Origin: a virus
Length of the DNA stretch: 57,639 nt
Direction: 5' to 3' (one strand)
IMG/VR virus record: IMGVR_UViG_3300018083_000005
Coordinates: 1 to 57,639 of that record
This document shows positions 1 to 57,639 of this stretch, in pieces (position 1 is the first letter of the stretch; the number at the start of each line of letters is the position of its first letter). The translations under genes and the position numbers were made by a program. The notes beneath the pieces are model-generated. The model had not been told where the DNA came from and did no database searches. It was given only the letters and a program-made list of their open reading frames with translations.

Positions 1-123
1 AGCCACACAAAATAGTGCAGCATGGTGTTACCTCCCAGGCTTATGACCGAAGATGGTACACAGTATGGCAACTAGCAGAATGTACGCTAGTACCAGTACC
101 AGCCCAATCATGGCCGACAAACG
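1..123. repeat. Terminal direct repeat, left copy
   Basis: Identical base for base to 57517-57639. Genes on the minus strand read continuously across the junction when the two copies are merged: a 30-residue ORF starts in the right copy, and its upstream neighbours lie in the left copy. This indicates a circular assembly overlap or a terminally redundant genome. The sequence alone does not separate the two. Confidence 0.95.
28..111 (-). CDS. 27-residue single-span membrane microprotein
   Basis: ATG at 111 overlaps the TGA of the upstream 33-residue ORF as ATGA, and the stop is TAA at 30-28. Almost the whole peptide is one hydrophobic stretch (about residues 2-20, rich in Leu, Val and Ile) followed by a short basic tail GHKPGR, so it should sit in the membrane. 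The last codons (GGG AGG TAA) double as the ribosome site for the next small gene. A second copy lies at 57544-57627 because of the terminal repeat. Function is unknown; it is one of several similar microproteins in this genome. Confidence 0.6.
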   Translation of the reverse strand: MIGLVLVLAYILLVAILCTIFGHKPGR

Positions 124-209
124 CTAGGCCACGTGACTTCACGCGGATTCTGCGGTCGATCCCAAAGCGTGTACCAGAGAATCTGTTGGCAAATCTTTGA
201 AACCTTCAT
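108..209 (-). CDS. Small ORF, 33 residues, unknown
   Basis: ATG at 209 follows a ribosome site of the common early-leader type (CCAAGGGAGTTACAAA before ATG). The product is short, with Trp, Arg and Pro, and has no recognisable domain. It ends in ATGA overlap with the 27-residue membrane microprotein, so the two are probably translationally coupled. It heads a run of four overlapping small genes (33, 27, 30 and 73 residues) that crosses the assembly junction. Function unknown. Confidence 0.55.
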   Translation of the reverse strand: MKVSKICQQILWYTLWDRPQNPREVTWPSVCRP

Positions 210-270
210 TTTGTAACTCCCTTGGTGGTGTTAGGTAGGATGCTTAACTTCAGTGTTACCCCTACGATGC

Positions 271-302
271 GAAGTGCCGAAGTGCCGAAGTGCCGAAGTG
301 CC
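271..302. repeat. Four tandem copies of an 8-bp unit
   Basis: GAAGTGCC is repeated four times without interruption, ending at the stop codon of the leftward gene 302-496. The 8-bp period is not a multiple of three, so copy-number change would not preserve a reading frame. It lies between two leftward small genes. Confidence 0.85.
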
Positions 303-496
303 TAGCTAGCAGGAACAGCCTTGAGCGTGACCTCCAGGCGCGGATTGTCGGCATTGATGCCGAATCCAGCCAAGTCGCGCTTGTCGAGGTAAAGCGACGG
401 AATACGTGCGACCTCAAACGAGTTCTCCTGCACGATCTCGCCAAAGACGACCTTCTGAGGAGTCGTCTTGACCATTGAAAGCGTCAGCTTCGTCAT
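302..496 (-). CDS. Small protein, 64 residues, unknown
   Basis: The start is ATG at 496, eight bases after a strong AAGGGAGG ribosome site; an upstream in-frame GTG at 505 would overlap that site and is rejected. The product begins MTKLTLSMVK and alternates hydrophobic and polar residues as a small beta-rich domain would, with no cysteine pairs or membrane span. A TTGACA-N7-TACACT motif lies just upstream at 539-521, and a strong hairpin separates it from the next gene. It is probably a separate transcription unit. Function unknown. Confidence 0.75.
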   Translation of the reverse strand: MTKLTLSMVKTTPQKVVFGEIVQENSFEVARIPSLYLDKRDLAGFGINADNPRLEVTLKAVPAS

Positions 497-520
497 TGTG
501 TACACCTCCCTTCTAGTGGT

Positions 521-539
521 AGTGTAGCCTACGTGTCAA
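521..539 (-). promoter_or_regulatory. Short-spaced promoter-like motif
   Basis: On the minus strand TTGACA (539-534) is followed after only 7 bases by TACACT (526-521). No -10-like hexamer lies at the usual 17-base spacing. It is upstream of the 64-residue gene 302-496. One of at least seven copies of this arrangement. Confidence 0.5.
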
Positions 540-548
540 ATCGTAGGA

Positions 549-582
549 TTTGCAAGGTAATCATTTCTGATTACCTTGCAAA
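549..582. terminator. Perfect 15-bp hairpin
   Basis: TTTGCAAGGTAATCA (549-563) pairs perfectly with 568-582 around a four-base loop. It lies directly after the stop of the leftward gene 585-752 and before the promoter-like motif of the next gene, which fits a terminator. The short T run is part of the stem end. Confidence 0.75.
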
Positions 583-584
583 CC

Positions 585-752
585 TTACGGGGTTGTGCCG
601 ACCAGCTTGTTATCCTTGGTACGGCAGTGTCGGCATGTACGCAGGAAGTAGAGTTTACCGTCTGCGTATGCGTACAGATGACCGCGCATACCAGGGATGA
701 AAGCATTACCCCTGGCAACACACTTGCAAGGTGCGTAAAGCAGCTTTGTCAC
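585..752 (-). CDS. Small putative zinc-binding protein, 55 residues
   Basis: A GTG start at 752 lies five bases after CGGAGG; the longer open frame to 839 has no ribosome site. The product carries CKC near its N terminus (about residues 9-11) and CRHC near residues 43-46, arranged as a zinc knuckle, and is basic. By family resemblance alone it could bind nucleic acid. It is followed by a strong hairpin terminator. Function unknown. Confidence 0.6.
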   Translation of the reverse strand: MTKLLYAPCKCVARGNAFIPGMRGHLYAYADGKLYFLRTCRHCRTKDNKLVGTTP

Positions 753-1022
753 GGAAACCTCCGTAGTTGTATTGCAAGTTAGGTATACTGAAAGCCCGGC
801 TTTGCGAAACTTCCAGTTTGTTCTACTGAAAATCCGCAAAATAGGCCGTATACCTAGTAGATGACCTAGTAACTACTGGTAAAGAGCTTTACCAGCCTAG
901 AAGACCCTACGAGATTCGGGGAGTCTCTGTTAGGTGTTGCATACGACAAACATTCGCCAAAAACATGCCCATTTGCAGGGAAAGCTCGTATATCAAACAT
1001 TCCCGCAAACTTCAAACTTTAC
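753..1022. other. Non-coding stretch with a 20-bp palindrome
   Basis: No convincing gene. It holds the perfect dyad CTGGTAAAG-AG-CTTTACCAG at 876-895, whose two-base centre is too small for an RNA hairpin and suits a dimeric protein site. The part before 585-752 has a loose AT-rich promoter-like stretch (TATACC near 784) without a good -35 box. Confidence 0.5.
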
Positions 1023-1045
1023 AAAGCGAACGTCTGTTCGCTTTT
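1023..1045 (-). terminator. Hairpin terminator after the 88-residue gene
   Basis: AAAGCGAAC (1023-1031) pairs with GTTCGCTTT (1036-1044) around GTCT. It lies just past the stop of the leftward gene 1053-1319. The 4-T run follows on the plus side; on the minus side a short TTTG follows. Confidence 0.75.
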
Positions 1046-1052
1046 GGCCTGT

Positions 1053-1319
1053 CTACTGCCACTGAAACTTCAGAAGTTCCTTTATGTTTGCAGGCTTGCG
1101 TCCCCTGCCACCGATGTGCTTGGCGCACATCCTGTGCTTGGTAGTGCCGTTAGGGTTCTTAGTCACAAGAACCGGCTCCTTGCAGCCCTTGACCCTGCAG
1201 TGTTCCAGCGCCACGTGCCGTAGCAGGATGGTCTGTGCAGACTCTCCTGTGACGCGCTTAGCCTTCATGACCGCGTTGCCACGGGGACTTGCAAAGAGAG
1301 GCTCAGCCTTCTTGTACAT
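1053..1319 (-). CDS. Small putative zinc-finger protein, 88 residues
   Basis: ATG at 1319 follows CGAGGGAGG with five-base spacing. The C-terminal half has a CxxxxC pair (HCRVKGC, about residues 40-45) and a later CAKH pair (about residues 68-71) separated by a basic loop, a layout seen in small zinc-ribbon or HNH-like proteins. The full HNH catalytic set is not evident. Leftward, with its own TTGACA-N7-TACACT motif upstream and a terminator downstream. Function unknown. Confidence 0.7.
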   Translation of the reverse strand: MYKKAEPLFASPRGNAVMKAKRVTGESAQTILLRHVALEHCRVKGCKEPVLVTKNPNGTTKHRMCAKHIGGRGRKPANIKELLKFQWQ

Positions 1320-1345
1320 GGTGCCTCCCTCGGTTGCCTACTTGC

Positions 1346-1364
1346 AGTGTAGCAGGCCTGTCAA
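1346..1364 (-). promoter_or_regulatory. Short-spaced promoter-like motif
   Basis: TTGACA (1364-1359), 7-base gap ending TGC, then TACACT (1351-1346), directly upstream of the 88-residue leftward gene. There is no -10 box at 17-base spacing. Confidence 0.5.
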
Positions 1365-1421
1365 ATCCCGTAGATTTCGGGTTAGCCGATATTTCCGGGT
1401 TTGTTCTGCCGTGCTAATCGC

Positions 1422-1440
1422 ATGCTACAGGCAGTGTCAA
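1422..1440 (-). promoter_or_regulatory. Weaker copy of the short-spaced motif
   Basis: TTGACA (1440-1435), 7-base gap, then TAGCAT (1427-1422). No gene starts directly behind it. It shares the CAGGCnGTGTCAAATG context with its neighbours. Confidence 0.35.
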
Positions 1441-1600
1441 ATGTTGTATTGCCCGTGCTACCCCTGCCCGTGCTACCCCTGCCTGCCTGCCGTGCCTAGC
1501 CTCCCTCCCTCGGTTGCGATCCGGACTTGCACACCGCAAGGTGACAGGCCTGTCAAATGTGCCTATGTGCAGGGCTTTCATACGTGCAGACTTGCAACAT

Positions 1601-1619
1601 TTGACAGACCTGCTTTACT
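1601..1619 (+). promoter_or_regulatory. Short-spaced promoter-like motif, rightward
   Basis: TTGACA (1601-1606), 7-base gap ending TGC, TTTACT (1614-1619). It lies 43 bases before the only rightward gene of this segment and is the single plus-strand copy of the motif. Confidence 0.45.
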
Positions 1620-1661
1620 TAGTCCTGCAGGAACAATCCTGCACCGACCGAGGGAGGCAAC

Positions 1662-2306
1662 ATGCTTTCATTCTGGTACCAGACCCAAACGGCAGGCGGG
1701 ACTTCCGCACTGCCGGGGATGGTCGAGAGTGTGCAGGACTGGAAGTCTCACACTCCCCTGCAAGTCTCACTCCGGCAGGCAGGACTGAGCGCCGCAGTCG
1801 AGCGCCGCATGCGACGCGACACCATCCTGCAGGCACGGCAGGCCGAGACTGAGCGCCGGTATGCCGTCCGGTACGCACTAGCCGCGCTGAGCGCCATCCT
1901 GCCGGGGATCGAGCGCGACCCCTGCCGATCGGTAGGCGAGCAGTTGCAACGCCGCTACGACGGGCTGAGGCAGGCACGGCGCGAGACTGAGGCAGTCATG
2001 CGGAGTGAGCCGGACGGCAGCACCCCGGCTCTTGCGATCCGCGCTCCAGGGGCGATCAATGGGCAAGAGGCTAGGTACTCCCGTCGGTGGCAGTCGAGCA
2101 GTCGGGCCTACCTTGCGACGCTGGAGGATGAACGCGGGCAGCTACTCGACTGGCAGTGCTACCGGGTGATGCCGGACGGGTCGCGCATCATGGTCGAGAC
2201 TGAGCGCAAGAGCGCCAAGAGCCGGAGCGCCAAGAGCGCCAAGTCCGACCGGCAGGCAAGGCTTCGCGCCGCTGCCGGAACGATCCGGATGGCTGAGCAG
2301 GACTGA
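1662..2306 (+). CDS. Basic helical protein, 214 residues, GC-rich gene
   Basis: ATG at 1662 follows GAGGGAGG with proper spacing. The product is rich in Arg, Ala and Glu, is largely helical, and has a lysine-serine-alanine repeat near its C terminus (three copies of an AKS-type unit at about residues 184-197). There is no recognised domain. Base composition is clearly more GC-rich than in flanking genes, and it is the only rightward gene in a leftward neighbourhood, which suggests a recent insertion. It ends at a strong terminator. Function unknown. Confidence 0.65.
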   Translation: MLSFWYQTQTAGGTSALPGMVESVQDWKSHTPLQVSLRQAGLSAAVERRMRRDTILQARQAETERRYAVRYALAALSAILPGIERDPCRSVGEQLQRRYDGLRQARRETEAVMRSEPDGSTPALAIRAPGAINGQEARYSRRWQSSSRAYLATLEDERGQLLDWQCYRVMPDGSRIMVETERKSAKSRSAKSAKSDRQARLRAAAGTIRMAEQD

Positions 2307-2323
2307 CGGCAGGCCGAAAGACA

Positions 2324-2350
2324 GCGGGGAGGGACTGTATCCCTCCCCGC
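2324..2350 (+). terminator. GC-rich hairpin terminator
   Basis: GCGGGGAGGG (2324-2333) pairs with CCCTCCCCGC (2341-2350) around a seven-base loop, 18 bases after the stop of the 214-residue gene. It insulates the late operon that starts downstream. Confidence 0.8.
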
Positions 2351-2368
2351 TTGCGAATCGAGCTACCG

Positions 2369-2397
2369 TTGTCCAAAAACTACATGTGGTGAATAAT
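2369..2397 (+). promoter_or_regulatory. Candidate late promoter
   Basis: TTGTCC (2369-2374), 17-base spacer, AATAAT (2392-2397), after the terminator and before the first gene of the long rightward block. It is a fair but imperfect sigma70-type match and the best candidate in this gap. The rest of 2351-2488 shows only the ribosome site. Confidence 0.4.
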
Positions 2398-2488
2398 CGT
2401 GTTGCCTATTCAGCAATCACTTGTGGCGATAAGTACAAGCCCTGGGCAACACCTACGATGACCCCACAGAGAGGAGGTAACCATTCAC

Positions 2489-2824
2489 ATGTCCATTAAC
2501 GATGATCTTGGATTGAACGACGAGGAGTCTGCACGACTAAAGGAACTGAGCGACGCGCTTCAGTCGGAGTTTCATGAAAACCAATCAAATTCAGACGGGA
2601 CGCGCAAAAGTGCATTGCAGGATATTGAGGATTTGCGCGCAGACTTCTTGGCTGCAATTAAACACGTGACTCGTCACGCGCAGAGTGATGCCCTCAAAGC
2701 GAAGGTTGCTATGTGGGGCTACGAGAAGTTGCTTGAACAGGGTAAGGCGAGTGTTGACCCGATCAGGGAACTTATCGAAGGCATGGAAAGCGCGAGGCAA
2801 ACTGTTAAGACTACTAAGGACTAG
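2489..2824 (+). CDS. Helical acidic protein, 111 residues, start of late operon
   Basis: ATG at 2489 follows GAGGAGG with rather long spacing of about 11 bases; no nearer start exists. The product is almost all predicted helix and highly charged. First gene of the late block. It could be a small virion or packaging protein (a small terminase is possible by size and fold type), but no motif proves it. The next gene follows ten bases later behind AGGAGG. Confidence 0.65.
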   Translation: MSINDDLGLNDEESARLKELSDALQSEFHENQSNSDGTRKSALQDIEDLRADFLAAIKHVTRHAQSDALKAKVAMWGYEKLLEQGKASVDPIRELIEGMESARQTVKTTKD

Positions 2825-2834
2825 GAGGTAACTA

Positions 2835-3479
2835 ATGGCATCATTGACTGCTACCCCGAATCCGGGCGCAGTAGGTACGCCTGTAACACTTTTGGGAGAA
2901 GGCTTTGCAAACTCCACAGAGGTCATTGTTGAGATTGCTGGCGCTGGTTTCAAGTCGGAAATTGTGTCGTCCGGTGCAGGAGCGTTTAGTTCGGCAGGTT
3001 TGGCAGATCACGCCACTGTGACGCTCACATCGACAGGTAACGCGGCCACGTCTGAAACGGTCACACTAGGTACACAGGTCTATACGCTTAGGTCGGGTAC
3101 GAACACGTTGCTGCCTAACGAGATTAGGCTAGGTGCTGCAGCGACCGATACGCTCGACAATATCAAGGCGGCTGTGAACAATGCTGCAGGCGAGGGCGTA
3201 ACCTACGGACTTGGTACGCTGAAGAATGCTGACGTGTTTGCAGGGCCGAAGACGGCTACCACGATTATCTTCTATGCACGTAAGCCCGGTACGATCGGTA
3301 ACAGCATTGTTTCGACTGAAACCCTGACAACCAATGCGTTTGGTGCGGGTACGCTTACAGGAGGCGCTGCTGCGCTTGCTAAGGCACTTGATTGGACGCC
3401 TGCAGATGAAGGAACCTTTAGAGTCACTGCGACGGATGGAACGAACTCAGCTGCGCTCGACGTGAGAATCTTCACTTAA
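2835..3479 (+). CDS. Virion protein with Ig-like domains, 214 residues
   Basis: ATG follows AGGAGGTAACTA. Residues 1-50 read as an IPT/TIG-like Ig domain (TPNPGAVGTPVTLLGEGF). The middle (about 60-170) matches a module recurrent in tailed-phage structural proteins, with DTLDNIKAAVN and a late ETLTTNAFGAGTLTGG. The last 40 residues form another beta segment. Such proteins decorate capsids or tails and often bind surfaces. Placement in the block before the terminase suggests a capsid-associated adhesin. Exact role not known. Confidence 0.6.
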   Translation: MASLTATPNPGAVGTPVTLLGEGFANSTEVIVEIAGAGFKSEIVSSGAGAFSSAGLADHATVTLTSTGNAATSETVTLGTQVYTLRSGTNTLLPNEIRLGAAATDTLDNIKAAVNNAAGEGVTYGLGTLKNADVFAGPKTATTIIFYARKPGTIGNSIVSTETLTTNAFGAGTLTGGAAALAKALDWTPADEGTFRVTATDGTNSAALDVRIFT

Positions 3480-3488
3480 ACGTAAATC

Positions 3489-3953
3489 ATGGCTGATGGC
3501 GTAACCCTACCACTAAGCGGCGCTGGCGATGTTACAGCGATTGTTGCAACCGACGACGCTGGTGCATTTGGGCAGATACAGTTAATTGGATTTGCTGTAC
3601 AATCGCCACAAGTTCAGATACTTCAATCGGTTAACTTGGCTGCGGGTGTCAATGTTGATTTGACGGCTGCAGATATTACTACAGGCAAGCTAGGACGTTT
3701 GCTTGGTGCAGATATAGGTTGTTCTGTGCCGATTCGATGTGACCTACAAACTATTAGCGGCGCACGGACTACGCGAACCACGGTTTACACAAGGGAAGGG
3801 CAGACCTTCCCGTGGCGAGTGCCGATGGGCGGTAAATGGATTGAACTTGCAGGAGGCGCTGGCAAGGCTTTTGGCGCTTCGATTACAAACCTCGACGCGG
3901 CTCAAGCTGCCGATGTACGTGTAATTCTCTATTGGGATGAGGCAAATCCGTAA
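3489..3953 (+). CDS. Beta-rich virion protein, 154 residues
   Basis: ATG at 3489 has little ribosome-site support, so translation may be coupled to the gene ending ten bases earlier. The product is low in charge and rich in Ala, Gly, Thr and Val, with a C-terminal ASITNLDAAQAADVRVILYW. That ending resembles the end of the 538-residue protein 4638-6254 (LDASEAADLYSMV). The two may share a terminal domain. A structural role is inferred from composition and context. Confidence 0.55.
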   Translation: MADGVTLPLSGAGDVTAIVATDDAGAFGQIQLIGFAVQSPQVQILQSVNLAAGVNVDLTAADITTGKLGRLLGADIGCSVPIRCDLQTISGARTTRTTVYTREGQTFPWRVPMGGKWIELAGGAGKAFGASITNLDAAQAADVRVILYWDEANP

Positions 3954-4252
3954 TGGCTGATGTTCGCGCAAAGAAAGCTAAGGTTGCTCCAACTAGTAAG
4001 CCTAAGAAACCCAGAGCACCGCGTAAGCTCTATACGCTTACTGCTGATGAACTGCTTGAGTACCAAAACAGGCACAGGTTGCTCTTGACAAAGCAGATGG
4101 AGTTCCATGCAGCTAGTAACTATATGGATATATACCAGAACGCACTAATTGAGGAACACGGACTCCCGATCAAGTTTAACCTCAACATCGAAACTGGCAT
4201 TGTTACCGAGGTGGGGGTGGAGGAACCTAATGCCCAAAATGGTCGTGTATGA
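3953..4252 (+). CDS. Basic N-terminus small protein, 99 residues
   Basis: Starts in TAATG overlap with the preceding gene. Residues 1-25 are strongly basic with Lys-Ala-Pro repeats; the rest is helical with YQNRHRLLLTKQMEFHAASN. No known domain. Its end overlaps the next gene by 23 bases. Coexpressed with virion genes. Function unknown. Confidence 0.6.
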   Translation: MADVRAKKAKVAPTSKPKKPRAPRKLYTLTADELLEYQNRHRLLLTKQMEFHAASNYMDIYQNALIEEHGLPIKFNLNIETGIVTEVGVEEPNAQNGRV

Positions 4253-4418
4253 ACTTTTTGAGGTAGAGGCCAAGTCGCCCGAAGCTGCAAAGGAAGCAGT
4301 CCAAAAGAAGTCGAAGAAGAATTCCGTGATCGTAGCGGCTTCTAGTCTAAATGAACTGGCGCACCCGGTTCACCTAGCCGAAGCTCAAGACAAGTTCGGC
4401 TCTGACGATGGCAGATAA
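4230..4418 (+). CDS. Small protein, 62 residues
   Basis: ATG at 4230 has GGAGG six bases upstream, inside the end of the previous gene. The longer frame to 4149 has no ribosome site and is rejected. The product starts MPKMVVYELFEVEAKSPEAA and reads as a small alpha/beta domain of the kind that converts an amino-acid pattern such as EVEAxSPEAAxEAV. Function unknown. Overlaps the next gene by 11 bases. Confidence 0.6.
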   Translation: MPKMVVYELFEVEAKSPEAAKEAVQKKSKKNSVIVAASSLNELAHPVHLAEAQDKFGSDDGR

Positions 4419-4638
4419 AGGCCCAGGCCCACAGGAGCTAGTCCGGAAGCGGGTCACCGCTGAAATCAAACGCCTTGAGTTTATGATTGAGTCACAGGAG
4501 CTTGAGGTTATGGAAACGTTCGACAAGATCGAACGACTCAAGGAAAACATCGAGGCGTCTAAAAAGGAGATTGAGAAACAGGAGGGCAACTTGGAAGCTA
4601 TCGATAAGGACAACCCTGAAGGGGGTGAAGAAGCCTAA
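4408..4638 (+). CDS. Coiled-coil protein, 76 residues
   Basis: ATG at 4408 lies within the end of the previous gene, with no clear ribosome site. Residues 12-65 form a continuous heptad-like helix full of Glu, Lys, Ile and Leu, ending in an acidic tail. It could be a small scaffold or bundle protein. Followed in TAATG overlap by the 538-residue virion protein. Confidence 0.55.
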   Translation: MADKGPGPQELVRKRVTAEIKRLEFMIESQELEVMETFDKIERLKENIEASKKEIEKQEGNLEAIDKDNPEGGEEA

Positions 4639-6254
4639 TGGCTGACGTTCGCGTACTGCCTGACGTAAAGATTTCGGATGCAACTACACCATCCCAACAG
4701 GTTGCTGTCGATGCTTCCGGCCGCCTATCCGTCAACCTAACTGCATCATCTGCAACTGTCACTGTCGATTCGGAGCTACCAGCGGCATCAGCACTATCGT
4801 CGGATGCTGTTGCTAACCCGACTACTTCGACAATAGGATCGCATAACTATACGTATAACGGTACCAACTGGGATCGTCAGAGAAGTGCTGCTGCTGCACA
4901 GGATACAACTGGTACAGGAATTGCAGCGGCGGGTATCCTTGCACAGCTTGACGATGCTGCAACCGCGACGGTTACTGAGAACCAGTTTGCACCTGTGCGC
5001 CTTTCGTCCAGAAGGGCGCTGCTGGTTGAAGGTGTAGCGTCCGGTACAAACCTCAATGTTGCAATTGCGGCATCTTCCGCAACGGTAACGGTTGATACGG
5101 AACTTCCGGCTGCAGCGGCGCTTTCAGATACGACGGCTAACCCGACAACTGCAATGATCGGTGCGGCTGGCATGTTGTGGGACGGCTCTACGAACTGGAT
5201 TAGAGCGAAGTCTGCAGCTACGCTTGCTGATGCCCTTGCGAACCCTGGTTCTGGGCTTTCACAGAGTCAGGTGTTTCTCATGGGTTACAACGGTACGACA
5301 TGGGATCGCGTTAGAACTGCAAACACTGGTCGTCTGCAAGTTGACGTGATTACTGGTGGTGGCGGTACTCCCGCCAACATCATCGTTGACAATGCTGCCT
5401 TTACCGATGGTACTACCTCAATCGGTATCGCAGGATTTATCTTCGATGAAACTGCTGGTACTGCACTTACCGAGAATGACGGTGCCGCTGCACGTGTGGA
5501 TTCCAAGCGCGCACAGGTCATGGTCATTGAAGATGCGACGACTCGCGGACAGCGATCTGCGGTAGATGCATCTGGACGTTTGAGTGTTAACCTTACGGCA
5601 TCGTCCGCAACTGTGACGGTTGATACCGAGCTTCCCGCCGCCGCAGCTTTGTCGGATACGACTGCTAACCCCACTACTTCCATGATCGGCTCTGCCGGAA
5701 TGTTGTGGGATGGTACGACTAACTGGATCAGGGCCAAGAGTGCTGCTACTTTGGCTGATGCACTCGCTAACCCCGGTGCAGGTTTGGGTCAACAGCAAGT
5801 GTTCCTGATGGGTTACAACGGAACCACGTGGGATCGTGTTCGCACTGCTAACACAGGACGCTTGCAGGTCGATGTTATTACGGGTGGCGGTACGAACACG
5901 CCGACCGCGCCTAACCCGAACTACAACACTGCAGCGTCTATTGCGGCAGGCTCTACGTCGAACCACGATACTGCCGACTTCGGTGCAGCTACGAAAGCTG
6001 TTCGCTCTGTGATCATGGGTGCTTCGGTGCCGATGAAGGGTGAGCTTCAGTATGTTGACAACGCAGTTGGTACGACGCTGGCAGTGTTCTTCACTGCTGC
6101 AGGACAGACTCAGACGTTCAAGCCTGAGCATCCTGACTACTGGAAGCACACGTTTTCTGCAACTGCAGGACTCGACGCTTTCAGACTAATCCGCACAAAC
6201 CTCGATGCGTCTGAAGCTGCTGACCTTTACAGCATGGTCATGCACGAAGGCTAA
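4638..6254 (+). CDS. Repeat-containing virion fibre or decoration protein, 538 residues
   Basis: Contains two long internal repeats of about 110 residues (about 155-237 and 310-415). Each runs from an ATVTVDTELPAAAALSDTTA segment to a GYNGTTWDRVRTANTGRLQV segment; a partial third unit lies near the N terminus. The C-terminal 100 residues are a separate beta-rich domain. Composition is Ala/Thr/Gly/Asn-rich and weakly charged, as in extended virion proteins. A strong hairpin terminator follows, so expression may be partly insulated from later genes. Exact location on the particle is unknown. Confidence 0.7.
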   Translation: MADVRVLPDVKISDATTPSQQVAVDASGRLSVNLTASSATVTVDSELPAASALSSDAVANPTTSTIGSHNYTYNGTNWDRQRSAAAAQDTTGTGIAAAGILAQLDDAATATVTENQFAPVRLSSRRALLVEGVASGTNLNVAIAASSATVTVDTELPAAAALSDTTANPTTAMIGAAGMLWDGSTNWIRAKSAATLADALANPGSGLSQSQVFLMGYNGTTWDRVRTANTGRLQVDVITGGGGTPANIIVDNAAFTDGTTSIGIAGFIFDETAGTALTENDGAAARVDSKRAQVMVIEDATTRGQRSAVDASGRLSVNLTASSATVTVDTELPAAAALSDTTANPTTSMIGSAGMLWDGTTNWIRAKSAATLADALANPGAGLGQQQVFLMGYNGTTWDRVRTANTGRLQVDVITGGGTNTPTAPNPNYNTAASIAAGSTSNHDTADFGAATKAVRSVIMGASVPMKGELQYVDNAVGTTLAVFFTAAGQTQTFKPEHPDYWKHTFSATAGLDAFRLIRTNLDASEAADLYSMVMHEG

Positions 6255-6263
6255 TAGATAATA

Positions 6264-6283
6264 GGGGCAGGGAAACCTGCCCC
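6264..6283 (+). terminator. Hairpin with GAAA tetraloop
   Basis: GGGGCAGG (6264-6271), GAAA loop, CCTGCCCC (6276-6283), then CTTT. It follows the repeat-containing virion gene by ten bases. A GNRA loop on a GC stem is very stable, so it acts as a terminator or RNA-processing/stability barrier inside the late block. Confidence 0.8.
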
Positions 6284-6302
6284 CTTTACATAATGGAGAT
6301 AT

Positions 6303-7163
6303 ATGGCGGACGTTAGGCCAAGCCCACAATCGCAGGGTTATGTATGGGATGGGTCAGCATGGCAGCCTGTTACAAGTATTGCTGCTATGGCTACTGCACC
6401 CAATACAACGACTGCTCCAACAGTGCCGATTTTGGGAGTTGGCCCTGGCTTTGATATCAAGGCCGATCCAGCCAACCTCGGTACTGCGGCTAACTCTGCG
6501 ATCACTCGCAATGTCGATGGTGCAGACATGGCTATGTATTATGTCGGCACTGGTACAACAGGTACACTTACCTTTGAAGTCACGGCTGATGATACAAACT
6601 GGGTCGGCGCAGAGTTTATGGAAGAACCAGTTGGTATTGGTTTAACAGGAACCAATCCAATTCCTGTAGCTGGCAAGGTCTATCGAGTTAAGCTATCCGG
6701 ATGGCGACAGCATAGAGTTCGTACTGTTACGACGCTTGGTGCTACAGTTGCAATAAAAACGACTCAGCACTTCGGCTACCCGGCTGCCAATCCCGCACCC
6801 CACGAAATATCCTTTGCATATGTTAATAAAGTTGTGCAGACTACAACGACACAGACAGGATCAGATATTTGGTCGCCTGCATCGGGTAAGCGCATCGTTG
6901 TTACCTTTATTCAGATTCAGGCTGGTGGTACAACTGCGGGTACAGTGCAGGTTTGGTTTGGTCTAACTGCTGATACCACTTATTCACGTGGTACAGATCG
7001 TGCAATCTTCGATGGTGAGTTTGCACCATCGGCTACACTTAAGCCGGGTTGGTCAGCGGTAGGTCAGCCACTCACTCACGGTATCCCCGACGAGGAAATC
7101 CACCTGACTACATCTGCTGCTATTAACCCATTGACAGTTAACGTGTGGGGATACGAAGTATAA
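6303..7163 (+). CDS. Virion protein, 286 residues
   Basis: ATG follows GGAGATAT. It is beta-rich and Thr/Gly/Ala-rich, opening with MADVRPSPQSQGYVWDGSAW, which resembles the start of the 538-residue protein (MADVRVLPD) and its NGTNWDR-type strands. The C-terminal half has a jelly-roll-like alternation ending in INPLTVNVWGYEV. Probably a capsid or tail decoration protein; no enzyme motif. Followed at 7182 by a gene with its own GGAG site. Confidence 0.6.
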   Translation: MADVRPSPQSQGYVWDGSAWQPVTSIAAMATAPNTTTAPTVPILGVGPGFDIKADPANLGTAANSAITRNVDGADMAMYYVGTGTTGTLTFEVTADDTNWVGAEFMEEPVGIGLTGTNPIPVAGKVYRVKLSGWRQHRVRTVTTLGATVAIKTTQHFGYPAANPAPHEISFAYVNKVVQTTTTQTGSDIWSPASGKRIVVTFIQIQAGGTTAGTVQVWFGLTADTTYSRGTDRAIFDGEFAPSATLKPGWSAVGQPLTHGIPDEEIHLTTSAAINPLTVNVWGYEV

Positions 7164-7181
7164 TTAGAACGGAGAAAATAG

Positions 7182-7604
7182 ATGGCGACATTTGCGATCT
7201 TCTATAAGGAGCAAGACCTCACTGCGATAGCAGCGTGGGCGACTTCTCCTGATCTAATTACAGGAGCAGAACGCAACTACGCCAATCGTCTTTGGAACGG
7301 GGGATTGAATCAATGGGCCTCTGCCCCTCAAGCAGCACAGGATACAAACGAAGCCTGCGTAATCATTCCGTTTGAACCAATCCCAGGTGAGATTGACCCC
7401 GATGCAACTTGGAGTCAACTTCCTGATGGTAAGTGGCTCGTTTGTGATCCGACCATGCGCCGTATTGTAATATCTGGTACGCAAGTTTCTAAGGCACAGA
7501 CGGTGGCGTGGCTACGGCAACTTGCAGTCAATCATCCAAACGCAATCTACATGGATGCTATTGCAGAAGATGTGCAGAACACGGCAAAGGAGCCGTATCC
7601 GTAA
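7182..7604 (+). CDS. Unknown protein in the virion block, 140 residues
   Basis: ATG follows ACGGAGAAAATAG. The product is soluble and mixed alpha/beta, with acidic middle and C-terminal segments. It has no membrane span or cysteine motif. It directly precedes the 404-residue lectin-like gene with no gap. It may assist or be part of the same structure, but this rests on position only. Confidence 0.6.
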   Translation: MATFAIFYKEQDLTAIAAWATSPDLITGAERNYANRLWNGGLNQWASAPQAAQDTNEACVIIPFEPIPGEIDPDATWSQLPDGKWLVCDPTMRRIVISGTQVSKAQTVAWLRQLAVNHPNAIYMDAIAEDVQNTAKEPYP

Positions 7605-8819
7605 ATGGCAAGATTGATCACCGGCGGATTTGAGTGGAATAGTATCTACGCGGATGCATCGCCCTATGTCACTGGTACTGCAACGATTGCGGCTGCTGCT
7701 GCACGAACAGGATCGTATGGCCTGCGACTAGGTGATAGCCAGTTTATTGGATACACGATTCCAGGGGCAGTTGTGTCTCGCACGTATTTTCACCGTTTTT
7801 ATCTTAGAACGAGTGCTGCTCCTGCTGTAGCTTCACGACTCTGGGTTGCATCTGACCTTTCAAGTGGACTTGATCCGTTTCTAAGACTCAATACTGACCT
7901 AACCCTTCAGGCCATGTACGACACTAATAGTCCTGTAGCCCTTGGCTCACCGTCTGCTGCACTTTCGACAAATACTTGGTATCGGATCGAGTGTTCCTAT
8001 CGAATAAATACCAGCACGAACGATGACGCCTTCGAAGTTCTGATTGACGGCACATCTTTGGCGTCGTCTACCACGCTAAACCTTGGAACTGGTGCCATCG
8101 TCCGCTTTGCTATTGGCTCTAGCGCCCAAGCTCACGGCGTAAATCTTGACTTCGACGATATAGCTGTCAACGATGATCAGGGTGCTAGTCAGAACTCTTG
8201 GCCGGGGTCGGGGAACGTCGTCTTGTGTCTCCCCATCTCCGATTCTCAGGATGGATCATGGACAGGCGGTGCAGGTGGCACAGGTATTGACCTTTCGCTC
8301 GCAGTAAAGAACACCCCTCCGACGGGTACCGCGACAGAAACGGATACAACGCAGATAGAATCTATTGATGCGTCTGGTGATAACGCCACCGACGAGTACC
8401 GCGCTAATCTCACAACATATACCAATGCTGGTATTGGAGGAAGCGATACCATTACCCTGATCCAACCTATGTGTATCCATGGCGAGGACGTGGGGACGGG
8501 CACGAAGACTGGATCATTAGGATTGCAAGCAAATCCTTCTCAGACCTATGCCACCTTTACATATGCTGATGATATTGGGGCGCTAGCAACGTTTGGTGGT
8601 GCTTTCGATACAAACTGGAAAACTAAAAATGGTGCCCCTGTTTACGCACCGTCAGTCACTCTGGGGTCGTCGCCAGTTCTTGCAGTTCGTAAAACGGATG
8701 CAGGTACTCGCGTTGCATCGGTATGCGCTATGGGTTTGTACGTAGACTATATTCCCGCTGCTGGTGGCGCGACAGAAGACGTATTTCCATATGTCGGCGG
8801 CGGATACTTTCCTACTTAG
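7605..8819 (+). CDS. LamG/concanavalin-like virion protein, 404 residues
   Basis: Residues 1-195 have the sequence character of a LamG/concanavalin jelly roll: GxRTGSYGLRLG early, then an NTWYRIECSYRI strand, an FEVLIDGTSLASS strand, and a closing DFDDIAVNDD. The second half is a different beta-rich domain with ATFGGAFDTNWKTKNG. Such domains bind carbohydrate or protein surfaces, so a host-adhesion role is plausible. It stands seven genes upstream of the terminase, away from the tail-tip genes, which favours a capsid-attached fibre. Confidence 0.6.
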   Translation: MARLITGGFEWNSIYADASPYVTGTATIAAAAARTGSYGLRLGDSQFIGYTIPGAVVSRTYFHRFYLRTSAAPAVASRLWVASDLSSGLDPFLRLNTDLTLQAMYDTNSPVALGSPSAALSTNTWYRIECSYRINTSTNDDAFEVLIDGTSLASSTTLNLGTGAIVRFAIGSSAQAHGVNLDFDDIAVNDDQGASQNSWPGSGNVVLCLPISDSQDGSWTGGAGGTGIDLSLAVKNTPPTGTATETDTTQIESIDASGDNATDEYRANLTTYTNAGIGGSDTITLIQPMCIHGEDVGTGTKTGSLGLQANPSQTYATFTYADDIGALATFGGAFDTNWKTKNGAPVYAPSVTLGSSPVLAVRKTDAGTRVASVCAMGLYVDYIPAAGGATEDVFPYVGGGYFPT

Positions 8820-8827
8820 GAGTAAAT

Positions 8828-9265
8828 ATGCAGAAGCCACTTATTGCAGGTATAGCTGTCGGTATTATTCTACTTATTAGTGGTGGAGCTACAGCCGTTC
8901 AGTTAAGTGCAAATTCGACGGCGATCAATCCTGCACTTGGCGCACCCCCCGTGAGAGTTGTATCTGTTAGTGATACTGCTATTCAACTGGACTATGGGCC
9001 GTCGCAACCTGGCCCATTCAAAGCAGGTGTAGCAAAGGCAACGTCACTGGTAATTAACTGGCCCGCATCAATAGATACACTTCATCCAATAGGTCTTACA
9101 TACACAGTTGTCAAGGATGGCGTAGTTATCAATTCAGGACTCGTCGGTAACTCTATTAAAGTAAGTTTTTCTCCAAAGATACGTTCATTCAGATTTTGTG
9201 TTAAAGCTGTAAACTCTGCAGGTATATCCTCGCCGTTTGGTTGTACAACTTTTACAGGACAGTAA
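8828..9265 (+). CDS. Membrane-anchored FnIII-like protein, 145 residues
   Basis: ATG at 8828 follows AGGAGTAAAT; the longer frame from 8723 has no ribosome site. Residues 5-25 are a hydrophobic signal-anchor (GIAVGIILLISGGATAV). The remainder reads as a fibronectin type III-like beta sandwich with SLVINWPAS and FRFCVKAVNSAGISSPFG and two cysteines that could pair. It is probably exported to the cell surface or carried on the virion. Overlaps the regulator gene downstream as TAATG. Confidence 0.6.
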   Translation: MQKPLIAGIAVGIILLISGGATAVQLSANSTAINPALGAPPVRVVSVSDTAIQLDYGPSQPGPFKAGVAKATSLVINWPASIDTLHPIGLTYTVVKDGVVINSGLVGNSIKVSFSPKIRSFRFCVKAVNSAGISSPFGCTTFTGQ

Positions 9266-9657
9266 TGTATGATGCGGATACTCTGCTACAAAGATGGCTT
9301 GCAGATGAATCCGATCGCGCAGAACGTGCATGGGATAATCTAATCAATGCGATACGTAAAGCTCCAAATATTCCACTACATGATCTAGATAAATGGATTG
9401 AACTCAATCATCAACTGCCCCGTACAGGGCGGGATGATCGTAGACCAAGACCGAAGATCGTGGACAAACTAACTAAGAGACAAGAGCAGGTATTGCAGAT
9501 GTATGCCAGTGGTCTATCCCGTGAGGAGATTGGTCAGAGACTCGGGATATCTCCTGAGACAGTGAAGAATCACTTTGCTAGAGCGCGTTATAGACTAGGA
9601 GCATTGACTTCTGCAAATGCTGTTGCCATTGCTATACGAGAAGGTTTCATTAAATAG
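9265..9657 (+). CDS. LuxR/GerE-type DNA-binding protein, 130 residues
   Basis: The C-terminal 62 residues form a LuxR-family helix-turn-helix: LTKRQEQVLQMYASGLSREE, then IGQRLGISPETVKNHFARAR with conserved Glu, Leu and Val positions and a closing AIREGFIK. The N-terminal half is a helical segment rather than a receiver or ligand-binding domain. It is embedded in the late operon just upstream of packaging genes, where it could adjust late transcription. A second LuxR-type protein lies at 42418-42621. The start at 9265 (TAATG overlap) is preferred over a TTG at 9241. Confidence 0.8.
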   Translation: MYDADTLLQRWLADESDRAERAWDNLINAIRKAPNIPLHDLDKWIELNHQLPRTGRDDRRPRPKIVDKLTKRQEQVLQMYASGLSREEIGQRLGISPETVKNHFARARYRLGALTSANAVAIAIREGFIK

Positions 9658-9867
9658 ATGCCTCTACTACTCCTTTGGCATCCGAGAGTCACGCATGCTG
9701 TTGTTGTTCCGCTGGAACTGGAAATCGTTGGTTATACACGTAGATGGACAGTTGCAGAACCACGCAGAAGATGGGCTGTTACTGGCTATACGCAACGCTG
9801 GCAAGTTATCGTATATGCGGCCCGATGGGTCATAATGGAAGCTAGGAGGGTGCTATGGAAGTTATAA
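9658..9867 (+). CDS. Small Trp/Arg-repeat protein, 69 residues
   Basis: ATG directly follows the stop of the regulator gene. The product carries three or four short repeats of the type YTRRWxV / RRRWAVTGYTQRW, each a beta strand with an aromatic-basic edge. It is strongly basic. The end overlaps the next gene by 13 bases. Function unknown; the repeat pattern argues that it is a real gene rather than chance. Confidence 0.5.
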   Translation: MPLLLLWHPRVTHAVVVPLELEIVGYTRRWTVAEPRRRWAVTGYTQRWQVIVYAARWVIMEARRVLWKL

Positions 9868-10175
9868 AGAAGGGTTCGGTGGAGTCACTCCTAGTTGCTC
9901 TGGGTGACAGGCTGAACAACATTACTACACTTAGTGGGGTGACTAATCTGAAGTTCGATACCAAGAAAAAGTCAGACAACAGTGCCATCGAGACTAACAA
10001 GACGGTCGTACTAGATGCTGACTATCCTATGACCGCTATTTGTGAAATCGATTCTACTCTCGCTGGTTACGATATTACTCCTGACGATGCAGAATTCAAA
10101 CTGTACGTCAAATACACGGCTGGTACTGAGGCTCCTATCCTTGGGCCACTGTACTTTAGAGTGGAGGATGACTGA
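9855..10175 (+). CDS. Beta-rich small protein, 106 residues
   Basis: Strong site GGAGG before ATG at 9855. It begins MEVIKKGSVESLLVALGDRL and continues with alternating strands and an acidic end (YFRVEDD). The pattern fits a small virion or tail-accessory domain. It overlaps the next gene as TGATGA and lies two genes before the terminase. Function unknown. Confidence 0.6.
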   Translation: MEVIKKGSVESLLVALGDRLNNITTLSGVTNLKFDTKKKSDNSAIETNKTVVLDADYPMTAICEIDSTLAGYDITPDDAEFKLYVKYTAGTEAPILGPLYFRVEDD

Positions 10176-10384
10176 TGACTAAAACTGAGGAAGTAGAAGC
10201 TGATAGAGAAGTCATCAGGGTCATGGAGTGGCGAGCAGGCTGGTTACGCGCTGGCGGGTTTACTAAGCGTAATGCTAACCTCCTCGCATGTAGTAACATC
10301 GACTGGCGCTATGCGAATAAAGTCCTGAAAGATGCCCTCGACAAAGGTTACGATCAAGATTTCGTAATGACACTTATCTCATGA
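10175..10384 (+). CDS. Small helical protein upstream of terminase, 69 residues
   Basis: All-helical with NANLLACSNIDWRYANKVLK, which can be read as a helix-turn-helix-like pair. It overlaps both neighbours by four bases, the downstream one being the large terminase. By position it is a candidate small terminase or DNA-recognition partner, although it is much shorter than usual small terminases. This is inference from context only. Confidence 0.5.
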   Translation: MTKTEEVEADREVIRVMEWRAGWLRAGGFTKRNANLLACSNIDWRYANKVLKDALDKGYDQDFVMTLIS

Positions 10385-11781
10385 TCGATCCAGAACGCAA
10401 AGCGTACATCTTCAATGAGTTGGGCTATACGGCCCATTCGCCTAAGCAACAGGCTATCCATGATTCCGATGCGCGGTTCAAGGTACTCGCCTGTGGCCGT
10501 CGTTATGGAAAGACCACCTTCGGCGGTAATGAATTAACTGCGGCTCTCATGGACTATGACGATCCCGGCTGGTACTGGATCGTCGGCCCGAAGTACACAC
10601 TAGGTGAAAAGGAATTCCGCGTCGTCTTCGCCAACATCATACGCAAGCTCAAGCTAGGTGCCAAAGTCAAGAAGTCGTATAACGTCAAGCAAGGCGACAT
10701 GGTTATCGAAATGCCGTGGGGTTCGATCCTTGAGGTCAAGTCGGCTGAGCGGCAGGACACCCTGCTAGGAGAAGGTCTGTCCGGCGTCGTCATGGCCGAG
10801 GCTGCGCGGCATACCTCAGAGACATGGGAACAGTATGTACGTCCTGCGCTGGCAGACAAGCGTGGATGGGCCATCTTCGCATCTACCCCTCGCGGCTACA
10901 ACTGGTACCAGGGATTATGGATGCTTGGTCAGAATCGACTCATGCATCCTCAGTACGAATCGTGGCGCTTGCCCTCATGGGAGAATCCCATCGTTTATCC
11001 CGGTGGGCGTGAAGACCCTGAGATAATTGAACAGGAACAGCGTGTATCTCCTCAGTGGTTCGCACAGGAGCTTGCGGCTGAGTTCACAGCATACGCTGGC
11101 AAGATTTACGATGAATTCGATCAGAACATTCACGTCAAGCATATCGAGTACAACCCACTATGGACAAACGTGTGGGCATTGGACTACGGATGGACAAACC
11201 AGTTTGTCTGTCTAGACGTAATGATCGATCCAGAGGATAACTTTCATGTATGGCGCGAATACATGGTAACAGAGAAGACCACGTTTGAGCATGCTGGTCT
11301 ACTCCTGAAGCGTTCAGACAATCCACCTGATTACCATGTCGATTGGGGAGGAGGCGATCCTAGAGGCCCGGATCAAGCAAACACCATTGCGATAATCACT
11401 GGTGTCCAGATTTACAGCAGTGATATTGGTGAAGGTAATGCTCATGAATCGTGGACGCTCGGTGTCGAACATGTTAAGCAGCTACTCAAGGTGCAACCTA
11501 ATGGTTTGCCTAAGCTGACCATTGATCCTTCCTGTGTAAATCTTATTCGACAGATGGATCAGTTGCATGCCCCTGATCCCAAAGAAGGCAAGAATGCCCC
11601 TGAAGGTCAACATAAGCATGATGATCACGGGCCTGATGCACTTCGTTACTTGGTCGGTCAGTATTTCGAGTCGGGCGCAGGATCATCCCTGGGCGATATC
11701 TACGGTAAGGGCATGAGGCAGACCGAAGCCATGACGTTTTTCCAAAATAATTCGCCAATGGCAAGGAATGCAAGATTTTGA
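10381..11781 (+). CDS. terL: Terminase large subunit, 466 residues
   Basis: ATP-driven DNA packaging motor and nuclease. Walker A CGRRYGKT is at residues 38-45, and Walker B (LSGVVMAEA) with the catalytic Glu is at about 133-140. The coupling motif FASTPRG is at about 167-173. The C-terminal RNase H-like nuclease begins with WALDYGWTNQFV (first Asp at about residue 264) and has a late KHDDHGPDALRY acidic cluster. Length is normal for the family. It overlaps the upstream small helical gene by ATGA and the portal gene by TTGA, forming the packaging core of the late block. Confidence 0.95.
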   Translation: MIDPERKAYIFNELGYTAHSPKQQAIHDSDARFKVLACGRRYGKTTFGGNELTAALMDYDDPGWYWIVGPKYTLGEKEFRVVFANIIRKLKLGAKVKKSYNVKQGDMVIEMPWGSILEVKSAERQDTLLGEGLSGVVMAEAARHTSETWEQYVRPALADKRGWAIFASTPRGYNWYQGLWMLGQNRLMHPQYESWRLPSWENPIVYPGGREDPEIIEQEQRVSPQWFAQELAAEFTAYAGKIYDEFDQNIHVKHIEYNPLWTNVWALDYGWTNQFVCLDVMIDPEDNFHVWREYMVTEKTTFEHAGLLLKRSDNPPDYHVDWGGGDPRGPDQANTIAIITGVQIYSSDIGEGNAHESWTLGVEHVKQLLKVQPNGLPKLTIDPSCVNLIRQMDQLHAPDPKEGKNAPEGQHKHDDHGPDALRYLVGQYFESGAGSSLGDIYGKGMRQTEAMTFFQNNSPMARNARF

Positions 11782-13265
11782 GTACGATCACAGATGCAGA
11801 GCTAGTTGAGTTTGTCCTAGAGCATCCCGAATATACGGGGCTGGTAATTACGCCTGAGCGTAAGCCTTCACTCTGGGACAGGATCAGTGGTAATCAAGCC
11901 ACGGCAACTACTGATCCACGGAGAGTCGTCAGCGGTACTTCATACGCTGCCAAAGGGTCAATCAGTACGAAGGCTGTTGGAGTCGAGCTAGGTTCATCGC
12001 GTGGCGGACTTCTCCGCGATGTGGTGCCTGCACTAGCCGCTCGCAACCAGGCGTTCGCAATATATGACGAAATGGCTAACGGCGATGGTGCCGTTGACGT
12101 TTCTCTCCGCGCTGCAAAGATGCCCGTCATGGGAGCCAACTACTTCGTAGAGGCTTTCGATGAATCAGAGGAAGCGGCGGTCATTGCAGAATTCGTAGAG
12201 TACAATCTTCTTGAAGGTTCTAACTCTCCATTCTTGAACGTGTTGGAGGATATCCTCCGCATGTATGAATTCGGTTATTCGGTACTGGAAAAGGTATACG
12301 AGGAGCGCGAATGGTCGCCCCGCAAGACGGGAGCTAATCGGCGCAAATACACGATGCTGCGGAAGCTGTCTCCTCGTCCTACCCCGACTATCAAGGAGAT
12401 AGTCTATGACAACAACGGTGGGCCTGTTGAATTTGTACAGGCTGCTGTACAAGCCGATGGTAAGCCTATCGATAAGAAAATTCCAATCGAAAAGCTTGTC
12501 GTCTTCACTCACAATAGGAAGGGTGGAAATCTGGAAGGGAAGTCCCTCCTGAGAACCGCCTATCGTTCATGGTACTTCAAAACCAATCTATACAATATTG
12601 ACGGTATCCAGAAGGAACGTCATGGTATGGGCTTCCCGGTTGTTGAGCTTCCGCCAGGATACAAGGATGACGACGTTACGGCTGCAGTCGAGCTTGTTCG
12701 GAACATTCGCACGAATGAACATGGTGGTGCTGTTATTCCGCCCAAGTGGGTTCTCAGATTCCTTGAACTGCCGGGACAGCCTGTGAACGTTCTTGAATCG
12801 ATTGAACACCATAACGGTCAGATCATGCTCAATACCATGACCCAATTTCTGCTACTCGGAATCTCCGGGGCGGGGGGTGGACGTGCTACTTCTGGATCAC
12901 AGCAGGACATGTTCAACAAGTCACTACGCTATGTGGCTAACCAAATCTGTGAATCGATCAACCTCTACTGCATCCCCTACTTGGTGGGTTATAATTTCAC
13001 GACGGACAAGTTTCCGAAGCTTCGGGCGCGTAACCTAGGTGAAACGAAAGACCTGCAACAGTGGGCGTCTGCAATGGCGAACCTCAAGGGACAGGGACTT
13101 GTCAACTGGACACCTGAAACTGAGGAATGGGTGCGAGAAGTGATTGATGCACCACTCACGCCGGGTAAGCCTCCTGTGGAGGGGTCAACGGCCTCTCAAA
13201 AAGGTAACGTGACTTCACAGAACGACGGCAATAGCAATGCCGCTACGGATAACGCGGAGGGTTAA
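11778..13265 (+). CDS. Portal protein, Mu gp29-like (DUF935), 495 residues
   Basis: Forms the dodecameric head vertex through which DNA passes. Support comes from position between terminase and protease, length, and family-like segments: EFGYSVLEKVYEE, GNLEGKSLLRTAYRSWYFK, and ERHGMGFPVVELPPG. The start is TTG in TTGA overlap with terL, with AAGGA ten bases before; no ATG occurs until residue 96 or so. The C terminus is a low-complexity Ser/Asn/Gly tail. The pairing with an S49-type protease is known from several Mu-like and siphovirus head modules. Confidence 0.88.
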   Translation: MSTITDAELVEFVLEHPEYTGLVITPERKPSLWDRISGNQATATTDPRRVVSGTSYAAKGSISTKAVGVELGSSRGGLLRDVVPALAARNQAFAIYDEMANGDGAVDVSLRAAKMPVMGANYFVEAFDESEEAAVIAEFVEYNLLEGSNSPFLNVLEDILRMYEFGYSVLEKVYEEREWSPRKTGANRRKYTMLRKLSPRPTPTIKEIVYDNNGGPVEFVQAAVQADGKPIDKKIPIEKLVVFTHNRKGGNLEGKSLLRTAYRSWYFKTNLYNIDGIQKERHGMGFPVVELPPGYKDDDVTAAVELVRNIRTNEHGGAVIPPKWVLRFLELPGQPVNVLESIEHHNGQIMLNTMTQFLLLGISGAGGGRATSGSQQDMFNKSLRYVANQICESINLYCIPYLVGYNFTTDKFPKLRARNLGETKDLQQWASAMANLKGQGLVNWTPETEEWVREVIDAPLTPGKPPVEGSTASQKGNVTSQNDGNSNAATDNAEG

Positions 13266-14992
13266 TGAAGGACTACTCACAGATTGTCACAAAGGTAACA
13301 TCTACACCATGGATGATTACGCCTACATCCTTGCGGATGATTCTCGACATTCTCGACCAGCACATGTCGGGTAACCATAAAATTGAGCAGGGTATGTTCG
13401 ATGTGGGTGAAAGCAATGCTCCACTAGCCATGCGAGTAGGCTCTGTGGGGGTTTTGTCCCTGAGTGGGCCGATCTTCCCGAAGGCGAACATGATGACGGA
13501 AATGAGTGGAGCTACATCGCTTCAGCAGTTCCGTAACGAGTTCAATGGACTCCTACATGATGATGCAGTCAAGTCCATTCTACTCGACATTGATTCGCCT
13601 GGTGGACTTAGCGATATGGTTGACGAGATGGCTACAGAGATTCATGAGGCTAATAGCATTAAGCCTATTATCTCAGTTGCCAATACCGCAGCTAATTCCG
13701 CAGCGTACTATCTTGCATCGCAGGCTAGCAAGATGTACGTGACTCCATCAGGACAGATTGGTTCAATCGGTACGTTTATGGTACATACCGATGAAAGTCA
13801 GGCACGTGAGCAGAAGGGTGTAAAGCAAACGATTATCAAAGCCGGTCGCTTTAAGGCTATTCCGTTTGAGCCTCTTACACCTGAATCTGAGGATCATCTA
13901 CAGAGCCTAGTTGATCAGACCAACGATAAGTTTGTGAGTGCAGTTGCGCGTGGTCGCGGCGTAGATGATCAGTATGTTCGTGAAAACTTCGGTGAAGGTG
14001 GAATCGTCAGTCCTGATCATGCTCTTGAAGTAGGCATGATTGACGGTATCTATACCTTCGATGAAGTCCTTGACAGTATGAGTCTACCAGTTGGAGGTGG
14101 TGCATCGGCATATCAGACTAGCCTAGTGGTTCCGATGATTAGTGGAACTATTACCAGTCCACTAACTGTTACGACTTCGGGTACTGGTATTGATTGGCCT
14201 GATACTTGGGGCATCCCTGGTCGTAAGCAATATGACGCTGGTAAGGAACACTCGGAACCCGGCACAGGACAGGGAGGCGAACCTACTCCACGGGAGTCTC
14301 CAAATAAGGATGATAAAGCCATCGAAGGAGGATGGAGGCGCGATCCGCCACCTATTGCATATGAGGAACAGGAGGAAAGTGCAGTGAATAGAGCATGGAT
14401 GGAGGCTAGGGCCACCGTACTCGGAATCGATTTTGATGACGAGACTTCGGATGAAGGTCTTGCCAATGAGATTCAGGCGCGCATCGAAGAAATCGTTGTG
14501 CCTCTGAATACTGCTACGGCTGATGCCGTTAAGCAGCGTGAGTTTGCAGATCAGTACCCTGAGCAGGCAGCACTTCTCAATAAGCTCAAGGCTGATCAGG
14601 CTGCAACTGAGGCTCACACGTTCGCAGAGAGCTTTGCACGTTTTGAGGGTGAGAAGAAGGGTTACTCGACTCTCGTTCGTGACAAGATCGAAGAAGCACA
14701 CAAGAGTGTTGCACTTCGGCAGTTTTCGCATGATGATCTAAAGGAACTTCTCGACCTTACGACTTCCAAGGAAGCCGTTGTGGAGTGGGGCGAGACTGGT
14801 TCATCGCGTGAGGGCGAGCAGACGAGCAACGTTGCTCCTACGCGCAACTTCGTTGAGGATCGCAAGCAGTTCGCTGAGCTTGTTAGGAGTGCAATGACTG
14901 AGGACAATCTGACTCAGGCGGCTGCAATTGCTCATGTTTCAGAACAGAATCCTGAGCTTGCACAGGCATATCTTACCGGGCACGTTAAGTAG
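13265..14992 (+). CDS. S49-family head maturation protease fused to scaffold, 575 residues
   Basis: The N-terminal 260 residues are an SppA/S49 serine protease. The nucleophile Ser is at about residue 145 (TAANSAAYYLASQA) and the catalytic Lys at about 197 (AGRFKA), with LLDIDSPGG near 110 as oxyanion region. After a Pro/Gly-rich linker (about 290-370) the C-terminal 200 residues are acidic and helical, as expected of a scaffold removed by self-cleavage. The fusion makes the gene about twice the length of the protease alone. TAATG overlap with portal; the decoration protein follows. Confidence 0.9.
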   Translation: MKDYSQIVTKVTSTPWMITPTSLRMILDILDQHMSGNHKIEQGMFDVGESNAPLAMRVGSVGVLSLSGPIFPKANMMTEMSGATSLQQFRNEFNGLLHDDAVKSILLDIDSPGGLSDMVDEMATEIHEANSIKPIISVANTAANSAAYYLASQASKMYVTPSGQIGSIGTFMVHTDESQAREQKGVKQTIIKAGRFKAIPFEPLTPESEDHLQSLVDQTNDKFVSAVARGRGVDDQYVRENFGEGGIVSPDHALEVGMIDGIYTFDEVLDSMSLPVGGGASAYQTSLVVPMISGTITSPLTVTTSGTGIDWPDTWGIPGRKQYDAGKEHSEPGTGQGGEPTPRESPNKDDKAIEGGWRRDPPPIAYEEQEESAVNRAWMEARATVLGIDFDDETSDEGLANEIQARIEEIVVPLNTATADAVKQREFADQYPEQAALLNKLKADQAATEAHTFAESFARFEGEKKGYSTLVRDKIEEAHKSVALRQFSHDDLKELLDLTTSKEAVVEWGETGSSREGEQTSNVAPTRNFVEDRKQFAELVRSAMTEDNLTQAAAIAHVSEQNPELAQAYLTGHVK

Positions 14993-15008
14993 AGAGAGGA
15001 GGAAATAA

Positions 15009-15407
15009 ATGCCTGCTAGTGTTACCGCGAACTACCTTCAGCACAAGGGATACAATGCTGCTGCGGCCTTGACGAAGTTTCGCGCTGTCAAGTTTTCTGC
15101 GGCTGAGACTGTAACCCCTGTGACTGCTATCACTGACACTATTGCTGGTATCGTCCAGCATGATGTGACTTCGGGAGAAATCCTGAAGGGCAAGGGTGCA
15201 TCGATTGCAGTCGAAGGCGATTCAATCATGGAAGCTGCAGGCGCAATTGCTATCGGCGTTCAGGTTTGTCTTGCCGCCGATGGTCGTGCGCTTACTCGTA
15301 CAACTGGCAACCGCATCATCGGCCATTGTGTTGAAGCTGCATCCGGTGCAGGGAAATTCTGCCGTGTGCATCTTTCACTCGATGGTGATGTTGCTGGAAC
15401 TGCGTAA
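15009..15407 (+). CDS. Capsid decoration protein, DUF2190-like, 132 residues
   Basis: Strong site GAGGAGG before ATG. The product alternates strands with Gly/Ala-rich turns (KGKGASIAVEGDSIMEAAGA, GVQVCLAADGRAL), the layout of DUF2190-type trimeric capsid cement. It sits between the protease-scaffold and the major capsid gene, exactly where such proteins are found. No catalytic motif. Confidence 0.8.
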   Translation: MPASVTANYLQHKGYNAAAALTKFRAVKFSAAETVTPVTAITDTIAGIVQHDVTSGEILKGKGASIAVEGDSIMEAAGAIAIGVQVCLAADGRALTRTTGNRIIGHCVEAASGAGKFCRVHLSLDGDVAGTA

Positions 15408-15427
15408 GGAAGGGGTGATTTAGAGTC

Positions 15428-16432
15428 ATGATGTATGATCCTGGTACTCTGTACTCCGACCCCATCCTTACGGATTTCTCGGTCGGGTACGCCAATCCCT
15501 CTTTTGTGGGATTGAGGATGATGCCACAGGCTGCTGTTAATACACAGTCTGGTAGGTATCGCGTTTTCGATAGAAGCAAGCGTGTTCGTTTCTTCTCAAG
15601 GCGTGAGCCTGGTACGGTCGCCAATGAAGTGCGCGGAGGCCGCTGGTCTGAAGACACGTTCAAGACTGTTGAGCATTCACTTCAGGCCGCTGTCGCAGAC
15701 GAGGAAAGGCAGGAGCTTAATTCTCAGGGTGGACTCGCCAATGCAACTTTCGGTGGCGCGTTGCAGCTTGACCCCGAGCAGGATGCTGCTGAACTCGTCA
15801 ATAGTTCACTTCAGCTTGAGCATGAACTTGCTGTTGCTGCATTGCTTAGGAACACTGCAACATATCCCGTTGGCAATACTGTCACCCTCGCGGCGGCAGA
15901 TCAGTGGGATAACTATGCGGGTGCAACTTCTGACCCGTTGAAGATCGTTCAGGCCGCTGTTCGTAAGATTCAAAGCCTGATCGGTATTGCACCGAATCGT
16001 ATGCTTATCGGTAGCATCGGCGTCGGTTGGCTTGCTGAGCATCCTGACGTTGTTGCTCGTTTCGCCGGACTCAGCCTTGCTGATCCGGAGGCGTGGAAGA
16101 TTCTCACTGGCTTTGAAGGTGAGATGGTTCTCGTCGGTGACGATAGGTACAACGATAACGATATTCAGGAAGCAACTGAGTCGGCATTGTTTGCGTGGGG
16201 CAAGGACGTTATCCTCGCATACGTGCAGCCTGACATGCAGTTGAACGACCTGTCATTCGGAAAGACTTTCGCACAAATCTATCCGGATGGTTCGACTAAG
16301 CCGACTGATCGTTGGCGTGAGGAGGAGCGCAAGTCTGACCTCGTTCGCACGTCTTGGAAGTACGATCTAAAGGTCACGTCGTCGGTTGCAGGCTACTTGA
16401 TCAAGGACGCCTTCAGTTCGACCGCTTGGTAA
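15428..16432 (+). CDS. Major capsid protein, 334 residues
   Basis: Assigned by position after protease-scaffold and decoration protein, by length, and by sequence character: an N-terminal extended arm (YDPGTLYSDPILTDFSVGY), a central helix with ELVNSSLQLEHELAVAALL, a spine region with IGIAPNRMLIG, and a closing VTSSVAGYLIKDAF. These fit an HK97-fold capsid of the Mu-like/N4-type lineage. A second ATG follows the first by one codon; both are usable. Confidence 0.85.
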   Translation: MMYDPGTLYSDPILTDFSVGYANPSFVGLRMMPQAAVNTQSGRYRVFDRSKRVRFFSRREPGTVANEVRGGRWSEDTFKTVEHSLQAAVADEERQELNSQGGLANATFGGALQLDPEQDAAELVNSSLQLEHELAVAALLRNTATYPVGNTVTLAAADQWDNYAGATSDPLKIVQAAVRKIQSLIGIAPNRMLIGSIGVGWLAEHPDVVARFAGLSLADPEAWKILTGFEGEMVLVGDDRYNDNDIQEATESALFAWGKDVILAYVQPDMQLNDLSFGKTFAQIYPDGSTKPTDRWREEERKSDLVRTSWKYDLKVTSSVAGYLIKDAFSSTAW

Positions 16433-16447
16433 TAGGAGAGGATGCAA

Positions 16448-16831
16448 ATGGCTAAGTTCTACGTTTGGAGTACGATCCATAACGGGGGTGAAGTTGGCGA
16501 AGTCACTTCACCTATTGGTCAAAAGAAGACTGTTCTACTTAGTAGGAACACTCTCGATGTTGGTAGCGAAGTGACCAAGGCTAAGTCAGGGCTGTCGGAT
16601 GATGAATGGGACGCGATGATCGAAGGTGGATCGATTCGTCCCTATCCTATGCCTGCCGACGCTGACGAATATACTTCGCCTGCACAGGCCGTCATCAGGA
16701 GTCTAGTTACACAATCGGGTGACTTTGATCAGAACATTCTCATGGAGCTTGCTCTGACTCAGCCTCTACCTGAGAATCCTCCCGCCGATGAAGCAAAGGA
16801 AGTTGAAGCTAAGCCGGTCGGAGTCAAGTAG
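16448..16831 (+). CDS. Small head-region protein, 127 residues
   Basis: ATG at 16448 is placed better for the AGGAGAGG site than the ATG at 16442 that lies almost on it. The product starts MAKFYVWSTIHNGGEVG, continues with a small beta domain, and has an acidic Pro/Glu C-terminal tail. It lies between capsid and neck genes, where head-stabilising or completion proteins occur. Specific role unknown. Confidence 0.65.
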   Translation: MAKFYVWSTIHNGGEVGEVTSPIGQKKTVLLSRNTLDVGSEVTKAKSGLSDDEWDAMIEGGSIRPYPMPADADEYTSPAQAVIRSLVTQSGDFDQNILMELALTQPLPENPPADEAKEVEAKPVGVK

Positions 16832-16833
16832 CA

Positions 16834-17265
16834 ATGGCGATTGTCGATGATCCAGATGTGCAAGTTCATCTGCCATACGACAAACTGAAGATAGAGGAAA
16901 TCCCTGACGATCTAGCAAAGTGTAAACTAGACACTGAGCGGATCGTCAGGGGCTACCTCGCAGGGGTCATTCCGGCCGCTACGATGGCACTATGGACTGC
17001 CCCTACTAATGTACCGGAAGTAATCCGTGCGGCTGCTGGTCGCCTCTGTGCTGCTCTTATTTATCGTACACGGTATTCGGAGCAGTCACTAGATGATCCA
17101 CAGTTCGCACAGAATAAGTACGACGAAGCAATGGCAATGCTACAGGGCATCATTGATGGTAGTATTATCGTTGATGGTGTTGTAACTGTTCAGTTTGACA
17201 ACACGTACTTCTGGCCCAATGATTCTACTGGTGAGCCAGTGTTCACGATGGATGGTCGGTATTGA
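16834..17265 (+). CDS. Head-tail connector (neck) protein, 143 residues
   Basis: Helical protein with AAGRLCAALIYRTRYSEQS and an earlier LDTERIVRGYLAG, a pattern seen in gp6/DUF1320-like adaptors that sit under the portal. Gene order (capsid, small protein, this gene, tail completion) supports the call. Overlaps the next gene as TTGA. Confidence 0.65.
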   Translation: MAIVDDPDVQVHLPYDKLKIEEIPDDLAKCKLDTERIVRGYLAGVIPAATMALWTAPTNVPEVIRAAAGRLCAALIYRTRYSEQSLDDPQFAQNKYDEAMAMLQGIIDGSIIVDGVVTVQFDNTYFWPNDSTGEPVFTMDGRY

Positions 17266-17837
17266 GTTCTATCACTTTTACCTGGGAGCCTAATCCTGCT
17301 GTCTTTGCACGTAGTTTAGAAGCTGTTGCAGTTGCACTTGAAAATCGTGTACCGCCGCTTATGGCTGCAAGTGAGGAGCTACAGGCTAGTATCAGGGAAC
17401 GGTTTGAAACTGGTACTGATCCCGAAGGTAACGCATGGAAAGAGTGGTCTGAATCATATAGGCCAGTTGCAGAAGCGTATCCTAATATCGGTATTCTCCG
17501 ACAGACGGATGCTCTGATGGAAGCAGCTAGTTCTTCAGAGGCCACGATAGTGACACACGATACGGTTTTCTATAAGACTACGGCGTTGCCTTCATATGGA
17601 CTTGAGCATGAATCAGGGGCGGAAGATCGTAGTCCTCCCTTGCCACAGCGATCATTTCTCGGCCTGTCCGATGAATCTGTACTGAAAGTCTATGGTCTGT
17701 TCACTGAGTGGTTTGACGCGGCTATCAGCCTTTATCCTACTTCCACAGGAAGGATTGGTGCCCGACACTCCATTCGTGGTGCAACAGGCTTCGTATCTCG
17801 TTCCTCTGTCGGTCGAGGGCCATTGCCTAAGCTCTAA
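17262..17837 (+). CDS. Tail-completion protein, Mu gpG-like, 191 residues
   Basis: TTG start in TTGA overlap with the connector gene. The family signature of phage virion morphogenesis proteins (PF05069 type) is visible. A helical start is followed by RERFETGTDPEGNAWKEWS, then GILRQTDALMEA, and the C-terminal LPQRSFLGLSDES box. It helps join head and tail. Ends in TAATG overlap with the tail terminator candidate. Confidence 0.8.
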   Translation: MSSITFTWEPNPAVFARSLEAVAVALENRVPPLMAASEELQASIRERFETGTDPEGNAWKEWSESYRPVAEAYPNIGILRQTDALMEAASSSEATIVTHDTVFYKTTALPSYGLEHESGAEDRSPPLPQRSFLGLSDESVLKVYGLFTEWFDAAISLYPTSTGRIGARHSIRGATGFVSRSSVGRGPLPKL

Positions 17838-18292
17838 TGGCACAGGATTACTATGATATCCTACAACCCTTTGATTTCATCGTTGACCTACTTAACGATA
17901 ACAAGGCAACCCTGGGCCTTCGCTACATTGCTCAGAATGATGAGGAACTTATCCCACAGTATCCCGCTGTGTTGGTTCAGACAGATCGGACAGATACGCA
18001 ACAGCATGCTACGGGACAATTTCTCAAACAGTTCTACCTTGACCTGTGGGTTTTTCACGCAGAGCTAACGGTAGGTAGGGCGACTCGTTCACGTAAGGAT
18101 ATTGAACTGGCAACAGCAATTCGACACCTGCTCCACACAAACTACACGCAGAATGGTCATATCATCTTTGGATTTGTGAATGGTGAGAACCCTGGGATAG
18201 CTGCAAGGATCATCGGGGGTAGTCTCTCCACCATAGTTACAACTCGGCTAACGTGGGTTGGTGAAAATCGAGTGCCCTACGAAGTTGGATAG
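17837..18292 (+). CDS. Tail terminator candidate, 151 residues
   Basis: Mixed alpha/beta protein with YPAVLVQTDRTDTQQHATGQ and a central FYLDLWVFHAEL strand, then a helix with ELATAIRHLLHT. Size, fold pattern and gene order match the protein that caps the tail tube at the neck. No unique motif, so the call rests largely on synteny. Confidence 0.65.
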   Translation: MAQDYYDILQPFDFIVDLLNDNKATLGLRYIAQNDEELIPQYPAVLVQTDRTDTQQHATGQFLKQFYLDLWVFHAELTVGRATRSRKDIELATAIRHLLHTNYTQNGHIIFGFVNGENPGIAARIIGGSLSTIVTTRLTWVGENRVPYEVG

Positions 18293-18303
18293 CAGGAGGA
18301 TCA

Positions 18304-18543
18304 ATGGCATACAAGTTGGAAGTGGATCATCCCGATTTCCCAAAGGATTGGGAATTCGATATGGATGGTGTTCTCGTCAAGAATGGTGGTTCTGCAACAT
18401 TGACTGAGGAAGACGAGCTAGCCATCTTTAATCGAAGTGGTGGACTCACAGTTAAACAGGTCTTTGGGCACAAAGATGTACCCGACTATATCAAGTTGAC
18501 GGGTACAAAAGCGTCCGATGTGAAAGAAGGGGGTGACACTTAA
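18304..18543 (+). CDS. Small protein before tail tube, 79 residues
   Basis: ATG follows AGGAGG. An acidic small domain (GVLVKNGGSATLTEEDELAI, then KLTGTKASDVKEGGDT). It lies between terminator and tube genes and overlaps the tube gene as TAATG. Possibly a tube-associated factor. Function unknown. Confidence 0.6.
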   Translation: MAYKLEVDHPDFPKDWEFDMDGVLVKNGGSATLTEEDELAIFNRSGGLTVKQVFGHKDVPDYIKLTGTKASDVKEGGDT

Positions 18544-19538
18544 TGCCTGCTGGACTAGGTGGAGGCGGTAAGGTAGGTATCGCCTTTGAAACTACTATGG
18601 GCACATATGTTGCCCCAACGATCTTCGTTCCGATTCTCAGTGAATCTCTGATGTACAACGAAGATAAGTATTACTCTGAGCAGATTCGTCAGCAGACGGT
18701 TGTTTCTGACGTGAAGCAGAGTTTCTACCATGTCGAAGGCGATATCGAAATGGAAGTCGATCCTACTAACCTCCCATATTGGATGTACGCTTCCCGACAC
18801 ACAATTGCTAAGTCGGCTGGCCCTCCGTATACCTACACGTATACGCCGTCGTCGGCTGGTTCTGCAAGCACAGCGGCGGGTACGACGACTCCTAAGACGC
18901 TCTCAATTACTATCGTTCGTAACAGCGTCGTGTTCGGCTATACAGGCTGTGTCGTCGGTAGCTTTGAATTCGTCCTGGGTATGGACGACGGTGTACTTCG
19001 CTGCACTATGAGTGTTCTCGGCCTAGCCGAAGCAGTGCAGTCGGCTCCGTCGCCTTCGTGGTCTGCACCCGATCTACTTGGTGCCGCCGCGCATCAGGTG
19101 TATCTTGCCGCGTCCGCCGCAACGCCTACGTTCGGCGCTGCAGATACGGGATTTAATGGATTCACATTCCGTGCTAACTACAATGCAGAGGCACAGAACA
19201 GAATCAATACGCTCAGGTCGGCAAGCTATATCAGCTACGGGATCACGGAAGCCGAGATTGAGTCGGAGCTTGACTTCCTCACCCGTACTGACTATGACAA
19301 CATGGTTGCCAATACTACCCGTGCTGTCAAGCTTGAGTCGGCTAACGGTGGAGCTACATTCGCCGCTGGTTCGTCAGGCGTGAAGCTGCAGGGTAACAGA
19401 GTCAGCTATGACACCTACGAGGTTGGCCTTGAAGGAATGGGTGACCTGATCATGGCAGGATTCACTGGTCGCTGTGTCGGTATTACGTCTGGTAACCCCT
19501 ATCAGATCGAAGTCAAGTCAACTGCGAATATCACGTAA
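18543..19538 (+). CDS. Major tail tube protein, 331 residues
   Basis: Assigned by position before the chaperone frameshift pair and the tape measure. The sequence has a repeated strand pattern, with KVGIAFETTMGTYVAPT at the start (a frequent opening of tube proteins), FEFVLGMDDGVLRCTMSVLG in the middle and FRANYNAEAQ later. The length suggests two tube-type beta domains. A stable hairpin follows the stop, as is common after this highly expressed gene. Confidence 0.8.
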   Translation: MPAGLGGGGKVGIAFETTMGTYVAPTIFVPILSESLMYNEDKYYSEQIRQQTVVSDVKQSFYHVEGDIEMEVDPTNLPYWMYASRHTIAKSAGPPYTYTYTPSSAGSASTAAGTTTPKTLSITIVRNSVVFGYTGCVVGSFEFVLGMDDGVLRCTMSVLGLAEAVQSAPSPSWSAPDLLGAAAHQVYLAASAATPTFGAADTGFNGFTFRANYNAEAQNRINTLRSASYISYGITEAEIESELDFLTRTDYDNMVANTTRAVKLESANGGATFAAGSSGVKLQGNRVSYDTYEVGLEGMGDLIMAGFTGRCVGITSGNPYQIEVKSTANIT

Positions 19539-19550
19539 GAAAAACAGGCG

Positions 19551-19570
19551 GGGCTACCTTCGGGTAGCCC
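19551..19570 (+). terminator. Hairpin with TTCG tetraloop
   Basis: GGGCTACC (19551-19558), TTCG, GGTAGCCC (19563-19570), 12 bases after the tail tube stop. There is no T run after it, so partial termination or protection of the abundant tube message is likely. Confidence 0.75.
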
Positions 19571-19591
19571 TGTCGCTCACAAGGAGAGAGC

Positions 19592-20044
19592 ATGCCTAAA
19601 GCAACAATCAGCACCGAGACAGTTCGTAAGGAACTGAAGACGTGTCCAGGTGGATTCGTGGAGCTTCGTCAGCTTTCCTGGGCCGAAATGATGAAGCGAC
19701 GTGATATCGCTTCTCGCATGTATGCAGACGTTTCCACCAAGCAAGGCAATGCCACGCCGGAAACGATCCGTCAGTATATGGAAGTCGTCAATGTTGCGAT
19801 CATGGAGTTTGAATTCAAGAACTGCATCGTCGATCACAACCTTGAGAATGACGATGGTGTACTACTCGACTTCAGCAATGCCATGTCGCTTCAGATTCTC
19901 AATCCGAAGATCGGTTCCGAGATTGATCGTTATATCGAGGAACTGAATCAGGAGGATGAAACCTCTGTAGTCCCTTTGGAGAAGCAGCTTACCTCATCCT
20001 TGCTGGATGGGGAGAGGCCGCAAGTCGAAAGTATGACAGACTAA
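19592..20044 (+). CDS. Tail assembly chaperone G, 150 residues
   Basis: ATG follows AAGGAGAGAGC. Mostly helical, acidic, with LRQLSWAEMMKRRDIASRMY and a C-terminal VVPLEKQLTSSLLDGERP. It lies between tail tube and tape measure, the invariant place of this chaperone. Codons CCT TTG at 19973-19978 are part of a slippery heptamer that makes the longer GT product. Confidence 0.85.
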   Translation: MPKATISTETVRKELKTCPGGFVELRQLSWAEMMKRRDIASRMYADVSTKQGNATPETIRQYMEVVNVAIMEFEFKNCIVDHNLENDDGVLLDFSNAMSLQILNPKIGSEIDRYIEELNQEDETSVVPLEKQLTSSLLDGERPQVESMTD

Positions 20045-20256
20045 CAGTACGAGAAGCGTACAAATGGATACATATTGGCACCGTGTGCAAGACGCTCCAT
20101 GTTTTGCCACGGGCAGGTGGCGTCCTAGATCAACCGGGGAATGAAATGCTGTACCTCGGGGCGATCTTGGACGCCTTTGCCAATTATGAAGACCTAGAGT
20201 CGCGTCGTTCTGACGCACGTAGAAAGAATCGCCAGAGGACGGAGGCTGCGCCCTGA
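19592..20256 (+). CDS. Tail assembly chaperone GT (-1 frameshift product), about 221 residues
   Basis: The heptamer CCCTTTG at 19972-19978 fits X-XXY-YYZ in the G frame. After a -1 slip the frame stays open to TGA at 20254-20256. The extension reads PFGEAAYLILAGWGEAASRK, then DRLTVREAYKWIHIG, and ends with a basic helix ESRRSDARRKNRQRTEAAP. This is the T domain that contacts the tape measure. The TGA overlaps the tape measure ATG as TGATG. Standard G/GT biology; the slip site is read directly from the sequence. Confidence 0.85.
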
Positions 20257-23200
20257 TGGTACGCGGTGGGGAAATGATGCTGATTATCAGGGCGCAGGAC
20301 TATGCCTCGCGTACCGTTCATAAAATCTCTGGTGAAATCGCTGGTATGCAGCGTATGCAGCGTATACAGGCACGTGCCCAAAAACAGTATCTTCCCGCGT
20401 TGCGGCAGGAAGCACAGTTGTATAAGAATCTTGCATATGCAGAAAATGCATGGAGAACGGGTGCGGCAAAGTCAAACGCTGTTCGATTCAACACTACTAG
20501 AGCAGGTCGAGTCCTACGTAGGGAACTTGTAGCTGCGGAGAATGCCTGGAAATCGTTTGGCAGAACGATGCAGGTTCCTGCCGGATTGAATAACATCAGG
20601 AACAATATTAAAGCTATTGACCAGCTTGCACTAGCTATCAGAAGGCTTGATGCGGAGAGATTGCATAGGATAGGTTCGGCCATGTCCGGCATCGGTCGGA
20701 CAATGCAGCTATTCGGTGCCGTAGGCACGTTAGCATTCGGTCTAGCTGCCAACTCATTTGCAAAGTTCTCGGCAAGCGCGGCAACCGCTGGTACTCAGAT
20801 GCGCGACCTTGGTGGGACGGTCGCACAGGCGGTAGCGCGCTCCAAACAGCTTCAGGAAGCCATCCTAGACATGAGTATGCAGTTTCCAATTAGTGCACAA
20901 GACATGACCGATGCTGCATACGAAATCTTCTCGTCCATGAACCTCATGCACAACGGGGTCATGAACGTGAATGCTGGCCTCAAGCTACTCGCTGTGGCAA
21001 ACAAGGCAGCGGTAGCAGGAGGAGTCGATCTGAAGGAAGCTACCAATGCAATGATCGTTGCTCTCAACATCTTCGACCCGCAACTCAAGAATGTTAAGGG
21101 CACCATGGATGAGGTCTTCAACATTGTGCGATTTGGTAAGATTAGGCTTGACGACCTTTCTCACGTGTTCACGCAGTTTGCATCGGCGGCTCATGCAGGC
21201 GGTATGTCTCTGAAAGAGGTTGGTGCAGCTTTCGCAACGCTGACTCTATTCCAAGACCCAGGTAAAGCTTCTGCTGGACTTGGACGACTGATCGAACTTC
21301 TACGTACACCAGCTTTCCGCGAGGGACTTGACAAACTCGTTGGTGTCAAGGTTATCGCACCTGATACGGGTAAGATGAAGCCACTGCTCAACATCTTTAA
21401 AGAGATTATCAAGGCTCGTCCTGAACTGGCTGCGTCACGAAAAGCTGCTATCGACTTCTTCATCGAACTTACGAAAGCGTCAGGTAAGACGAAGGCGGGT
21501 ATCCAGGGCACTGTGCAGGCACGTCGTGCTTTTGAGACTTTTGCTACGCATATGGGTACGTTTGCCGATACGGTCAAGAATGTCAATGATAACTACGACG
21601 AAATGAATAAAGCATTTACGTCGCGTATGGCCGATCCAGGTGTTCAGTGGGAACTGTTCAAGAATCGACTTAAGGCACTCGTACTTGTTATCGGACAGCA
21701 AGTCCTGCCAGTCTTCATTCAGATTGGTCAGTGGATTGCCAGTGCGATCCAGTGGTTCAAGGGTCTAAATAATGGTACCAGTGGAACCATCATACGCTTT
21801 GCTGCCTGGGCTTCTGTAGGCACATTGCTAGCAGGCATTCTCCTGAGCATGTCCGGATCAGTCGTTCAGCTTATAGCGACAATGGCTTTGCTGCGAATCG
21901 CCGCACTTGAGACTGGCGCTGCTTTCATTACTATGAGAACCGCATTGATTGCATCCGGAATCGGCGCGATCATTGTTGCTTCAGGAATAGCAGCCGTTAT
22001 GGTTATGAAACATTGGGATCAAGTTCGCGCATACTTCCACGCATGGTGGGATGATATAGGTGCAGGCTTTAGCCATTTGTGGGCCGATCAAGTTAGTAAA
22101 GCAAAAGGTGCGGTTGGTCTTATTGTTGGCGTATTTGGTCGTATGAGAGAGAAGATGGGTCTGGGCGATCAGACCTCTCGATTTGGTCAAAGACTTGTGG
22201 ATCAAGCCAACAAAGAACTAGATGAGCGTAGTGATACATTCTTGGACAATTATAACAAGTGGCTGAAAATCTATAAGAAACAGCGCGGGAAGCCAGGTAT
22301 GGATTGGCTCAAGGACTTCAAGCGTATCACGGGCGAGTTCGATGGTAAGATGCTTTCGGACGAGTATAAGAAATGGGCTAACTCCGTATCCGACAGCACC
22401 TACACTGCAGCACAGCAGGCGAAGGATCATGCTCAGGCTGTTAAGCAGGCTACGGACAACATGCAGCAAACGATCAAGACTGCGACAACCAACTTGATCA
22501 ATCAGTATGAGACTTTGCAGACGGCTAATCAATCAGCACTCGGTGGTCTATTCCAAGGCCCAACAATGGGCGGTATCCTCGGCAACGTATTCAAGAGCAT
22601 TAATGACAACCTTCGCCAGTTCGGTGTTCAGATTCAGGTGCCATTCAACATCCTGAAGCAAGACCTGGATCAGTCTGTCATGTACTTCAAGCGATGGCGT
22701 CAGGATATCACTCAGTTGATCAAGCGCGGTGTACCATATGAAATGGTATCGCAGCTACAGGCAATGGGGCCAGAGGGTATTCCTATTATTGAGGGTTTGC
22801 TTGCGGCACCCAAGGGTCAATTCCGCGCTATCGTCAAGACATATAAGCAGGGGCAGGCTCTTACCGACAAGGCCACCAAAGAAGACATGAACCGTAAGCT
22901 CAAGTATTGGGAGAGCTTCGGTAAGGATGCTGCATGGGCAACCATCATGGGTATCATCAGCAATCCGAAGAACGTCAAGATTCAGAAGATGTATGAGGAC
23001 TACGTGAAGAACACGTATGGCTCCATCCTGAAAAAGACTTTCCAAGATGATGTTGCCGAATACATGGCTAACGCACTTGCGATGGCGAAAGCTCAAGCAG
23101 CGGCGGCGAATCTCATGCCGACCAAGATGCCCAATCTATTTGCTCCTACACCGAAATCTACTCTCGCCAATATGACACCGCAGCAACTCACGGCTACCTA

Positions 23201-23528
23201 TAAACAAAATGCAAAAAAGCTGCAGACAGCCTTGAGCTTCGTAGGCCCACTAACAAAGAAACAGCAGACAAGCTTGGCTAACCTTCGGCATCGTCGGCAA
23301 GCGATCCTGGCTGAGTACCGACATGATGCTGCACCCGCTGCACGGCGTCAGATGGCGCGGCAACGTAGTCAGGGTCGTGAGGTCTACACGATCACGTATG
23401 AGGGTGACACCATCCATATTAAAGCGGACGGTGCGACTGTGGCATCGGTTACCCGAGCCTTGCAAAAGAAACACTTTAAGCAAAAGAGCAAGCATAAGAA
23501 GGGTACAGTAGCGGGGAAAATCGGTTAA
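20256..23528 (+). CDS. Tape measure protein, 1090 residues
   Basis: Longest gene of the window. It sets tail length and is threaded through the tube. The N-terminal 450 residues are helical with the phage TP901-type core (AANSFAKFSASAATAGTQMR, then TNAMIVALNIFDP and HVFTQFASAAHAGGMSLKEV). Two hydrophobic segments lie at about residues 505-525 and 565-580. A Lys/Gln-rich helical rod follows and the C-terminal tail is basic. At roughly 0.15 nm per residue the tail would be near 160 nm. An alternative start is the ATG pair at 20274-20279, which has GGTGGGG nearby. Confidence 0.93.
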   Translation: MVRGGEMMLIIRAQDYASRTVHKISGEIAGMQRMQRIQARAQKQYLPALRQEAQLYKNLAYAENAWRTGAAKSNAVRFNTTRAGRVLRRELVAAENAWKSFGRTMQVPAGLNNIRNNIKAIDQLALAIRRLDAERLHRIGSAMSGIGRTMQLFGAVGTLAFGLAANSFAKFSASAATAGTQMRDLGGTVAQAVARSKQLQEAILDMSMQFPISAQDMTDAAYEIFSSMNLMHNGVMNVNAGLKLLAVANKAAVAGGVDLKEATNAMIVALNIFDPQLKNVKGTMDEVFNIVRFGKIRLDDLSHVFTQFASAAHAGGMSLKEVGAAFATLTLFQDPGKASAGLGRLIELLRTPAFREGLDKLVGVKVIAPDTGKMKPLLNIFKEIIKARPELAASRKAAIDFFIELTKASGKTKAGIQGTVQARRAFETFATHMGTFADTVKNVNDNYDEMNKAFTSRMADPGVQWELFKNRLKALVLVIGQQVLPVFIQIGQWIASAIQWFKGLNNGTSGTIIRFAAWASVGTLLAGILLSMSGSVVQLIATMALLRIAALETGAAFITMRTALIASGIGAIIVASGIAAVMVMKHWDQVRAYFHAWWDDIGAGFSHLWADQVSKAKGAVGLIVGVFGRMREKMGLGDQTSRFGQRLVDQANKELDERSDTFLDNYNKWLKIYKKQRGKPGMDWLKDFKRITGEFDGKMLSDEYKKWANSVSDSTYTAAQQAKDHAQAVKQATDNMQQTIKTATTNLINQYETLQTANQSALGGLFQGPTMGGILGNVFKSINDNLRQFGVQIQVPFNILKQDLDQSVMYFKRWRQDITQLIKRGVPYEMVSQLQAMGPEGIPIIEGLLAAPKGQFRAIVKTYKQGQALTDKATKEDMNRKLKYWESFGKDAAWATIMGIISNPKNVKIQKMYEDYVKNTYGSILKKTFQDDVAEYMANALAMAKAQAAAANLMPTKMPNLFAPTPKSTLANMTPQQLTATYKQNAKKLQTALSFVGPLTKKQQTSLANLRHRRQAILAEYRHDAAPAARRQMARQRSQGREVYTITYEGDTIHIKADGATVASVTRALQKKHFKQKSKHKKGTVAGKIG

Positions 23529-24008
23529 ATGCTATCAATGGTACGCATATGGAATGCTCCACTTAGCTCGTCGTGTTTGCTCAACGAGACTAATCCTGTG
23601 CGCTTTCCTGTGAAGGGGTTTACGTGGACTCAGCCGACCAAGGGCGATGCGCTTCCGAAGATGGAGGAGCCGGGTCAGCATTTTAGGTTTAGCGATGTTG
23701 ACGTTATGGCTCTGAATATGGAAGGCGATATAGTAGGTAACAGTACGAGTGACTATTGGGTAAATCGCAAAGAGCTACTTGCAGTAGTAATTCCGCAGCC
23801 ATCCTATCTACACTTGTACAGATTCCATTCCCGACTGGATGTTAAGGTCGATGGCGACTCTGAAACATACTACTGTTATGTGATTCTCAAGGAACATGAA
23901 GAACCTATGTCCACAGCCGGATACTCTGTGTCTCCATTCCAGTTCCAGTGGGAGAACGTCTTTGGATACTGGCGGAAACTATCCAACAATGCAGTCGCCT
24001 TAATCTAG
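23529..24008 (+). CDS. Distal tail-type protein, 159 residues
   Basis: ATG directly after the tape measure stop. A beta-rich protein with NPVRFPVKGFTWTQPTKGDA and SPFQFQWENVFGYWRK. Position after the tape measure is typical of a distal tail (Dit-like) or minor tail protein. No clear family motif. Confidence 0.6.
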   Translation: MLSMVRIWNAPLSSSCLLNETNPVRFPVKGFTWTQPTKGDALPKMEEPGQHFRFSDVDVMALNMEGDIVGNSTSDYWVNRKELLAVVIPQPSYLHLYRFHSRLDVKVDGDSETYYCYVILKEHEEPMSTAGYSVSPFQFQWENVFGYWRKLSNNAVALI

Positions 24009-24018
24009 GAGGGAAGTA

Positions 24019-24186
24019 ATGGCACAATCAGTAGCGCAGCAACTAACGGTGTCAATGCCCGTTCCACAGGAATTGAATATTGAGCCTTCGGAGAACAGTT
24101 CTCAAGCTCAGGCACTAACTGTTTCAATGGGAACGGGCTATATCATCGTCAATATCAATCCAGCCCAACGGCTTCCGGTAGACTGA
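24019..24186 (+). CDS. Small tail-region protein, 55 residues
   Basis: ATG at 24019 follows TAGGAGGGAAGTA, a strong site. It contains an internal near-repeat: QQLTVSMPVP near residue 8 and QALTVSMGTG near residue 33. Polar, without membrane span. It lies between two tail genes with 10 and 2 base gaps. Probably a small virion component; function unknown. Confidence 0.65.
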   Translation: MAQSVAQQLTVSMPVPQELNIEPSENSSQAQALTVSMGTGYIIVNINPAQRLPVD

Positions 24187-24188
24187 AT

Positions 24189-24677
24189 ATGGCTAACTTT
24201 ACATTTAATGTAGCTCTCGGTCGTGAGGTAGAATACTACCAGCGCGTCGATGGTAATGATCCTGCCGCTTCTGCTCTTATCGGAGTGGTTCTTAGGCTGG
24301 CGCTTATCGAATCTGATACGATCCTAAAGGATTACGATACGCTATCCGCCATTCTTGCGGCTGCTAACGACGAGGCAACTAACTCTGGATACGCTCGTAA
24401 GACGTGGACTGACGCTGACCTAACAGCGTACTCAGTTGATGATGCCAATGATCGTACACAGCTTTTCTTGCCTACGCCGATTACTTTTGCGACCATCGGT
24501 TCAGGAGATACATGGGCGAAGCTACTCGTCTGCTATGACAACGATACTGGCGCGGGTACAGACGCGAATATCATTCCAATTACCGCCCATGATCTACTGT
24601 TCCAAGGTTCGTATGTTGTGCCCAATGGTACGAATATTACGATCACCAATACTACTGGCTTCACGATTTGCAACTAG
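24189..24677 (+). CDS. Minor structural protein, 162 residues
   Basis: Pattern resembles a recurrent small phage structural domain: ARKTWTDADLTAYSVDDAND, ITFATIGSGDTWAKLLVCYD and an aspartate-rich DTGAGTDANIIPITAHD. It sits between the distal tail and hub genes. Likely part of the tail tip; exact role unknown. Confidence 0.6.
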   Translation: MANFTFNVALGREVEYYQRVDGNDPAASALIGVVLRLALIESDTILKDYDTLSAILAAANDEATNSGYARKTWTDADLTAYSVDDANDRTQLFLPTPITFATIGSGDTWAKLLVCYDNDTGAGTDANIIPITAHDLLFQGSYVVPNGTNITITNTTGFTICN

Positions 24678-25895
24678 ATGTTCCGTATCCGCCATCTGAA
24701 CCACGTAGGGGGTCTTGTTGCCGAGCATCAGATGGTCGGAGGGACGCTTAGTTATAGCTTTCGTGCTGGACAACCTGGCGACATTTCATATCAGCTAGCG
24801 AATAGCATTGGCGGTATTACACGCGATGCTTTCGCGCCCTACTATACTGACTTCATGCTGCAGTATCAAAATCCCGCTGGTGGTAGCTATCAAAATATCA
24901 TGGGCGGTATTCACGTCCCTGTGAATCTGAAGAACGACGAGGATGCTATCAATATCGCTGGTAAGGATTGGTCGCACTGGCTTGAGCAACCCTACTGGTT
25001 TCCATTCTATGCAATAGACTATACTAATGGTACTGCTATGCAGCAAATGATAGATGCTAGCCGAACATACACCGCAGGTATAACGGAGACTGTTGCGGCA
25101 GTAGCATTCTATCCACCAATATTGCAGGCACAGATTATTTCAAAACTGATCCTAAATACACAACCCACAGGACGACCTGCTTCGGGTAGTTATCCAGGTT
25201 TGACAGGCGGTAACTATGTCCCTATCAATGCAGTATTCAACGACTTCTCCGGTTCTGCACAGTTTACTAATAGTTCGCTAATCATTCAGTTCCAAGATCA
25301 GACTACAGTTCTTCAGCATATAAATAACATCGCCGCCTTCGATGAGCCTTATGGATTCGATTGGACAATGAATCCGGATAAGACAATGGAGTTCTTTGGC
25401 CCACGTAAGGAAAGGAAATACGCGCCTGATCCAATCTGGACTATTTCCAAGGATCAAATCATTGGTGGTCTAGATGAAAACCCCATGTTGGAATTGGACT
25501 GGACTAACAACGGGCCACTAGCCTCACATCTTGTCGGAGTGTCGAACGGCAGTCCTGGTGCATGGTGGCATAAGCGCGATCAGGACAGTGTGAATCGATA
25601 TAGAGAATGGCTGCGTATCGAAACCCTCGGGGATCAGTATTGGCGAGGGCCAGATATGCGCCATGCGCTCGACGGTCTGGACTATCTACACCCACAGAAG
25701 GACTTGCGTATCGTCGTCCTACCTTCCCTACTGACCGATGGGTTCAAGAACCACATCGGGGATGTTGTACGTGTCAAGTGGGACTTTCCATACTATCATG
25801 AAATCAACGCCTACTACTGGATTAATGAGCAGACGTATGACAGTGACGGTGAGGAATGGAAACTGACCCTGGGGTTGCAGCAAATCTATGACTAA
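24678..25895 (+). CDS. Tail hub-like protein (Gp37-type), 405 residues
   Basis: Begins with FRIRHLNHVGGLVAEHQMVG and includes VNLKNDEDAINIAGKDWSHW and YGFDWTMNPDKTMEFFGPRK. This character is shared with siphovirus Gp37-type proteins that form the tail hub and carry the adhesins. The C-terminal strand pattern (WINEQTYDSDGEEWKLTLG) is typical of the hub fold. Overlaps the fibre gene downstream by 8 bases. Confidence 0.7.
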   Translation: MFRIRHLNHVGGLVAEHQMVGGTLSYSFRAGQPGDISYQLANSIGGITRDAFAPYYTDFMLQYQNPAGGSYQNIMGGIHVPVNLKNDEDAINIAGKDWSHWLEQPYWFPFYAIDYTNGTAMQQMIDASRTYTAGITETVAAVAFYPPILQAQIISKLILNTQPTGRPASGSYPGLTGGNYVPINAVFNDFSGSAQFTNSSLIIQFQDQTTVLQHINNIAAFDEPYGFDWTMNPDKTMEFFGPRKERKYAPDPIWTISKDQIIGGLDENPMLELDWTNNGPLASHLVGVSNGSPGAWWHKRDQDSVNRYREWLRIETLGDQYWRGPDMRHALDGLDYLHPQKDLRIVVLPSLLTDGFKNHIGDVVRVKWDFPYYHEINAYYWINEQTYDSDGEEWKLTLGLQQIYD

Positions 25896-27771
25896 CAGTA
25901 AATGGTTTGGTAACTCTGATGCCGATGTTATCGGTGATTTACAGCGTCGTATTTCGACGGTAGAATCCTATGCTACTGACCTAGAGCGTAAGATCGCAAA
26001 CTTCGATTCGCCACAGCCTATCTCACGTGTCGATCCAGTTACCTATTTGAATCCCTTTGAGGGCCAACGCGCCATCGATCCCGCCGATGAGCAGCATATG
26101 TGGTACTCAAACGGAGAATGGCGCAAGGCTGGTGGCTTCGGCATCTATGAGATTAAAGTCTTCGATGATACGTTTGTAGTTACCACGGGCGATGATAAAT
26201 TCATCTGGCCGATCCCTCATGAGCTTGACGATGGACAGATCATTGAGGTTGAAGCGGCCGTAACTACAGCGGGTTCTGGTACCACTACCATTGCAATCCG
26301 TAAGGGGACAGCAGGTACAGCAGGCTCCGATATTCTATCCACGAATATCACAATTGATTCCGGAGAGTATAACTCCAAGGATGCCGCTACCCAACCTGTA
26401 GTAATTGATCCTACGATTGCTACGTGGGGTCAACATCTACATATCGATGTGGATGCCGTAGGCTCAGGGGCAAAGGGTCTGTGTGTCATGGTGACCCTGG
26501 TTCCCTCCAACCTCGCAAGCATCGTGCTAGCAGGAGCGCAAGGGCCAGCAGGAGGAATCACAGACTGGACAGGGCAGTGGGTAACTGCAACCGGGTATAC
26601 CGTAAACGAAGCTGTCTCTAACAACGGTAGTAGCTACGTTGCAATCGTAGACCACACTTCAGGGGCAACGAGCGAACCAGGGGTAGGAGCGAATTGGGAA
26701 GACTTCTGGATGCTTCTCGCAGAGGGAAGCTCCGGGGGTTCGGGTATGTCCACGCCTGTTACCCAGACTGCCCACGGTTTAGCGGTTGGTGACATAGTAC
26801 GTTTCGATGGTACAAACTATGTAAAGGCTCAAGCTGATACGGAAGCCCATGCTGAAGTTGTCGGACTAGTATCAGTAGTTGGTGGAGCAAACGATTTCAC
26901 CCTTGTCATGGGCGGCGACATTACCGGACTTACGGGCCTGACCTCGGGAAGTGTCTATTACCTCAGTCCGACGACTGCAGGAGCTTTGACGACTACTGAG
27001 CCGACGACTATTGGGCAGGTATCCAAGCCGCTACTCGTTGCACATTCTACGACTACAGGGTTCCTGTTCAACATGCGCGGGGTTGTCGTCCCGACGCCTA
27101 TCGAAGTCGGTCAGTCACAGGCCGATGGTTGGACACGTAGCTACGCGGAAACTTGGACATACGCGAGCGCCACAACATTCACTGTGGCTGGTGATCAGAC
27201 TGTGAAGTTCTCCAAGGGTACGCGGATTAAGCTAACACAGTCAACAGTCAAATACTTCATTGTCTCGGCAAGCTCGTTCAGCGCGGGAGTTACGACAGTT
27301 ACTATCACCGGGGGTACCGACTATACACTTGCCAATGCAACGGTCAGCGATAACTACTACTCATATGAGGCAAATCCACAGGGCTATCCGGGGACGTTCA
27401 ATTATACACTGGCTTGGACTTCAACGGGAACCGCTCCCTCTTTCGGCAACGCCGCTGTCGTCTCTCGTTTCAGTATGGTTGGAAATATCTGCCGAACTGA
27501 GTTCTTCATCACGTTTGGTTCCACGACTACCTTCGGCACCGGCTCATACCGCTTCTCCGCGCCTATCACTATCGCAAAATACGCCGCTGGCTCGGCGTGG
27601 GCCGTCGATCAGGGTACGTCCTTTCGGTCGGGGCTTGTTTTCGTCGACACCGGCAACAACGTCATTCGGATTCTAAGCGTTGCCGACGCCGCTGATGAGT
27701 GGGCAGCGACTGTTCCGAACACTTGGGCAAACACCGACCTCATCGTTGTCACAGCGACGTTTGAAATTTAA
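25888..27771 (+). CDS. Tail fibre/receptor-binding protein, 627 residues
   Basis: Modular. Residues 1-60 are a helical attachment part. About 80-215 is a beta domain. About 228-285 is a ChiC/CBM5_12-like carbohydrate-binding pattern (WVTATGYTVNEAVSNNGSSY, then GANWEDFWMLL). About 285-400 is a Gly-rich head domain. From about 410 a module starts (TFTVAGDQTVKFSKGTRIKL) that is shared with the next two genes. It should attach to the hub and bind the host surface. Confidence 0.75.
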   Translation: MTNSKWFGNSDADVIGDLQRRISTVESYATDLERKIANFDSPQPISRVDPVTYLNPFEGQRAIDPADEQHMWYSNGEWRKAGGFGIYEIKVFDDTFVVTTGDDKFIWPIPHELDDGQIIEVEAAVTTAGSGTTTIAIRKGTAGTAGSDILSTNITIDSGEYNSKDAATQPVVIDPTIATWGQHLHIDVDAVGSGAKGLCVMVTLVPSNLASIVLAGAQGPAGGITDWTGQWVTATGYTVNEAVSNNGSSYVAIVDHTSGATSEPGVGANWEDFWMLLAEGSSGGSGMSTPVTQTAHGLAVGDIVRFDGTNYVKAQADTEAHAEVVGLVSVVGGANDFTLVMGGDITGLTGLTSGSVYYLSPTTAGALTTTEPTTIGQVSKPLLVAHSTTTGFLFNMRGVVVPTPIEVGQSQADGWTRSYAETWTYASATTFTVAGDQTVKFSKGTRIKLTQSTVKYFIVSASSFSAGVTTVTITGGTDYTLANATVSDNYYSYEANPQGYPGTFNYTLAWTSTGTAPSFGNAAVVSRFSMVGNICRTEFFITFGSTTTFGTGSYRFSAPITIAKYAAGSAWAVDQGTSFRSGLVFVDTGNNVIRILSVADAADEWAATVPNTWANTDLIVVTATFEI

Positions 27772-27774
27772 CTA

Positions 27775-28413
27775 ATGAGTGCAATTGAATTCTCACCCAA
27801 TGCAGTATCTCTCGACGGTTGGCTTGCCGCTGGCGAAACCTTCACCTACGCAAGCTCTACTACTTTTACTGTGGCAGGGGATCGGACGGTACGTTACTCA
27901 AAAGGCACAAGAATCAAACTCACCCAGAGTACGGTTAAATACTTCGTGGTTACTCTCTCCGCATTTTCTGCCGGGGTGACAACAGTTACTATCACGGGCG
28001 GCACCGACTATACACTTGCAAACGCGGTAGTCAGTGATCCATTCTATTCCTATGCAGCAAATCCCCAGGGCTACCCCAGGGGCTTTAACTATACTCCGAC
28101 GTTCACGGGGTTTTCTGCAAACCCGGCCACATCTGTTTACTTCTCCGTTCAAGGAACGGTTGTCACCTGTGTATTCTATCCTGGTTCAAATGGAACGAGC
28201 AACGCGAACTCGCTTACTATGTCTTTGCCCATCGCGGTAGGCTCAGGAGTGTGGACTGCGATGCGCGGATTCGACAACGGCGTAGATGTAACGAACTCTG
28301 CGATGGGTCTTCCAAGTGGCTCTACGCTCACGGTCTACAAGGATTGGGCCGGTGGCGGCTGGACTACCTCGGGAGCCAAGCAAGCGTCCGGCACGATCAC
28401 GTACATAATGTGA
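27775..28413 (+). CDS. Receptor-binding paralogue 1, 212 residues
   Basis: Almost the entire N-terminal 110 residues repeat the module seen in the fibre protein: TFTVAGDRTVRYSKGTRIKL, FSAGVTTVTITGGTDYTLAN and SYAANPQGYPRGFNY. The C-terminal 100 residues diverge completely, with Gly/Ser/Asn-rich strands and YKDWAGGGWTTSGAKQ. That is the pattern of tail-tip proteins whose tips vary with receptor. It follows the fibre gene after three bases. Confidence 0.75.
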   Translation: MSAIEFSPNAVSLDGWLAAGETFTYASSTTFTVAGDRTVRYSKGTRIKLTQSTVKYFVVTLSAFSAGVTTVTITGGTDYTLANAVVSDPFYSYAANPQGYPRGFNYTPTFTGFSANPATSVYFSVQGTVVTCVFYPGSNGTSNANSLTMSLPIAVGSGVWTAMRGFDNGVDVTNSAMGLPSGSTLTVYKDWAGGGWTTSGAKQASGTITYIM

Positions 28414-28419
28414 GCTAAT

Positions 28420-29055
28420 ATGAGTGCAATAGAAGTCATACGAGAACGTGGCGACGGTTGGATATACGCCGACGAAACACTGACCTATGCCAGCGCGACT
28501 ACTTTCACTGTCGCGGGTGATAGAACAGTCCGTTATTCCAAAGGTACTCGGCTTAAGCTAACGCAATCAACAGTCAAATACTTCGTCGTTACCTTATCTT
28601 CTTTCTCAGCCGGGGTGACCACGGTTACCTTCACAGGAGGTACGGACTACACACTTGCCAATGCTACTATCAGTGATCCGTTCTATTCATATGCTACAAA
28701 CCCACAAGGGTATCCGACCTACTTTAACTACACTCCAACATGGGGAGGATTCTCTACCGCTCCGGCACTTGGAGGCGGGATGTGCAGGTTCTCAGTTGTT
28801 GGAGGAGTATGTTTCTATATGGCTCATTTCAACACATCTGGAACCAGCAACGCTACTAGCTTGACGGCTTCTATCCCCGTCACTAACGCAAGCTTTGGTC
28901 AGTACCCCGTCACCCGCATACAGGACAATGGAACTTACTCCTTCGGAATGTGCGAGGTTACTTCTGTACTCACATTCTTCAAGGATGGAAGCGGTACAGG
29001 CTTCACAGCTAGCGGGTCAAAGAACGCTTGGTGGGGAGTGTCCTACATCATCTAA
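28420..29055 (+). CDS. Receptor-binding paralogue 2, 211 residues
   Basis: Same conserved N-terminal module as the two upstream proteins (TFTVAGDRTVRYSKGTRLKL, SYATNPQGYPTYFNYTP) and a different C-terminal tip. The opening MSAIEV matches the MSAIEF of paralogue 1, so both arose by tandem duplication. Overlaps the lectin-like gene as TAATG. Confidence 0.75.
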   Translation: MSAIEVIRERGDGWIYADETLTYASATTFTVAGDRTVRYSKGTRLKLTQSTVKYFVVTLSSFSAGVTTVTFTGGTDYTLANATISDPFYSYATNPQGYPTYFNYTPTWGGFSTAPALGGGMCRFSVVGGVCFYMAHFNTSGTSNATSLTASIPVTNASFGQYPVTRIQDNGTYSFGMCEVTSVLTFFKDGSGTGFTASGSKNAWWGVSYII

Positions 29056-29711
29056 TGGCTGATATTCGACAGAGTAGTGTAATCCAGGATGATTTCAACC
29101 GTGTTGAAAACCCTCTATCACATGGTGGAGACTGGACTAACCCGGATACCTTCTGGAACCCACTAGAGGCAAACGGAAGTCAAGCACGAATTTCAACAGG
29201 AGTGTATTGTAACTCGGCCTGGACTTCAGAGGCATTATCGGGTGACAACGCCGAATGTTGGGCTTGGACAAAAGGTGGTAACTCTCCATCCCATGCGTGG
29301 GGCTTTCATCTATATACAACATCCAGTGTCGGCGGTAGTGGTGCATCCGATGGATACTTCTGGCGGATGGAGATTACAACGGGCGGCGGTACCTGCTATA
29401 TGTACAGACTGGACAACAATGCAGGAACAATCCTCGACACAGAGACTTCCAATCCCGGTACAGGGGGCGATTGGTACGGCCTTATTCGTCGCGTTGGAAC
29501 AACTCTGGAAGGATGGGCCTCCGGTGATTCCACAGGAGCTACCGGCTGGACACAATTCTTGAGTGCATCCGATGGTACCTATACTGGCCCGATGTATGCT
29601 GGTCTTAGCTGTGCAGGCTCACTGTTGGGGTTTGATTACTTCGGCTTCGGGAAGCAGATCAATCGCCCACAGATTTATCGCATAGTACGTGGTCAGATCA
29701 CAGTCGGATAG
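29055..29711 (+). CDS. Concanavalin/LamG-like tail-tip protein, 218 residues
   Basis: Start at 29055 in TAATG overlap; the longer frame from 29028 lies inside the upstream gene. Residues 10-205 form a jelly-roll pattern with DDFNRVENPLSHGGDWTN, NAECWAWTKGGNSPSHAWGF and TCYMYRLDNNAGTIL, ending in FDYFGFGKQ. Such domains bind glycans. It completes the tail-tip cluster before the lysis genes. Confidence 0.7.
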   Translation: MADIRQSSVIQDDFNRVENPLSHGGDWTNPDTFWNPLEANGSQARISTGVYCNSAWTSEALSGDNAECWAWTKGGNSPSHAWGFHLYTTSSVGGSGASDGYFWRMEITTGGGTCYMYRLDNNAGTILDTETSNPGTGGDWYGLIRRVGTTLEGWASGDSTGATGWTQFLSASDGTYTGPMYAGLSCAGSLLGFDYFGFGKQINRPQIYRIVRGQITVG

Positions 29712-29723
29712 GGGGAAGACTGT

Positions 29724-30188
29724 ATGAGTACAATACTCGCCATCGTTATCACTAGTATTCTCGGGCCTTGTGTACTGATGTTACTTACTGGTCATCAGCG
29801 TAGCAAGGAAAAGCAAGAAGATTGGCGACGAGAAGATATAGTTGCAGAGAAAGCAGCAGAGGCAGCAAAGTTGCTCCTAGCGGAGAACAAGAAGGTTGCT
29901 GCTAGTGCTAAGGAGGCTAGTGGTAAACTAGACGCGATCCATATACTTGTCAATTCAAACATGACAGCAGCAATGGAAGCACAGCTAGTTGCATTACAGG
30001 GACAACTAGTGGTAATGAATCGTTTAGCTAAAATTGAAGACCCGACCGTTAATGAGCAAGCTGCTATTAATGTCGTCCAGAAGCAGATTGCAGAACTTAC
30101 CGCAACAGTACGGGATCGCCTAGCTGCTACTACCAAAGTTGAGCAAGCAGAAGTAGCAGAAAAAGCAGCAGCACAGGGGGGCGAGTGA
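29724..30188 (+). CDS. Membrane-anchored coiled-coil protein, 154 residues
   Basis: ATG follows GGGGGAAGACTGT. Residues 3-21 form one hydrophobic span (TILAIVITSILGPCVLMLL), followed by a long charged helix rich in Ala, Lys, Glu and Gln. Start of the lysis cassette. It could be a holin accessory, an antiholin or an anchored spacer. Membrane topology is seen; the function is inferred from position only. Confidence 0.6.
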   Translation: MSTILAIVITSILGPCVLMLLTGHQRSKEKQEDWRREDIVAEKAAEAAKLLLAENKKVAASAKEASGKLDAIHILVNSNMTAAMEAQLVALQGQLVVMNRLAKIEDPTVNEQAAINVVQKQIAELTATVRDRLAATTKVEQAEVAEKAAAQGGE

Positions 30189-30388
30189 AAACGGTCATTT
30201 TATCTTATCCCAATGGAGTTCATAGAGAGGAATTGTTGGCAGGAATCCCTCGCAAGGGTGACCATCTTCAACTGCCAAACGGTCGTGACTATAAAGACTA
30301 CATAGTAGAACAGGTTACTTTTTTACCTGCTCAGACAGGTGACCCTGAGCCATCTGTAATGCTGACAATTCGGGAATATCCGACTTGA
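30185..30388 (+). CDS. Small soluble protein, 67 residues
   Basis: GTG start in GTGA overlap with the preceding gene. A small alpha/beta domain with GIPRKGDHLQLPNGRDYKDY that recalls compact SH3-like or RHH-free regulatory folds, without a firm match. Overlaps a broken membrane gene as TTGA. Function unknown. Confidence 0.6.
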   Translation: MKTVILSYPNGVHREELLAGIPRKGDHLQLPNGRDYKDYIVEQVTFLPAQTGDPEPSVMLTIREYPT

Positions 30389-30558
30389 GTAAGCAAAGCA
30401 TAGCTATGGTAATCGCAATTGGAATAACGATTGTGTGAGTAGCGGCGATCATTGGAGGTATCATCCGCAGAGATTGGACGGCTCTTAACACCATTACGCC
30501 AGTTATGCTCACTGTGTGCGGTTGGCTTTATATCCGGCGAAACGGCAACGGAAAATAG
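30385..30558 (+). pseudogene. Two-span membrane protein interrupted by in-frame TGA
   Basis: From TTG at 30385 (TTGA overlap with the gene before) the frame runs to TAG at 30556-30558 as 57 sense codons plus one in-frame TGA at 30436-30438. The part before the TGA is a hydrophobic helix (SIAMVIAIGITIV). The part after continues as VAAIIGGIIRRDW and a second span TPVMLTVCGWLYI with a basic tail. One change, TGG to TGA, would explain the break. The two-span, 57-residue layout beside the endolysin suits a small holin. No start codon lies directly after the TGA. Confidence 0.55.
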
Positions 30559-30566
30559 GAGAGAAC

Positions 30567-30638
30567 ATGCTTTGGACAATCTTGATCATCTTGCTAATAG
30601 TCATAGCTGCAATCTGGATCGTTAACCACCTACGCTGA
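30567..30638 (+). CDS. 23-residue single-span membrane microprotein
   Basis: ATG at 30567 follows GGAGAGAAC. The product is essentially one hydrophobic helix (LWTILIILLIVIAAIWIV) with a basic end NHLR. The stop TGA at 30636-30638 overlaps the ATG of the endolysin gene, so translation is coupled. A role in lysis or membrane anchoring is inferred from position. Confidence 0.65.
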   Translation: MLWTILIILLIVIAAIWIVNHLR

Positions 30639-31462
30639 TGCTTACCGAGAGACAAGTTCCCTATACAGGGCCATACGGTCTAACGACAGGGCCATACAAG
30701 TCGCGTGGGCCTACGGCAGAAGCGTGTAAACGCTTCATGGGTCGTATCGGACTTATGGATTGGCATGACTATGATCGGCATTGGAATGCCACACTTGGCG
30801 CTGCCATGGCGAAATACAAGAAGAAGCATGGTCTGTCTGCCGATCCGTCGTATGGCAAGTTGGTATGGGCTGTTATGCGCTCACAGAAGGTTCCATCGGG
30901 TCGTCCCAATGCGGGAGAATATGCCTTCGACTTCTATGCGCGAAAGCTGATTCAAGACGAAGCCCGTGTAACCTCTGATTCAGAGATTATGGATCAAGTG
31001 CAGTATCACATTCGCCAATTCTGGCTCAAGGCAATCGCTCACAATGAAATCTGGCACTACGATCAGGGTAGACCAAAGGATACAACCGTAGACCCTGAAA
31101 AGGGTGGATACTCTGACTGTTCAATGATGGTCATTCAGGCTGTGCGCTATGCCTGGACTATGACGGATCATGAGACTCTTGATCCTGCAAAGTGGAAGTT
31201 CACAGGATGGGGCAATACAGACTGGTACGAAGATGATTGGCCCAGAATTGGTCAGCCTTATCGCATAGGTGACCTAGCTCATTTCCAAAATGAGCGGCAC
31301 GTAATCCAATGCATTAAGGAGGGAAATGTCGATACAGCACAATGGGGTTCAAATGGATCGGAGAGAGCGCCAGAGCTAATTGGTTCGCTTCGTAGTTACT
31401 ATCGCTATCCAGATGAATTCATGTTCGTCGTCAGACCACAACTAATACCGGAGGAGTCATAA
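30638..31462 (+). CDS. Endolysin, NlpC/P60-like peptidase with peptidoglycan-binding start, 274 residues
   Basis: Residues 25-85 resemble a PG-binding helix bundle (AMAKYKKKHGLSADPSYGKL). The catalytic half has Cys161 in GGYSDCSMMVIQAV and His221 in FQNERHVIQCI, with IGDLAHF just before it. This Cys-His layout fits NlpC/P60 cell-wall endopeptidases that cut peptide stems. There is no signal peptide, so release needs a holin. It lies within a run of small membrane-protein genes and overlaps the 23-residue gene. Confidence 0.82.
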   Translation: MLTERQVPYTGPYGLTTGPYKSRGPTAEACKRFMGRIGLMDWHDYDRHWNATLGAAMAKYKKKHGLSADPSYGKLVWAVMRSQKVPSGRPNAGEYAFDFYARKLIQDEARVTSDSEIMDQVQYHIRQFWLKAIAHNEIWHYDQGRPKDTTVDPEKGGYSDCSMMVIQAVRYAWTMTDHETLDPAKWKFTGWGNTDWYEDDWPRIGQPYRIGDLAHFQNERHVIQCIKEGNVDTAQWGSNGSERAPELIGSLRSYYRYPDEFMFVVRPQLIPEES

Positions 31463-31710
31463 TGCTAGAACCACATTGGGTACAGTTCCATGATGGTGCA
31501 GGTAACTCATTCCCCATGCTCGTCACGCAACATGGTGCAGAGGAGCATGTAGGTGGTGCAGTGTTCTGTGCAGAGTCGCCGCCTGAGAGCGATGCAGGAC
31601 TACAGGAAGGTTGGAATAACCGCGTTCATATCGGACGTGGTGATGTAAGCAAGGGAGCTTCGTGGTCACCTATCGACGGCGTTGATCCCGGCGACGTAGA
31701 GGAGGGCTAA
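31462..31710 (+). CDS. Small protein of the lysis cassette, 82 residues
   Basis: ATG in TAATG overlap with the endolysin, with GGAGG upstream. Acidic, soluble, with WVQFHDGAGNSFPMLVTQHG and a Gly/Asp-rich end. It lies between endolysin and holin. Function unknown. Confidence 0.6.
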   Translation: MLEPHWVQFHDGAGNSFPMLVTQHGAEEHVGGAVFCAESPPESDAGLQEGWNNRVHIGRGDVSKGASWSPIDGVDPGDVEEG

Positions 31711-32105
31711 TGTCAATCGCTGCTCAAGGTTGGGTTAAAGCAGGAGTCGCATTGATCATGGCGATCCTTGCGGCTTTGACCGTTGCACTTACGGGCAAGA
31801 CCGACATTGGAGATATCGACACGCAAACGTGGTTGATTGCTCTAGGCGCAGTTCTCGCGTCTGGTGCGTTGGTAGCATTCGTAGACAACGTGCCTGGTAT
31901 CTACGGTGGGGCAATCAAATCGTTCATCGGCGCAGCGGGTGCATTCGTTACAGCACTCGTCCCGGCATTCGATGATCGTGTGGTTTCACAGCTAGAGCTA
32001 CTGACGGCAGTTAGCGCATTCGTCGCAGCACTAGCATTGGTGTACCAGATTCCACAGCCGCCTGAGTCGAATCCTGCACCATCTTCACCCACTGATGGGG
32101 GCTAA
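31710..32105 (+). CDS. Holin-like membrane protein, 131 residues
   Basis: Three hydrophobic stretches at about residues 9-28 (KAGVALIMAILAALTVALTG), 42-62 and 92-112, plus a weaker Gly/Ala-rich stretch at about 66-85, and a polar Pro/Ser C-terminal tail. Size and position fit a holin, though the structure also resembles small phage membrane proteins of the DUF7439/holin type. Overlaps its upstream neighbour as TAATG. Confidence 0.7.
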   Translation: MSIAAQGWVKAGVALIMAILAALTVALTGKTDIGDIDTQTWLIALGAVLASGALVAFVDNVPGIYGGAIKSFIGAAGAFVTALVPAFDDRVVSQLELLTAVSAFVAALALVYQIPQPPESNPAPSSPTDGG

Positions 32106-32198
32106 ATGAACATCAATATCAGTATTGATACCTTGTTGCTCGTCGGTATCTTTGTAGTCTTGCTGATTGCTGCAATCAGCGACAGCGTGAGCCTCTAG
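32106..32198 (+). CDS. 30-residue single-span membrane microprotein
   Basis: ATG directly after the holin-like stop. Residues 9-24 form a single hydrophobic helix (TLLLVGIFVVLLIAAI), flanked by polar ends. It is the last gene of the late block. Weak ribosome site, so translation is probably coupled to the holin-like gene. Confidence 0.55.
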   Translation: MNINISIDTLLLVGIFVVLLIAAISDSVSL

Positions 32199-32215
32199 AA
32201 CATCAGGGGCTAACG

Positions 32216-32278
32216 GGATCAAGGCCATAGAGGGCAAACGACCAAGTAGCGGTCGGCTCGGTGCTGCAACCTTGATCC
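32216..32278. other. Structured RNA segment at the end of the late block
   Basis: GGATCAAGG (32216-32224) pairs with CCTTGATCC (32270-32278), and GACC/GGTC pair inside. It lies in the 200-base non-coding gap between the converging blocks, before the terminator. It could be a 3' stability element of the late message. Confidence 0.5.
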
Positions 32279-32315
32279 ATGGTAATGCGCTGCTCTAGCG
32301 TTGCCAGGGTGAGGC

Positions 32316-32354
32316 ATAGGGGGTACCCGTTTCTCTCCTGCGGGTACCCCCTAT
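32316..32354. terminator. Bidirectional terminator between converging blocks
   Basis: ATAGGGGGTACCCG (32316-32329) pairs perfectly with 32341-32354 across an 11-base loop. It lies between the last rightward gene (ends 32198) and the last leftward gene (ends 32395), so it can stop transcription from both sides. Confidence 0.88.
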
Positions 32355-32394
32355 TAATTCACTAGGCGTCGGCCAATCAATAGTAACCACCCCC

Positions 32395-32901
32395 TTACCA
32401 CTGCATCTTCTCCCATATTTGATCTACTTCCAACATTTCAAACGTCAACTCATCATGATTGAAGTATTGACCACCGGCTCCAAAGTTGGCCCACTGCAAT
32501 AGATGCCGGGTCGCATCCCGCCCGTGCTGCATGCCAACCTTGTAGCAGCCGATCTTCTTTAGCTCATCATCCTTATAGAATGACTTGCCTGTTGAGGGTG
32601 ATTGCTTACTTGCAAGTATGATAGGTTCATGTCTCTCAATGAACAGTTCGATTATTCCTATCATCTTAACAGGAGTCAGGTCTAGCCCTGCTCTGGCATA
32701 GTTGCGGTACTGGAAATCCTCGTAGATGATGTTCGCATGGTCTTCTGTAGAACTAAGGAAATCCGACAGCAAAATGTACAGTTCTTGGAGCGTATACTTC
32801 TGCTCATGGGGTGCTAAGTACAGTATTTCCGACTCGTCGCGCTTCACCCCAAAGCATACTCCTGTGGTGATACCTGGATCAAGTGCAATTATTGATTCCA
32901 C
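32395..32901 (-). CDS. RuvC-like Holliday-junction resolvase, 168 residues
   Basis: Begins ALDPGITTGVCFG with Asp8 as the first metal ligand of the RNase H-like fold. A central IIYEDFQYRN gives the Glu, and the C-terminal HGRDATRHLLQW gives the last Asp. Length and motif spacing fit phage RuvC-like resolvases that trim branched DNA before packaging. GTG start directly after the TGA of the upstream gene. Last gene of the leftward block. Confidence 0.8.
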   Translation of the reverse strand: MESIIALDPGITTGVCFGVKRDESEILYLAPHEQKYTLQELYILLSDFLSSTEDHANIIYEDFQYRNYARAGLDLTPVKMIGIIELFIERHEPIILASKQSPSTGKSFYKDDELKKIGCYKVGMQHGRDATRHLLQWANFGAGGQYFNHDELTFEMLEVDQIWEKMQW

Positions 32902-33138
32902 TCAGGAACCGCCCCCTTCACCGGACGCCTGTGCGCCGTTCTGACGGGCCTCCCCGCGTTCCGGCCCGTAGTCCGCAAAGTCCCTCGGAGCCTGGGAGGG
33001 AGCCGCCTGCGCTCGCCCTGTGGACGACAGCCGCTCAGCTTCTACCCGGTCGGCAGCGGCCAGGATGCCCTCGTTCCAGAAGGTCTTGGCTTGCATGATA
33101 TCTAGATAAACATGCGTTGGATCGCGTGTATCTTTCAT
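32902..33138 (-). CDS. Unknown protein with disordered tail, 78 residues
   Basis: The start is ATG at 33138 in ATGA overlap with the upstream gene, with GAGAGG just before; an in-frame ATG at 33159 lacks a site. An N-terminal helix (YLDIMQAKTFWNEGILAAAD) is followed by a Gly/Ser/Ala/Gln-rich disordered tail. The tail region is more GC-rich than its neighbours. Function unknown. Confidence 0.6.
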   Translation of the reverse strand: MKDTRDPTHVYLDIMQAKTFWNEGILAAADRVEAERLSSTGRAQAAPSQAPRDFADYGPERGEARQNGAQASGEGGGS

Positions 33139-33434
33139 CTTTTCCTCTCGTCGCTCCATGAAAACGATACACCATCTGCGGGTGAAGTGTAAACATGGTC
33201 GCCTTCGTGTAAGTTCTTACGTTGACATGTCTCACCATATCTTGTTCGGGCAACACACAGACCTTCTGAACGCTGATCCGCTCCGCGCAAAAATACACGA
33301 AAGGCGAGTCGGCATCCTTGGCACAAATCGATTTCGCTGTCGTCCTTACCCCATTCGATTTGAACTGAAGCATACTCCTCGCCGGGGATTACTGCTTCGC
33401 ATCTGTCACACAATCTTGTCTGTGTGATACTCAT
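33135..33434 (-). CDS. Zinc-ribbon protein, 99 residues
   Basis: Start at 33434 in ATGA overlap. CDRC near residue 9 and CQGC near residue 38 form a four-cysteine zinc ribbon of rubredoxin-like spacing. The C-terminal half has a second pattern (CVAR, ETCQRKNLHEGDH) that may bind another metal. Probably a nucleic-acid or protein adaptor; no enzyme motif. Confidence 0.65.
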   Translation of the reverse strand: MSITQTRLCDRCEAVIPGEEYASVQIEWGKDDSEIDLCQGCRLAFRVFLRGADQRSEGLCVARTRYGETCQRKNLHEGDHVYTSPADGVSFSWSDERKR

Positions 33435-33718
33435 TCCGCACTTTCCCAATAGTCGGCAGCGATACCAGTATCAGGTGCCGGTTCAGTTCCCAGTGCTTTG
33501 TCGAGAGCAACAAGGGCGCGGCCTAGATTAGTACCCGGTACAAATTCTGCTCCATACTCGACCGCATCTTCTGCCGTCTCTAACACTTCCACGATCTGTG
33601 GAAGCGCAGTACGGCGGAAGTCGCGTATGTCGGAAGGTGTCCCTCCGGGCTGGTCGTAATGCCACGGAGCCGCGAAACTCTCAGCCATGATTGCCTTTAG
33701 TTTTTCGCTTGCACTCAC
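33431..33718 (-). CDS. Helical protein next to polymerase, 95 residues
   Basis: GTG start at 33718 in GTGA overlap with the polymerase stop, with GGGGAG seven bases upstream; an ATG at 33733 lies within the polymerase gene. Helical with ALPQIVEVLETAEDAVEYGA and an acidic end. Function unknown; coexpressed with replication genes. Confidence 0.6.
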   Translation of the reverse strand: MSASEKLKAIMAESFAAPWHYDQPGGTPSDIRDFRRTALPQIVEVLETAEDAVEYGAEFVPGTNLGRALVALDKALGTEPAPDTGIAADYWESAE

Positions 33719-36180
33719 TTTGCTTCTCCCCATGTAGGGCCGACACCGAATTCTGCTACGAATGGCAGTGTCCAGCCTAGTTCGTCAAGGGCCACAGAGG
33801 ACATTACTTGTTCGCAGACTGTAGAGTATTCTTCGATGTACGCCTGCTCAACGTCTGCAACGATTGAGTCGTGAACCAGAATGCAAATTGAAGCCCTGGA
33901 TCGATCGATTTCATCAGCAAGCCTAATTGCAGCACAGAGGGTGAGGTCGGACGCAGTGCTTTGCGGATAGAAGTTAATTCCTTCCCGGTAAGCAGCTTGG
34001 AGGTTTTCACGTGTAAGTAGATGGAACCGTCTTTTTCGCCCGAAAGGTGAAACGAGTACATGCTTGGTTTTGACTTCACGTCTTACTTCATCCTCCCATT
34101 CCTCTACACCTTTGAATGTTTGCCACACCCATGCTATGTAGGGTTCTGCTAGTCGTTTAGGAATACCGTGCTTCTCTTGGAATGTATCCGCACTCTGCCC
34201 ATAGAATACACCGAAGTTTACGTTTTTGCAGGTCGAGTATTGCTCGTCAGTATAGTCTGCCCCAAAGAACTTGGTTGCAGTCTCCCTGTGGAGTGATAGG
34301 TTGTTACGGTAAATTCGTGTAAGCTCTGTATCGCCCGAAAACTGAGCGATACATCGAAGTTCCGCCTGCGAGAAGTCTGCTTGTACAATTTGTCGGCCAG
34401 GAGAGGCGCGAAATAGTTTACGGATATCCGGCAGTCCCTCTTTCGACCGCGTGATATTTTGCAAGTTAGGTTTACTAGACGAGAGCCGCCCACTGTTCGT
34501 GCCATGTAGGTTGAGCTGAGTGTAAATCCGAGAATCTTCATCTAGCTCTGCTCTTTGGATGAGTCCGACGAGGTACGTCCCATCTTGTTTGACAAGTTTT
34601 TGGTAGCGGTCGTAAGATTCTGTAAAGCTAATGTAGAACTTCTTGCGTTCGTCGCTATCCTCCGCAGTGACAGAGCGTACAATGTTGCCTTCACGTTGAA
34701 CCACTGTCTCTCCCCGAAACTTAAATCGTCCTTCGATGATTTCTTTTCGTGCTGAGTCATCGATACTCCTCTCTGGGTTGGGCATGTTCTTCAGTGGCTT
34801 ACGCTTCTGCATCGCATGCTTGATACCCCATACGTCATAGTACAGATGCGACATTTGCTTAGGCGATCCGACATTGAGCAATGGATTACCGGCATGCTGC
34901 TGTAGCTGCTTGGCAATCTCCTCTAACTCAGGCAGTACCTCAAACTCATGGATATCACCAGCGCGTACAGAATCATAGATCATGCCGTCCAGTTCTACAT
35001 CGGTGCAAAAGCTATTACCTCGTAATAGTAGGTGGCTATAGGCCCGGAGTACATCGTCTCTTTCTGCGCGAGGGTACTGCTCCCCGAAAAGTTGGAAAGT
35101 GCCGCCAACGTCCATTCCCGCATACCTATAGAATTCATCGTAGTCTGTGACGACTCCGGATTTCTTGGCCGCTTCAACAGCAGGACTGGAATAATGAGGC
35201 CATCCAAAAGTATCCATGAGTAGATAGTCGAGGCCATGTACCCCAATTCGCTCGTCCGTACCATTACGTTCATCGAGCGCATATGAGAGGAGCATAGTGT
35301 CATGATCTACTCTGGCTTCGATTCCGTAGGTGTGACGTAGGATTTTAGTGTCAAACTTACCGCCGTGATAGATGAAAACTCGCCCTTGCTCATTTCGTAG
35401 GACGTTGGAAAGATCCTTAATTGCATCCGGGGATCGCCAAGCTCCACCGCGCTCGCCACATACAATGGCATTGCTTCCGTCAATAGAGAATTGGACGCTA
35501 ATAAGAGTTGCTTTGTGAGATAGTCCGCCTCTGGATTCGATATCGACAGCGATATGTCCTTGGTACCGTGCCAAATCTCTAAGCGTTCTTCTAATTTCTC
35601 CAACATCTTCGATTACCTCTACTATTGGCAGGGTGGGGGGAGGTAGCGGATTGAACGCTCTTTGGAAGTCCCTTTTAAGGTCGGGGAATTTTGAGTCGTC
35701 GTGGAGGACGATTGCAGGGTTGTTAGTTGCCACCACCGTCCTGCCTCCGATGCTATGACGATATCCCCTATATCTTGAGATAGAGCCTCGTCCAATAAGG
35801 AGCTTAACTGCTTCATCTCCCGCCGCGACAACTGTATCAATACCTCGGAGTTCGTGTTCCAGACGAGGAGCGCAGGCTTTAATGGCTTCTGGCGGAATTT
35901 TCCCATCTGGTGCCACACAGAGAACAGTGTTAGTAAGAAGAACTTGCTCACGTTTCACCCCATTCATTCCGAGTAGGTAGTCCATGATCTTGCCACTACC
36001 ATACTGGCTTGCAAATGGCTCTCCCGCGATGACTTCAGGCTTGCCCGGTGAGCGCGAAACCACGGCACCCCGCACAGGGTGCATGGTGGGCTTCCGGGTC
36101 TTCACGCAGGGTGCATCTGCGAGAGGACATTCATGACATAGTGCGTGTGGTGCTTTAGCTGCTACTGCCGATGTAGCCAT
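33715..36180 (-). CDS. DNA polymerase: UDG-like domain, 3'-5' exonuclease and PolA fused, 821 residues
   Basis: Replicative family A polymerase. Residues 1-180 resemble a family-4 uracil-DNA glycosylase: cysteines at 15, 18, 88 and 103 in iron-sulfur spacing and AGEPFASQYGSGKIMDYLL. The usual GEAPG active-site box is replaced by VSRSPG, so activity is doubtful. Residues 200-400 are a DEDD exonuclease (VAVDIESRGG, IYHGGKFDTKIL). The polymerase core has motif A QADFSQAELR, the NFGVFYGQS region, and motif C ILVHDS. SPO1-type phages carry a similar UDG-like extension. Confidence 0.92.
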   Translation of the reverse strand: MATSAVAAKAPHALCHECPLADAPCVKTRKPTMHPVRGAVVSRSPGKPEVIAGEPFASQYGSGKIMDYLLGMNGVKREQVLLTNTVLCVAPDGKIPPEAIKACAPRLEHELRGIDTVVAAGDEAVKLLIGRGSISRYRGYRHSIGGRTVVATNNPAIVLHDDSKFPDLKRDFQRAFNPLPPPTLPIVEVIEDVGEIRRTLRDLARYQGHIAVDIESRGGLSHKATLISVQFSIDGSNAIVCGERGGAWRSPDAIKDLSNVLRNEQGRVFIYHGGKFDTKILRHTYGIEARVDHDTMLLSYALDERNGTDERIGVHGLDYLLMDTFGWPHYSSPAVEAAKKSGVVTDYDEFYRYAGMDVGGTFQLFGEQYPRAERDDVLRAYSHLLLRGNSFCTDVELDGMIYDSVRAGDIHEFEVLPELEEIAKQLQQHAGNPLLNVGSPKQMSHLYYDVWGIKHAMQKRKPLKNMPNPERSIDDSARKEIIEGRFKFRGETVVQREGNIVRSVTAEDSDERKKFYISFTESYDRYQKLVKQDGTYLVGLIQRAELDEDSRIYTQLNLHGTNSGRLSSSKPNLQNITRSKEGLPDIRKLFRASPGRQIVQADFSQAELRCIAQFSGDTELTRIYRNNLSLHRETATKFFGADYTDEQYSTCKNVNFGVFYGQSADTFQEKHGIPKRLAEPYIAWVWQTFKGVEEWEDEVRREVKTKHVLVSPFGRKRRFHLLTRENLQAAYREGINFYPQSTASDLTLCAAIRLADEIDRSRASICILVHDSIVADVEQAYIEEYSTVCEQVMSSVALDELGWTLPFVAEFGVGPTWGEAK

Positions 36181-36389
36181 GTCTTCCCTGTACAGTCCTT
36201 ACCACAAGCCGTCTTATCATTATAGTCGTAATGCGGGATATGGAGTAGACCAGATCGTATGTTGAATATCCAAAGATACTTCTCAGAATAGTATACTTGA
36301 GTTTTTCCACAAGCTACGCATCTATCCTTGACAGCGTAGACTACATCGTTGTACTCGTCGCGGACTGATATCAGGGTGTCTACGGCCAT
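36162..36389 (-). CDS. Small zinc-binding protein, 75 residues
   Basis: ATG at 36389, overlapping the start of the polymerase gene by 19 bases. CVAC near residue 26 and CGKDC near the C terminus supply zinc ligands around a beta-rich core. It may be translated in coupling with the 36-residue membrane gene that overlaps its start. Function unknown. Confidence 0.6.
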   Translation of the reverse strand: MAVDTLISVRDEYNDVVYAVKDRCVACGKTQVYYSEKYLWIFNIRSGLLHIPHYDYNDKTACGKDCTGKTWLHRQ

Positions 36390-36490
36390 AATTGCCAAAC
36401 CACTAACATGAGTAGTGCCCAGAATATGAAGCTGATAAATAGCGCAAACCAGCAACCAACTTCGGGTGGATATTTTTGGTACTTACTCAC
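36380..36490 (-). CDS. 36-residue single-span membrane microprotein
   Basis: GTG at 36490 overlaps the end of the DUF1508-like gene; stop TAG at 36382-36380 overlaps the next start. Residues 12-35 form one very hydrophobic helix with many Trp and Phe (CWFALFISFIFWALLMLVVW). The ribosome site is weak, so it depends on coupling. Function unknown. Confidence 0.5.
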   Translation of the reverse strand: MSKYQKYPPEVGCWFALFISFIFWALLMLVVWQLWP

Positions 36491-36707
36491 CAGTCTTGTC
36501 GATCTTCATGAAGTTGCTGAAATACTTGTCAATGATTTCCTCTGCATTATGCTTCTGGGTGTACTGCTCGGATTGGGCGATAGGCTCACCGTTGTTTGCG
36601 ACCAGACGGAAGTAGTAGTGAGTCTCAAACGTAGGCTTGCGAACTAGCAGTTGCCAGGTCTTCTTTTCGATGATTGCCTTACCCTGTGGGATGATAACTT
36701 CAGTCAT
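36483..36707 (-). CDS. DUF1508-like small protein, 74 residues
   Basis: ATG at 36707 follows GAGGAGTGAC. The core YYFRLVANNGEPIAQSEQYT, then KHNAEEIIDKYFSN, follows the DUF1508 (YegP-type) pattern of strand, Asn-Gly-Glu, Ser-Glu-x-Tyr and helix. The role of this family in phages is not established. It lies between a helix-turn-helix gene and a membrane microprotein. Confidence 0.65.
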   Translation of the reverse strand: MTEVIIPQGKAIIEKKTWQLLVRKPTFETHYYFRLVANNGEPIAQSEQYTQKHNAEEIIDKYFSNFMKIDKTGE

Positions 36708-36708
36708 G

Positions 36709-37062
36709 TCACTCCTCGTAGTATTGGGATTCCGGGGGCATGGGCACGATATCGTCATACAGGTGTGGGATGCCTAGTCCTGTAATCAGTTTGTCGGCGG
36801 ATGACTGTGAGATAGGCTCTCCACGTAGTGCCGCTGCAACTGTGCGCTCTGATAGGTTACAGCGAGCGGCAATAGCACCAAGAGACTCATGGTTATCGAT
36901 AGATTGTTGTATAAACGGGATCAGCGGTCTACTATCCACTGCGCTCTTTCCGAGAGAGGGAGAATACATCCTTCGATGTATGAATTCAATACGAACGTCA
37001 AGTATCCTTCGTAGTTCCTTGAGTTGCCGCATTTCAGCTTGGAGTAGATCAATCTCTTTCAT
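36709..37062 (-). CDS. Helix-turn-helix protein, 117 residues
   Basis: ATG at 37062 in ATGA overlap with the primase-helicase, TAGGAG close upstream. N-terminal coiled helix (LLQAEMRQLKELRRILDVRI), then an XRE-like helix-turn-helix at about 63-105 (AIAARCNLSERTVAAALRGE, ISQSSADKLITGLGI). Possible replication-linked regulator or DNA-binding partner of the helicase. Confidence 0.7.
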   Translation of the reverse strand: MKEIDLLQAEMRQLKELRRILDVRIEFIHRRMYSPSLGKSAVDSRPLIPFIQQSIDNHESLGAIAARCNLSERTVAAALRGEPISQSSADKLITGLGIPHLYDDIVPMPPESQYYEE

Positions 37063-39281
37063 ACTCCTATAGGCCAATACGTTTTGGCCTTCCCTTTGCG
37101 TTGGAAGCTCATCATGTTACGCTGCACTAGGGTATCCTCAATTATGTCCATGACACGTGCGTTCAGACGATGATGCCTCATAACGTCACCACGCATTATA
37201 CCCGGACGCTTTTCGACCATCTTGTACACTGCTATCGTCTTCGACTCGTCTGACGTAATACCGGAGTTCTGGATCAGGTCTACTGCATGCTTACCCCATT
37301 TCTGTATGTAGTAGGCTGCATTGAGAAGATCGTCTAACGTGCCCTCTATCTTATAATCCTTTGGCTCCTGCCGGGATGCGGCAAACAGCATGGACAGCTT
37401 GATCATGGACGTGAACATACGGGTGAACATCGGGAGTGCCTTATCTGACTCTGACGAGTCTGATGCGGCCTCTGTGAGTTGTTGCTCCATGAGCGCCGCA
37501 CGTTCATAGAACGCAGGTGGAAACGACACCATTATGTCTGGTGTGGAAATCATCTTCTGCCCATCGTGAAGCTCCACCGTTACCTGTTGGTCTGTATACA
37601 TGTTGTAGTAGGAGCGGAAGGTAGACAGTAGATCGGTTCGTTTATCTGTCTTCTCTCCTGCTGGCGGATCGACCCCAAACTTGAGATTGGCAGTGTCTTG
37701 GTGCCCACGCATGATCAGGAACCGTGGTATGAATCCCGATGCAAAGTATGATTCTTCTATTAACGAGAACATCTTGTTTGGTACGCCGCCGCCAAAGAAG
37801 ATGAAGATAGGCTCACTGACTACAAATGATTCTCTACGGAGCTTACGTACCATGTACTTTGGTACGTCATACATCTTCGTCATCATTTCAGGCAACGATG
37901 CTAGATACTCCTTGCGATTGATAGCGTCAAAGAATCCCGTTACCTCGTCCCGGTAGAAGATAGACACCATCTTAGGACGGAGCGCGAGCGATGCCATCAG
38001 ACCTTCAGCGGTAGCGTCACTCGCAAGTATCAAGTCTCGGTCTACGTCCATTACAAAGTCCATTGCCATATCCATAGCTGTCGTCTTGCGTGTAAGAGAA
38101 GTCTCACCGAGAATCATGGCCCACAGATTAGGGACTATCGACTGCCCTCGGGAGCGAGGTAAGCGTACAGTGGTCGCCATGAGCGCAGACATGACAATGG
38201 AGCAGGAGATTTCATGGAAGTCAGGAACGGCATCTGTCACGTCCTTGGCCCACTCCATGTAATCGTCAATGATCGTGGGCTTAAGTAGCGATTCCTCTTT
38301 TGCCGAAAGTAGGGCTGGCATAACGAGGCTTTTATGATCCGAGAGTAGAACCTCAAGAGACTTCTGTTCTAGCTCGGCCTTGATAATCTCCCGCCATAGG
38401 TGAGAGTCGGGCCTCCCGTCACGCTCATACTTGTTGCATTTTGCATTCTTTGCGATTACATATACTTCCTCGGCTGTCATGCCGAGTTCAAAACATAGCA
38501 AAAGGAGTCGCCACAGAGCGCCTGACCAATCGCTAACAGGCTCCTCTGTGTAGTACCGTGCAAAGATCGTCGCTAGCTCTTTATGTCGAAGCTGCTCCTG
38601 ATACCGATAGATGATCATGTCGGCAGAAGGCAGGTTCTCAACATTGGGCAGTTTTATATCGGGAACATCGGAAGTGCCGTCGGGTTGTGGCAATAGATCG
38701 AACGTAGAGCTAGGGATAGCTAGCTCAATTTTCGCCAACAGCCGCACAGATGGAGGTTCTTCCATCTGGTACTTATAGTTGTACGTGCCAGGTACACGTA
38801 GTAGCTGTGTGTTATCCCATCCCGACTTGTCTACACCCAGATTGGCATAGAAGTAGGCAAGACGCTTTGAATAGTTCTCCGCAATAGTCGGATCAATCTT
38901 GTGGTCGAGTCGCCATATCGCTTGATAGCGATGCGGAGAGGATTCGATCACACACTGTGGGGGGTGTTCAAGCTGATCGGGGCGGCAAGCGTCCAGGTCG
39001 GCCCATACTAGGTTTTGGGGGATGGCGTTAGCTTTCACACGTTTCTTTGCCGACATGATGTTCACACAAAAGTACACGTTGTGCGTCATGGTTACACTGT
39101 CGATGAATTCCACAGCGGACTCTTTCTCTGACGGCCATGCAAAGAATCTCTCATTGAACGTGTCTCGCTTAGCTGGTGGTCTTGTAGTAGCCAAGACGAG
39201 GTACCCTTCGTCGTATCTAAACAGGTACTCAAAGAACGCGAGCAAGCTAGCGCGCTTCTCCTCATCGGTGACAGAGTGCAT
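37059..39281 (-). CDS. Primase-helicase, 740 residues
   Basis: Residues 1-200 have features of an archaeo-eukaryotic-type primase: WADLDA at 93-98 and IESSPHRYQAIW, followed by GVDKSGWDNTQLLRVPGTYN. Residues 340-640 are a DUF3987-type ATPase with Walker B SIFYRDE near 440. Walker A is unusual: GETSLTRKTT at 392-401 has Arg in place of the Gly before Lys. The chosen ATG at 39281 lacks a ribosome site; a GTG at 39305 lies inside a terminator-like hairpin. It starts the replication gene run that ends in the polymerase. Confidence 0.82.
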   Translation of the reverse strand: MHSVTDEEKRASLLAFFEYLFRYDEGYLVLATTRPPAKRDTFNERFFAWPSEKESAVEFIDSVTMTHNVYFCVNIMSAKKRVKANAIPQNLVWADLDACRPDQLEHPPQCVIESSPHRYQAIWRLDHKIDPTIAENYSKRLAYFYANLGVDKSGWDNTQLLRVPGTYNYKYQMEEPPSVRLLAKIELAIPSSTFDLLPQPDGTSDVPDIKLPNVENLPSADMIIYRYQEQLRHKELATIFARYYTEEPVSDWSGALWRLLLLCFELGMTAEEVYVIAKNAKCNKYERDGRPDSHLWREIIKAELEQKSLEVLLSDHKSLVMPALLSAKEESLLKPTIIDDYMEWAKDVTDAVPDFHEISCSIVMSALMATTVRLPRSRGQSIVPNLWAMILGETSLTRKTTAMDMAMDFVMDVDRDLILASDATAEGLMASLALRPKMVSIFYRDEVTGFFDAINRKEYLASLPEMMTKMYDVPKYMVRKLRRESFVVSEPIFIFFGGGVPNKMFSLIEESYFASGFIPRFLIMRGHQDTANLKFGVDPPAGEKTDKRTDLLSTFRSYYNMYTDQQVTVELHDGQKMISTPDIMVSFPPAFYERAALMEQQLTEAASDSSESDKALPMFTRMFTSMIKLSMLFAASRQEPKDYKIEGTLDDLLNAAYYIQKWGKHAVDLIQNSGITSDESKTIAVYKMVEKRPGIMRGDVMRHHRLNARVMDIIEDTLVQRNMMSFQRKGKAKTYWPIGV

Positions 39282-39299
39282 GATTGTAAAGACACAAAA

Positions 39300-39323
39300 G
39301 GGCACCCCTTGTTAGGGGTGCCC
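39300..39323 (-). terminator. Hairpin with T run between SSB-like and primase genes
   Basis: GGGCACCCCT (39300-39309) pairs with AGGGGTGCCC (39314-39323) around four bases; on the minus strand TTTTG follows. It is a good intrinsic terminator placed inside the replication gene run, 13 bases after the stop of 39337-39849. It would make primase expression depend on read-through. Confidence 0.8.
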
Positions 39324-39336
39324 CTAGTGCATTACG

Positions 39337-39849
39337 TCAGACCAGTAGGCCGGATTCTGCAGTTGCGGCCGAACCAGCAGGCTTGAAGCCTTCGATATCG
39401 TTCACGTACTTGTCATTCGCCTTATCGAACTTCTTGCGGACGATCACCGTAAGCTCACGACCGATCAGTTCCTCGGTCGAAGGCATATGATAACCCTTCT
39501 TCTGCCAATCCTCACCGATTGCAGTAAGGAAGTTAGCCATACGATTCTTCATGGACTGTGCCTTGGTTGCATCGTAGTCCGCAGGTGGCACAAACAGATT
39601 AGTCCAACCAGCGTACACGTTGGCAACCTTCTGGCCGTCACGATCCTCCTCACCGTCATTCACCTGGATACCAAGAGAAAGATACGGTGTGGCATGCGGC
39701 AGTGCCTTCATGCCGTCGATGTTGTCAGTGGACTTCCACTCTGCCTTCGCCACGTGTGCTTCGTAGCGTCCCGAAGGAATAGCGGGGAAGCCGATTGCAT
39801 CTGGATCGGCACCTGTCAAATCTAGGGTGCCATCGAAAAGATCACTCAC
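39337..39849 (-). CDS. DUF669/SSB-like protein, 170 residues
   Basis: GTG start in GTGA overlap with the ATPase gene, AAGGAG upstream. Shows the pattern of phage DUF669-type proteins: IPSGRYEAHVAKAEW, then LSLGIQVNDGEEDRDGQKVA, and a C-terminal GRELTVIVRKKFDKANDKY, an OB-like barrel thought to bind single-stranded DNA. Paired with a Sak4-like ATPase, as is common in phage recombination modules. Confidence 0.7.
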   Translation of the reverse strand: MSDLFDGTLDLTGADPDAIGFPAIPSGRYEAHVAKAEWKSTDNIDGMKALPHATPYLSLGIQVNDGEEDRDGQKVANVYAGWTNLFVPPADYDATKAQSMKNRMANFLTAIGEDWQKKGYHMPSTEELIGRELTVIVRKKFDKANDKYVNDIEGFKPAGSAATAESGLLV

Positions 39850-40622
39850 TTGGACTCTCCTTCATTTGTTGTTGCGAGCTTAGACCACAAACTAGGAACG
39901 GTCGGATCGACTTCGACTGCATCGAACGCGCCAGTCCTATCCTTAGCGATTGCAGTCTCGGTCTTTTGAAACTGCATATATCTCGTTACTCCGTCGCCAT
40001 TGCTCTCCGCTCTGTAGTAGCCGACTATATCAAGAAACCCCGGAATGTCAATACGGAGCTTCCCTACCAGCTTCGGGAACACAATCATCTTCATGTTGTT
40101 ATCACGGTCAGAAGACGAGTGACAGTTGAAGATGGTATTACATGGTAGGTCACGGAACGCACGTACTAGCTGTCGCATATGCGTAGACGACTTACCATAC
40201 CCTCGCTGATCCGGTACGTCTGGATCGATCTTATCATTCACCTTGCTAAACTCTTTCATTACTTCAACAAGGTCGAGTGCCTGTAGCTCACTCAGTGTAT
40301 CGATCCCGATTGTACCATAGGGGAATTTCTTACCATCGGAAGGAATGGCATTGAACAATTCACGGTAGGCTGCGACCAACTGCTTGACCGACCGTACTTG
40401 GATAACGTCAATATCCTTGCGATGCCGTAGCGTCGAGATACCACCATCGATATCGATGATACACAATGGTGACGTTGCCTTATGATCCTGTGCTGTACCC
40501 AGGAAATACGTCTTCCCTACTCCCGGCTCCCCGTACAGCATCATATTGAGCCACGTGATTGATTCGGCAGGGGGTAGAGCGCCTAGCCTCTCCTTCAATT
40601 CTGCGGTTGCTATATTATTCAC
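39846..40622 (-). CDS. RecA-like ATPase of the Sak4/AAA_24 type, about 258 residues
   Basis: Walker A YGEPGVGKT lies near residues 30-38; CIIDIDGG and YGTIGIDTLSEL supply the Walker B part, and NTIFNCHSSSD the sensor region. This is the ATP-binding fold of phage Sak4-type annealing proteins. The start is unclear: GTG at 40622 or 40637, both overlapping the upstream 59-residue gene and neither with a well-spaced ribosome site. Acts with the DUF669-like protein in replication or recombination. Confidence 0.85.
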   Translation of the reverse strand: MNNIATAELKERLGALPPAESITWLNMMLYGEPGVGKTYFLGTAQDHKATSPLCIIDIDGGISTLRHRKDIDVIQVRSVKQLVAAYRELFNAIPSDGKKFPYGTIGIDTLSELQALDLVEVMKEFSKVNDKIDPDVPDQRGYGKSSTHMRQLVRAFRDLPCNTIFNCHSSSDRDNNMKMIVFPKLVGKLRIDIPGFLDIVGYYRAESNGDGVTRYMQFQKTETAIAKDRTGAFDAVEVDPTVPSLWSKLATTNEGESK

Positions 40623-40794
40623 CCCCTTCCGGCTCACCGAAGTGGTACTCGTTGTAGTAACCTTTGCAGAATTCGCAATAGGTCAAATCCTGTTGTGGGG
40701 GAGGAGCGCCCGATTTAACGAGTCCCAAATCCTCCCCCACAGCTTGCTCAGCGACGAATTCATCTTCGCTGATAACTTCAAACAGTTCAGTCAT
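40615..40794 (-). CDS. Small acidic protein with CxxC, 59 residues
   Basis: ATG at 40794 overlaps the end of a 31-residue membrane gene. The N terminus has LFEVISEDEF, a motif also present at the start of two other early proteins (50084-50422 and 51387-51686). The C-terminal half carries CEFCKG. Overlaps the ATPase gene. Function unknown. Confidence 0.65.
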   Translation of the reverse strand: MTELFEVISEDEFVAEQAVGEDLGLVKSGAPPPQQDLTYCEFCKGYYNEYHFGEPEGGE

Positions 40795-40882
40795 CGTCTT
40801 TGAAGAACTCGTTGATAGCAGGTGTTAGTAGGATACCTACGAAGACACCAATTGCGAACGGTATGAAGAAATCCCAGGTCAC
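40787..40882 (-). CDS. 31-residue single-span membrane microprotein
   Basis: GTG at 40882 in GTGA overlap with the gene before and ending inside the start of the next gene. One hydrophobic span (FFIPFAIGVFVGILLTPAI), then an acidic end. Occupies the gap between two small early genes exactly. Confidence 0.55.
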   Translation of the reverse strand: MTWDFFIPFAIGVFVGILLTPAINEFFKDDD

Positions 40883-41067
40883 CGTAGTGTACGATCCGTT
40901 CTAATGATCGCGGCTGATGAAAGCATATTCAACTCGCGCTCAAGAACCTGAGCATGATGCAAGTCTACAAATTCAGCTTGCCATACATCTTCGGGATTCG
41001 TGATCTTAACCTGGAATCCTTCTGCCTGACAGATATCGATACATGCTCTGATCATTTGGTGTGTCAT
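40879..41067 (-). CDS. Small soluble protein, 62 residues
   Basis: ATG at 41067 in TAATG overlap with the nuclease gene; the longer arginine-rich frame to 41142 lies within that gene and is rejected. Alpha/beta pattern with ACIDICQAEGFQVKI and HAQVLERELNMLSSA. Function unknown. Confidence 0.6.
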   Translation of the reverse strand: MTHQMIRACIDICQAEGFQVKITNPEDVWQAEFVDLHHAQVLERELNMLSSAAIIRTDRTLR

Positions 41068-42338
41068 TATCGATCCCTGTTCACTTCGTAGCCGTCTGCG
41101 AGCATGCCTTGCCAGTCGCTTCCGTCGTCGGCGGCGATGCATGGTGACCTAAACGCACACTGCAGACAGCGGAACTCTCCTGTGGGATTTGGGTACACGG
41201 CAGGGCTGTTAAGCATTTCCTTAGCAATCATGACTAGATGCTCACCCGTCGCATAGACTTCGTGAGGATTGCGAGTCACTAGGTCACGCTGGATAAACAG
41301 GCTGTCGCCCATTTCACACAGATACGTGTAGTAAGCCTGTGCCTTGTCGTTATTGCGGAACCAGTGTTCTCGGTCTGTATTGCCAAGGATAGCTGCTTGG
41401 AATAGCTCAGCCGTGGTGCCCTCCGTTGCACGGGCCACAGAGAGCAGACCATTCTGCAGCACTGTGGGAGGCTTCGGGAAGTTCTTACGGAGTGCGTTGT
41501 AGATCACACGATCCACCATCTGCCCCGCCCATGGGTAGTCATGCATTTCTGACTCCATGATGGTAGCCCACAGATAGTTACTGCACTGTTCGTCCTTCTC
41601 AAGTTTCTTGAAGTAGTCTTCGTCAATCCTTACAGCAGTTTTATGGTCAATAATACCATACTTGTTCTGTTCGGGGAAGAATACGATAGCGTCACGTTTT
41701 CCACGTGCGTGTACCTCACACTTGTGTCCATAGTTGGGACTGTCCTCACGTATGTCCACCGCCTCAAACCCGAGGGGGATGGAGTACGTGGACTCAGCGG
41801 CGACCACAACAAACTCGTCATTCTTTTCGGCATACTCCTTGTAGAAGGTGAGCATCCCGATCCCTAGTTCTTTGTGGGCCTCAAAATCCTCTTGGACAAG
41901 TTCAATGTTAGGTAGCATTTCCTTCAGACCACGGATATGCCATGTCTTATGCAGTGTGTCTACGTTGCCTGGATCACCGATCCATTCGCCTCCATAGCGC
42001 GGCGACACGTCATACGTGAGGTCTAGCCATTCCTCTGTCACCATACCGCCATCCCACTGATATTCAAACCACGTCAGGAATGACTCGACAGGATCGTGTC
42101 GAAGGATCGGATCGTAATACTTCTCTAGTGCGTAGTGGATTCCGGTACCGAACCACAGAGGCATATTGATACCGTGAACCTCAACCTTCCGACGTAGGTT
42201 GGTTCGGCTTGGACTCGTCCAGTCCCAATACCGCCTACATCGTTTGAAACTTGCAACGTCTGAGCCGTGGATAGGGATAATATCCCACTTGGACGGAATC
42301 CACGGTGGACTAGTAATGATTTCAGTTTCGGGTGCCAT
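41067..42338 (-). CDS. PD-(D/E)XK nuclease, Cas4/RecB-like, 423 residues
   Basis: ATG at 42338 follows CGGAGGGTG; the open frame upstream to 42404 overlaps the promoter. Motifs: GTGIHYALEKYYD, a catalytic GIIDHKT (Asp and Lys of the PD-ExK core) near residue 220, EQCSNYLWATIM as the QxxxY-like box, and CLQCAFRSPC at the C terminus for an iron-sulfur cluster. Probably a recombination exonuclease working with the Sak4-like and SSB-like proteins downstream. Confidence 0.82.
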   Translation of the reverse strand: MAPETEIITSPPWIPSKWDIIPIHGSDVASFKRCRRYWDWTSPSRTNLRRKVEVHGINMPLWFGTGIHYALEKYYDPILRHDPVESFLTWFEYQWDGGMVTEEWLDLTYDVSPRYGGEWIGDPGNVDTLHKTWHIRGLKEMLPNIELVQEDFEAHKELGIGMLTFYKEYAEKNDEFVVVAAESTYSIPLGFEAVDIREDSPNYGHKCEVHARGKRDAIVFFPEQNKYGIIDHKTAVRIDEDYFKKLEKDEQCSNYLWATIMESEMHDYPWAGQMVDRVIYNALRKNFPKPPTVLQNGLLSVARATEGTTAELFQAAILGNTDREHWFRNNDKAQAYYTYLCEMGDSLFIQRDLVTRNPHEVYATGEHLVMIAKEMLNSPAVYPNPTGEFRCLQCAFRSPCIAADDGSDWQGMLADGYEVNRDR

Positions 42339-42375
42339 CACCCTCCGTTCAGGTTGCTCTCCCTTGGAACGATCT

Positions 42376-42404
42376 ACCCTATCAAACGACGGGGCTTGTG
42401 TCAA
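42376..42404 (-). promoter_or_regulatory. Sigma70-like promoter with extended -10
   Basis: TTGACA (42404-42399), 17-base spacer, TAGGGT (42381-42376) preceded by TGA, giving TGnTAGGGT. It lies between the LuxR-type gene and the nuclease gene and would start the recombination-replication run. Confidence 0.6.
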
Positions 42405-42417
42405 GGGGTTGGTTGTC

Positions 42418-42621
42418 TTATTTCAATATCCCTTTTCTGAATCCAATAGCAACGGCGTGTGTAATATTCTTTGCCTGTAGCTCATAGAGTATTTGTGTTC
42501 TATGGAATTTCACTGTCTGTGGAACAATCCACAGCTTATCAGCAGTCTGTCGTAGTCCCAGACCTTGTGCTGCACACTGAAGAACCTCTAGCTGTCTCGG
42601 TGTTATTGGATTGCTGACCAT
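42418..42621 (-). CDS. LuxR/GerE-type DNA-binding protein, 67 residues
   Basis: The whole protein is a LuxR helix-turn-helix: ITPRQLEVLQCAAQGLGLRQ, then ADKLWIVPQTVKFHRTQIL and the ending AVAIGFRKGILK, which parallels AVAIAIREGFIK of the late-block regulator 9265-9657. No sensory domain. AAGG site before ATG at 42621; it overlaps the upstream gene by 19 bases and lies next to a promoter for the recombination genes, which it could control. Confidence 0.8.
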   Translation of the reverse strand: MVSNPITPRQLEVLQCAAQGLGLRQTADKLWIVPQTVKFHRTQILYELQAKNITHAVAIGFRKGILK

Positions 42622-43550
42622 ACTGCCTTCACGTGTTCGGATGTAGAAGTCTCTCCAAGGTACAGACTTGCACCCTTGAGGTACTTGATTTTGTTGAGTT
42701 CATCGGTAACTTGCTGCGGCGTAGGATTGCAGTTCGGATAGTAGCCTACCGTGGGGAAGATTTTGCTGCTGGCCTGAAAGCCGAGAATCTTGCCGACCAC
42801 TACCTTACCCGTCTTGTAGTCCATGAGTGCCCTCTGTGGGTTGACCACCATGTATAGATAGTTGCCTTCCCACTTAGGAACGACAGTCAAACGGTACAAC
42901 TTAGTCGAGTGCAGGTCTTTGACAACTGTATTCGTACCACCGTCCCAGGACACCATACGTGCCCAATGTTTCTCTGCAATTCCGGCCACCTGGATTCTGT
43001 AGTCCCATCCGACGTGCATCTGCTTGGGTAGGTAGACGGAAACATACAGTGCTTTCGGCGTGTAGGCTTCCGGTGGCCCTGCCAGTGTAGGATCAAGCCA
43101 GTACGCCTGTGGAGCGAACGTGAAACCTCCACGTTCAAAGGTGCGGAAGTCCATGTTGTAGATTTCCGCAGGCGTCGAGGGATGTGAGAGTATCTTGGGC
43201 TTCGGGCCGATCTTCGGATTCAGCATTAGACGAGGAACCAGCACAGAGGCTTTCCACTTGCCTGTACTCTCGTAGGCTTTCTCGGCATTGAACAGCATAC
43301 CATCGAAATCGTAGTTGGCTGCTATCCAATCAGCATTGTCTGCATCCTCCTCTGGATCGTTACAGACCAGCCACGGTAGAAACTTGACATTGGGTAGTCG
43401 TCGTCGCCACTCAGCCCACTCTTTCCTATTGTGTTGCACAGAGGATTGATCAGGTGCCATGATCGGCGCAACCCAATTGATCTGAGCAGCTAGTCCTACA
43501 AATCTCTCCAAGTCCTCAAGCATATTGAAAAAGATACCGTTACCCTGCAT
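42603..43550 (-). CDS. TIM-barrel (glycosidase-like) protein, 315 residues
   Basis: ATG follows GGGGGTGACC. Residues 1-200 read as a beta/alpha barrel with a repeated strand-helix rhythm: INWVAPIMAP, VKFLPWLVCNDPEEDAD, FDGMLFNAEKAY and GGFTFAPQAYW. That resembles glycoside-hydrolase-like folds, but no family-defining catalytic pair can be named. The C-terminal 100 residues form another domain. It is odd to find it among early genes, next to a two-span membrane gene and a LuxR-type regulator. Substrate unknown. Confidence 0.55.
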   Translation of the reverse strand: MQGNGIFFNMLEDLERFVGLAAQINWVAPIMAPDQSSVQHNRKEWAEWRRRLPNVKFLPWLVCNDPEEDADNADWIAANYDFDGMLFNAEKAYESTGKWKASVLVPRLMLNPKIGPKPKILSHPSTPAEIYNMDFRTFERGGFTFAPQAYWLDPTLAGPPEAYTPKALYVSVYLPKQMHVGWDYRIQVAGIAEKHWARMVSWDGGTNTVVKDLHSTKLYRLTVVPKWEGNYLYMVVNPQRALMDYKTGKVVVGKILGFQASSKIFPTVGYYPNCNPTPQQVTDELNKIKYLKGASLYLGETSTSEHVKAVWSAIQ

Positions 43551-43701
43551 CGGTCACCCCCATACTTTTGACTTTGATCATAGGTATCAGCATTGCGAGT
43601 AGAAGTGCAAATACTACAAAGGTGCGAACTGGCGACCAATGCGGCCACCATAGCAATGATTGAGCAAAGACAAGAATGATCCAAGCTGTAACTGCCGTCA
43701 T
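43540..43701 (-). CDS. Two-span small membrane protein, 53 residues
   Basis: ATG at 43701 in ATGA overlap with the gene before; its end overlaps the start of the TIM-barrel gene. Two hydrophobic stretches (TAWIILVFAQSLLWW and TFVVFALLLAMLIPMI) with a short polar hinge. Holin-like in layout but located in the early block. Function unknown. Confidence 0.6.
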   Translation of the reverse strand: MTAVTAWIILVFAQSLLWWPHWSPVRTFVVFALLLAMLIPMIKVKSMGVTDAG

Positions 43702-43865
43702 TTATTCGGCTTCGTATCTTGGGAGCGTTCTTCAGTCAGCCGACGCTCGTATTCCAACGCGACGTCGATGCACTTCTCGCGGTGTTCGAGGACCAGCTTG
43801 GTCATCTCCAGCACCATCCATGCCGTCGCAGCATCGGGGTAGTCCGGCTCGACGTTTTCAGTCAT
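43698..43865 (-). CDS. Helical acidic protein, 55 residues
   Basis: ATG at 43865 follows AGAGGACAGCC; the longer frame to 44006 runs antisense-like through the upstream gene and is rejected. Contains AATAWMVLEMTKLVLEHREK and a charged tail. Part of a GC-rich five-gene island (about 43.7-44.7 kb). Function unknown. Confidence 0.6.
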   Translation of the reverse strand: MTENVEPDYPDAATAWMVLEMTKLVLEHREKCIDVALEYERRLTEERSQDTKPNK

Positions 43866-44109
43866 GGCTGTCCTCTTGGAAAGAGGCTGCGGGTTCCTCG
43901 TCTCCGTAGTAGGTCTCGAAGAAGTAGTCGCCACCCGGCTCGGTGCAGTCCTCGCAGAACCGCACCTTGCCGTCAGAGGCACCGAAGATGCCAGCGATGA
44001 TGTCATCGACCTCGGGATTCGCGTCTGTCTTCAAGAACCCGGCTGTCGTGTCGAAGATGAAGCGGTCGCCTACCTCAATCTCGCGATTGCACCCAACGCA
44101 GCGGATCAC
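43858..44109 (-). CDS. Zinc-ribbon protein, 83 residues
   Basis: GTG at 44109 in GTGA overlap. CVGC at residues 4-7 and CEDC near residues 52-55 make a four-cysteine ribbon; the tail is acidic and aromatic (DYFFETYYGDEEP). Such ribbons are common in actinobacterial phages. Function unknown. Confidence 0.65.
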   Translation of the reverse strand: MIRCVGCNREIEVGDRFIFDTTAGFLKTDANPEVDDIIAGIFGASDGKVRFCEDCTEPGGDYFFETYYGDEEPAASFQEDSHD

Positions 44110-44447
44110 GACTCAGACCTCGAAGCTGGAGATCGTTCTGCGAAGCAGCCGTGAATGTGCTCAGTGGCTTCGCAGTAGCGCGTGCCGTCACATTCGGGTT
44201 CGGTCTTCCACGTCTTCGGAACGCTCGCTGGAATGGACGCGGCCTTCAGCACACCGTTGATCTGCCACGCGAGGCCCTCGTCAGCGAAGTCAGCCTCCGT
44301 CCACTCTGTCTCCCTGTAGACACGACGCAGCGTCTCGATGGCGGTATCGAACTGCTCTATGAGGGCGCGGTAGTCGCGGAGCAGTACGTAGCGCTCGCTG
44401 CCGCCAGTGATGATAGGAACCGAATGTGGTTTGTGTTCCGTGGTCAT
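44106..44447 (-). CDS. Unknown protein, 113 residues
   Basis: ATG at 44447 in ATGA overlap with the preceding gene. Central helix ALIEQFDTAIETLRRVYRET; the C-terminal part has several Cys/His (CDGTRYCEATEHIHGC) that could bind metal. Member of the GC-rich island. Function unknown. Confidence 0.6.
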   Translation of the reverse strand: MTTEHKPHSVPIITGGSERYVLLRDYRALIEQFDTAIETLRRVYRETEWTEADFADEGLAWQINGVLKAASIPASVPKTWKTEPECDGTRYCEATEHIHGCFAERSPASRSES

Positions 44448-44689
44448 GCGTACCACTTCTCCACGCGATTCCAGGACTCGATCAGTTCTTCGGCTTCGCG
44501 CTTCCAGAGTGTTGGATCAGCACTCGCCGCCTGTGCGAGAACTCGTATGGCCTCGATGAGAAGATCATCCGCGCGGGAATGGTCGATTTCGACATCACCA
44601 CGACCTACCGCCAGCGATCTCATGTCTGAGCGCACCTCGTAGAGCGTTCGCACGAGCGGACTCTTTGACACGTTCGATTCACTTTGCAT
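44444..44689 (-). CDS. Helical protein, 81 residues
   Basis: ATG follows AAGGTGCTCA, inside the end of the 51-residue gene. All helical, with ADDLLIEAIRVLAQAASADP and a Trp-rich end. First gene of the GC-rich island. Function unknown. Confidence 0.6.
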   Translation of the reverse strand: MQSESNVSKSPLVRTLYEVRSDMRSLAVGRGDVEIDHSRADDLLIEAIRVLAQAASADPTLWKREAEELIESWNRVEKWYA

Positions 44690-44834
44690 TGAGCACCTTC
44701 TTTAGTTTGATTCTGAATTCTTTTGCTTGTGGACTCTTATCTTTACGCAGTGCTTCACGTAAGGCAATTGCCTCTGAGTCTGTAAGTATTGCATAGATCA
44801 ATTCCGGTTGTGCCCTACTACGAAGTATGTTCAT
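44679..44834 (-). CDS. Small basic helical protein, 51 residues
   Basis: ATG at 44834 follows GGAGATTAGTG, two bases after the helicase stop. The pattern ILTDSEAIALREALRKDKSP and a Lys-rich C terminus suggest a small helical DNA- or protein-binding unit. Overlaps the next gene by 11 bases. Confidence 0.65.
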   Translation of the reverse strand: MNILRSRAQPELIYAILTDSEAIALREALRKDKSPQAKEFRIKLKKVLNAK

Positions 44835-44836
44835 CA

Positions 44837-46345
44837 CTAATCTCCGAATATCTCGTCAAACCATTTGCCTTTGGTATCGAGCTTGGTCTTGACATAACCA
44901 TCGACTGTCTTATCTGCGTTGATGTAGATTACTTCACAAGCGTGTTCTTGTCCGGGTCTGTAAACCCGTCCGATTGCCTGCATCATGTCCTTGGGCGACC
45001 ACGATCTATCCAGAAAGATGAGGTACTGAGCACAGGAAAGGTTAATGGACTCCCCACCAAGCGCCAGAGTAGATAGAAAGACTTGGTATTCTGGCTTCCG
45101 AAATAGATCGTGCCAGATTCGATAGCGTTCTGATTCACTATGATGCTGCTCCATATGCAAGTAACCAATTTTGGCCTTATCCAATCTGACCTTGAGTAGC
45201 TTAAGTGGGTCTTTGAAGTTACTGAATACCACCACCTTCTGCTCAGGTTCGTCAAGCTCCTCTAGAATCTTCATAACATCATCGAGCTTGGACGATGGCT
45301 CAACCAGTTCGATATCCGTAACCATACGATTCTGCTTGGCATCGAATGCGTGATTGACCACGTTCGGTGTAGCCACACAGATTTGGCGTAGTCGGTTGAG
45401 CTGACTCAGGACATTGGGTGAGGATAGCGTAGCACCCTTCTGATCCATCGTCCGCAGTACCGTCTTGATTTCACTGTACATCTTCCGCTGTACTGCGTTC
45501 AACTCTGTAGCGTGTACAGTCTCAATCGGCTTCTCGATACCTCTGTGGACTTTCGCCATCGTGTGTCGAGGACCAAGCTGCTTACGTAGCGCACGAAATT
45601 CATCTACTCTGTGTGGCAAGATGCCTCGGATGAATCTGAACCCTCTGGCATCCATGTACTGATCGCAGAAGTAGTTGCGAAACGACCAGTAACTCTTGTA
45701 TTCATTAGGACTCAAGAAGTTCAACAGGCTCCACATTTCTGCAGGGTTGTTGACGAATCCCGTACCCGTCATGATGTGCCTATTGGTAGAGCGTAGCCTC
45801 TTGATATTGCGTGTCCACTGTGCCTTTGGATTCTTCAGCCTGTGAGCTTCATCAGCTAGGATCATATCCCAATTGATTGTCTTCAGCTTGTCGAATACGC
45901 CGATACCATCCTTAGATTTCTTGGCCGAATTGGTATTGGCAGCAGTAGTGAACACGTCATAGTGTGCGAGTACCACCATCGGGTGATTATGTCGGCCACT
46001 CTTGATAGTGTACAGTAGCTCATTGATAGTGGTCGGACTCTCAAAGTCCTCAATGCGTAGTGTGGCATCGTGGATACCTAGATTGTACAGTTCCCACGAT
46101 TCCGGCAGGCATCGATAGAAGTCTGAGAAGTACGCACCCTTGCCCATCTTGGACGTAATGATGAGCGCGTTCTTTACTCGTTTCTTTTGGAGCAGCCACA
46201 AACCCGTACTGGTTTTGAAGCACCCCATCTGTGACCAGTTAGCCGAGTAGGGCATAGGCGAGAGATAGCGCAAATCCTTCTCTTGCCAAGCTCTGCGTTC
46301 GTATTGACTCTCGGTTATCAGGTCTTCAAACAGTAGATCAGTCAA
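44837..46345 (-). CDS. SNF2-type helicase, 502 residues
   Basis: Superfamily 2 ATPase. Motif I is MGCFKTST (residues 40-47), a variant lacking the usual Gly before Lys. Motif II is DEAH (165-168), motif III MTGTGF, motif V ALGGESINL and motif VI QAIGRVYRPGQ. It probably remodels DNA or protein-DNA complexes during replication or recombination. TTG start at 46345 directly after ACCAAGGGAGGTA. A perfect sigma70-type promoter lies upstream. Confidence 0.88.
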   Translation of the reverse strand: MTDLLFEDLITESQYERRAWQEKDLRYLSPMPYSANWSQMGCFKTSTGLWLLQKKRVKNALIITSKMGKGAYFSDFYRCLPESWELYNLGIHDATLRIEDFESPTTINELLYTIKSGRHNHPMVVLAHYDVFTTAANTNSAKKSKDGIGVFDKLKTINWDMILADEAHRLKNPKAQWTRNIKRLRSTNRHIMTGTGFVNNPAEMWSLLNFLSPNEYKSYWSFRNYFCDQYMDARGFRFIRGILPHRVDEFRALRKQLGPRHTMAKVHRGIEKPIETVHATELNAVQRKMYSEIKTVLRTMDQKGATLSSPNVLSQLNRLRQICVATPNVVNHAFDAKQNRMVTDIELVEPSSKLDDVMKILEELDEPEQKVVVFSNFKDPLKLLKVRLDKAKIGYLHMEQHHSESERYRIWHDLFRKPEYQVFLSTLALGGESINLSCAQYLIFLDRSWSPKDMMQAIGRVYRPGQEHACEVIYINADKTVDGYVKTKLDTKGKWFDEIFGD

Positions 46346-46367
46346 TCTACCTCCCTTGGTTTACCTG

Positions 46368-46829
46368 TCAACCATGTATCATAGCAAGCGCCTCTGGAAT
46401 TGTCAAGCCCTGCTTCTGTAACGATTTGAATTTGAGGTACGCTGTGTGACAGGACTTATTTTCGTTTCGTTTGTGGAACAGAGCGCCGTCTTTAGCACCC
46501 TTTATCGGTTTCCTACAGGCTTGACATATCGGACGAGCTAGCTCTGTTACGGCGTCCCTGGCTTGAGTGAATGTGTAGCCTCTGACAACCATGAGCAATT
46601 CTATCTCGTCTGCATGTTTGGTTAACCAAAGCTCTTGCCGACAAGTACGGCACGTAGTACGATAAAGGTCGCTCCCTTGAAGCACAGTACCACAGTGAAT
46701 GCATTTTGCTCGGTGATCTATTTGATCTGAACACTCAGCACACCAGCCAGTATCGTAGTTAAAATTGAGATACGAAACCCAATCCCCGCAAGAGGTACAT
46801 AGTTCCTCTAGGTCGGGAATTGCAGACAA
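46368..46829 (-). CDS. Multi-zinc-ribbon protein, 153 residues
   Basis: TTG start is the likeliest, with weak site. At least four Cys pairs: CTSC (11-14), CAEC (30-33), CIHC (43-46), CRTC (60-63), then CQAC near 102 and a His/Cys end (HKRNENKSCH). The last part resembles an HNH-type finger without a full catalytic set. Probably DNA- or RNA-binding. Its 3' end contains the helicase promoter. Confidence 0.65.
   Translation of the reverse strand: MSAIPDLEELCTSCGDWVSYLNFNYDTGWCAECSDQIDHRAKCIHCGTVLQGSDLYRTTCRTCRQELWLTKHADEIELLMVVRGYTFTQARDAVTELARPICQACRKPIKGAKDGALFHKRNENKSCHTAYLKFKSLQKQGLTIPEALAMIHG
46378..46406 (-). promoter_or_regulatory. Consensus sigma70 promoter of the helicase
   Basis: TTGACA (46406-46401), exactly 17 bases, TATGAT (46383-46378), inside the 3' end of the upstream zinc-ribbon gene. 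It is the best canonical promoter in the window. A second TTGACA follows at about 46377-46372, just after the -10 box. Confidence 0.8.
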
Positions 46830-46875
46830 CTACCAGGGCTTGCGATCTATCTTTCTAGAACGAAACCATCGGCGC

Positions 46876-47448
46876 TTACGCGCCCCCGCAACCCCATGCT
46901 CCGTAGCCAAAGCGAGAATAGACGTTAAGGGCAGCCTGGTATTGCTGTCTGGGTGTAGCGAGATAGGCTTCGGAAGGCGCACCGGCTGGCTTGTATCCGT
47001 CCCACGTGGAATTAGCGAAACCGAATGCTCCCTGATAGGCACCACTATTCCAGTCCCATCTTGAAGCTCCTGGCCCTGTACCACCTTGATATCCTGTTTC
47101 ACAGCGAGCTATCCTTTGCCATTTGGAGGGGAGCCATTGCCACCATGCGTAATGGTAAATCCACTTGGTATACTGTTCGTGATAGGCATGGGCTTGACCT
47201 CGCCAAGATGTAACCACGAAGCGTTTATAGGCACAAGCGTGCTTCCTGCGCTCTGGGTAGTATGTAGGACTTCGTGCATCACCTAGCTCCTTTTGATAGT
47301 ACCAAACCTTAGCACGGTAGTAGACTATGGCTTTTTCTGCCGATCTGCACGTTACTACTTTGACTTTTTCCTGGGGCTTTCGCTGTTGGCTATCGCCGCT
47401 ACCTACGAACAGCAGCGCGACCAGTATGGCAGCTAGTCCTAGCAGGAT
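46876..47448 (-). CDS. Rpf-like transglycosylase with non-ATG start, about 190 residues
   Basis: The C-terminal 80 residues match the Rpf domain of actinobacteria: RIARCETGYQ with the catalytic Glu, AYQGAFGFANSTWDGY, and the closing YGAWGCG. It cleaves peptidoglycan glycan strands. The frame is open upstream to TAA at 47463-47461. It gives an N-terminal signal-anchor (LLGLAAILVALLFVGSG) right behind AAGGAGAAGGA, but without ATG, GTG or TTG; ATC at 47448 or CTG at 47445 are the only sensible starts. The first ordinary start, GTG at 47217, would remove the export signal. Confidence 0.75.
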   Translation of the reverse strand: MLLGLAAILVALLFVGSGDSQQRKPQEKVKVVTCRSAEKAIVYYRAKVWYYQKELGDARSPTYYPERRKHACAYKRFVVTSWRGQAHAYHEQYTKWIYHYAWWQWLPSKWQRIARCETGYQGGTGPGASRWDWNSGAYQGAFGFANSTWDGYKPAGAPSEAYLATPRQQYQAALNVYSRFGYGAWGCGGA

Positions 47449-47476
47449 TCCTTCTCCTTGTTAGTTTACATGACCT

Positions 47477-47571
47477 CACGGGCGAAGGATGGACTATCCA
47501 CTTTTCTGCACGGGGATGGGTGCAGTGGGGAGATGGGTAGGATAGTCCATCCTCTTTATCGTTTGCCCGTG
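47477..47571 (-). ncRNA. Nested three-stem RNA element upstream of the Rpf gene
   Basis: CACGGGC (47477-47483) pairs with 47565-47571; GGATGGACTATCC (47487-47499) pairs with 47540-47552; CTGCAC (47506-47511) pairs with 47520-47525. All three are nested and perfect. A further GGAGAGGG/CCCTCTCC pair lies at 47585-47592 and 47626-47633. It fills the 230-base gap before the transglycosylase gene and has no ORF. Direction is inferred from the minus-strand promoter at 47692. Confidence 0.6.
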
Positions 47572-47642
47572 GAATTAAAACGAAGGAGAGGGACACGTAA
47601 CAGCTTGTTTAAAGCCGATGCATGCCCCTCTCCTGAGCGTGT

Positions 47643-47655
47643 ACCAAGGGAGGTA
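47643..47655 (-). promoter_or_regulatory. Exact complement of the early-gene ribosome-site leader
   Basis: The plus strand reads ACCAAGGGAGGTA, identical to the leader before several leftward genes, so a minus-strand RNA carries UACCUCCCUUGGU. With the promoter at 47692-47664 it would lie at the very 5' end of the transcript. On the plus strand it precedes only a six-codon ORF. Confidence 0.5.
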
Positions 47656-47663
47656 CATGCCGC

Positions 47664-47692
47664 ACGGTAGCACGTAAATCCCTAGTTGTCAA
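47664..47692 (-). promoter_or_regulatory. Promoter candidate with extended -10
   Basis: TTGACA (47692-47687), 17 bases, TACCGT (47669-47664) preceded by TGC. It would start transcription near 47657, leading into the structured leader and the Rpf gene. Confidence 0.5.
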
Positions 47693-48062
47693 GCCTTTTT
47701 CGTGCAATCCTATGTTCGCCATCTACTTGCGTCAGACCTACTCCCTTTACATCTGCATCGAAGTAAGGTAGGAAGCCTGCTGCAATATCAGGGTCATATT
47801 CCCAATCAATCTTGAGTGTCATGTTCATCGTCTGCGGAGGTACTCCTGTTTTCCTCCATGTTGCCAACAGACGAGCAATGATGAAACCTTGCATTAGATC
47901 GACGGTATCTTCGACACCCTCCCGACTAAAGGTTTTACCATCTTCAGGATTGGCTACCTTGATCTGGAAGGCCATTTCATCTGGGAAGTTAGGTTCCTGT
48001 GCTTTCGCATAGAAAGCATCGGCGTCCATACCACCATCCTGTGTGCTGTTTTCAAGTGACAT
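47682..48062 (-). CDS. Unknown soluble protein, 126 residues
   Basis: ATG at 48062 overlaps the end of the 59-residue gene; ATG at 48029 behind GGATGGTGGT is an alternative. Acidic, mixed fold, with EDTVDLMQGFIIARLLATWR and MTLKIDWEYDPDIAAGFLPY. No known motif. Its stop lies within the promoter candidate of the Rpf leader. Confidence 0.6.
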   Translation of the reverse strand: MSLENSTQDGGMDADAFYAKAQEPNFPDEMAFQIKVANPEDGKTFSREGVEDTVDLMQGFIIARLLATWRKTGVPPQTMNMTLKIDWEYDPDIAAGFLPYFDADVKGVGLTQVDGEHRIARKRLDN

Positions 48063-48231
48063 CGTCGTAGACCACTATCTTATCGTAGCCCTTCACGTAA
48101 ATCTGCTTCATCTTCACGATGTAGACTTCGTGACCGGGCCTGTCGGGGTCGGTAACAATTCTACCTGTGTCCTCGTCAGGGATCGAACGGTAGTGACCCT
48201 TGACCTTAATGATCTTAGTTCGCTTTGCCAT
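48052..48231 (-). CDS. Small basic protein, 59 residues
   Basis: ATG follows AAGGGAGGTAAGT. A Lys-rich N terminus (KRTKIIKVKGHYRS), then a beta pattern ending KIVVYDDVT. Possibly a small nucleic-acid-binding protein. Overlaps the next gene by 11 bases. Confidence 0.65.
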   Translation of the reverse strand: MAKRTKIIKVKGHYRSIPDEDTGRIVTDPDRPGHEVYIVKMKQIYVKGYDKIVVYDDVT

Positions 48232-48314
48232 ACTTACCTCCCTTATTCCTGGAGAAAATCCGCGAGGAAATTCCTGTTGTCAGAATGGAAAACGCTTAGG
48301 CAGCTTCTAGAGCT

Positions 48315-48401
48315 TTAGCAGCCTCGTTGACCAATTCCCAGGATTATTGATACAATCAGTGTTGCAAGAATCAGGAAACGACCGTCCCATACCCAACTCA
48401 T
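48315..48401 (-). CDS. 28-residue single-span membrane microprotein
   Basis: ATG at 48401 in ATGA overlap with the 325-residue gene. One hydrophobic span (FLILATLIVSIILGIG), short basic/Cys end. The 80 bases after it hold only a small AGCT-type dyad and the leader of the next gene. Confidence 0.55.
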   Translation of the reverse strand: MSWVWDGRFLILATLIVSIILGIGQRGC

Positions 48402-49375
48402 CGTCTGAAGTTGAAGACTCGGCGCTCTGAGATAATGAGCGGCTTGTCTTCTGGGCCTTTGATATATTCGTAGATGTATGTCCAGTGCCAGCCATTCTTG
48501 TCGGGCTGCTTGCGCCAGTGACCTCGCACGATCCACCTTCTCGACCACGGCACAAGTGGGGCATCCGGGTCTGGTTTACATGCGGACTTGCGCCGTAGAG
48601 TTATCAGTGTGATCAATCGCTCTGGCGCATTAGTCCAGTCACGTGCATATCGTCTGCGGGTAGCACGATCCGGCGTGATCTTGATAGGCTCACCGATCTT
48701 CTGTGCTGCGAGGATATTCAGTGCTGCAAATAGTGTAAGTACACCATCCACTAGCTCACTACCCTGTGGATTGCCAGAAGCCTTCCCAGGACGTACTGTG
48801 TCGCCAGCGCGTAGCACGTAGTAGTGACTCAGGGACATGGGCGGTATGGGAATGTCATCCCTTATGAGCATGGGGATGATCTTGCTATTGAACGCATCGC
48901 CAGGATCGTTCATATCAGTCCAGAAGCACAGGACTAGAGCCGTATCAACTTCATCCCCATCCCGACTTGCACGAACACTGCACCACGATAGTGCCGAAAC
49001 GCCCATTTCCAAGCCGTTTCTATCCACACCGTGCATGGATTCCTCAAACATGCAGAATCCTATTGGGCACAGTAGCGTGTGTGGATCGAATACGTACTCG
49101 TCCGGCAAATCATGGGCTGCTTGCAACATGATGTGCTGCATATCTGTGGTGACGTACATCGTGTCTCCACGCCAAAGCATTTCATTAATGTTGCGCGTCA
49201 GGATATATACATCGTGGGCTATCTGAGCAGGTGATGCTGGCATTCCTGCACTTACTTCCTTACGCAAGATGTTGTTAAAGAAGTTCATGGTGAACGCCTC
49301 ACCTATATCAGCCTGATGCCACTTCAGCAAATCCATCTGAGTATCGAGCGCACGTTGCCAACCGTTATTTTGCAT
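48398..49375 (-). CDS. Conserved-type actinophage protein, 325 residues
   Basis: ATG overlaps the end of the preceding gene. The C-terminal part (SRRWIVRGHWRKQ, then a YIYEYIKGPEDKPL-type ending) resembles a module seen in proteins of actinobacterial phages and mobile elements; its function is unknown. The middle is a mixed alpha/beta domain with SLSHYYVLRAGDTVRPGKA. Supports an actinobacterial host. Confidence 0.6.
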   Translation of the reverse strand: MQNNGWQRALDTQMDLLKWHQADIGEAFTMNFFNNILRKEVSAGMPASPAQIAHDVYILTRNINEMLWRGDTMYVTTDMQHIMLQAAHDLPDEYVFDPHTLLCPIGFCMFEESMHGVDRNGLEMGVSALSWCSVRASRDGDEVDTALVLCFWTDMNDPGDAFNSKIIPMLIRDDIPIPPMSLSHYYVLRAGDTVRPGKASGNPQGSELVDGVLTLFAALNILAAQKIGEPIKITPDRATRRRYARDWTNAPERLITLITLRRKSACKPDPDAPLVPWSRRWIVRGHWRKQPDKNGWHWTYIYEYIKGPEDKPLIISERRVFNFRR

Positions 49376-49637
49376 GGCTAGCCTCGGCCATGTACCAGCC
49401 GACTTGTACGCCGGTCATGAAGATAGCGCACTCATGAGAAACTATCTCAATAACAGTTTCGTGCGTTACGTCCATACCAGAATCGGCCATGCGACGTAAC
49501 GTGATATCACAGTAGTCGTCAATGAGTTTCTGCACAACACCTTGCACCATGTAGTCCGCAAGGTGGCGCTCAAAATCCTCACCATTAGTTGACTGTGCTT
49601 TATTCACAGCCTCTTTTGCTTCGTCCCACGTGAGCAT
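49365..49637 (-). CDS. Helical protein, 90 residues
   Basis: ATG follows ACCAAGGGAGGTACTCT. Predominantly helical with DEAKEAVNKAQSTNGEDFER and an aromatic C terminus (GVQVGWYMAEASHAK). Function unknown. It overlaps the 325-residue gene by 11 bases. Confidence 0.65.
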   Translation of the reverse strand: MLTWDEAKEAVNKAQSTNGEDFERHLADYMVQGVVQKLIDDYCDITLRRMADSGMDVTHETVIEIVSHECAIFMTGVQVGWYMAEASHAK

Positions 49638-49663
49638 AGAGTACCTCCCTTGGTTTCACGCGG

Positions 49664-49738
49664 TTAAGCTCCGTCGTCGTCGCCGTCGTCCGGTGTAGGC
49701 TCCCAAGGCTCAGGAGCAGGCTCAACTTCCCAACGCAT
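49664..49738 (-). CDS. 24-residue acidic peptide
   Basis: ATG at 49738 has AAGGGAGG at good spacing, and TTGACA-N7-TATACT lies 35 bases upstream, so the site looks fully equipped. The product is Pro/Glu/Trp-rich and ends with DDGDDDGA. An Asp run of this type occurs in DNA-mimic proteins, but the peptide is too short to argue function. Confidence 0.5.
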   Translation of the reverse strand: MRWEVEPAPEPWEPTPDDGDDDGA

Positions 49739-49776
49739 ATGTAACCTCCCTTCAGTAACTTGAAGTTACGAAAGTC

Positions 49777-49795
49777 AGTATACCACACGTGTCAA
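49777..49795 (-). promoter_or_regulatory. Short-spaced promoter-like motif
   Basis: TTGACA (49795-49790), 7-base gap ending TGG, TATACT (49782-49777). It stands between the hairpin at 49802-49859 and the 24-residue gene. No -10 box at 17 bases. Confidence 0.55.
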
Positions 49796-49801
49796 GACAA
49801 T

Positions 49802-49859
49802 TGTGGGGCTAGAGGTTGCCGTCACCCCGCTAGAGGAGATTATTTCCTCTAGCCCCACA
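49802..49859 (-). terminator. 14-bp hairpin with alternative inner stem
   Basis: TGTGGGGCTAGAGG (49802-49815) pairs with 49846-49859. The loop contains a further CTAGAGG (49830-49836) that could compete for the same arm, as in attenuators. It lies directly after the stop of 49863-50015. Confidence 0.7.
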
Positions 49860-49862
49860 CTT

Positions 49863-50015
49863 TTAGTGCATCAGCATGTCCTGCCGAAGCAGGATGCCGA
49901 AGTTCTGGTAGATAATGAGAATGAACATGGCGTCCACGTAGTCCTGCTCGCTTTCAAACGAGGCAAGGAACTCGGGCCTGTTGTAATACTGCAACTGCCA
50001 CATGTCAATTCTCAT
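49863..50015 (-). CDS. Small protein, 50 residues, start uncertain
   Basis: The frame extends to 50069, but that start lies in a hairpin; ATG at 50015 gives 50 residues beginning MRIDMWQLQYYNRPEF. Neither has a clear ribosome site. The mixed hydrophobic C terminus (AMFILIIYQNFGILLRQ) could be a membrane-associated helix. Function unknown. Confidence 0.45.
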   Translation of the reverse strand: MRIDMWQLQYYNRPEFLASFESEQDYVDAMFILIIYQNFGILLRQDMLMH

Positions 50016-50028
50016 TTCGGTGTTAGTT

Positions 50029-50067
50029 GGGGAGTGTAGCAAACCGTTGCTTTTCACTACACTCCCC
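50029..50067 (-). terminator. 11-bp hairpin after 50084-50422
   Basis: GGGGAGTGTAG (50029-50039) pairs with CTACACTCCCC (50057-50067). It lies 16 bases after the stop of the gene 50084-50422. No T run follows. Confidence 0.7.
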
Positions 50068-50083
50068 ATTCTACGAGTCTAGC

Positions 50084-50422
50084 TTAGCTCTCGTCCGCAA
50101 CTGCGGTGTTCTCAAGGAACACCATGCCGACGATACCCTTCTCGTCGTTAGCGCCACGCGAGGACACCTTGATCGTGTCAAGTCCGTCCGGTGCGTTCTT
50201 GGAATCCTTCGCATTCTTCAGCGCCGTAGCGACCGAGGAAGACTTCTTCCCATTGAACACGCCCCGATTCATCGGGATACGTGCGTAACGCTTACCACCA
50301 GCGTGAAAGGACTGAAGCACCTTAGTGTAAAGGCCGCGCTCAGCCGAGCCGCCGCCTCCCTCAGACCTCCACTCGTCTGCCGAAATCTCCTCAAAGAGAT
50401 TATCGACTGCCGTATCGCTCAT
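50084..50422 (-). CDS. Small protein with LFEEIS motif, 112 residues
   Basis: ATG at 50422 follows GAAGGAGAGACA. Residues 9-18 are LFEEISADEW, shared in form with two other early proteins. The rest is a basic-rich domain with GKRYARIPMNRGVFNGKKSS and ATALKNAKDSKNAPDG. Flanked by a hairpin, so it may be strongly expressed. Function unknown. Confidence 0.65.
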   Translation of the reverse strand: MSDTAVDNLFEEISADEWRSEGGGGSAERGLYTKVLQSFHAGGKRYARIPMNRGVFNGKKSSSVATALKNAKDSKNAPDGLDTIKVSSRGANDEKGIVGMVFLENTAVADES

Positions 50423-50447
50423 TGTCTCTCCTTCGTTTGTTGGTGCA

Positions 50448-50924
50448 TTAGGTACTGCTCTTTGCCTTGGACGTGCCAAGTCTTTTACCTCCCTCAATCG
50501 CATCTAACCGGGCCTTAATTTCAGTAAGCTCCCGGTCGAAGCTCAAAATGAAACCGTTTATGTCTACTCCCTGTAACCTCCTTTGCAAGTCTTTGACCTG
50601 TTGACGGACTGTATCAAGCTCTGTGGGTTTTGTCAAGCGTTTCTCGTAAATACCCACATACTCGTCGTATTCAGGCTTGTGGCGCAGCAGTATCACTGAG
50701 CCTTGCCGACCTGAACCACGCTTTACCTGTTCAATACAGCCCATCGCTGTGAGGGCGTCGAATATCTTTGTGTAATAGCCCTGACTCACGCCGATAGCGC
50801 GGAAGGCTTCGACCTTCGATCCCTCAAACTTTAGTGTACCACCGTTGTCAAGTGGAGCGGCACGTTTTTCAAGCTCGTCGTACATGTGAGCCATGTGAGT
50901 GAAGATAGCCGGAATGTCACTCAT
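50448..50924 (-). CDS. Winged-helix plus coiled-coil protein, 158 residues
   Basis: Residues 30-95 read as a winged helix (AFRAIGVSQGYYTKIFDALT, then MGCIEQVKRGSGRQGSVILL, helix-turn-helix followed by a hairpin wing). Residues 108-145 form a coiled coil suited to dimerisation. A transcription factor or replication initiator is plausible. The start overlaps the HNH gene as TAATG. Confidence 0.65.
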   Translation of the reverse strand: MSDIPAIFTHMAHMYDELEKRAAPLDNGGTLKFEGSKVEAFRAIGVSQGYYTKIFDALTAMGCIEQVKRGSGRQGSVILLRHKPEYDEYVGIYEKRLTKPTELDTVRQQVKDLQRRLQGVDINGFILSFDRELTEIKARLDAIEGGKRLGTSKAKSST

Positions 50925-51390
50925 TACTCTTTAGCCACTCCTCTAGGAACTCGTCCCGTGCGGCCTTAGCCAATTCCTTAGTGGGGAAGTATCCCACGTG
51001 TCGAGTCTTCCCGCCGACCGATATTGACGCTTGCCATGGATTTTCGATCTTGTCAGGCTTGAGCTTGATCCCTGTGTCGGGGTTATCTTCGTACCGTCGT
51101 CGGATATTCTCGGCATTCGGTAGAAAACGCAAATTCTCTTTCTGATTGTCTAGACCGTTAGTATTGATATGATCGATAACCATACCACGTGGTGCATTTC
51201 CCATAACTAGCTGATGCATGAGAATTGTATTGCGCGAAGACCCTCCGAATACCGTTTGAGCATACATTACATCACTTTCCCGCACACGCATCGGATACCA
51301 CTTTAGCCGAGACAATAGTGGGAAATCTTCGTCGTCCACTTTTGCAAACAGTGCGAGTATCAAACTCTCTCCAACAACAATCTGTTTCAT
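50917..51390 (-). CDS. HNH endonuclease with AP2-like domain, 157 residues
   Basis: The central HNH core reads MHQLVMG then VIDHINTNGLDNQKENLRF, with His, Asp-His and Asn-Asn in the expected order. The C-terminal part (WQASISVGGKTRHVGYFPTK, then an AKAARDEFLEE helix) is an AP2-like DNA-binding domain. This is the layout of free-standing homing endonucleases. It overlaps both neighbours by four to eight bases, so it is integrated in the operon. Confidence 0.85.
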   Translation of the reverse strand: MKQIVVGESLILALFAKVDDEDFPLLSRLKWYPMRVRESDVMYAQTVFGGSSRNTILMHQLVMGNAPRGMVIDHINTNGLDNQKENLRFLPNAENIRRRYEDNPDTGIKLKPDKIENPWQASISVGGKTRHVGYFPTKELAKAARDEFLEEWLKSNE

Positions 51391-51686
51391 ACCTTATCCG
51401 TCCCCGCGACAAAGCAATCCCTGCAGACGAACAAGCCTTCTCTGATTTCAAAGACATGTCGCACCGGATACTTCTTTCGTATTTCTATTTGCTCCGGGGA
51501 TAGCATCTTCTGTGTTTCTTTATGACCGACAACTGTACACCAGCCCGGAATTGTGGGCAGAGTAAACCATACAGTTTGAATTCTCGGCTCAGTGACAAGA
51601 TCACGCTTAGTACGCGAAATTGATTCCTTACGGAATTCGTCCCCACTGATTACTTCAAAGAGAGAGTCTTGCTCTGCCTCACTCAT
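51387..51686 (-). CDS. Small protein with LFEVIS motif and CxxC, 99 residues
   Basis: ATG follows AGAGGAAACAA. Residues 9-18 are LFEVISGDEF, as in 40615-40794. The middle has WFTLPTIPGWCTVVGHKET and the end CRDCF. Coexpressed with the HNH gene by ATGA overlap. Function unknown. Confidence 0.65.
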   Translation of the reverse strand: MSEAEQDSLFEVISGDEFRKESISRTKRDLVTEPRIQTVWFTLPTIPGWCTVVGHKETQKMLSPEQIEIRKKYPVRHVFEIREGLFVCRDCFVAGTDKV

Positions 51687-51837
51687 TTGTTTCCTCTAGC
51701 TCGGCCTCGTATTCTAGTCTGGACTGTTGACATAGACTAAGCAACTCGTTACCTCGCGCTATGTATTTATCCCTTCGCTCTAGTTCTTTTACTAGGCGAG
51801 CAAGACGCCTTTCATATGCGATAGCAGCGAATCTCAC
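51679..51837 (-). CDS. Coiled-coil protein, 52 residues
   Basis: GTG at 51837 in GTGA overlap. Almost all charged helix (ERRLARLVKELERRDKYIAR, then an acidic LEYEAELEETNE end). It overlaps the next gene by 8 bases. Function unknown. Confidence 0.6.
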   Translation of the reverse strand: MRFAAIAYERRLARLVKELERRDKYIARGNELLSLCQQSRLEYEAELEETNE

Positions 51838-52163
51838 TTCTCGCTATCCTCAAAGTTGAAGTTGAGGATTTTGCTCAGCTTCACGTAACCCATAGGTGCG
51901 TATGCACCATCGGCTCGTTTGAGCAGGATTTGCTCGTAGTCATCGATGATCTTGCTATGGAAGATAATCCCATAGGTAATGTTGAATCGATCACCATTGA
52001 GGACTACCGTATCTTTCTTTGCCTTCACAGCAGTCTGAAGCTGTGACATAGCAATAGGATTAAGCCACTCGACACGATCCCTATGCTTATGATCGAACAC
52101 GTCAGCCTCCCTACTAGAGACTGTATCAGGCGGCGACCAATGAGACTTAGCTAGTTCTTTCAT
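51834..52163 (-). CDS. Unknown protein, 109 residues
   Basis: ATG follows CGGAGGAGTA, in TAATG overlap with the zinc-ribbon gene. Mixed alpha/beta with MSQLQTAVKAKKDTVVLNGD and an ITYGIIFHSKIIDDYEQILL helix-strand part. Function unknown. Confidence 0.6.
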   Translation of the reverse strand: MKELAKSHWSPPDTVSSREADVFDHKHRDRVEWLNPIAMSQLQTAVKAKKDTVVLNGDRFNITYGIIFHSKIIDDYEQILLKRADGAYAPMGYVKLSKILNFNFEDSEK

Positions 52164-52345
52164 TACTCCTCCGTTGACGAGGGTAGGAAGTTAATTGTCT
52201 TAGCACCCTCTATGCATTCAGGGTTATCGTTGCAATACCTAACATTCTGTTGTATAGGAACGCTACCCATGTACCTAGTGGTACTGTACACAGATATCTG
52301 AGCGTCCTCACGTACTTTGCCACACACGTGACATTTCCATGTCAT
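52163..52345 (-). CDS. Zinc-ribbon protein, 60 residues
   Basis: CHVC at residues 5-8 and a second pair Cys38/Cys44 (YCNDNPEC) make a short ribbon. Overlaps the 137-residue gene by one base. No further motif. Function unknown. Confidence 0.65.
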   Translation of the reverse strand: MTWKCHVCGKVREDAQISVYSTTRYMGSVPIQQNVRYCNDNPECIEGAKTINFLPSSTEE

Positions 52346-52758
52346 TAGCTAGCCTTCAAGAGTGGATCGGTGCAGACCCATTCGACTTCTTCCTCGACAA
52401 TCTCCGGGGAATAGTGAGCGGCATGCACGATCTTGTTTCCTGTCTTGACTGCCTTGCACACAACCTCACGCGCAACACTCATACGAAGATTCAACTTCGT
52501 ACCGAATTGCCTAGAGATTGTAAGCTGTGTACCCTGGTAATCCTTTTTCACAGGCTTCAGAATGCGAACCATCTGCTTCGTGATGGATTTCTTTTCCTTC
52601 GCACTCAGTTGCTCAAAAGTCTGCCGCTGGTAGTACGGTAGATAAATCGTAGCAGCCAGCGTAATATCATTTACGGGCATTTCGACTCCCCTATCTTCAA
52701 GGAAATCAGCAAGCTCCCGTAGGGATTCCACTAGGGCATCCCTCTCCTTATACCTCAT
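52345..52758 (-). CDS. Unknown protein, 137 residues
   Basis: ATG at 52758 is well placed behind ACCAAGGGAGGTA; a GTG at 52764 lies too near. Helical N terminus (DALVESLRELADFLEDRGVE), a basic middle (AKEKKSITKQMVRILKPVKK), and a C-terminal alpha/beta part. Its leader lies within the coding region of the upstream membrane gene. Function unknown. Confidence 0.65.
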   Translation of the reverse strand: MRYKERDALVESLRELADFLEDRGVEMPVNDITLAATIYLPYYQRQTFEQLSAKEKKSITKQMVRILKPVKKDYQGTQLTISRQFGTKLNLRMSVAREVVCKAVKTGNKIVHAAHYSPEIVEEEVEWVCTDPLLKAS

Positions 52759-52924
52759 CTTCACTTACCTCCCTTGGTTCTGGAAACCATTTGGATTCTA
52801 GGATACGCTCGATATCATCTTGCATATCCAACATTTTGTTGTGAATGATAATTACGTAGATAATCAGGATTGCTATACCGATATCCTGTATTGCATCGAC
52901 TAGATCACCACTAACGGTAGGCAT
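52748..52924 (-). CDS. 58-residue single-span membrane protein
   Basis: ATG at 52924 follows AGGAGCTTCG. One span at about residues 15-27 (IGIAILIIYVIII) with charged flanks and an acidic end. Its last codons contain the leader of the next gene. Overlaps upstream gene by 14 bases. Confidence 0.6.
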   Translation of the reverse strand: MPTVSGDLVDAIQDIGIAILIIYVIIIHNKMLDMQDDIERILESKWFPEPREVSEDEV

Positions 52925-53288
52925 CGAAGCTCCTGTTGATTAGTTCATCCTTCATGATGAAATTCTCAAGCTCCATGTCTGCCTGCTTCACGATCCTAGC
53001 CCACGGCACATGGATACCACACGCCTTTGTGAATCCACCTTGTCCAGACTTGCGAATATCAAACTCATGTTCATACAAGATTCCAGCTTCACTCAGGAAA
53101 TAATCACGGAACGGATAGTCTCCGGATGTAGTAGCGGTAGTACCATCATGCTCAAATACCCACCATCCCGCTTCGTACTGTCCGGCTGATGCATCGGGGT
53201 AGACACGATCTTCTAGCGTTACCGTGATCTTACCACCCTTGTCAAGCCGACATATAAGCGTTTCACCAGCTTCAGGCACCGGAACCAT
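52911..53288 (-). CDS. Unknown protein, 125 residues
   Basis: Start ambiguous: ATG at 53288 lies directly on GAGGGG, while GTG at 53279 has better spacing. Beta-rich with TLICRLDKGGKITVTLEDRV and GWWVFEHDGTTATTSGDYPF; helical end. Function unknown. Confidence 0.6.
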   Translation of the reverse strand: MVPVPEAGETLICRLDKGGKITVTLEDRVYPDASAGQYEAGWWVFEHDGTTATTSGDYPFRDYFLSEAGILYEHEFDIRKSGQGGFTKACGIHVPWARIVKQADMELENFIMKDELINRSFDAYR

Positions 53289-53505
53289 CCCCTCTGATTA
53301 GCCTAGTAGTTGGCTGCTCACAGAAGAATGGTTTATCGTTACCAGCGTAATGAGCCATCATCCCTGTGACTCCTCCACACTTACTGCAGTGATAATGGTT
53401 TGAATCACCAGCAGGACAATGTGCATAGCCTGCATTGCAGATCATTACACCAGGCTCAATCTTGGTGGCTTTCTCGTATGTCATTATAGTCCGGATGTTA
53501 TTCAT
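53272..53505 (-). CDS. Zinc-ribbon protein, 77 residues
   Basis: ATG at 53505 overlaps the end of the 55-residue gene. Contains CNAGYAHCP, HCSKC near the middle and FFCEQP, consistent with one or two zinc sites. Function unknown; similar small ribbons are common in this block. Confidence 0.6.
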   Translation of the reverse strand: MNNIRTIMTYEKATKIEPGVMICNAGYAHCPAGDSNHYHCSKCGGVTGMMAHYAGNDKPFFCEQPTTRLIRGDGSGA

Positions 53506-53665
53506 CCTCTGCCCCGAATTCAAAGTCGTCACGCATGCGATCATAGACCGCTTGCTTGATTTCGTCGTCGGTCATGTCGGCCATCGGAGAATCAAAGTCG
53601 TTCTCCTCTGCCCAGACGCGAGGAGCTTCCTCTTGCCAGTTGTCTCTGTAGTCTTCGATAGGCAT
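53498..53665 (-). CDS. Acidic protein, 55 residues
   Basis: ATG at 53665 follows ACCAAGGGAGATAC. Strongly acidic (WAEENDFDSPMADMTDDEI and an end EFGAEDE) and helical. A 113-base structured leader separates it from the DUF932 gene. Function unknown. Confidence 0.65.
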   Translation of the reverse strand: MPIEDYRDNWQEEAPRVWAEENDFDSPMADMTDDEIKQAVYDRMRDDFEFGAEDE

Positions 53666-53680
53666 GTATCTCCCTTGGTT

Positions 53681-53793
53681 TGTGGAGAGTGTACGGATCA
53701 GGTGAAATCCTGACGAGGCCAGTTTTCAGTCATGGGACGCAGGGCTTCAATCCTGCACGACGACGATTTAGACCTTGACGTACACTCTCCACA
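53681..53793 (-). ncRNA. Structured leader closed by a 15-bp stem
   Basis: TGTGGAGAGTGTACG (53681-53695) pairs perfectly with 53779-53793. The 83-base interior holds two smaller hairpins (TCAGG/CCTGA near 53699-53714 and GCAGG/CCTGC near 53742-53759). It lies between the DUF932 stop and the ribosome site of the 55-residue gene. No T run, so it is more likely an RNA element than a plain terminator. Confidence 0.6.
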
Positions 53794-53806
53794 CTTAATT
53801 GACTGT

Positions 53807-54814
53807 TTAGGCAGTCACGTCCGCGAGAACCTTCAAGACCACTTCATCCTCGGCACCATTCTTGCCGTTGATCAGGTTCTCCATATTCCTGACCTGACGC
53901 GGGACACCCTTCCGGATCGTGCCCATGTGAAGTCTCCACGTATTGTACGCGGCGCTGACTCCAAAGGCCGTACCCCTCCACGGTGCAACGCGCAGGTCAT
54001 TGTTGTACAGATTCACAATGTCCGCTCGCTTATGCTCAGCCTTGGTCATTGCGATCTTGCTAAGATCATCATTCACGGGAATCATGATCTGAAGGTGCTT
54101 GAGAAACTGCTCGTCAGACACCTTCCATGCTGTAAGGTTAGCAACCTCCTGAGCAAACTCGTCGGACATTTCATGCACGATCTGCAATGCCTCACGTGCA
54201 TCGTTAATCCGATAGCCTGAATACTTGGTATGCTTAACCTTGAACTGCTGACCCTCCTCGCCAAGCGCCATATCCCTAGTGTTATCACACACAACGTCTG
54301 TGCGAACACGCTTGAAGGTTGTGGCGAGCGTACCATCGAAACTGGTAGCCGCGAGAAGATTCGGGCGAAACTCCACGCCTTCCGGCGTAGTGATGTTCTC
54401 AGGAACCTCGACAGAAACCCATGCCTGACCGCCCATCCTGAGAAGACCCGCCGAACCGATGCCAAGATCATCGTCCAGAATGGTTGCAACATTCTCAAGC
54501 AGCCACTCCTGGTACTGATGACCCCGGTAGCCATCCTTGAAGACTCCGAGGACTACCCCGTTATCGTCACGGACGACAGCCTTGCGGCCGGGAATCTCCA
54601 CGTACTCGCCATTCTGCTTGCGAATGTACATGGGAGAATCCACAACCTCAAAGTTGAACAGACGACGTAGAACGTCGTCCACCGGAACCGGGCCGACATA
54701 ATGGTTTGACTCGATACCCTGAAGCTCCTGGCGATAGTGCCAAGCATTTCCACGCTTCTCGGTATAACCGATAAGAGTGTTCAGGTTGAGCCACTCCATT
54801 GACTCTCGGCTCAT
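53807..54814 (-). CDS. DUF932-type phage/plasmid protein, 335 residues
   Basis: ATG follows AAGGGAGGTAAGT. The DUF932 pattern is visible: IPGRKAVVRDDNGVVLGVFK near residue 73, then YQEWLLENVATILDDD, TRDMALGEEGQQFKVKHTKY, and a C-terminal helical part. Proteins of this family are common in phages and plasmids with unsettled function. It has its own promoter-like motif and a structured leader, so it is probably an abundant early protein. Confidence 0.8.
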   Translation of the reverse strand: MSRESMEWLNLNTLIGYTEKRGNAWHYRQELQGIESNHYVGPVPVDDVLRRLFNFEVVDSPMYIRKQNGEYVEIPGRKAVVRDDNGVVLGVFKDGYRGHQYQEWLLENVATILDDDLGIGSAGLLRMGGQAWVSVEVPENITTPEGVEFRPNLLAATSFDGTLATTFKRVRTDVVCDNTRDMALGEEGQQFKVKHTKYSGYRINDAREALQIVHEMSDEFAQEVANLTAWKVSDEQFLKHLQIMIPVNDDLSKIAMTKAEHKRADIVNLYNNDLRVAPWRGTAFGVSAAYNTWRLHMGTIRKGVPRQVRNMENLINGKNGAEDEVVLKVLADVTA

Positions 54815-54850
54815 ACTTACCTCCCTTGAGTAGTTTGACCGTATGCTTTC

Positions 54851-54869
54851 ATTATAACATACGTGTCAA
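54851..54869 (-). promoter_or_regulatory. Short-spaced motif with consensus TATAAT
   Basis: TTGACA (54869-54864), 7-base gap ending TGT, TATAAT (54856-54851). It is the best copy of the motif: both boxes are perfect, and TG forms an extended -10. It drives the DUF932 gene 37 bases downstream. Confidence 0.6.
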
Positions 54870-54892
54870 GGGACAGTTTCTCACGCTGACCC

Positions 54893-54974
54893 CACTGAGG
54901 TACCGAGTGCCAGCCGATGCTGGTCGGGGTATAATTGCTCCCACCCGATACCTCAGTGCGGCCAGCGACCGCAC
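54893..54974 (-). ncRNA. Structured RNA candidate upstream of DUF932
   Basis: CACTGAGGTA (54893-54902) pairs with TACCTCAGTG (54949-54958), and CCAGC/GCTGG form an inner hairpin. GTGCGG (54956-54961) pairs with CCGCAC (54969-54974), sharing bases with the first stem, so two exclusive folds exist. ATTGCTCC (54934-54941) could also pair with GGAGCAAT (54995-55002). A minus-strand promoter lies at 55029-55001. No ORF. Confidence 0.55.
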
Positions 54975-55000
54975 ACTCCCTGCGAACAGCCACAGGAGCA

Positions 55001-55029
55001 ATCTTACCACAGTTTACCACTTGTGTCAA
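55001..55029 (-). promoter_or_regulatory. Promoter of the structured RNA
   Basis: TTGACA (55029-55024), 17 bases, TAAGAT (55006-55001). The short-spaced form is also present: TAAACT (55016-55011) after 7 bases ending TGG. This is the one site where both arrangements coexist. Confidence 0.6.
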
Positions 55030-55033
55030 GTCT

Positions 55034-55219
55034 CTACTTGAGCTTGCTAAGTATCTGACCAAGCAGGTAAGCATCCTGACGGGCCTGATCACGAATAGGC
55101 CGCGCTGTGTGAGTATCACGGGCGACACTATCCTGATTCTTTTGCACCCACTGGATAGCGTCACGAACCTGATCAAACTCTGCAGGCGTAAAAGTTACGC
55201 TGATACGAGCTTCTGCCAT
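55034..55219 (-). CDS. Small helical protein, 61 residues
   Basis: ATG at 55219 follows AAAGGATTTCAG; the longer frame lacks a site. Pattern VTFTPAEFDQVRDAIQWVQK and ARQDAYLLGQILSKLK, two amphipathic helices. Function unknown. Confidence 0.65.
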   Translation of the reverse strand: MAEARISVTFTPAEFDQVRDAIQWVQKNQDSVARDTHTARPIRDQARQDAYLLGQILSKLK

Positions 55220-55285
55220 CTGAAATCCTTTCCTAAATGTTTGGGTTATTGAACGTGTGTAGCCGCGCCGCAAAGCAGTCGCTTA

Positions 55286-55354
55286 CTACGTGCGGCTAAT
55301 AGCTACCAGTATCCCTATAAAGACAAGCGCGAATACGAATACCAGGAACCACAT
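55286..55354 (-). CDS. 22-residue single-span membrane microprotein
   Basis: ATG at 55354 in TAATG overlap with the 82-residue gene. Nearly all hydrophobic (WFLVFVFALVFIGILVAI) with SRT end. The following 66 bases (55285-55220) contain only a weak GC dyad and the next ribosome site. Confidence 0.55.
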   Translation of the reverse strand: MWFLVFVFALVFIGILVAISRT

Positions 55355-55602
55355 TAGTCCGCAATACCCTCAATATCAGGGGCGAGTAGGCCACTGATTT
55401 CGGCGGTATCATCGTAGTTAAACACGAACGGATGCTTGTATGCATCGGCCGCGTTACTAAACTCAAGACCCTCGTACAAAAACTTGGCCTGACCAGTATC
55501 GTCGTTAGTACACGTGACTGTAAACTTACCGCCCTTCACAGTCATACGCATAACAATACCAGGCCAGCCAAGCAGAGGGCGCTCTGCAAAAGTACCCTGC
55601 AT
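55354..55602 (-). CDS. Unknown protein, 82 residues
   Basis: ATG follows ACCAAGGGAGAAGTT. Beta-rich middle (MTVKGGKFTVTCTNDDTG) and acidic end. No motif. Function unknown. Confidence 0.65.
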   Translation of the reverse strand: MQGTFAERPLLGWPGIVMRMTVKGGKFTVTCTNDDTGQAKFLYEGLEFSNAADAYKHPFVFNYDDTAEISGLLAPDIEGIAD

Positions 55603-55627
55603 AACTTCTCCCTTGGTAGGTTACTAC

Positions 55628-55963
55628 TTAGATAGAAATGGCGTATGGTTTCTTGATGATGGTAGGTTGCCACTCATCATAGAGTGATACCCATGTTTCA
55701 TGGATGAATGTCTCTTTGGAATCCTCATACTTTTCACGCTTTTGGAACACCCATCCGACAGCAATAACACCATCGTTAGTATCCTGGTAGACTTTGGATA
55801 CGCAACGTCCGTGTTCCTTCTGCGATGCGCGGAAGATATCTCCTACGGTTGCATCCTCACCCATATAGGTATCGGCAAGGTCTTGAACCAGAGGCTCACA
55901 CATGTGATAACGCTTTTCCTCGTTTCCGTTTTCTTGCATGATATGATTTTCGACAATCTTCAC
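55628..55963 (-). CDS. Unknown protein, 111 residues
   Basis: GTG at 55963 in GTGA overlap with the upstream gene and AAGGGTG before it. Contains YHMCEPLVQDLADTYMGEDA, then a beta part GVIAVGWVFQKREKYEDSKE. Function unknown. Confidence 0.6.
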   Translation of the reverse strand: MKIVENHIMQENGNEEKRYHMCEPLVQDLADTYMGEDATVGDIFRASQKEHGRCVSKVYQDTNDGVIAVGWVFQKREKYEDSKETFIHETWVSLYDEWQPTIIKKPYAISI

Positions 55964-56193
55964 TCGATCACACCCTTGTATTCGGTTGCGATTGACCATC
56001 CGTCTGTGCCATACCAGTCGATATAACCACGCTTCTCGTCACGTTCGGGGATGGTCATATGGTAGTAAATCTTGATGGAATCAAAGTGTGTCTTACCCTT
56101 CAATGACAATCCCGATGGATATTCGATGGTACGAATATCCACGTTCTTATCATCGAGGTACTCGACAAGTCTTTTACGCTGCTCGCCTGTCAT
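55960..56193 (-). CDS. Unknown protein, 77 residues
   Basis: ATG at 56193 in ATGA overlap, GGGAGG ten bases before. Basic helix RKRLVEYLDDKNVDIRTIEY, then a strand pattern FDSIKIYYHMTIPERDEKRG. Function unknown. Confidence 0.6.
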   Translation of the reverse strand: MTGEQRKRLVEYLDDKNVDIRTIEYPSGLSLKGKTHFDSIKIYYHMTIPERDEKRGYIDWYGTDGWSIATEYKGVIE

Positions 56194-56777
56194 GCTGCGA
56201 AGTCCTCCCTTGAATAGCCCCACTCGCTAATCATACGCTCTTGTTCTGCGGGGTCGTTGCACTTACATGATCCATCGGCACGGTAGTGATCCGGCGAGAT
56301 AATCACGTGCGGACATGACATGATATCAGACTGTTTCATCTGATACTGTGAAACTCCCGCATGGTTCGACAAGTCTACTAGCCAGTCACCTTCATGACAC
56401 TTGCAGATTGAGTTCGCATACGCGGGGTACATCATGCTTCCCACGTTGCGGTATCCAGTCTCCTCAAACTTATTCTCAAAGTCCTCGGAACCTTTGTAGT
56501 CTGCCCACATAGTCTTGATACGGGCATCCGGTTCACGCTTGAAGATTGCACGCATGAAATCTCGGTGTCCGTGCCAACAAACGGCATACACTCTACGATC
56601 AGGACTAAATCCCGATGCGGAAGTTCGCTGGTAGATATGGTTACCATTCCTCTTTTCTCCAGCCGGGCGTAGCGTAAATCTCAGTGCTCGCCCATCCTCA
56701 CGCATGCTGTAGAGTGACACGCTGACTTCATCTGCGATGATCTGCAGTTGAGTCTCGTTCACTCTCCATACTTTCAT
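56190..56777 (-). CDS. Unknown protein with Cys-rich C terminus, 195 residues
   Basis: ATG at 56777 follows ACCAAGGGAGGTACC exactly; the open frame to 56813 is rejected. The N-terminal part is alpha/beta (WRVNETQLQIIADEVSVSLY). The second half contains SICKCHEGDWLVDL and DGSCKCNDPAEQERM, possible metal ligands, and VYAVCWHGHRDFMRAI. Function unknown. Confidence 0.65.
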   Translation of the reverse strand: MKVWRVNETQLQIIADEVSVSLYSMREDGRALRFTLRPAGEKRNGNHIYQRTSASGFSPDRRVYAVCWHGHRDFMRAIFKREPDARIKTMWADYKGSEDFENKFEETGYRNVGSMMYPAYANSICKCHEGDWLVDLSNHAGVSQYQMKQSDIMSCPHVIISPDHYRADGSCKCNDPAEQERMISEWGYSREDFAA

Positions 56778-56928
56778 GGTACCTCCCTTGGTAGATTTGT
56801 TTGCGCGTTTCATTCAACGTGCCGCGCCCCACGTTATCTCCGTCTTTTTGGAGGGCCACTATCTCTAATACGGTGGTGTCCATATCCGAAGATATGTGCG
56901 GAATTCCATTCCCCATCCGCAGGTTCAC
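56728..56928 (-). CDS. Possible small ORF overlapping the 195-residue gene
   Basis: A 66-codon frame whose middle (VLEIVALQKDGDNVGRGTLN) looks protein-like. It has no clear ribosome site and its end overlaps the start of the stronger gene by 50 bases. An internal GTG at 56838 behind GGAGATAAC is a possible start. Weakly supported. Confidence 0.3.
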   Translation of the reverse strand: MNLRMGNGIPHISSDMDTTVLEIVALQKDGDNVGRGTLNETRKQIYQGRYHESMESERDSTADHRR

Positions 56929-56951
56929 GTATCAGAGGTTGCCATTATTCG

Positions 56952-57034
56952 GCATAGGGAGTCGGCTAGTGGTCATTTTTACGGTGTGCGTTTTGGACAC
57001 GCTACCAACCACGAAATCACGTTACTCCCTATGC
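56952..57034. other. Structured non-coding element, 11-bp closing stem
   Basis: GCATAGGGAGT (56952-56962) pairs with 57024-57034, with GTGG/CCAC and GTGT/ACAC arms inside. It is part of the 300-base gene-poor stretch 56929-57228. Confidence 0.55.
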
Positions 57035-57085
57035 ACTCTTTGAATCCTGAGTGGTACTGATACTAGTAGGTTACGATCCTAGGTT

Positions 57086-57210
57086 CTCAGCCCTTTACAG
57101 TGCAGGATTCTATGAGATAGTAGGAACGGGCTGAGGTGAGTCGAACCCTTTATTTTGGCCCCGCCTAACCGTAGGCTTCCCTTCGTCGAGACAAACACCT
57201 ACTATCTCAT
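57086..57210. other. Structured non-coding element with competing stems
   Basis: ATGAGATAGTAGG (57112-57124) pairs perfectly with 57198-57210, and CTCAGCCC (57086-57093) pairs with GGGCTGAG (57128-57135). The right arm of the second stem lies in the loop of the first, so they form a pseudoknot or exclude each other. GCCTA/TAGGC gives an inner hairpin. No ORF in the stretch. Confidence 0.55.
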
Positions 57211-57228
57211 GCAATCCAGCAAAGTTAC

Positions 57229-57450
57229 TTATCGGTTTTCTTTGGTCATGTACTCACAGACACCATTCGTGAAGTCTGTATCACGTAGGTATCCGTAATC
57301 ATACAGTCCGTGCTTAAGAGGGACGCGGATTCTTGTGGGCATTCTAACCCACGTGCGTACCTTTCCATTCACGTACCATCGCGCTCCATCGCGTGAGTCT
57401 ATAAGACTCTCACGATACTGTAGTTCACGCGCTTCCTCTAGGGTAATCAT
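57229..57450 (-). CDS. Unknown small protein, 73 residues
   Basis: ATG at 57450 in ATGA overlap with the 30-residue gene, GAAGGAGG ten bases upstream. Helix EEARELQYRESLIDSRDGAR, then a basic beta part GKVRTWVRMPTRIRVPLKHG. Last of the four coupled junction genes. Function unknown. Confidence 0.65.
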   Translation of the reverse strand: MITLEEARELQYRESLIDSRDGARWYVNGKVRTWVRMPTRIRVPLKHGLYDYGYLRDTDFTNGVCEYMTKENR

Positions 57451-57539
57451 CGTTCCTCATCCTCCTTCACTATGGAAGTTGAGATTGTGTTGTTAGCCGA
57501 GTAGTCTAGTAGACTTAGCCACACAAAATAGTGCAGCAT
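57447..57539 (-). CDS. Small ORF, 30 residues
   Basis: ATG at 57539 follows TGGGAGGTAACACC, a ribosome site encoded by the last codons of the 27-residue membrane gene (copy at 57544-57627). The end contains KEDEER and overlaps the next gene as ATGA. Function unknown. Confidence 0.5.
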   Translation of the reverse strand: MLHYFVWLSLLDYSANNTISTSIVKEDEER

Positions 57540-57639
57540 GGTGTTACCTCCCAGGCTTATGACCGAAGATGGTACACAGTATGGCAACTAGCAGAATGTA
57601 CGCTAGTACCAGTACCAGCCCAATCATGGCCGACAAACG
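57517..57639. repeat. Terminal direct repeat, right copy
   Basis: Identical to 1-123. It contains a second copy of the 27-residue membrane gene (57544-57627) and the start of the 30-residue gene. Confidence 0.95.

Follow-up and report, generated by a model that had tools for sequence, protein, structure and literature searches.

The viral DNA analysed here (IMG/VR record IMGVR_UViG_3300018083_000005, 57,639 nucleotides; hereafter the window) repeatedly carries TTGACA followed after 7 bases by a -10-like hexamer. The question raised by this layout (N7) is whether it represents an unusual promoter architecture or an operator overlapping promoters, the two readings offered in an earlier note.

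Sites with a 7-base spacer in the window

Pattern counting detected nine exact matches to TTGACA-N7-TANNNT in the window, all nine on the minus strand, compared with a mean of 0.48 and a maximum of 3 in 300 dinucleotide shuffles, which bears out the anticipated enrichment of the 7-base spacing over shuffled sequence. For the seven sites listed previously, the coordinates and the 7-base gap were correct in every case, but the plus-strand site at 1601 carries TTTACT and does not match TANNNT, and three exact matches on the minus strand (19330, 50851 and 53245) had been overlooked. The dinucleotide TG precedes the second box by one base in five of the seven listed sites (1364, 49795, 54869, 55029 and 1601), as originally described, and in six of the nine exact matches. 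Sites with the normal 17-base spacing (N17) had been put at three; six were counted (55029, 50636, 47692, 46406, 42404 and 29953), five of them with TG.

On the minus strand, predicted N7 promoters were located at 521..539 (TTGACA-cgtaggc-TACACT), 24 nt upstream of the ATG of ORF 496-302, and, with TG, at 1346..1364 (TTGACA-ggcctgc-TACACT), 26 nt upstream of the ATG of ORF 1319-1053. A promoter-like match lacking TG (1422..1440, TTGACA-ctgcctg-TAGCAT, minus strand) lies 102 nt upstream of the latter ORF. Further TG-bearing promoters are predicted on the same strand at 49777..49795 (TTGACA-cgtgtgg-TATACT), upstream of ORF 49637-49365, at 54851..54869 (TTGACA-cgtatgt-TATAAT), 36 nt upstream of the ATG of ORF 54814-53807, and at 55011..55029 (TTGACA-caagtgg-TAAACT); the last two have counterparts in genome G003, at 10144 and 10322, respectively. 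The overlooked sites at 50833..50851 (TTGACA-acggtgg-TACACT) and 53227..53245 (TTGACA-agggtgg-TAAGAT), also predicted minus-strand promoters with TG, are in sense orientation within a winged-helix gene, which has an N7 site in G002 as well, and within ORF 53288-52911. The minus-strand match at 19312..19330 (TTGACA-gcacggg-TAGTAT) is antisense within the tail gene 18543-19538, lacks TG and is probably due to chance. The plus-strand site (1601..1619, TTGACA-gacctgc-TTTACT) is weak, with TG present and a -10 hexamer without A at position 2.

Predicted N17 extended -10 promoters are situated on the minus strand at 50608..50636, upstream of ORF 50503-50084; at 47664..47692, followed by TACCTCCCTTGGTA; at 46378..46406, 32 nt upstream of the helicase gene 46345-44837; and at 42376..42404, preceding the exonuclease gene (called start 42338). 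The TTGACA of 55029 is followed by an extended -10 element at both N7 and N17, the second one (TGGTAAGAT) completing a site at 55001..55029 on the minus strand. Neither Rfam nor tRNA scanning of the window gave a match.

According to the operator reading, TTGACA is bound by a monomeric repressor and overlaps extended -10 promoters, in the style of the stoperators of cluster A phages. The 13-bp cluster A consensus, GGTGGMTGTCAAG, contains CTTGACA and is asymmetric like the N7 sites, but only CTTGACA is conserved here and the CCACC half is missing; many cluster A sites also lie away from promoters and are served by a dedicated repressor. TTGACA occurs 50 times in the window, vs 34.5 ± 5.7 expected, and since 14 of these occurrences belong to N7 or N17 sites, the remainder away from promoters is at chance level. 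Cluster A operator sites have a fixed orientation relative to transcription (PMC9283540), a feature which the N7 sites share. No L5 gp71-like or other repressor gene was recognised among 30 proteins searched against Pfam and 20 against PHROGs, a subset of the ORFs. The stoperator reading was rejected on site distribution and consensus, and we consider an operator of this kind quite improbable.

Spacing and site anatomy in related phages

Five relatives were chosen by DNA polymerase similarity, without use of the motif, and harboured 20 N7 and 17 N17 sites, vs approximately 2 at other gaps. An unbiased search for hexamers upstream of TGNTANNNT in six related phages returned TTGACA alone, and only at N7 and N17, which are 10 bp apart. 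The 7-mer CTTGACA, which includes the sigma4 consensus TTGACA, is common to both classes. Exact hexamers at TG-bearing sites of the six genomes numbered 16 at N7 and 17 at N17 against a background of 0.35, and one-mismatch hexamers numbered 4 at each spacing against 2.4; the two classes are equally strict for the hexamer.

The logo of the N7 class presents an extended -10 element, a G-biased position -6 and, around the predicted start, T(-1)A(+1)G(+2), with CTTGACA at -26 to -20, variable bases after it and then TG. The -35 region is flat, with no conserved box at N16-18. All TG-bearing sites in the six genomes were intergenic or in sense orientation and none was antisense. In another phage, G014, all seven N7 sites have ATG or GTG 6 bases on, or directly after, i.e. 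the genes behind them are predicted to be leaderless. The exact spacing, the extended -10, the start-site signature, the sense orientation and the leaderless starts all support the suggestion of an unusual promoter architecture. The N7 sites, with their excess of TG-bearing members, resemble the extended -10 promoters of sigma70/sigmaA, which have TG-N-TANNNT, a dispensable -35 box and a start 7 bases downstream; ordinary promoters of this type, however, lack the invariant CTTGACA.

The position of the box also overlaps the Z-element, as defined at -24 to -18 (PMC4496709), and a strong contact of the beta' zipper with this region might substitute for the -35 box. Zipper contact is described as an aid in promoter binding (PMC5101437), and the likeness to the Z-element (Yuzenkova 2011, via PMC4496709 and PMC5101437) consists in the position within the spacer. 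In the portions of these two sources concerned with it, however, the contact is mostly to the backbone, at -17/-18 (PMC5101437), its sequence specificity is given as unknown (PMC4496709), and the element is described without a defined hexamer. Zipper contact would leave unexplained why the hexamer is invariant and the same as the -35 consensus, and little probability was assigned to this reading.

Recurrence in unrelated phages and bacterial chromosomes

The Oshimavirus phages of Thermus were selected without using the pattern and employ N7 almost exclusively. TSP4 has seven N7 sites (vs at most 1) and no N17 site, P23-45 has five and one, respectively, and stolb1 has three N7 sites; across the Oshimaviruses, N7 sites are found at corresponding genes. 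The five of P23-45 lie on the minus strand of EU100883, at 17941, 23846, 32378, 38141 and 38361. These phages encode gp39, homologues of which are present in Thermus phages only. The Thermus phage phiYS40, which was not among the gp39 matches, has seven N17 sites and no N7 site. On the Thermus plasmid pTT27 (100 kb), TTGACA was too infrequent for the spacing to be judged. Proteins common to the window family and G013/G015 are encoded by structural genes only, and none is common to the window family and G014.

Across 400 Chloroflexota genomes, CTTGACA-N4-TGNTATACT was found 40 times at this gap of 4, vs 1-3 times per neighbouring gap (12 for the six other gaps summed), and these N7 sites precede genes such as rho, OTCase/ATCase and RRM genes. 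TTG is also present at the normal -35 position (N17/N18) in 9 of 33 Chloroflexota N7 sites. No N7 peak was observed in Pseudomonadota, and that in Bacillota was weak at most.

A chance origin, or an artefact of motif choice, could be argued from single sites that look random (19330, the G007 match and that at 15745 in G009) and from the fact that several phages (G013-G018 and the L390 group) were picked by motif search. This explanation has already been refuted by the motif-blind counts (window 9 vs 0.48, relatives 20 vs approximately 2, TSP4 7 vs at most 1, Chloroflexota 40 vs 2 per gap), no N7 enrichment was present in random contigs, and its probability is negligible.

The occurrence of the geometry in front of cellular genes of Chloroflexota, out of reach of a private phage repressor, together with its use by Oshimaviruses, makes a private phage operator unlikely and further weakens the comparison with stoperators. 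The recurrence in unrelated phages and bacterial chromosomes adds to the case for an unusual promoter architecture, and the TTGACA-N7 layout seems to mark a class of promoters that has been overlooked, rather than a repressor site. Promoter finders expect a spacer of 15-20 bp, so that this class is invisible to them.

Possible readers of the displaced box

Our tentative reading, to which we give just short of an even chance, is that the N7 sites are promoters of the host sigma70/sigmaA-type RNA polymerase, with the box read by sigma region 4 or a sigma4-like protein. Sigma regions 2 and 3 would bind the extended -10 (TG-S-TANACT, start A+1) in the normal way. CTTGACA would take the place of the -35 box one helical turn (10 bp) closer, and would most likely be read there by sigma region 4, or by a small sigma4-like protein, that docks closer to the -10 by one turn. 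The outcome of the hexamer search, with TTGACA on top at N7 and N17 only, supports reading by sigma4. A phage protein shifting sigma4 in the manner of gp39 would favour the N7 geometry over host -10/-35 promoters. The N17 set keeps CTTGACA at the normal position, and which of the resulting two promoter sets is used might depend on the state of sigma4, possibly through a phage factor.

The gp39 protein of P23-45 shifts sigma4 by approximately 45 Å and leaves phage promoters of the extended -10 type untouched (PMC7403470). A structure of gp39 with the holoenzyme is available (3WOD). The likeness to this switch is that gp39-bearing Oshimaviruses use N7 and that host polymerase is directed to extended -10 phage promoters. 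The window family, however, has no gp39 homologue (hmmsearch with a gp39 profile on all family ORFs, best E >2), and a phage factor cannot explain the Chloroflexota chromosomes; a sigma4 shift would therefore need different helpers or be a property of the host. The sources used here on the gp39 switch, among them PMC7403470, describe no displaced TTGACA read at -25. Since TTG also occupies the canonical -35 position at some Chloroflexota sites, the -25 box may be an element read in addition to sigma4.

Boxes this strict and free of mismatches are also commonly seen with dedicated DNA-binding proteins, which speaks against reading by sigma4. A phage or host activator of this kind would bind CTTGACA at a fixed place just upstream of sigma3, assist the polymerase from there and, working one turn further up as well, give rise to the N17 class. 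The exact hexamer and spacing, with mismatches little tolerated, and the separate -35-like TTG retained by some Chloroflexota sites fit an activator, but the box matches the -35 consensus exactly, down to the preceding C, and has turned up in three or more unrelated phage groups and one bacterial phylum, and no DNA-binding protein common to N7 users was found. We regard a dedicated activator as rather unlikely.

The appropriation of host polymerase by AsiA and MotA of T4 is similar in that phage middle promoters combine an extended -10 with a substitute for the -35 box. The MotA box lies around -30 and is read by MotA, whereas at N7 sites the sigma4 consensus stands unchanged at -25, and no AsiA or MotA homologue was matched at family level (Pfam on 30 proteins, PHROGs on 20). 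The proposal that LuxR-type and winged-helix proteins bind the sites found weak backing. A 67-aa LuxR/GerE-type HTH protein (42418..42621, minus strand), identified by reading the sequence, is one candidate regulator, but LuxR-type proteins are not kept in all N7 users (not conserved in G008, elsewhere partly) and were rejected as the only binders. The winged-helix protein (50448..50924, minus strand; AlphaFold2 pLDDT 78) has RepA_N-type plasmid initiators as its top PDB matches (5KBJ and 4PQL, E 2-3e-3); MotA was not among the top matches, and a role as a MotA-like activator was rejected. A conserved ORF at 51834-52163 gave a weak model (pLDDT 65) with no fold match.

With a probability that we place somewhat below even, N7 might be a second normal sigma70-type architecture, combining an extended -10 with a sigma4 box one turn nearer, present in Chloroflexota and exploited by several phage lineages, with sigma region 4 docking in two registers. 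Were TTGACA indeed read at this shorter distance, by sigma4 or by some other factor, the picture of how rigid the sigma2-sigma4 distance is would change, and this would suggest why phage proteins such as gp39 move sigma4: beyond blocking host promoters, they might open a second register. N7 provides a testable promoter code for the little-studied Chloroflexota and for laboratory-culturable Thermus phages.

An actinobacterial host architecture was rejected, as N7 was absent in Wollypog, Trogglehumper and REQ1, and Ronaldo had two sites, both without TG. The best TerL matches of the window phage were to actinophages (~35%), and a primase search in Chloroflexota returned two distant matches, one of which was on a 5.4-kb contig.

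Two spacing classes in the window

Every TTGACA in the 57,639-base window was tabulated with the bases 7 and 17 positions 3' of it. The seven sites listed in the earlier note as TTGACA followed after 7 bases by a -10-like hexamer were all present, but the plus-strand site at 1601 (TTTACT) was no exact match to TTGACA-N7-TANNNT. An exact search of the window gave nine matches to this pattern (N7), on the minus strand only, three of which (19330, 50851 and 53245) were absent from that list. In 300 dinucleotide shuffles of the window, the pattern arose 0.48 times on average and never more than 3 times. For gaps of 0 to 45 bases, the histogram of the window peaked only at 7 (nine sites) and 17 (six sites; N17). 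Predicted promoters of the N17 class preceded the helicase and exonuclease genes, and the N7 class lay 5' of small genes near the ends and of a conserved 335-aa gene.

The 123-base ends of the window are identical (1-123 and 57517-57639), so it probably represents an entire genome, with either a circular map or a terminal repeat; the ends of a relative, G009, are identical over 141 bases. The minus-strand gene at 50448-50924 encodes a winged-helix protein with a predicted fold like that of RepA_N-type plasmid replication initiators, and has N7 and N17 predicted promoters inside its own coding sequence. LuxR/GerE-type HTH domains occur in two window proteins (9265-9657, plus; 42418-42621, minus), one of just 67 residues.

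Relatives and anatomy of the sites

Related IMG/VR contigs were reached through the DNA polymerase, without use of the motif, and the five longest were taken (G002, G003, G007, G008 and G009; 42-57 kb). TTGACA preceded TANNNT 20 times at N7 and 17 times at N17, compared with about 2 at other gaps, and preceded TGNTANNNT 10 and 12 times, compared with 0-2; these counts include orthologues (e.g. window 54869 and G003 10144) and so are not all independent. When all 4096 hexamers were considered at all offsets ≤60 bases, the top signals 5' of TGNTANNNT were TTGACA at N17 and N7, and the only hexamers close to TTGACA were overlapping neighbours of the same box. The two classes are equal in strictness of the hexamer: there were 16 exact hexamers in the N7 class and 17 in the N17 class, compared with 0.35 for other gaps, and hexamers with one mismatch scarcely exceeded background in either class.

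The N7 logo was (a)C-TTGACA-N4-TG-S-TANACT-G....T(-1)A(+1)G(+2), and the -35 position was not conserved. CTTGACA and TG were common to both classes; the -10 of N17 sites was weaker than that of N7 sites, with A preferred after the hexamer. By their -10, TG and start-site signature, the N7 sites are predicted to be sigma70/sigmaA-type promoters. With gene starts in the relatives taken from a simple gene caller, every TG-bearing site was either intergenic (11 of 16 for N7) or intragenic and sense, with none antisense; G007 had no TG-bearing N7 site. An ATG with a ribosome-binding site lay 20-36 nt 3' of several sites.

Directly 3' of some N17 promoters, a conserved TACCTCCCTTGGTA (or close variant) was present, at about 47640-47660 (minus) in the window and in the G002 8726, G003 5538 and G009 3145 regions. 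As it is the reverse complement of ACCAAGGGAGGT, present at many ribosome-binding sites of the window family (the window and the five relatives), it may form a hairpin that masks the ribosome-binding site or act as a regulatory leader. In G009 (L077), the DnaA-box consensus TTATCCACA occurred within about 15 bases 5' of TTGACA at three N7 promoters (near 48395, 48929 and 49272).

Thermus phages and the reading of CTTGACA

The Thermus phage P23-45 was chosen for gp39, which displaces sigma region 4 (structure 3WOD; found only in Thermus phages of the P23-45 group), and not for the motif. It had five N7 sites and one N17, TSP4 had seven and none, and stolb1 had three N7 sites plus one with a mismatch. 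Several of these N7 sites lay in corresponding genes of the three phages (dCTP deaminase, Holliday-junction resolvase), and one preceded the rightward block running into the terminase and head genes of TSP4. In the first 50 kb of phiYS40, another Thermus phage, N17 was used and N7 was not. This difference, with the nearly exclusive use of N7 by the gp39-bearing phages, argues against a host-only mechanism. P23-45 encodes its own RNA polymerases (PMC10770324), to which some of its N7 sites could in principle belong; against this as a general explanation, the window family has the extended -10 signature, and no such phage polymerase was found among the window-family proteins examined.

CTTGACA lies at -26 to -20 of N7 promoters. 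Since this box is identical to the sigma4 consensus, also occurs as a 7-mer at the normal position in the same phages, and is displaced by one helical turn, the simplest reading is that region 4 of sigma, or a protein resembling it, would dock there. Possible alternatives are a separate activator, ranked first among them, the beta' zipper (the Z-element spans -24 to -18; PMC4496709) and an operator. The open literature searched describes no class of promoters that has TTGACA at -25, but part of this layout may already appear in the primary P23-45 promoter papers.

Other phages and bacterial chromosomes

A pattern scan of IMG/VR returned unrelated phages, in which only additional sites were counted as selection was by motif. 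The 23-kb phage fragment G014 (IMGVR_UViG_3300011434_000025; L322, L323) had seven N7 sites, all forward and all with TG. Since ATG or GTG lay about 6 bases past the -10 at nearly all of them, they are predicted to drive leaderless genes, in which the start would coincide with the first base of the gene. Five soil phage contigs (L390, L391, L397, L404 and L407) had three N7 sites, two forming a divergent leaderless pair, 240 bases apart and kept in all five. Control contigs, retrieved with the gap set to 8 bases, had N7 at background and N17 enriched.

The long form of the motif gave 23 matches over GTDB genomes, seven in Chloroflexota. TTGACA-N4-TGNTATACT occurred 32 times in 201 Chloroflexota genomes, compared with 6 for the N5 control. 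In 400 Chloroflexota genomes, CTTGACA-Nk-TGNTATACT gave 40 sites at k=4, about six of them from seed genomes and several orthologous (e.g. at rho), and 3, 2, 2, 1, 1 and 3 at k=2, 3, 5, 6, 7 and 8. No comparable peak was found in Pseudomonadota (k=4, 2 of 5 matches) or Bacillota (5 of 12). Genes downstream of the Chloroflexota sites included rho and those for ornithine/aspartate carbamoyltransferase, a treble-clef protein and an RRM protein, and TTG was also present at N17 or N18 in 9 of 33 Chloroflexota sites. The N7 layout in Chloroflexota chromosomes argues against a purely phage-made mechanism. Six Lachnospiraceae-like genomes (L337, L339, L343, L344, L347 and L348) had in common AACCTCCTTGACAATTTTGGTATACTGACGTTAGCATTAAG, a promoter-like stretch that is nearly identical among them and may be part of a mobile element.

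Follow-up and report, generated by a model that had tools for sequence, protein, structure and literature searches.

The leftward replication module of this virus is predicted to open with a leader RNA whose 5′-terminal hairpin displays in its loop the complement of a ribosome-site leader, ACCAAGGGAGGTA, that is carried by about a dozen of the virus's own genes. Across relatives the loop and the leader change together, which suggests one RNA able to control many viral genes at once. At a probability of about 0.65, we propose that this leader of the replication operon acts as an antisense RNA and blocks translation of the leader-tagged genes, the repression being likely to occur in trans. Support for the structured RNA and for its match to the leaders is as strong as sequence data by themselves can provide; we infer transcription of the element, its action in trans and repression as the outcome, and the pairing might do something else.

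The window, the whole stretch of 57,639 bases analysed here, represents a complete virus record and carries a terminal direct repeat of 123 nt. The structural genes, among them those for terminase, portal and tape measure, are read rightward, and a leftward module from ~47.5 to 33.7 kb encodes DNA polymerase, primase, a Sak4-like annealing protein, an exonuclease and an SNF2-type helicase. Upstream of this module are small leftward genes, mostly without known function, and the leader element marks the boundary between these early genes and the replication module; the labels early and replication were assigned from gene content rather than from expression data. No tRNAs were found in the 57,639-base window, no DNA similarity to the leader region among 50,697 phage records, and no helicase relatives among 84,980 bacterial and archaeal genomes. 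Elsewhere in the window, strong inverted repeats with arms of 22 and 24 nt lie at 542-589 and 57101-57221, within the early region, and at 5065-5890 and 27126-28751 the rightward structural region holds segments of 190-300 nt in two or three diverged copies (64-79% identity).

The first-pass annotation had reported the 13-mer ACCAAGGGAGGTA in inverted orientation, as an exact plus-strand copy at 47643-47655, together with four exact minus-strand copies (46348-46360, 49642-49654, 52766-52778 and 56780-56792) and further near copies, and all were found at these positions. With up to three mismatches allowed, the 13-mer had 29 matches compared with 12.3 ± 3.5 in shuffled sequences, none of 100 shuffles reaching 29. 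A minus-strand promoter had also been suggested at 47692-47664, where TTGACA-17-TACCGT was indeed read and where relatives have the same motif in the same place. The −10 hexamer TACCGT fits TAnnnT but matches TATAAT at 3 of 6 positions, and for that reason the promoter was missing from the list of a generic sigma-70 scan. Transcription was predicted to start at A47658, which places UACCUCCCUUGGUA at about +4 to +17, within the first ~18 nt of the transcript. The expectation that the complement would stand near the start of an RNA and be followed by stable hairpins was supported, the leader 47657-47470 being predicted to fold (−86.1 kcal/mol, z = −8.9 relative to shuffles) into the stem-loops SL1 to SL3. 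The features of the leader and of the genes behind it are as follows.

47664..47692, minus strand: predicted promoter, by direct reading (−35 TTGACA at 47692-47687, 17-nt spacer, −10 TACCGT at 47669-47664)
47643..47655, minus strand: 13-nt stretch exactly complementary to the ribosome-site leader (UACCUCCCUUGGU); relatives have it unchanged or co-varied
47640..47657, minus strand: SL1, predicted 5′-terminal hairpin UGUACC-UCCCUU-GGUACA from about +2, loop complementary to the Shine-Dalgarno (SD) leader, supported by covariation
47584..47634, minus strand: SL2, predicted 14-bp hairpin followed by TTCGTTTT; relatives also have a long GC-rich stem here
47477..47571, minus strand: SL3, predicted long hairpin (GGAUGGACUAUCC arms), absent from some relatives
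47459-47454, minus strand: ribosome-binding site AAGGAG of the first gene
46876..47445, minus strand: first gene of the predicted transcript, a small protein with a transglycosylase-like domain (Pfam match, PF06737)
46368..46829, minus strand: zinc-ribbon-like protein on the same predicted transcript (match below the Pfam cut-off)
44837..46345, minus strand: SNF2-type helicase, its own leader at 46360-46348 being an exact target

The inverted 13-mer forms the tip of SL1, which alone among the leader hairpins has an anti-leader loop. SL2 is a possible terminator or attenuator that would free an RNA of ~90 nt. An Rfam search returned nothing at the gathering threshold, and below it only chance matches of plant miRNA models to SL2. 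The transglycosylase-like gene has a probable CTG start (47443-47445, minus strand); CTG is also found in L004, and TTG at the same spacing from the ribosome-binding site in L006, L051 and L052. A near-consensus promoter with an extended TG (TTGACA-17-TATGAT, 46406-46378, minus strand) lies directly upstream of the helicase leader. The helicase would thus be expressible from two transcripts, and since this second promoter adjoins the leader, tagged helicase mRNA made from it would carry the 13-mer near its 5′ end.

Predicted partners of the loop were concentrated in the early block. Strong pairing (≤ −17 kcal/mol) was predicted at 11 of 28 early SD sites. In the replication block it was predicted at 1 of 21 sites, that of the helicase, and in the structural block at 1 of 32, that of the first gene, making 2 of 53 outside the early block (Fisher p = 8e-5). 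After the cost of opening SL1 was subtracted, net binding was again best for early genes (−11 to −14 kcal/mol; Mann-Whitney p = 0.004). The first gene of the transcript itself has a plain AAGGAG site and weak loop pairing (−10.5 kcal/mol). The target leaders are as follows.

46348..46360, minus strand: ACCAAGGGAGGTA, helicase, exact
48235..48247, minus strand: AATAAGGGAGGTA, 59-aa gene
49642..49654, minus strand: exact
50486..50498, minus strand: ATTGAGGGAGGTA
52766..52778, minus strand: exact
53667..53679, minus strand: ACCAAGGGAGATA
54818..54830, minus strand: CTCAAGGGAGGTA, DUF932 gene
55605..55617, minus strand: ACCAAGGGAGAAG
56780..56792, minus strand: exact
1322..1334, minus strand: ACCGAGGGAGGCA, first early leftward gene
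1647..1659, plus strand: ACCGAGGGAGGCA, first rightward gene

The last two lie near the two ends of the region 1317-1664, which also holds divergent promoters and TTTGACAGRCCTG repeats, one of them a perfect palindrome, TGACAGGCCTGTCA, over a −35 element; this looks like an early switch region with operators.

Searches of IMG/VR with the helicase gave about 20 lineages with 100 to 41% identity. Nine relative lineages (L004, L005, L006/7, L008, L009, L010/11, L012, L051 and L052; helicase 63-90% identical) were found to have the same promoter in the same place, TTGACR-N17-TANNNT, with a hairpin at +1, 5-8 nt past the −10 element, and the element lay about 1.2-1.6 kb before the helicase where this distance was measured. 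Conservation of the 13-mer complement in related phages had been put forward as a check on the first-pass annotation, and the promoter, the +1 hairpin and the anti-leader loop were present in all close relatives, with covarying stems. The elements of L004, L005, L006 and L010 were located by position or homology, so that stems were not a selection criterion, and those of L012, L013, L051 and L052 by the promoter and a C-rich stretch, with no stem asked for.

The stems had hardly any sequence in common between lineages (GUGUACC/GGUACAC, CUUACC/GGUAAG, CAGCC/GGCUG, GACACC/GGUGUC, CGCUUGCC/GGUGAGCG) and were still paired. In a count of nine lineages that left out the bulged stem of L006, 96.3% of cells in SL1 were paired and 14 were double changes; four of six pairs had changed on both sides, and 12 further pair types were seen. 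The covariation score was 0.796 compared with 0.253 after shuffling (0 of 500 shuffles), and structures slid along the sequence were 27-42% paired. The loop read UCCCUU in seven of the nine lineages and nearly so in the others. Hairpins with this loop and a stem of at least 5 pairs occurred once on the early strand in six of seven genomes and twice in L052, always including the leader site; the background chance per site was 0.8%. When the promoter and loop pattern was run against all 2.9 million IMG/VR contigs, the matches were confined to these relatives. We conclude that SL1 is under structural selection. The element was absent from the relatives L054, L085 and L087, in L054 from the position before its transglycosylase gene, and L013 had a C-rich +1 hairpin loop (UCUCCCCUGA) yet no clear matching leaders. 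L054 is a distant relative with canonical AAAGGAGGTG sites; it has, before another gene (concatenated contig position 14033-14110), a +1 hairpin with the loop UCCUCCCGAGGCC, which might represent another class of such elements.

The loop and the ribosome-site leaders were found to change together. In the class of the window (W), the leader core is CCAAGGGAGG, and seven lineages combine it with the loop CCUCCCUU (CCUCCCUUGG). In L006 and L007 the leaders, CAGGGAGG, are one A shorter and the loop, CCUCCCUGG, is one U shorter. The L006/7 leaders were predicted to form a duplex of −19.4 with their own loop compared with −15.6 for the W-type loop, and in both leader sets the genome's own loop paired 3-5 kcal/mol better than the loop of the other. 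L012 has the loop CACCUCCCC, and one of its leaders reads GGGGAGGTG. A more distant class (L073, L078 and L084, about 50% helicase identity), whose elements were found by asking for any +1 hairpin with the loop ignored, has the loop CUACCCCC in the hairpin CUAC-CCCCAH-GUAG and a second hairpin that is conserved in form too. Its leaders read GGGGGTAG or GGGGGTR at 5/40, 5/37 and 2/17 starts on the transcribed strand, and at 0/65 on the other; GGGGGTR leaders are also present in W-class genomes, at 3%. Leader type tracked loop type (p = 3e-6 for A versus C and 7e-5 for A versus B), in comparisons that represent few independent changes among related phages, so that the p values overstate independence. 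Within the leader, GGAGG can pair with 16S rRNA; the CC before it cannot, and pairs with the GG of the loop. This CC precedes AAGGGAG in 8 of 11 leaders in the window, 7 of 8 in L004 and 5 of 9 in L005. The co-change and the 11 of 28 early sites with a predicted pairing of ≤ −17 kcal/mol lend support to the earlier suggestion that the RNA could pair with many early ribosome sites.

Under the proposed mechanism, the promoter at 47692-47664 would start the leftward transcript of the replication module, and its first ~18 nt would fold into SL1 and display UCCCUU. This loop complements a private Shine-Dalgarno leader that stands before about a dozen genes, most of them in the early leftward block, and before the helicase. 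The loop would form a kissing contact with AAGGGA of the leader, and the pairing would spread to 10-13 bp and keep the ribosome off. As the replication transcript accumulated, or else a short SL1-SL2 RNA whose end lies behind SL2, translation of the tagged genes would fall together, and the first gene of the transcript, with its plain AAGGAG site, would escape.

The same pairing could serve another purpose. Tagged mRNAs might bind the 5′ hairpin and so control the stability, attenuation (through SL2) or translation of the operon that bears it, or the hairpin might be a sponge, or a cis auto-regulator acting on the helicase leader. The position of SL1, with which a long operon begins, and of the terminator-like SL2 next to it would suit such a role. 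So would the helicase leader, which lies on the same transcript and was a target in 9 of the 13 lineages compared, a recurrence that also counts in favour of the proposed mechanism (no helicase target was found in L052, L008, L073 or L078). In the class with about 50% helicase identity most of the targets lie farther down the transcript that bears the hairpin, outside the early block, the tagged genes including the helicase and exonuclease-like and annealing-like genes (named by likeness to the modules of the window, with no family search); in these phages cis or auto-regulation would be as likely. Trans action on early genes is accordingly best supported for the class of the window, where 11 of 13 strong targets lie in the upstream early block and one downstream. 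This distribution, together with the poor pairing of the first gene's own ribosome-binding site, argues against another use of the pairing, which we consider unlikely.

Repression by pairing is also to be set against readings in which the resemblance to SD leaders plays no part. The element might be an antitermination signal like the put RNAs, or a 5′ stabilizing hairpin with a long stem; polymerase or a protein would then bind the C-rich loop, and the likeness to the leaders would be incidental. In put RNAs two hairpins follow directly after the promoter at the head of an operon, and the leader has this arrangement; its likeness to the HK022 type, which suppresses termination by direct contact with polymerase, is in layout only. 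The loop and leaders have co-changed in three ways, which a fixed contact with protein or polymerase would not predict, and we regard this reading as quite improbable. Alternatively, the 13-mer could be an inverted copy of a protein-binding DNA site that is also found before genes. The 10-bp core (CCAAGGGAGG) is indeed the same in most lineages; the arms, however, differ between lineages and remain complementary, with the 12 further pair types, a property for which DNA recognition has no need, and the chance that the 13-mer is a DNA site is very small. As its own alternative the first-pass annotation had offered an inverted gene start left over as a relic; on the plus strand of the window an SD is followed by ATG and an ORF of six codons. 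This ORF is present in the window but was not conserved in relatives: L004, L005, L006 and L010 have no ATG here and keep the anti-leader and the promoter, the opposite of the pattern (13-mer lost, plus-strand frame kept) that would have spoken against a regulatory RNA. The relic was thereby refuted, and we give it next to no weight. The put-like, DNA-site and relic readings, which drop the pairing, all fail to explain the co-change.

Repression by a hairpin loop has partial precedents. The c4 antisense RNA of phages P1 and P7 has hairpin loops complementary to its target and blocks the ribosome site of a phage gene, ant (review PMC12197685). The predicted leader RNA would likewise be a phage RNA with a hairpin loop, shown on a conserved stem, that is complementary to the ribosome site of the phage's own genes. 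Whereas c4 acts on one operon (ant), the loop found here matches the leader of about a dozen genes, stands at the 5′ tip of an operon leader and co-evolves with its targets; there is no sequence relation. The CI RNA of satellite phage P4 is an antisense hairpin RNA that is likewise derived from an untranslated leader and pairs with two phage sequences (PMC4825925), but it terminates transcription within its own transcript and has these two sites only. The 6C and B11 sRNAs of mycobacteria and their relatives have C-rich hairpin loops that pair with G-rich stretches upstream of many start codons (PMC10470900), as the SL1 loop is predicted to do; they have two such loops and mixed targets among host genes, in contrast to the phage's own genes with a matched extended leader. 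Membership of the 6C family was considered and rejected, the leader having no Rfam 6C match even at E ≤ 10 and a C-rich anti-leader loop on SL1 only. Searches of an open-access literature library found no phage anti-SD hairpin acting on many genes.

A parallel was found in the cluster K mycobacteriophages. These carry SAS/ESAS, a repeat of 13 bp that overlies the ribosome sites of 11-19 early genes and is conserved beyond 16S pairing; SAS has one orientation save for a single inverted copy, in K1 phages, that is not at a gene start, and RNA or protein was left open as its binder (Pope et al. 2011, PMC3203893). The role of SAS was still called unknown in papers of 2024 and 2025. In Adephagia the inverted SAS at 58,682-58,694 (33683-33695 of L014, JF704105) was found to be the loop of a hairpin, GCGCGG-CCUCCUAUCC-CCGCGC, in the interval from gene 92 to gene 93; late transcription has been reported to begin there (PMC11373665). 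The hairpin is also present in L015, L016, L025 and L061-L064; seven K1-like phages have it unchanged and an eighth has a close version, with variable outer stems. K1 phages, too, therefore seem to carry near the beginning of the next transcript a loop that complements the tag of the early genes. A general anti-SAS hairpin in cluster K was not upheld: all subclusters examined have SAS, and the hairpin is clean in K1 only, with an altered form in K4 Amohnition and no counterpart in this position in K3, K6 or Oscar; the K3, K4 and K6 representatives have another loop there.

The tagged genes of the window resemble the SAS set: a 13-nt motif covers the SD of many genes of one block, is conserved further than 16S pairing requires and has one inverted copy. 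The window has neither the cluster K SAS sequence GGGATAGGAGCCC nor a Weiservirinae genome; its motif is a different one, and the region has no DNA match to phage records. The K1 hairpin lies in a presumed late leader, about 100 nt from the start, whereas SL1 is at +1, and the phages are unrelated. We tentatively suggest, at somewhat less than an even chance, that both belong to a private system of translation addresses, in which an extended SD leader compatible with host 16S rRNA would tag a set of genes, and a hairpin in the leader of the next transcription unit would switch that set. Loop and tag would co-evolve into mutually deaf versions, and SAS in K1 with its lone inverted copy would be an independent case.

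The parallel offers a candidate answer to a question open since 2011, namely what the SAS repeats do and why K1 phages have one inverted copy, in a cluster that includes mycobacteriophages that are therapy candidates. Accounts of the switch from early to late genes in phages usually invoke promoters and proteins; if the proposed mechanism is true, one short RNA loop and a shared ribosome-site tag would together switch the translation of an entire set of genes, in a way that can be read from sequence.
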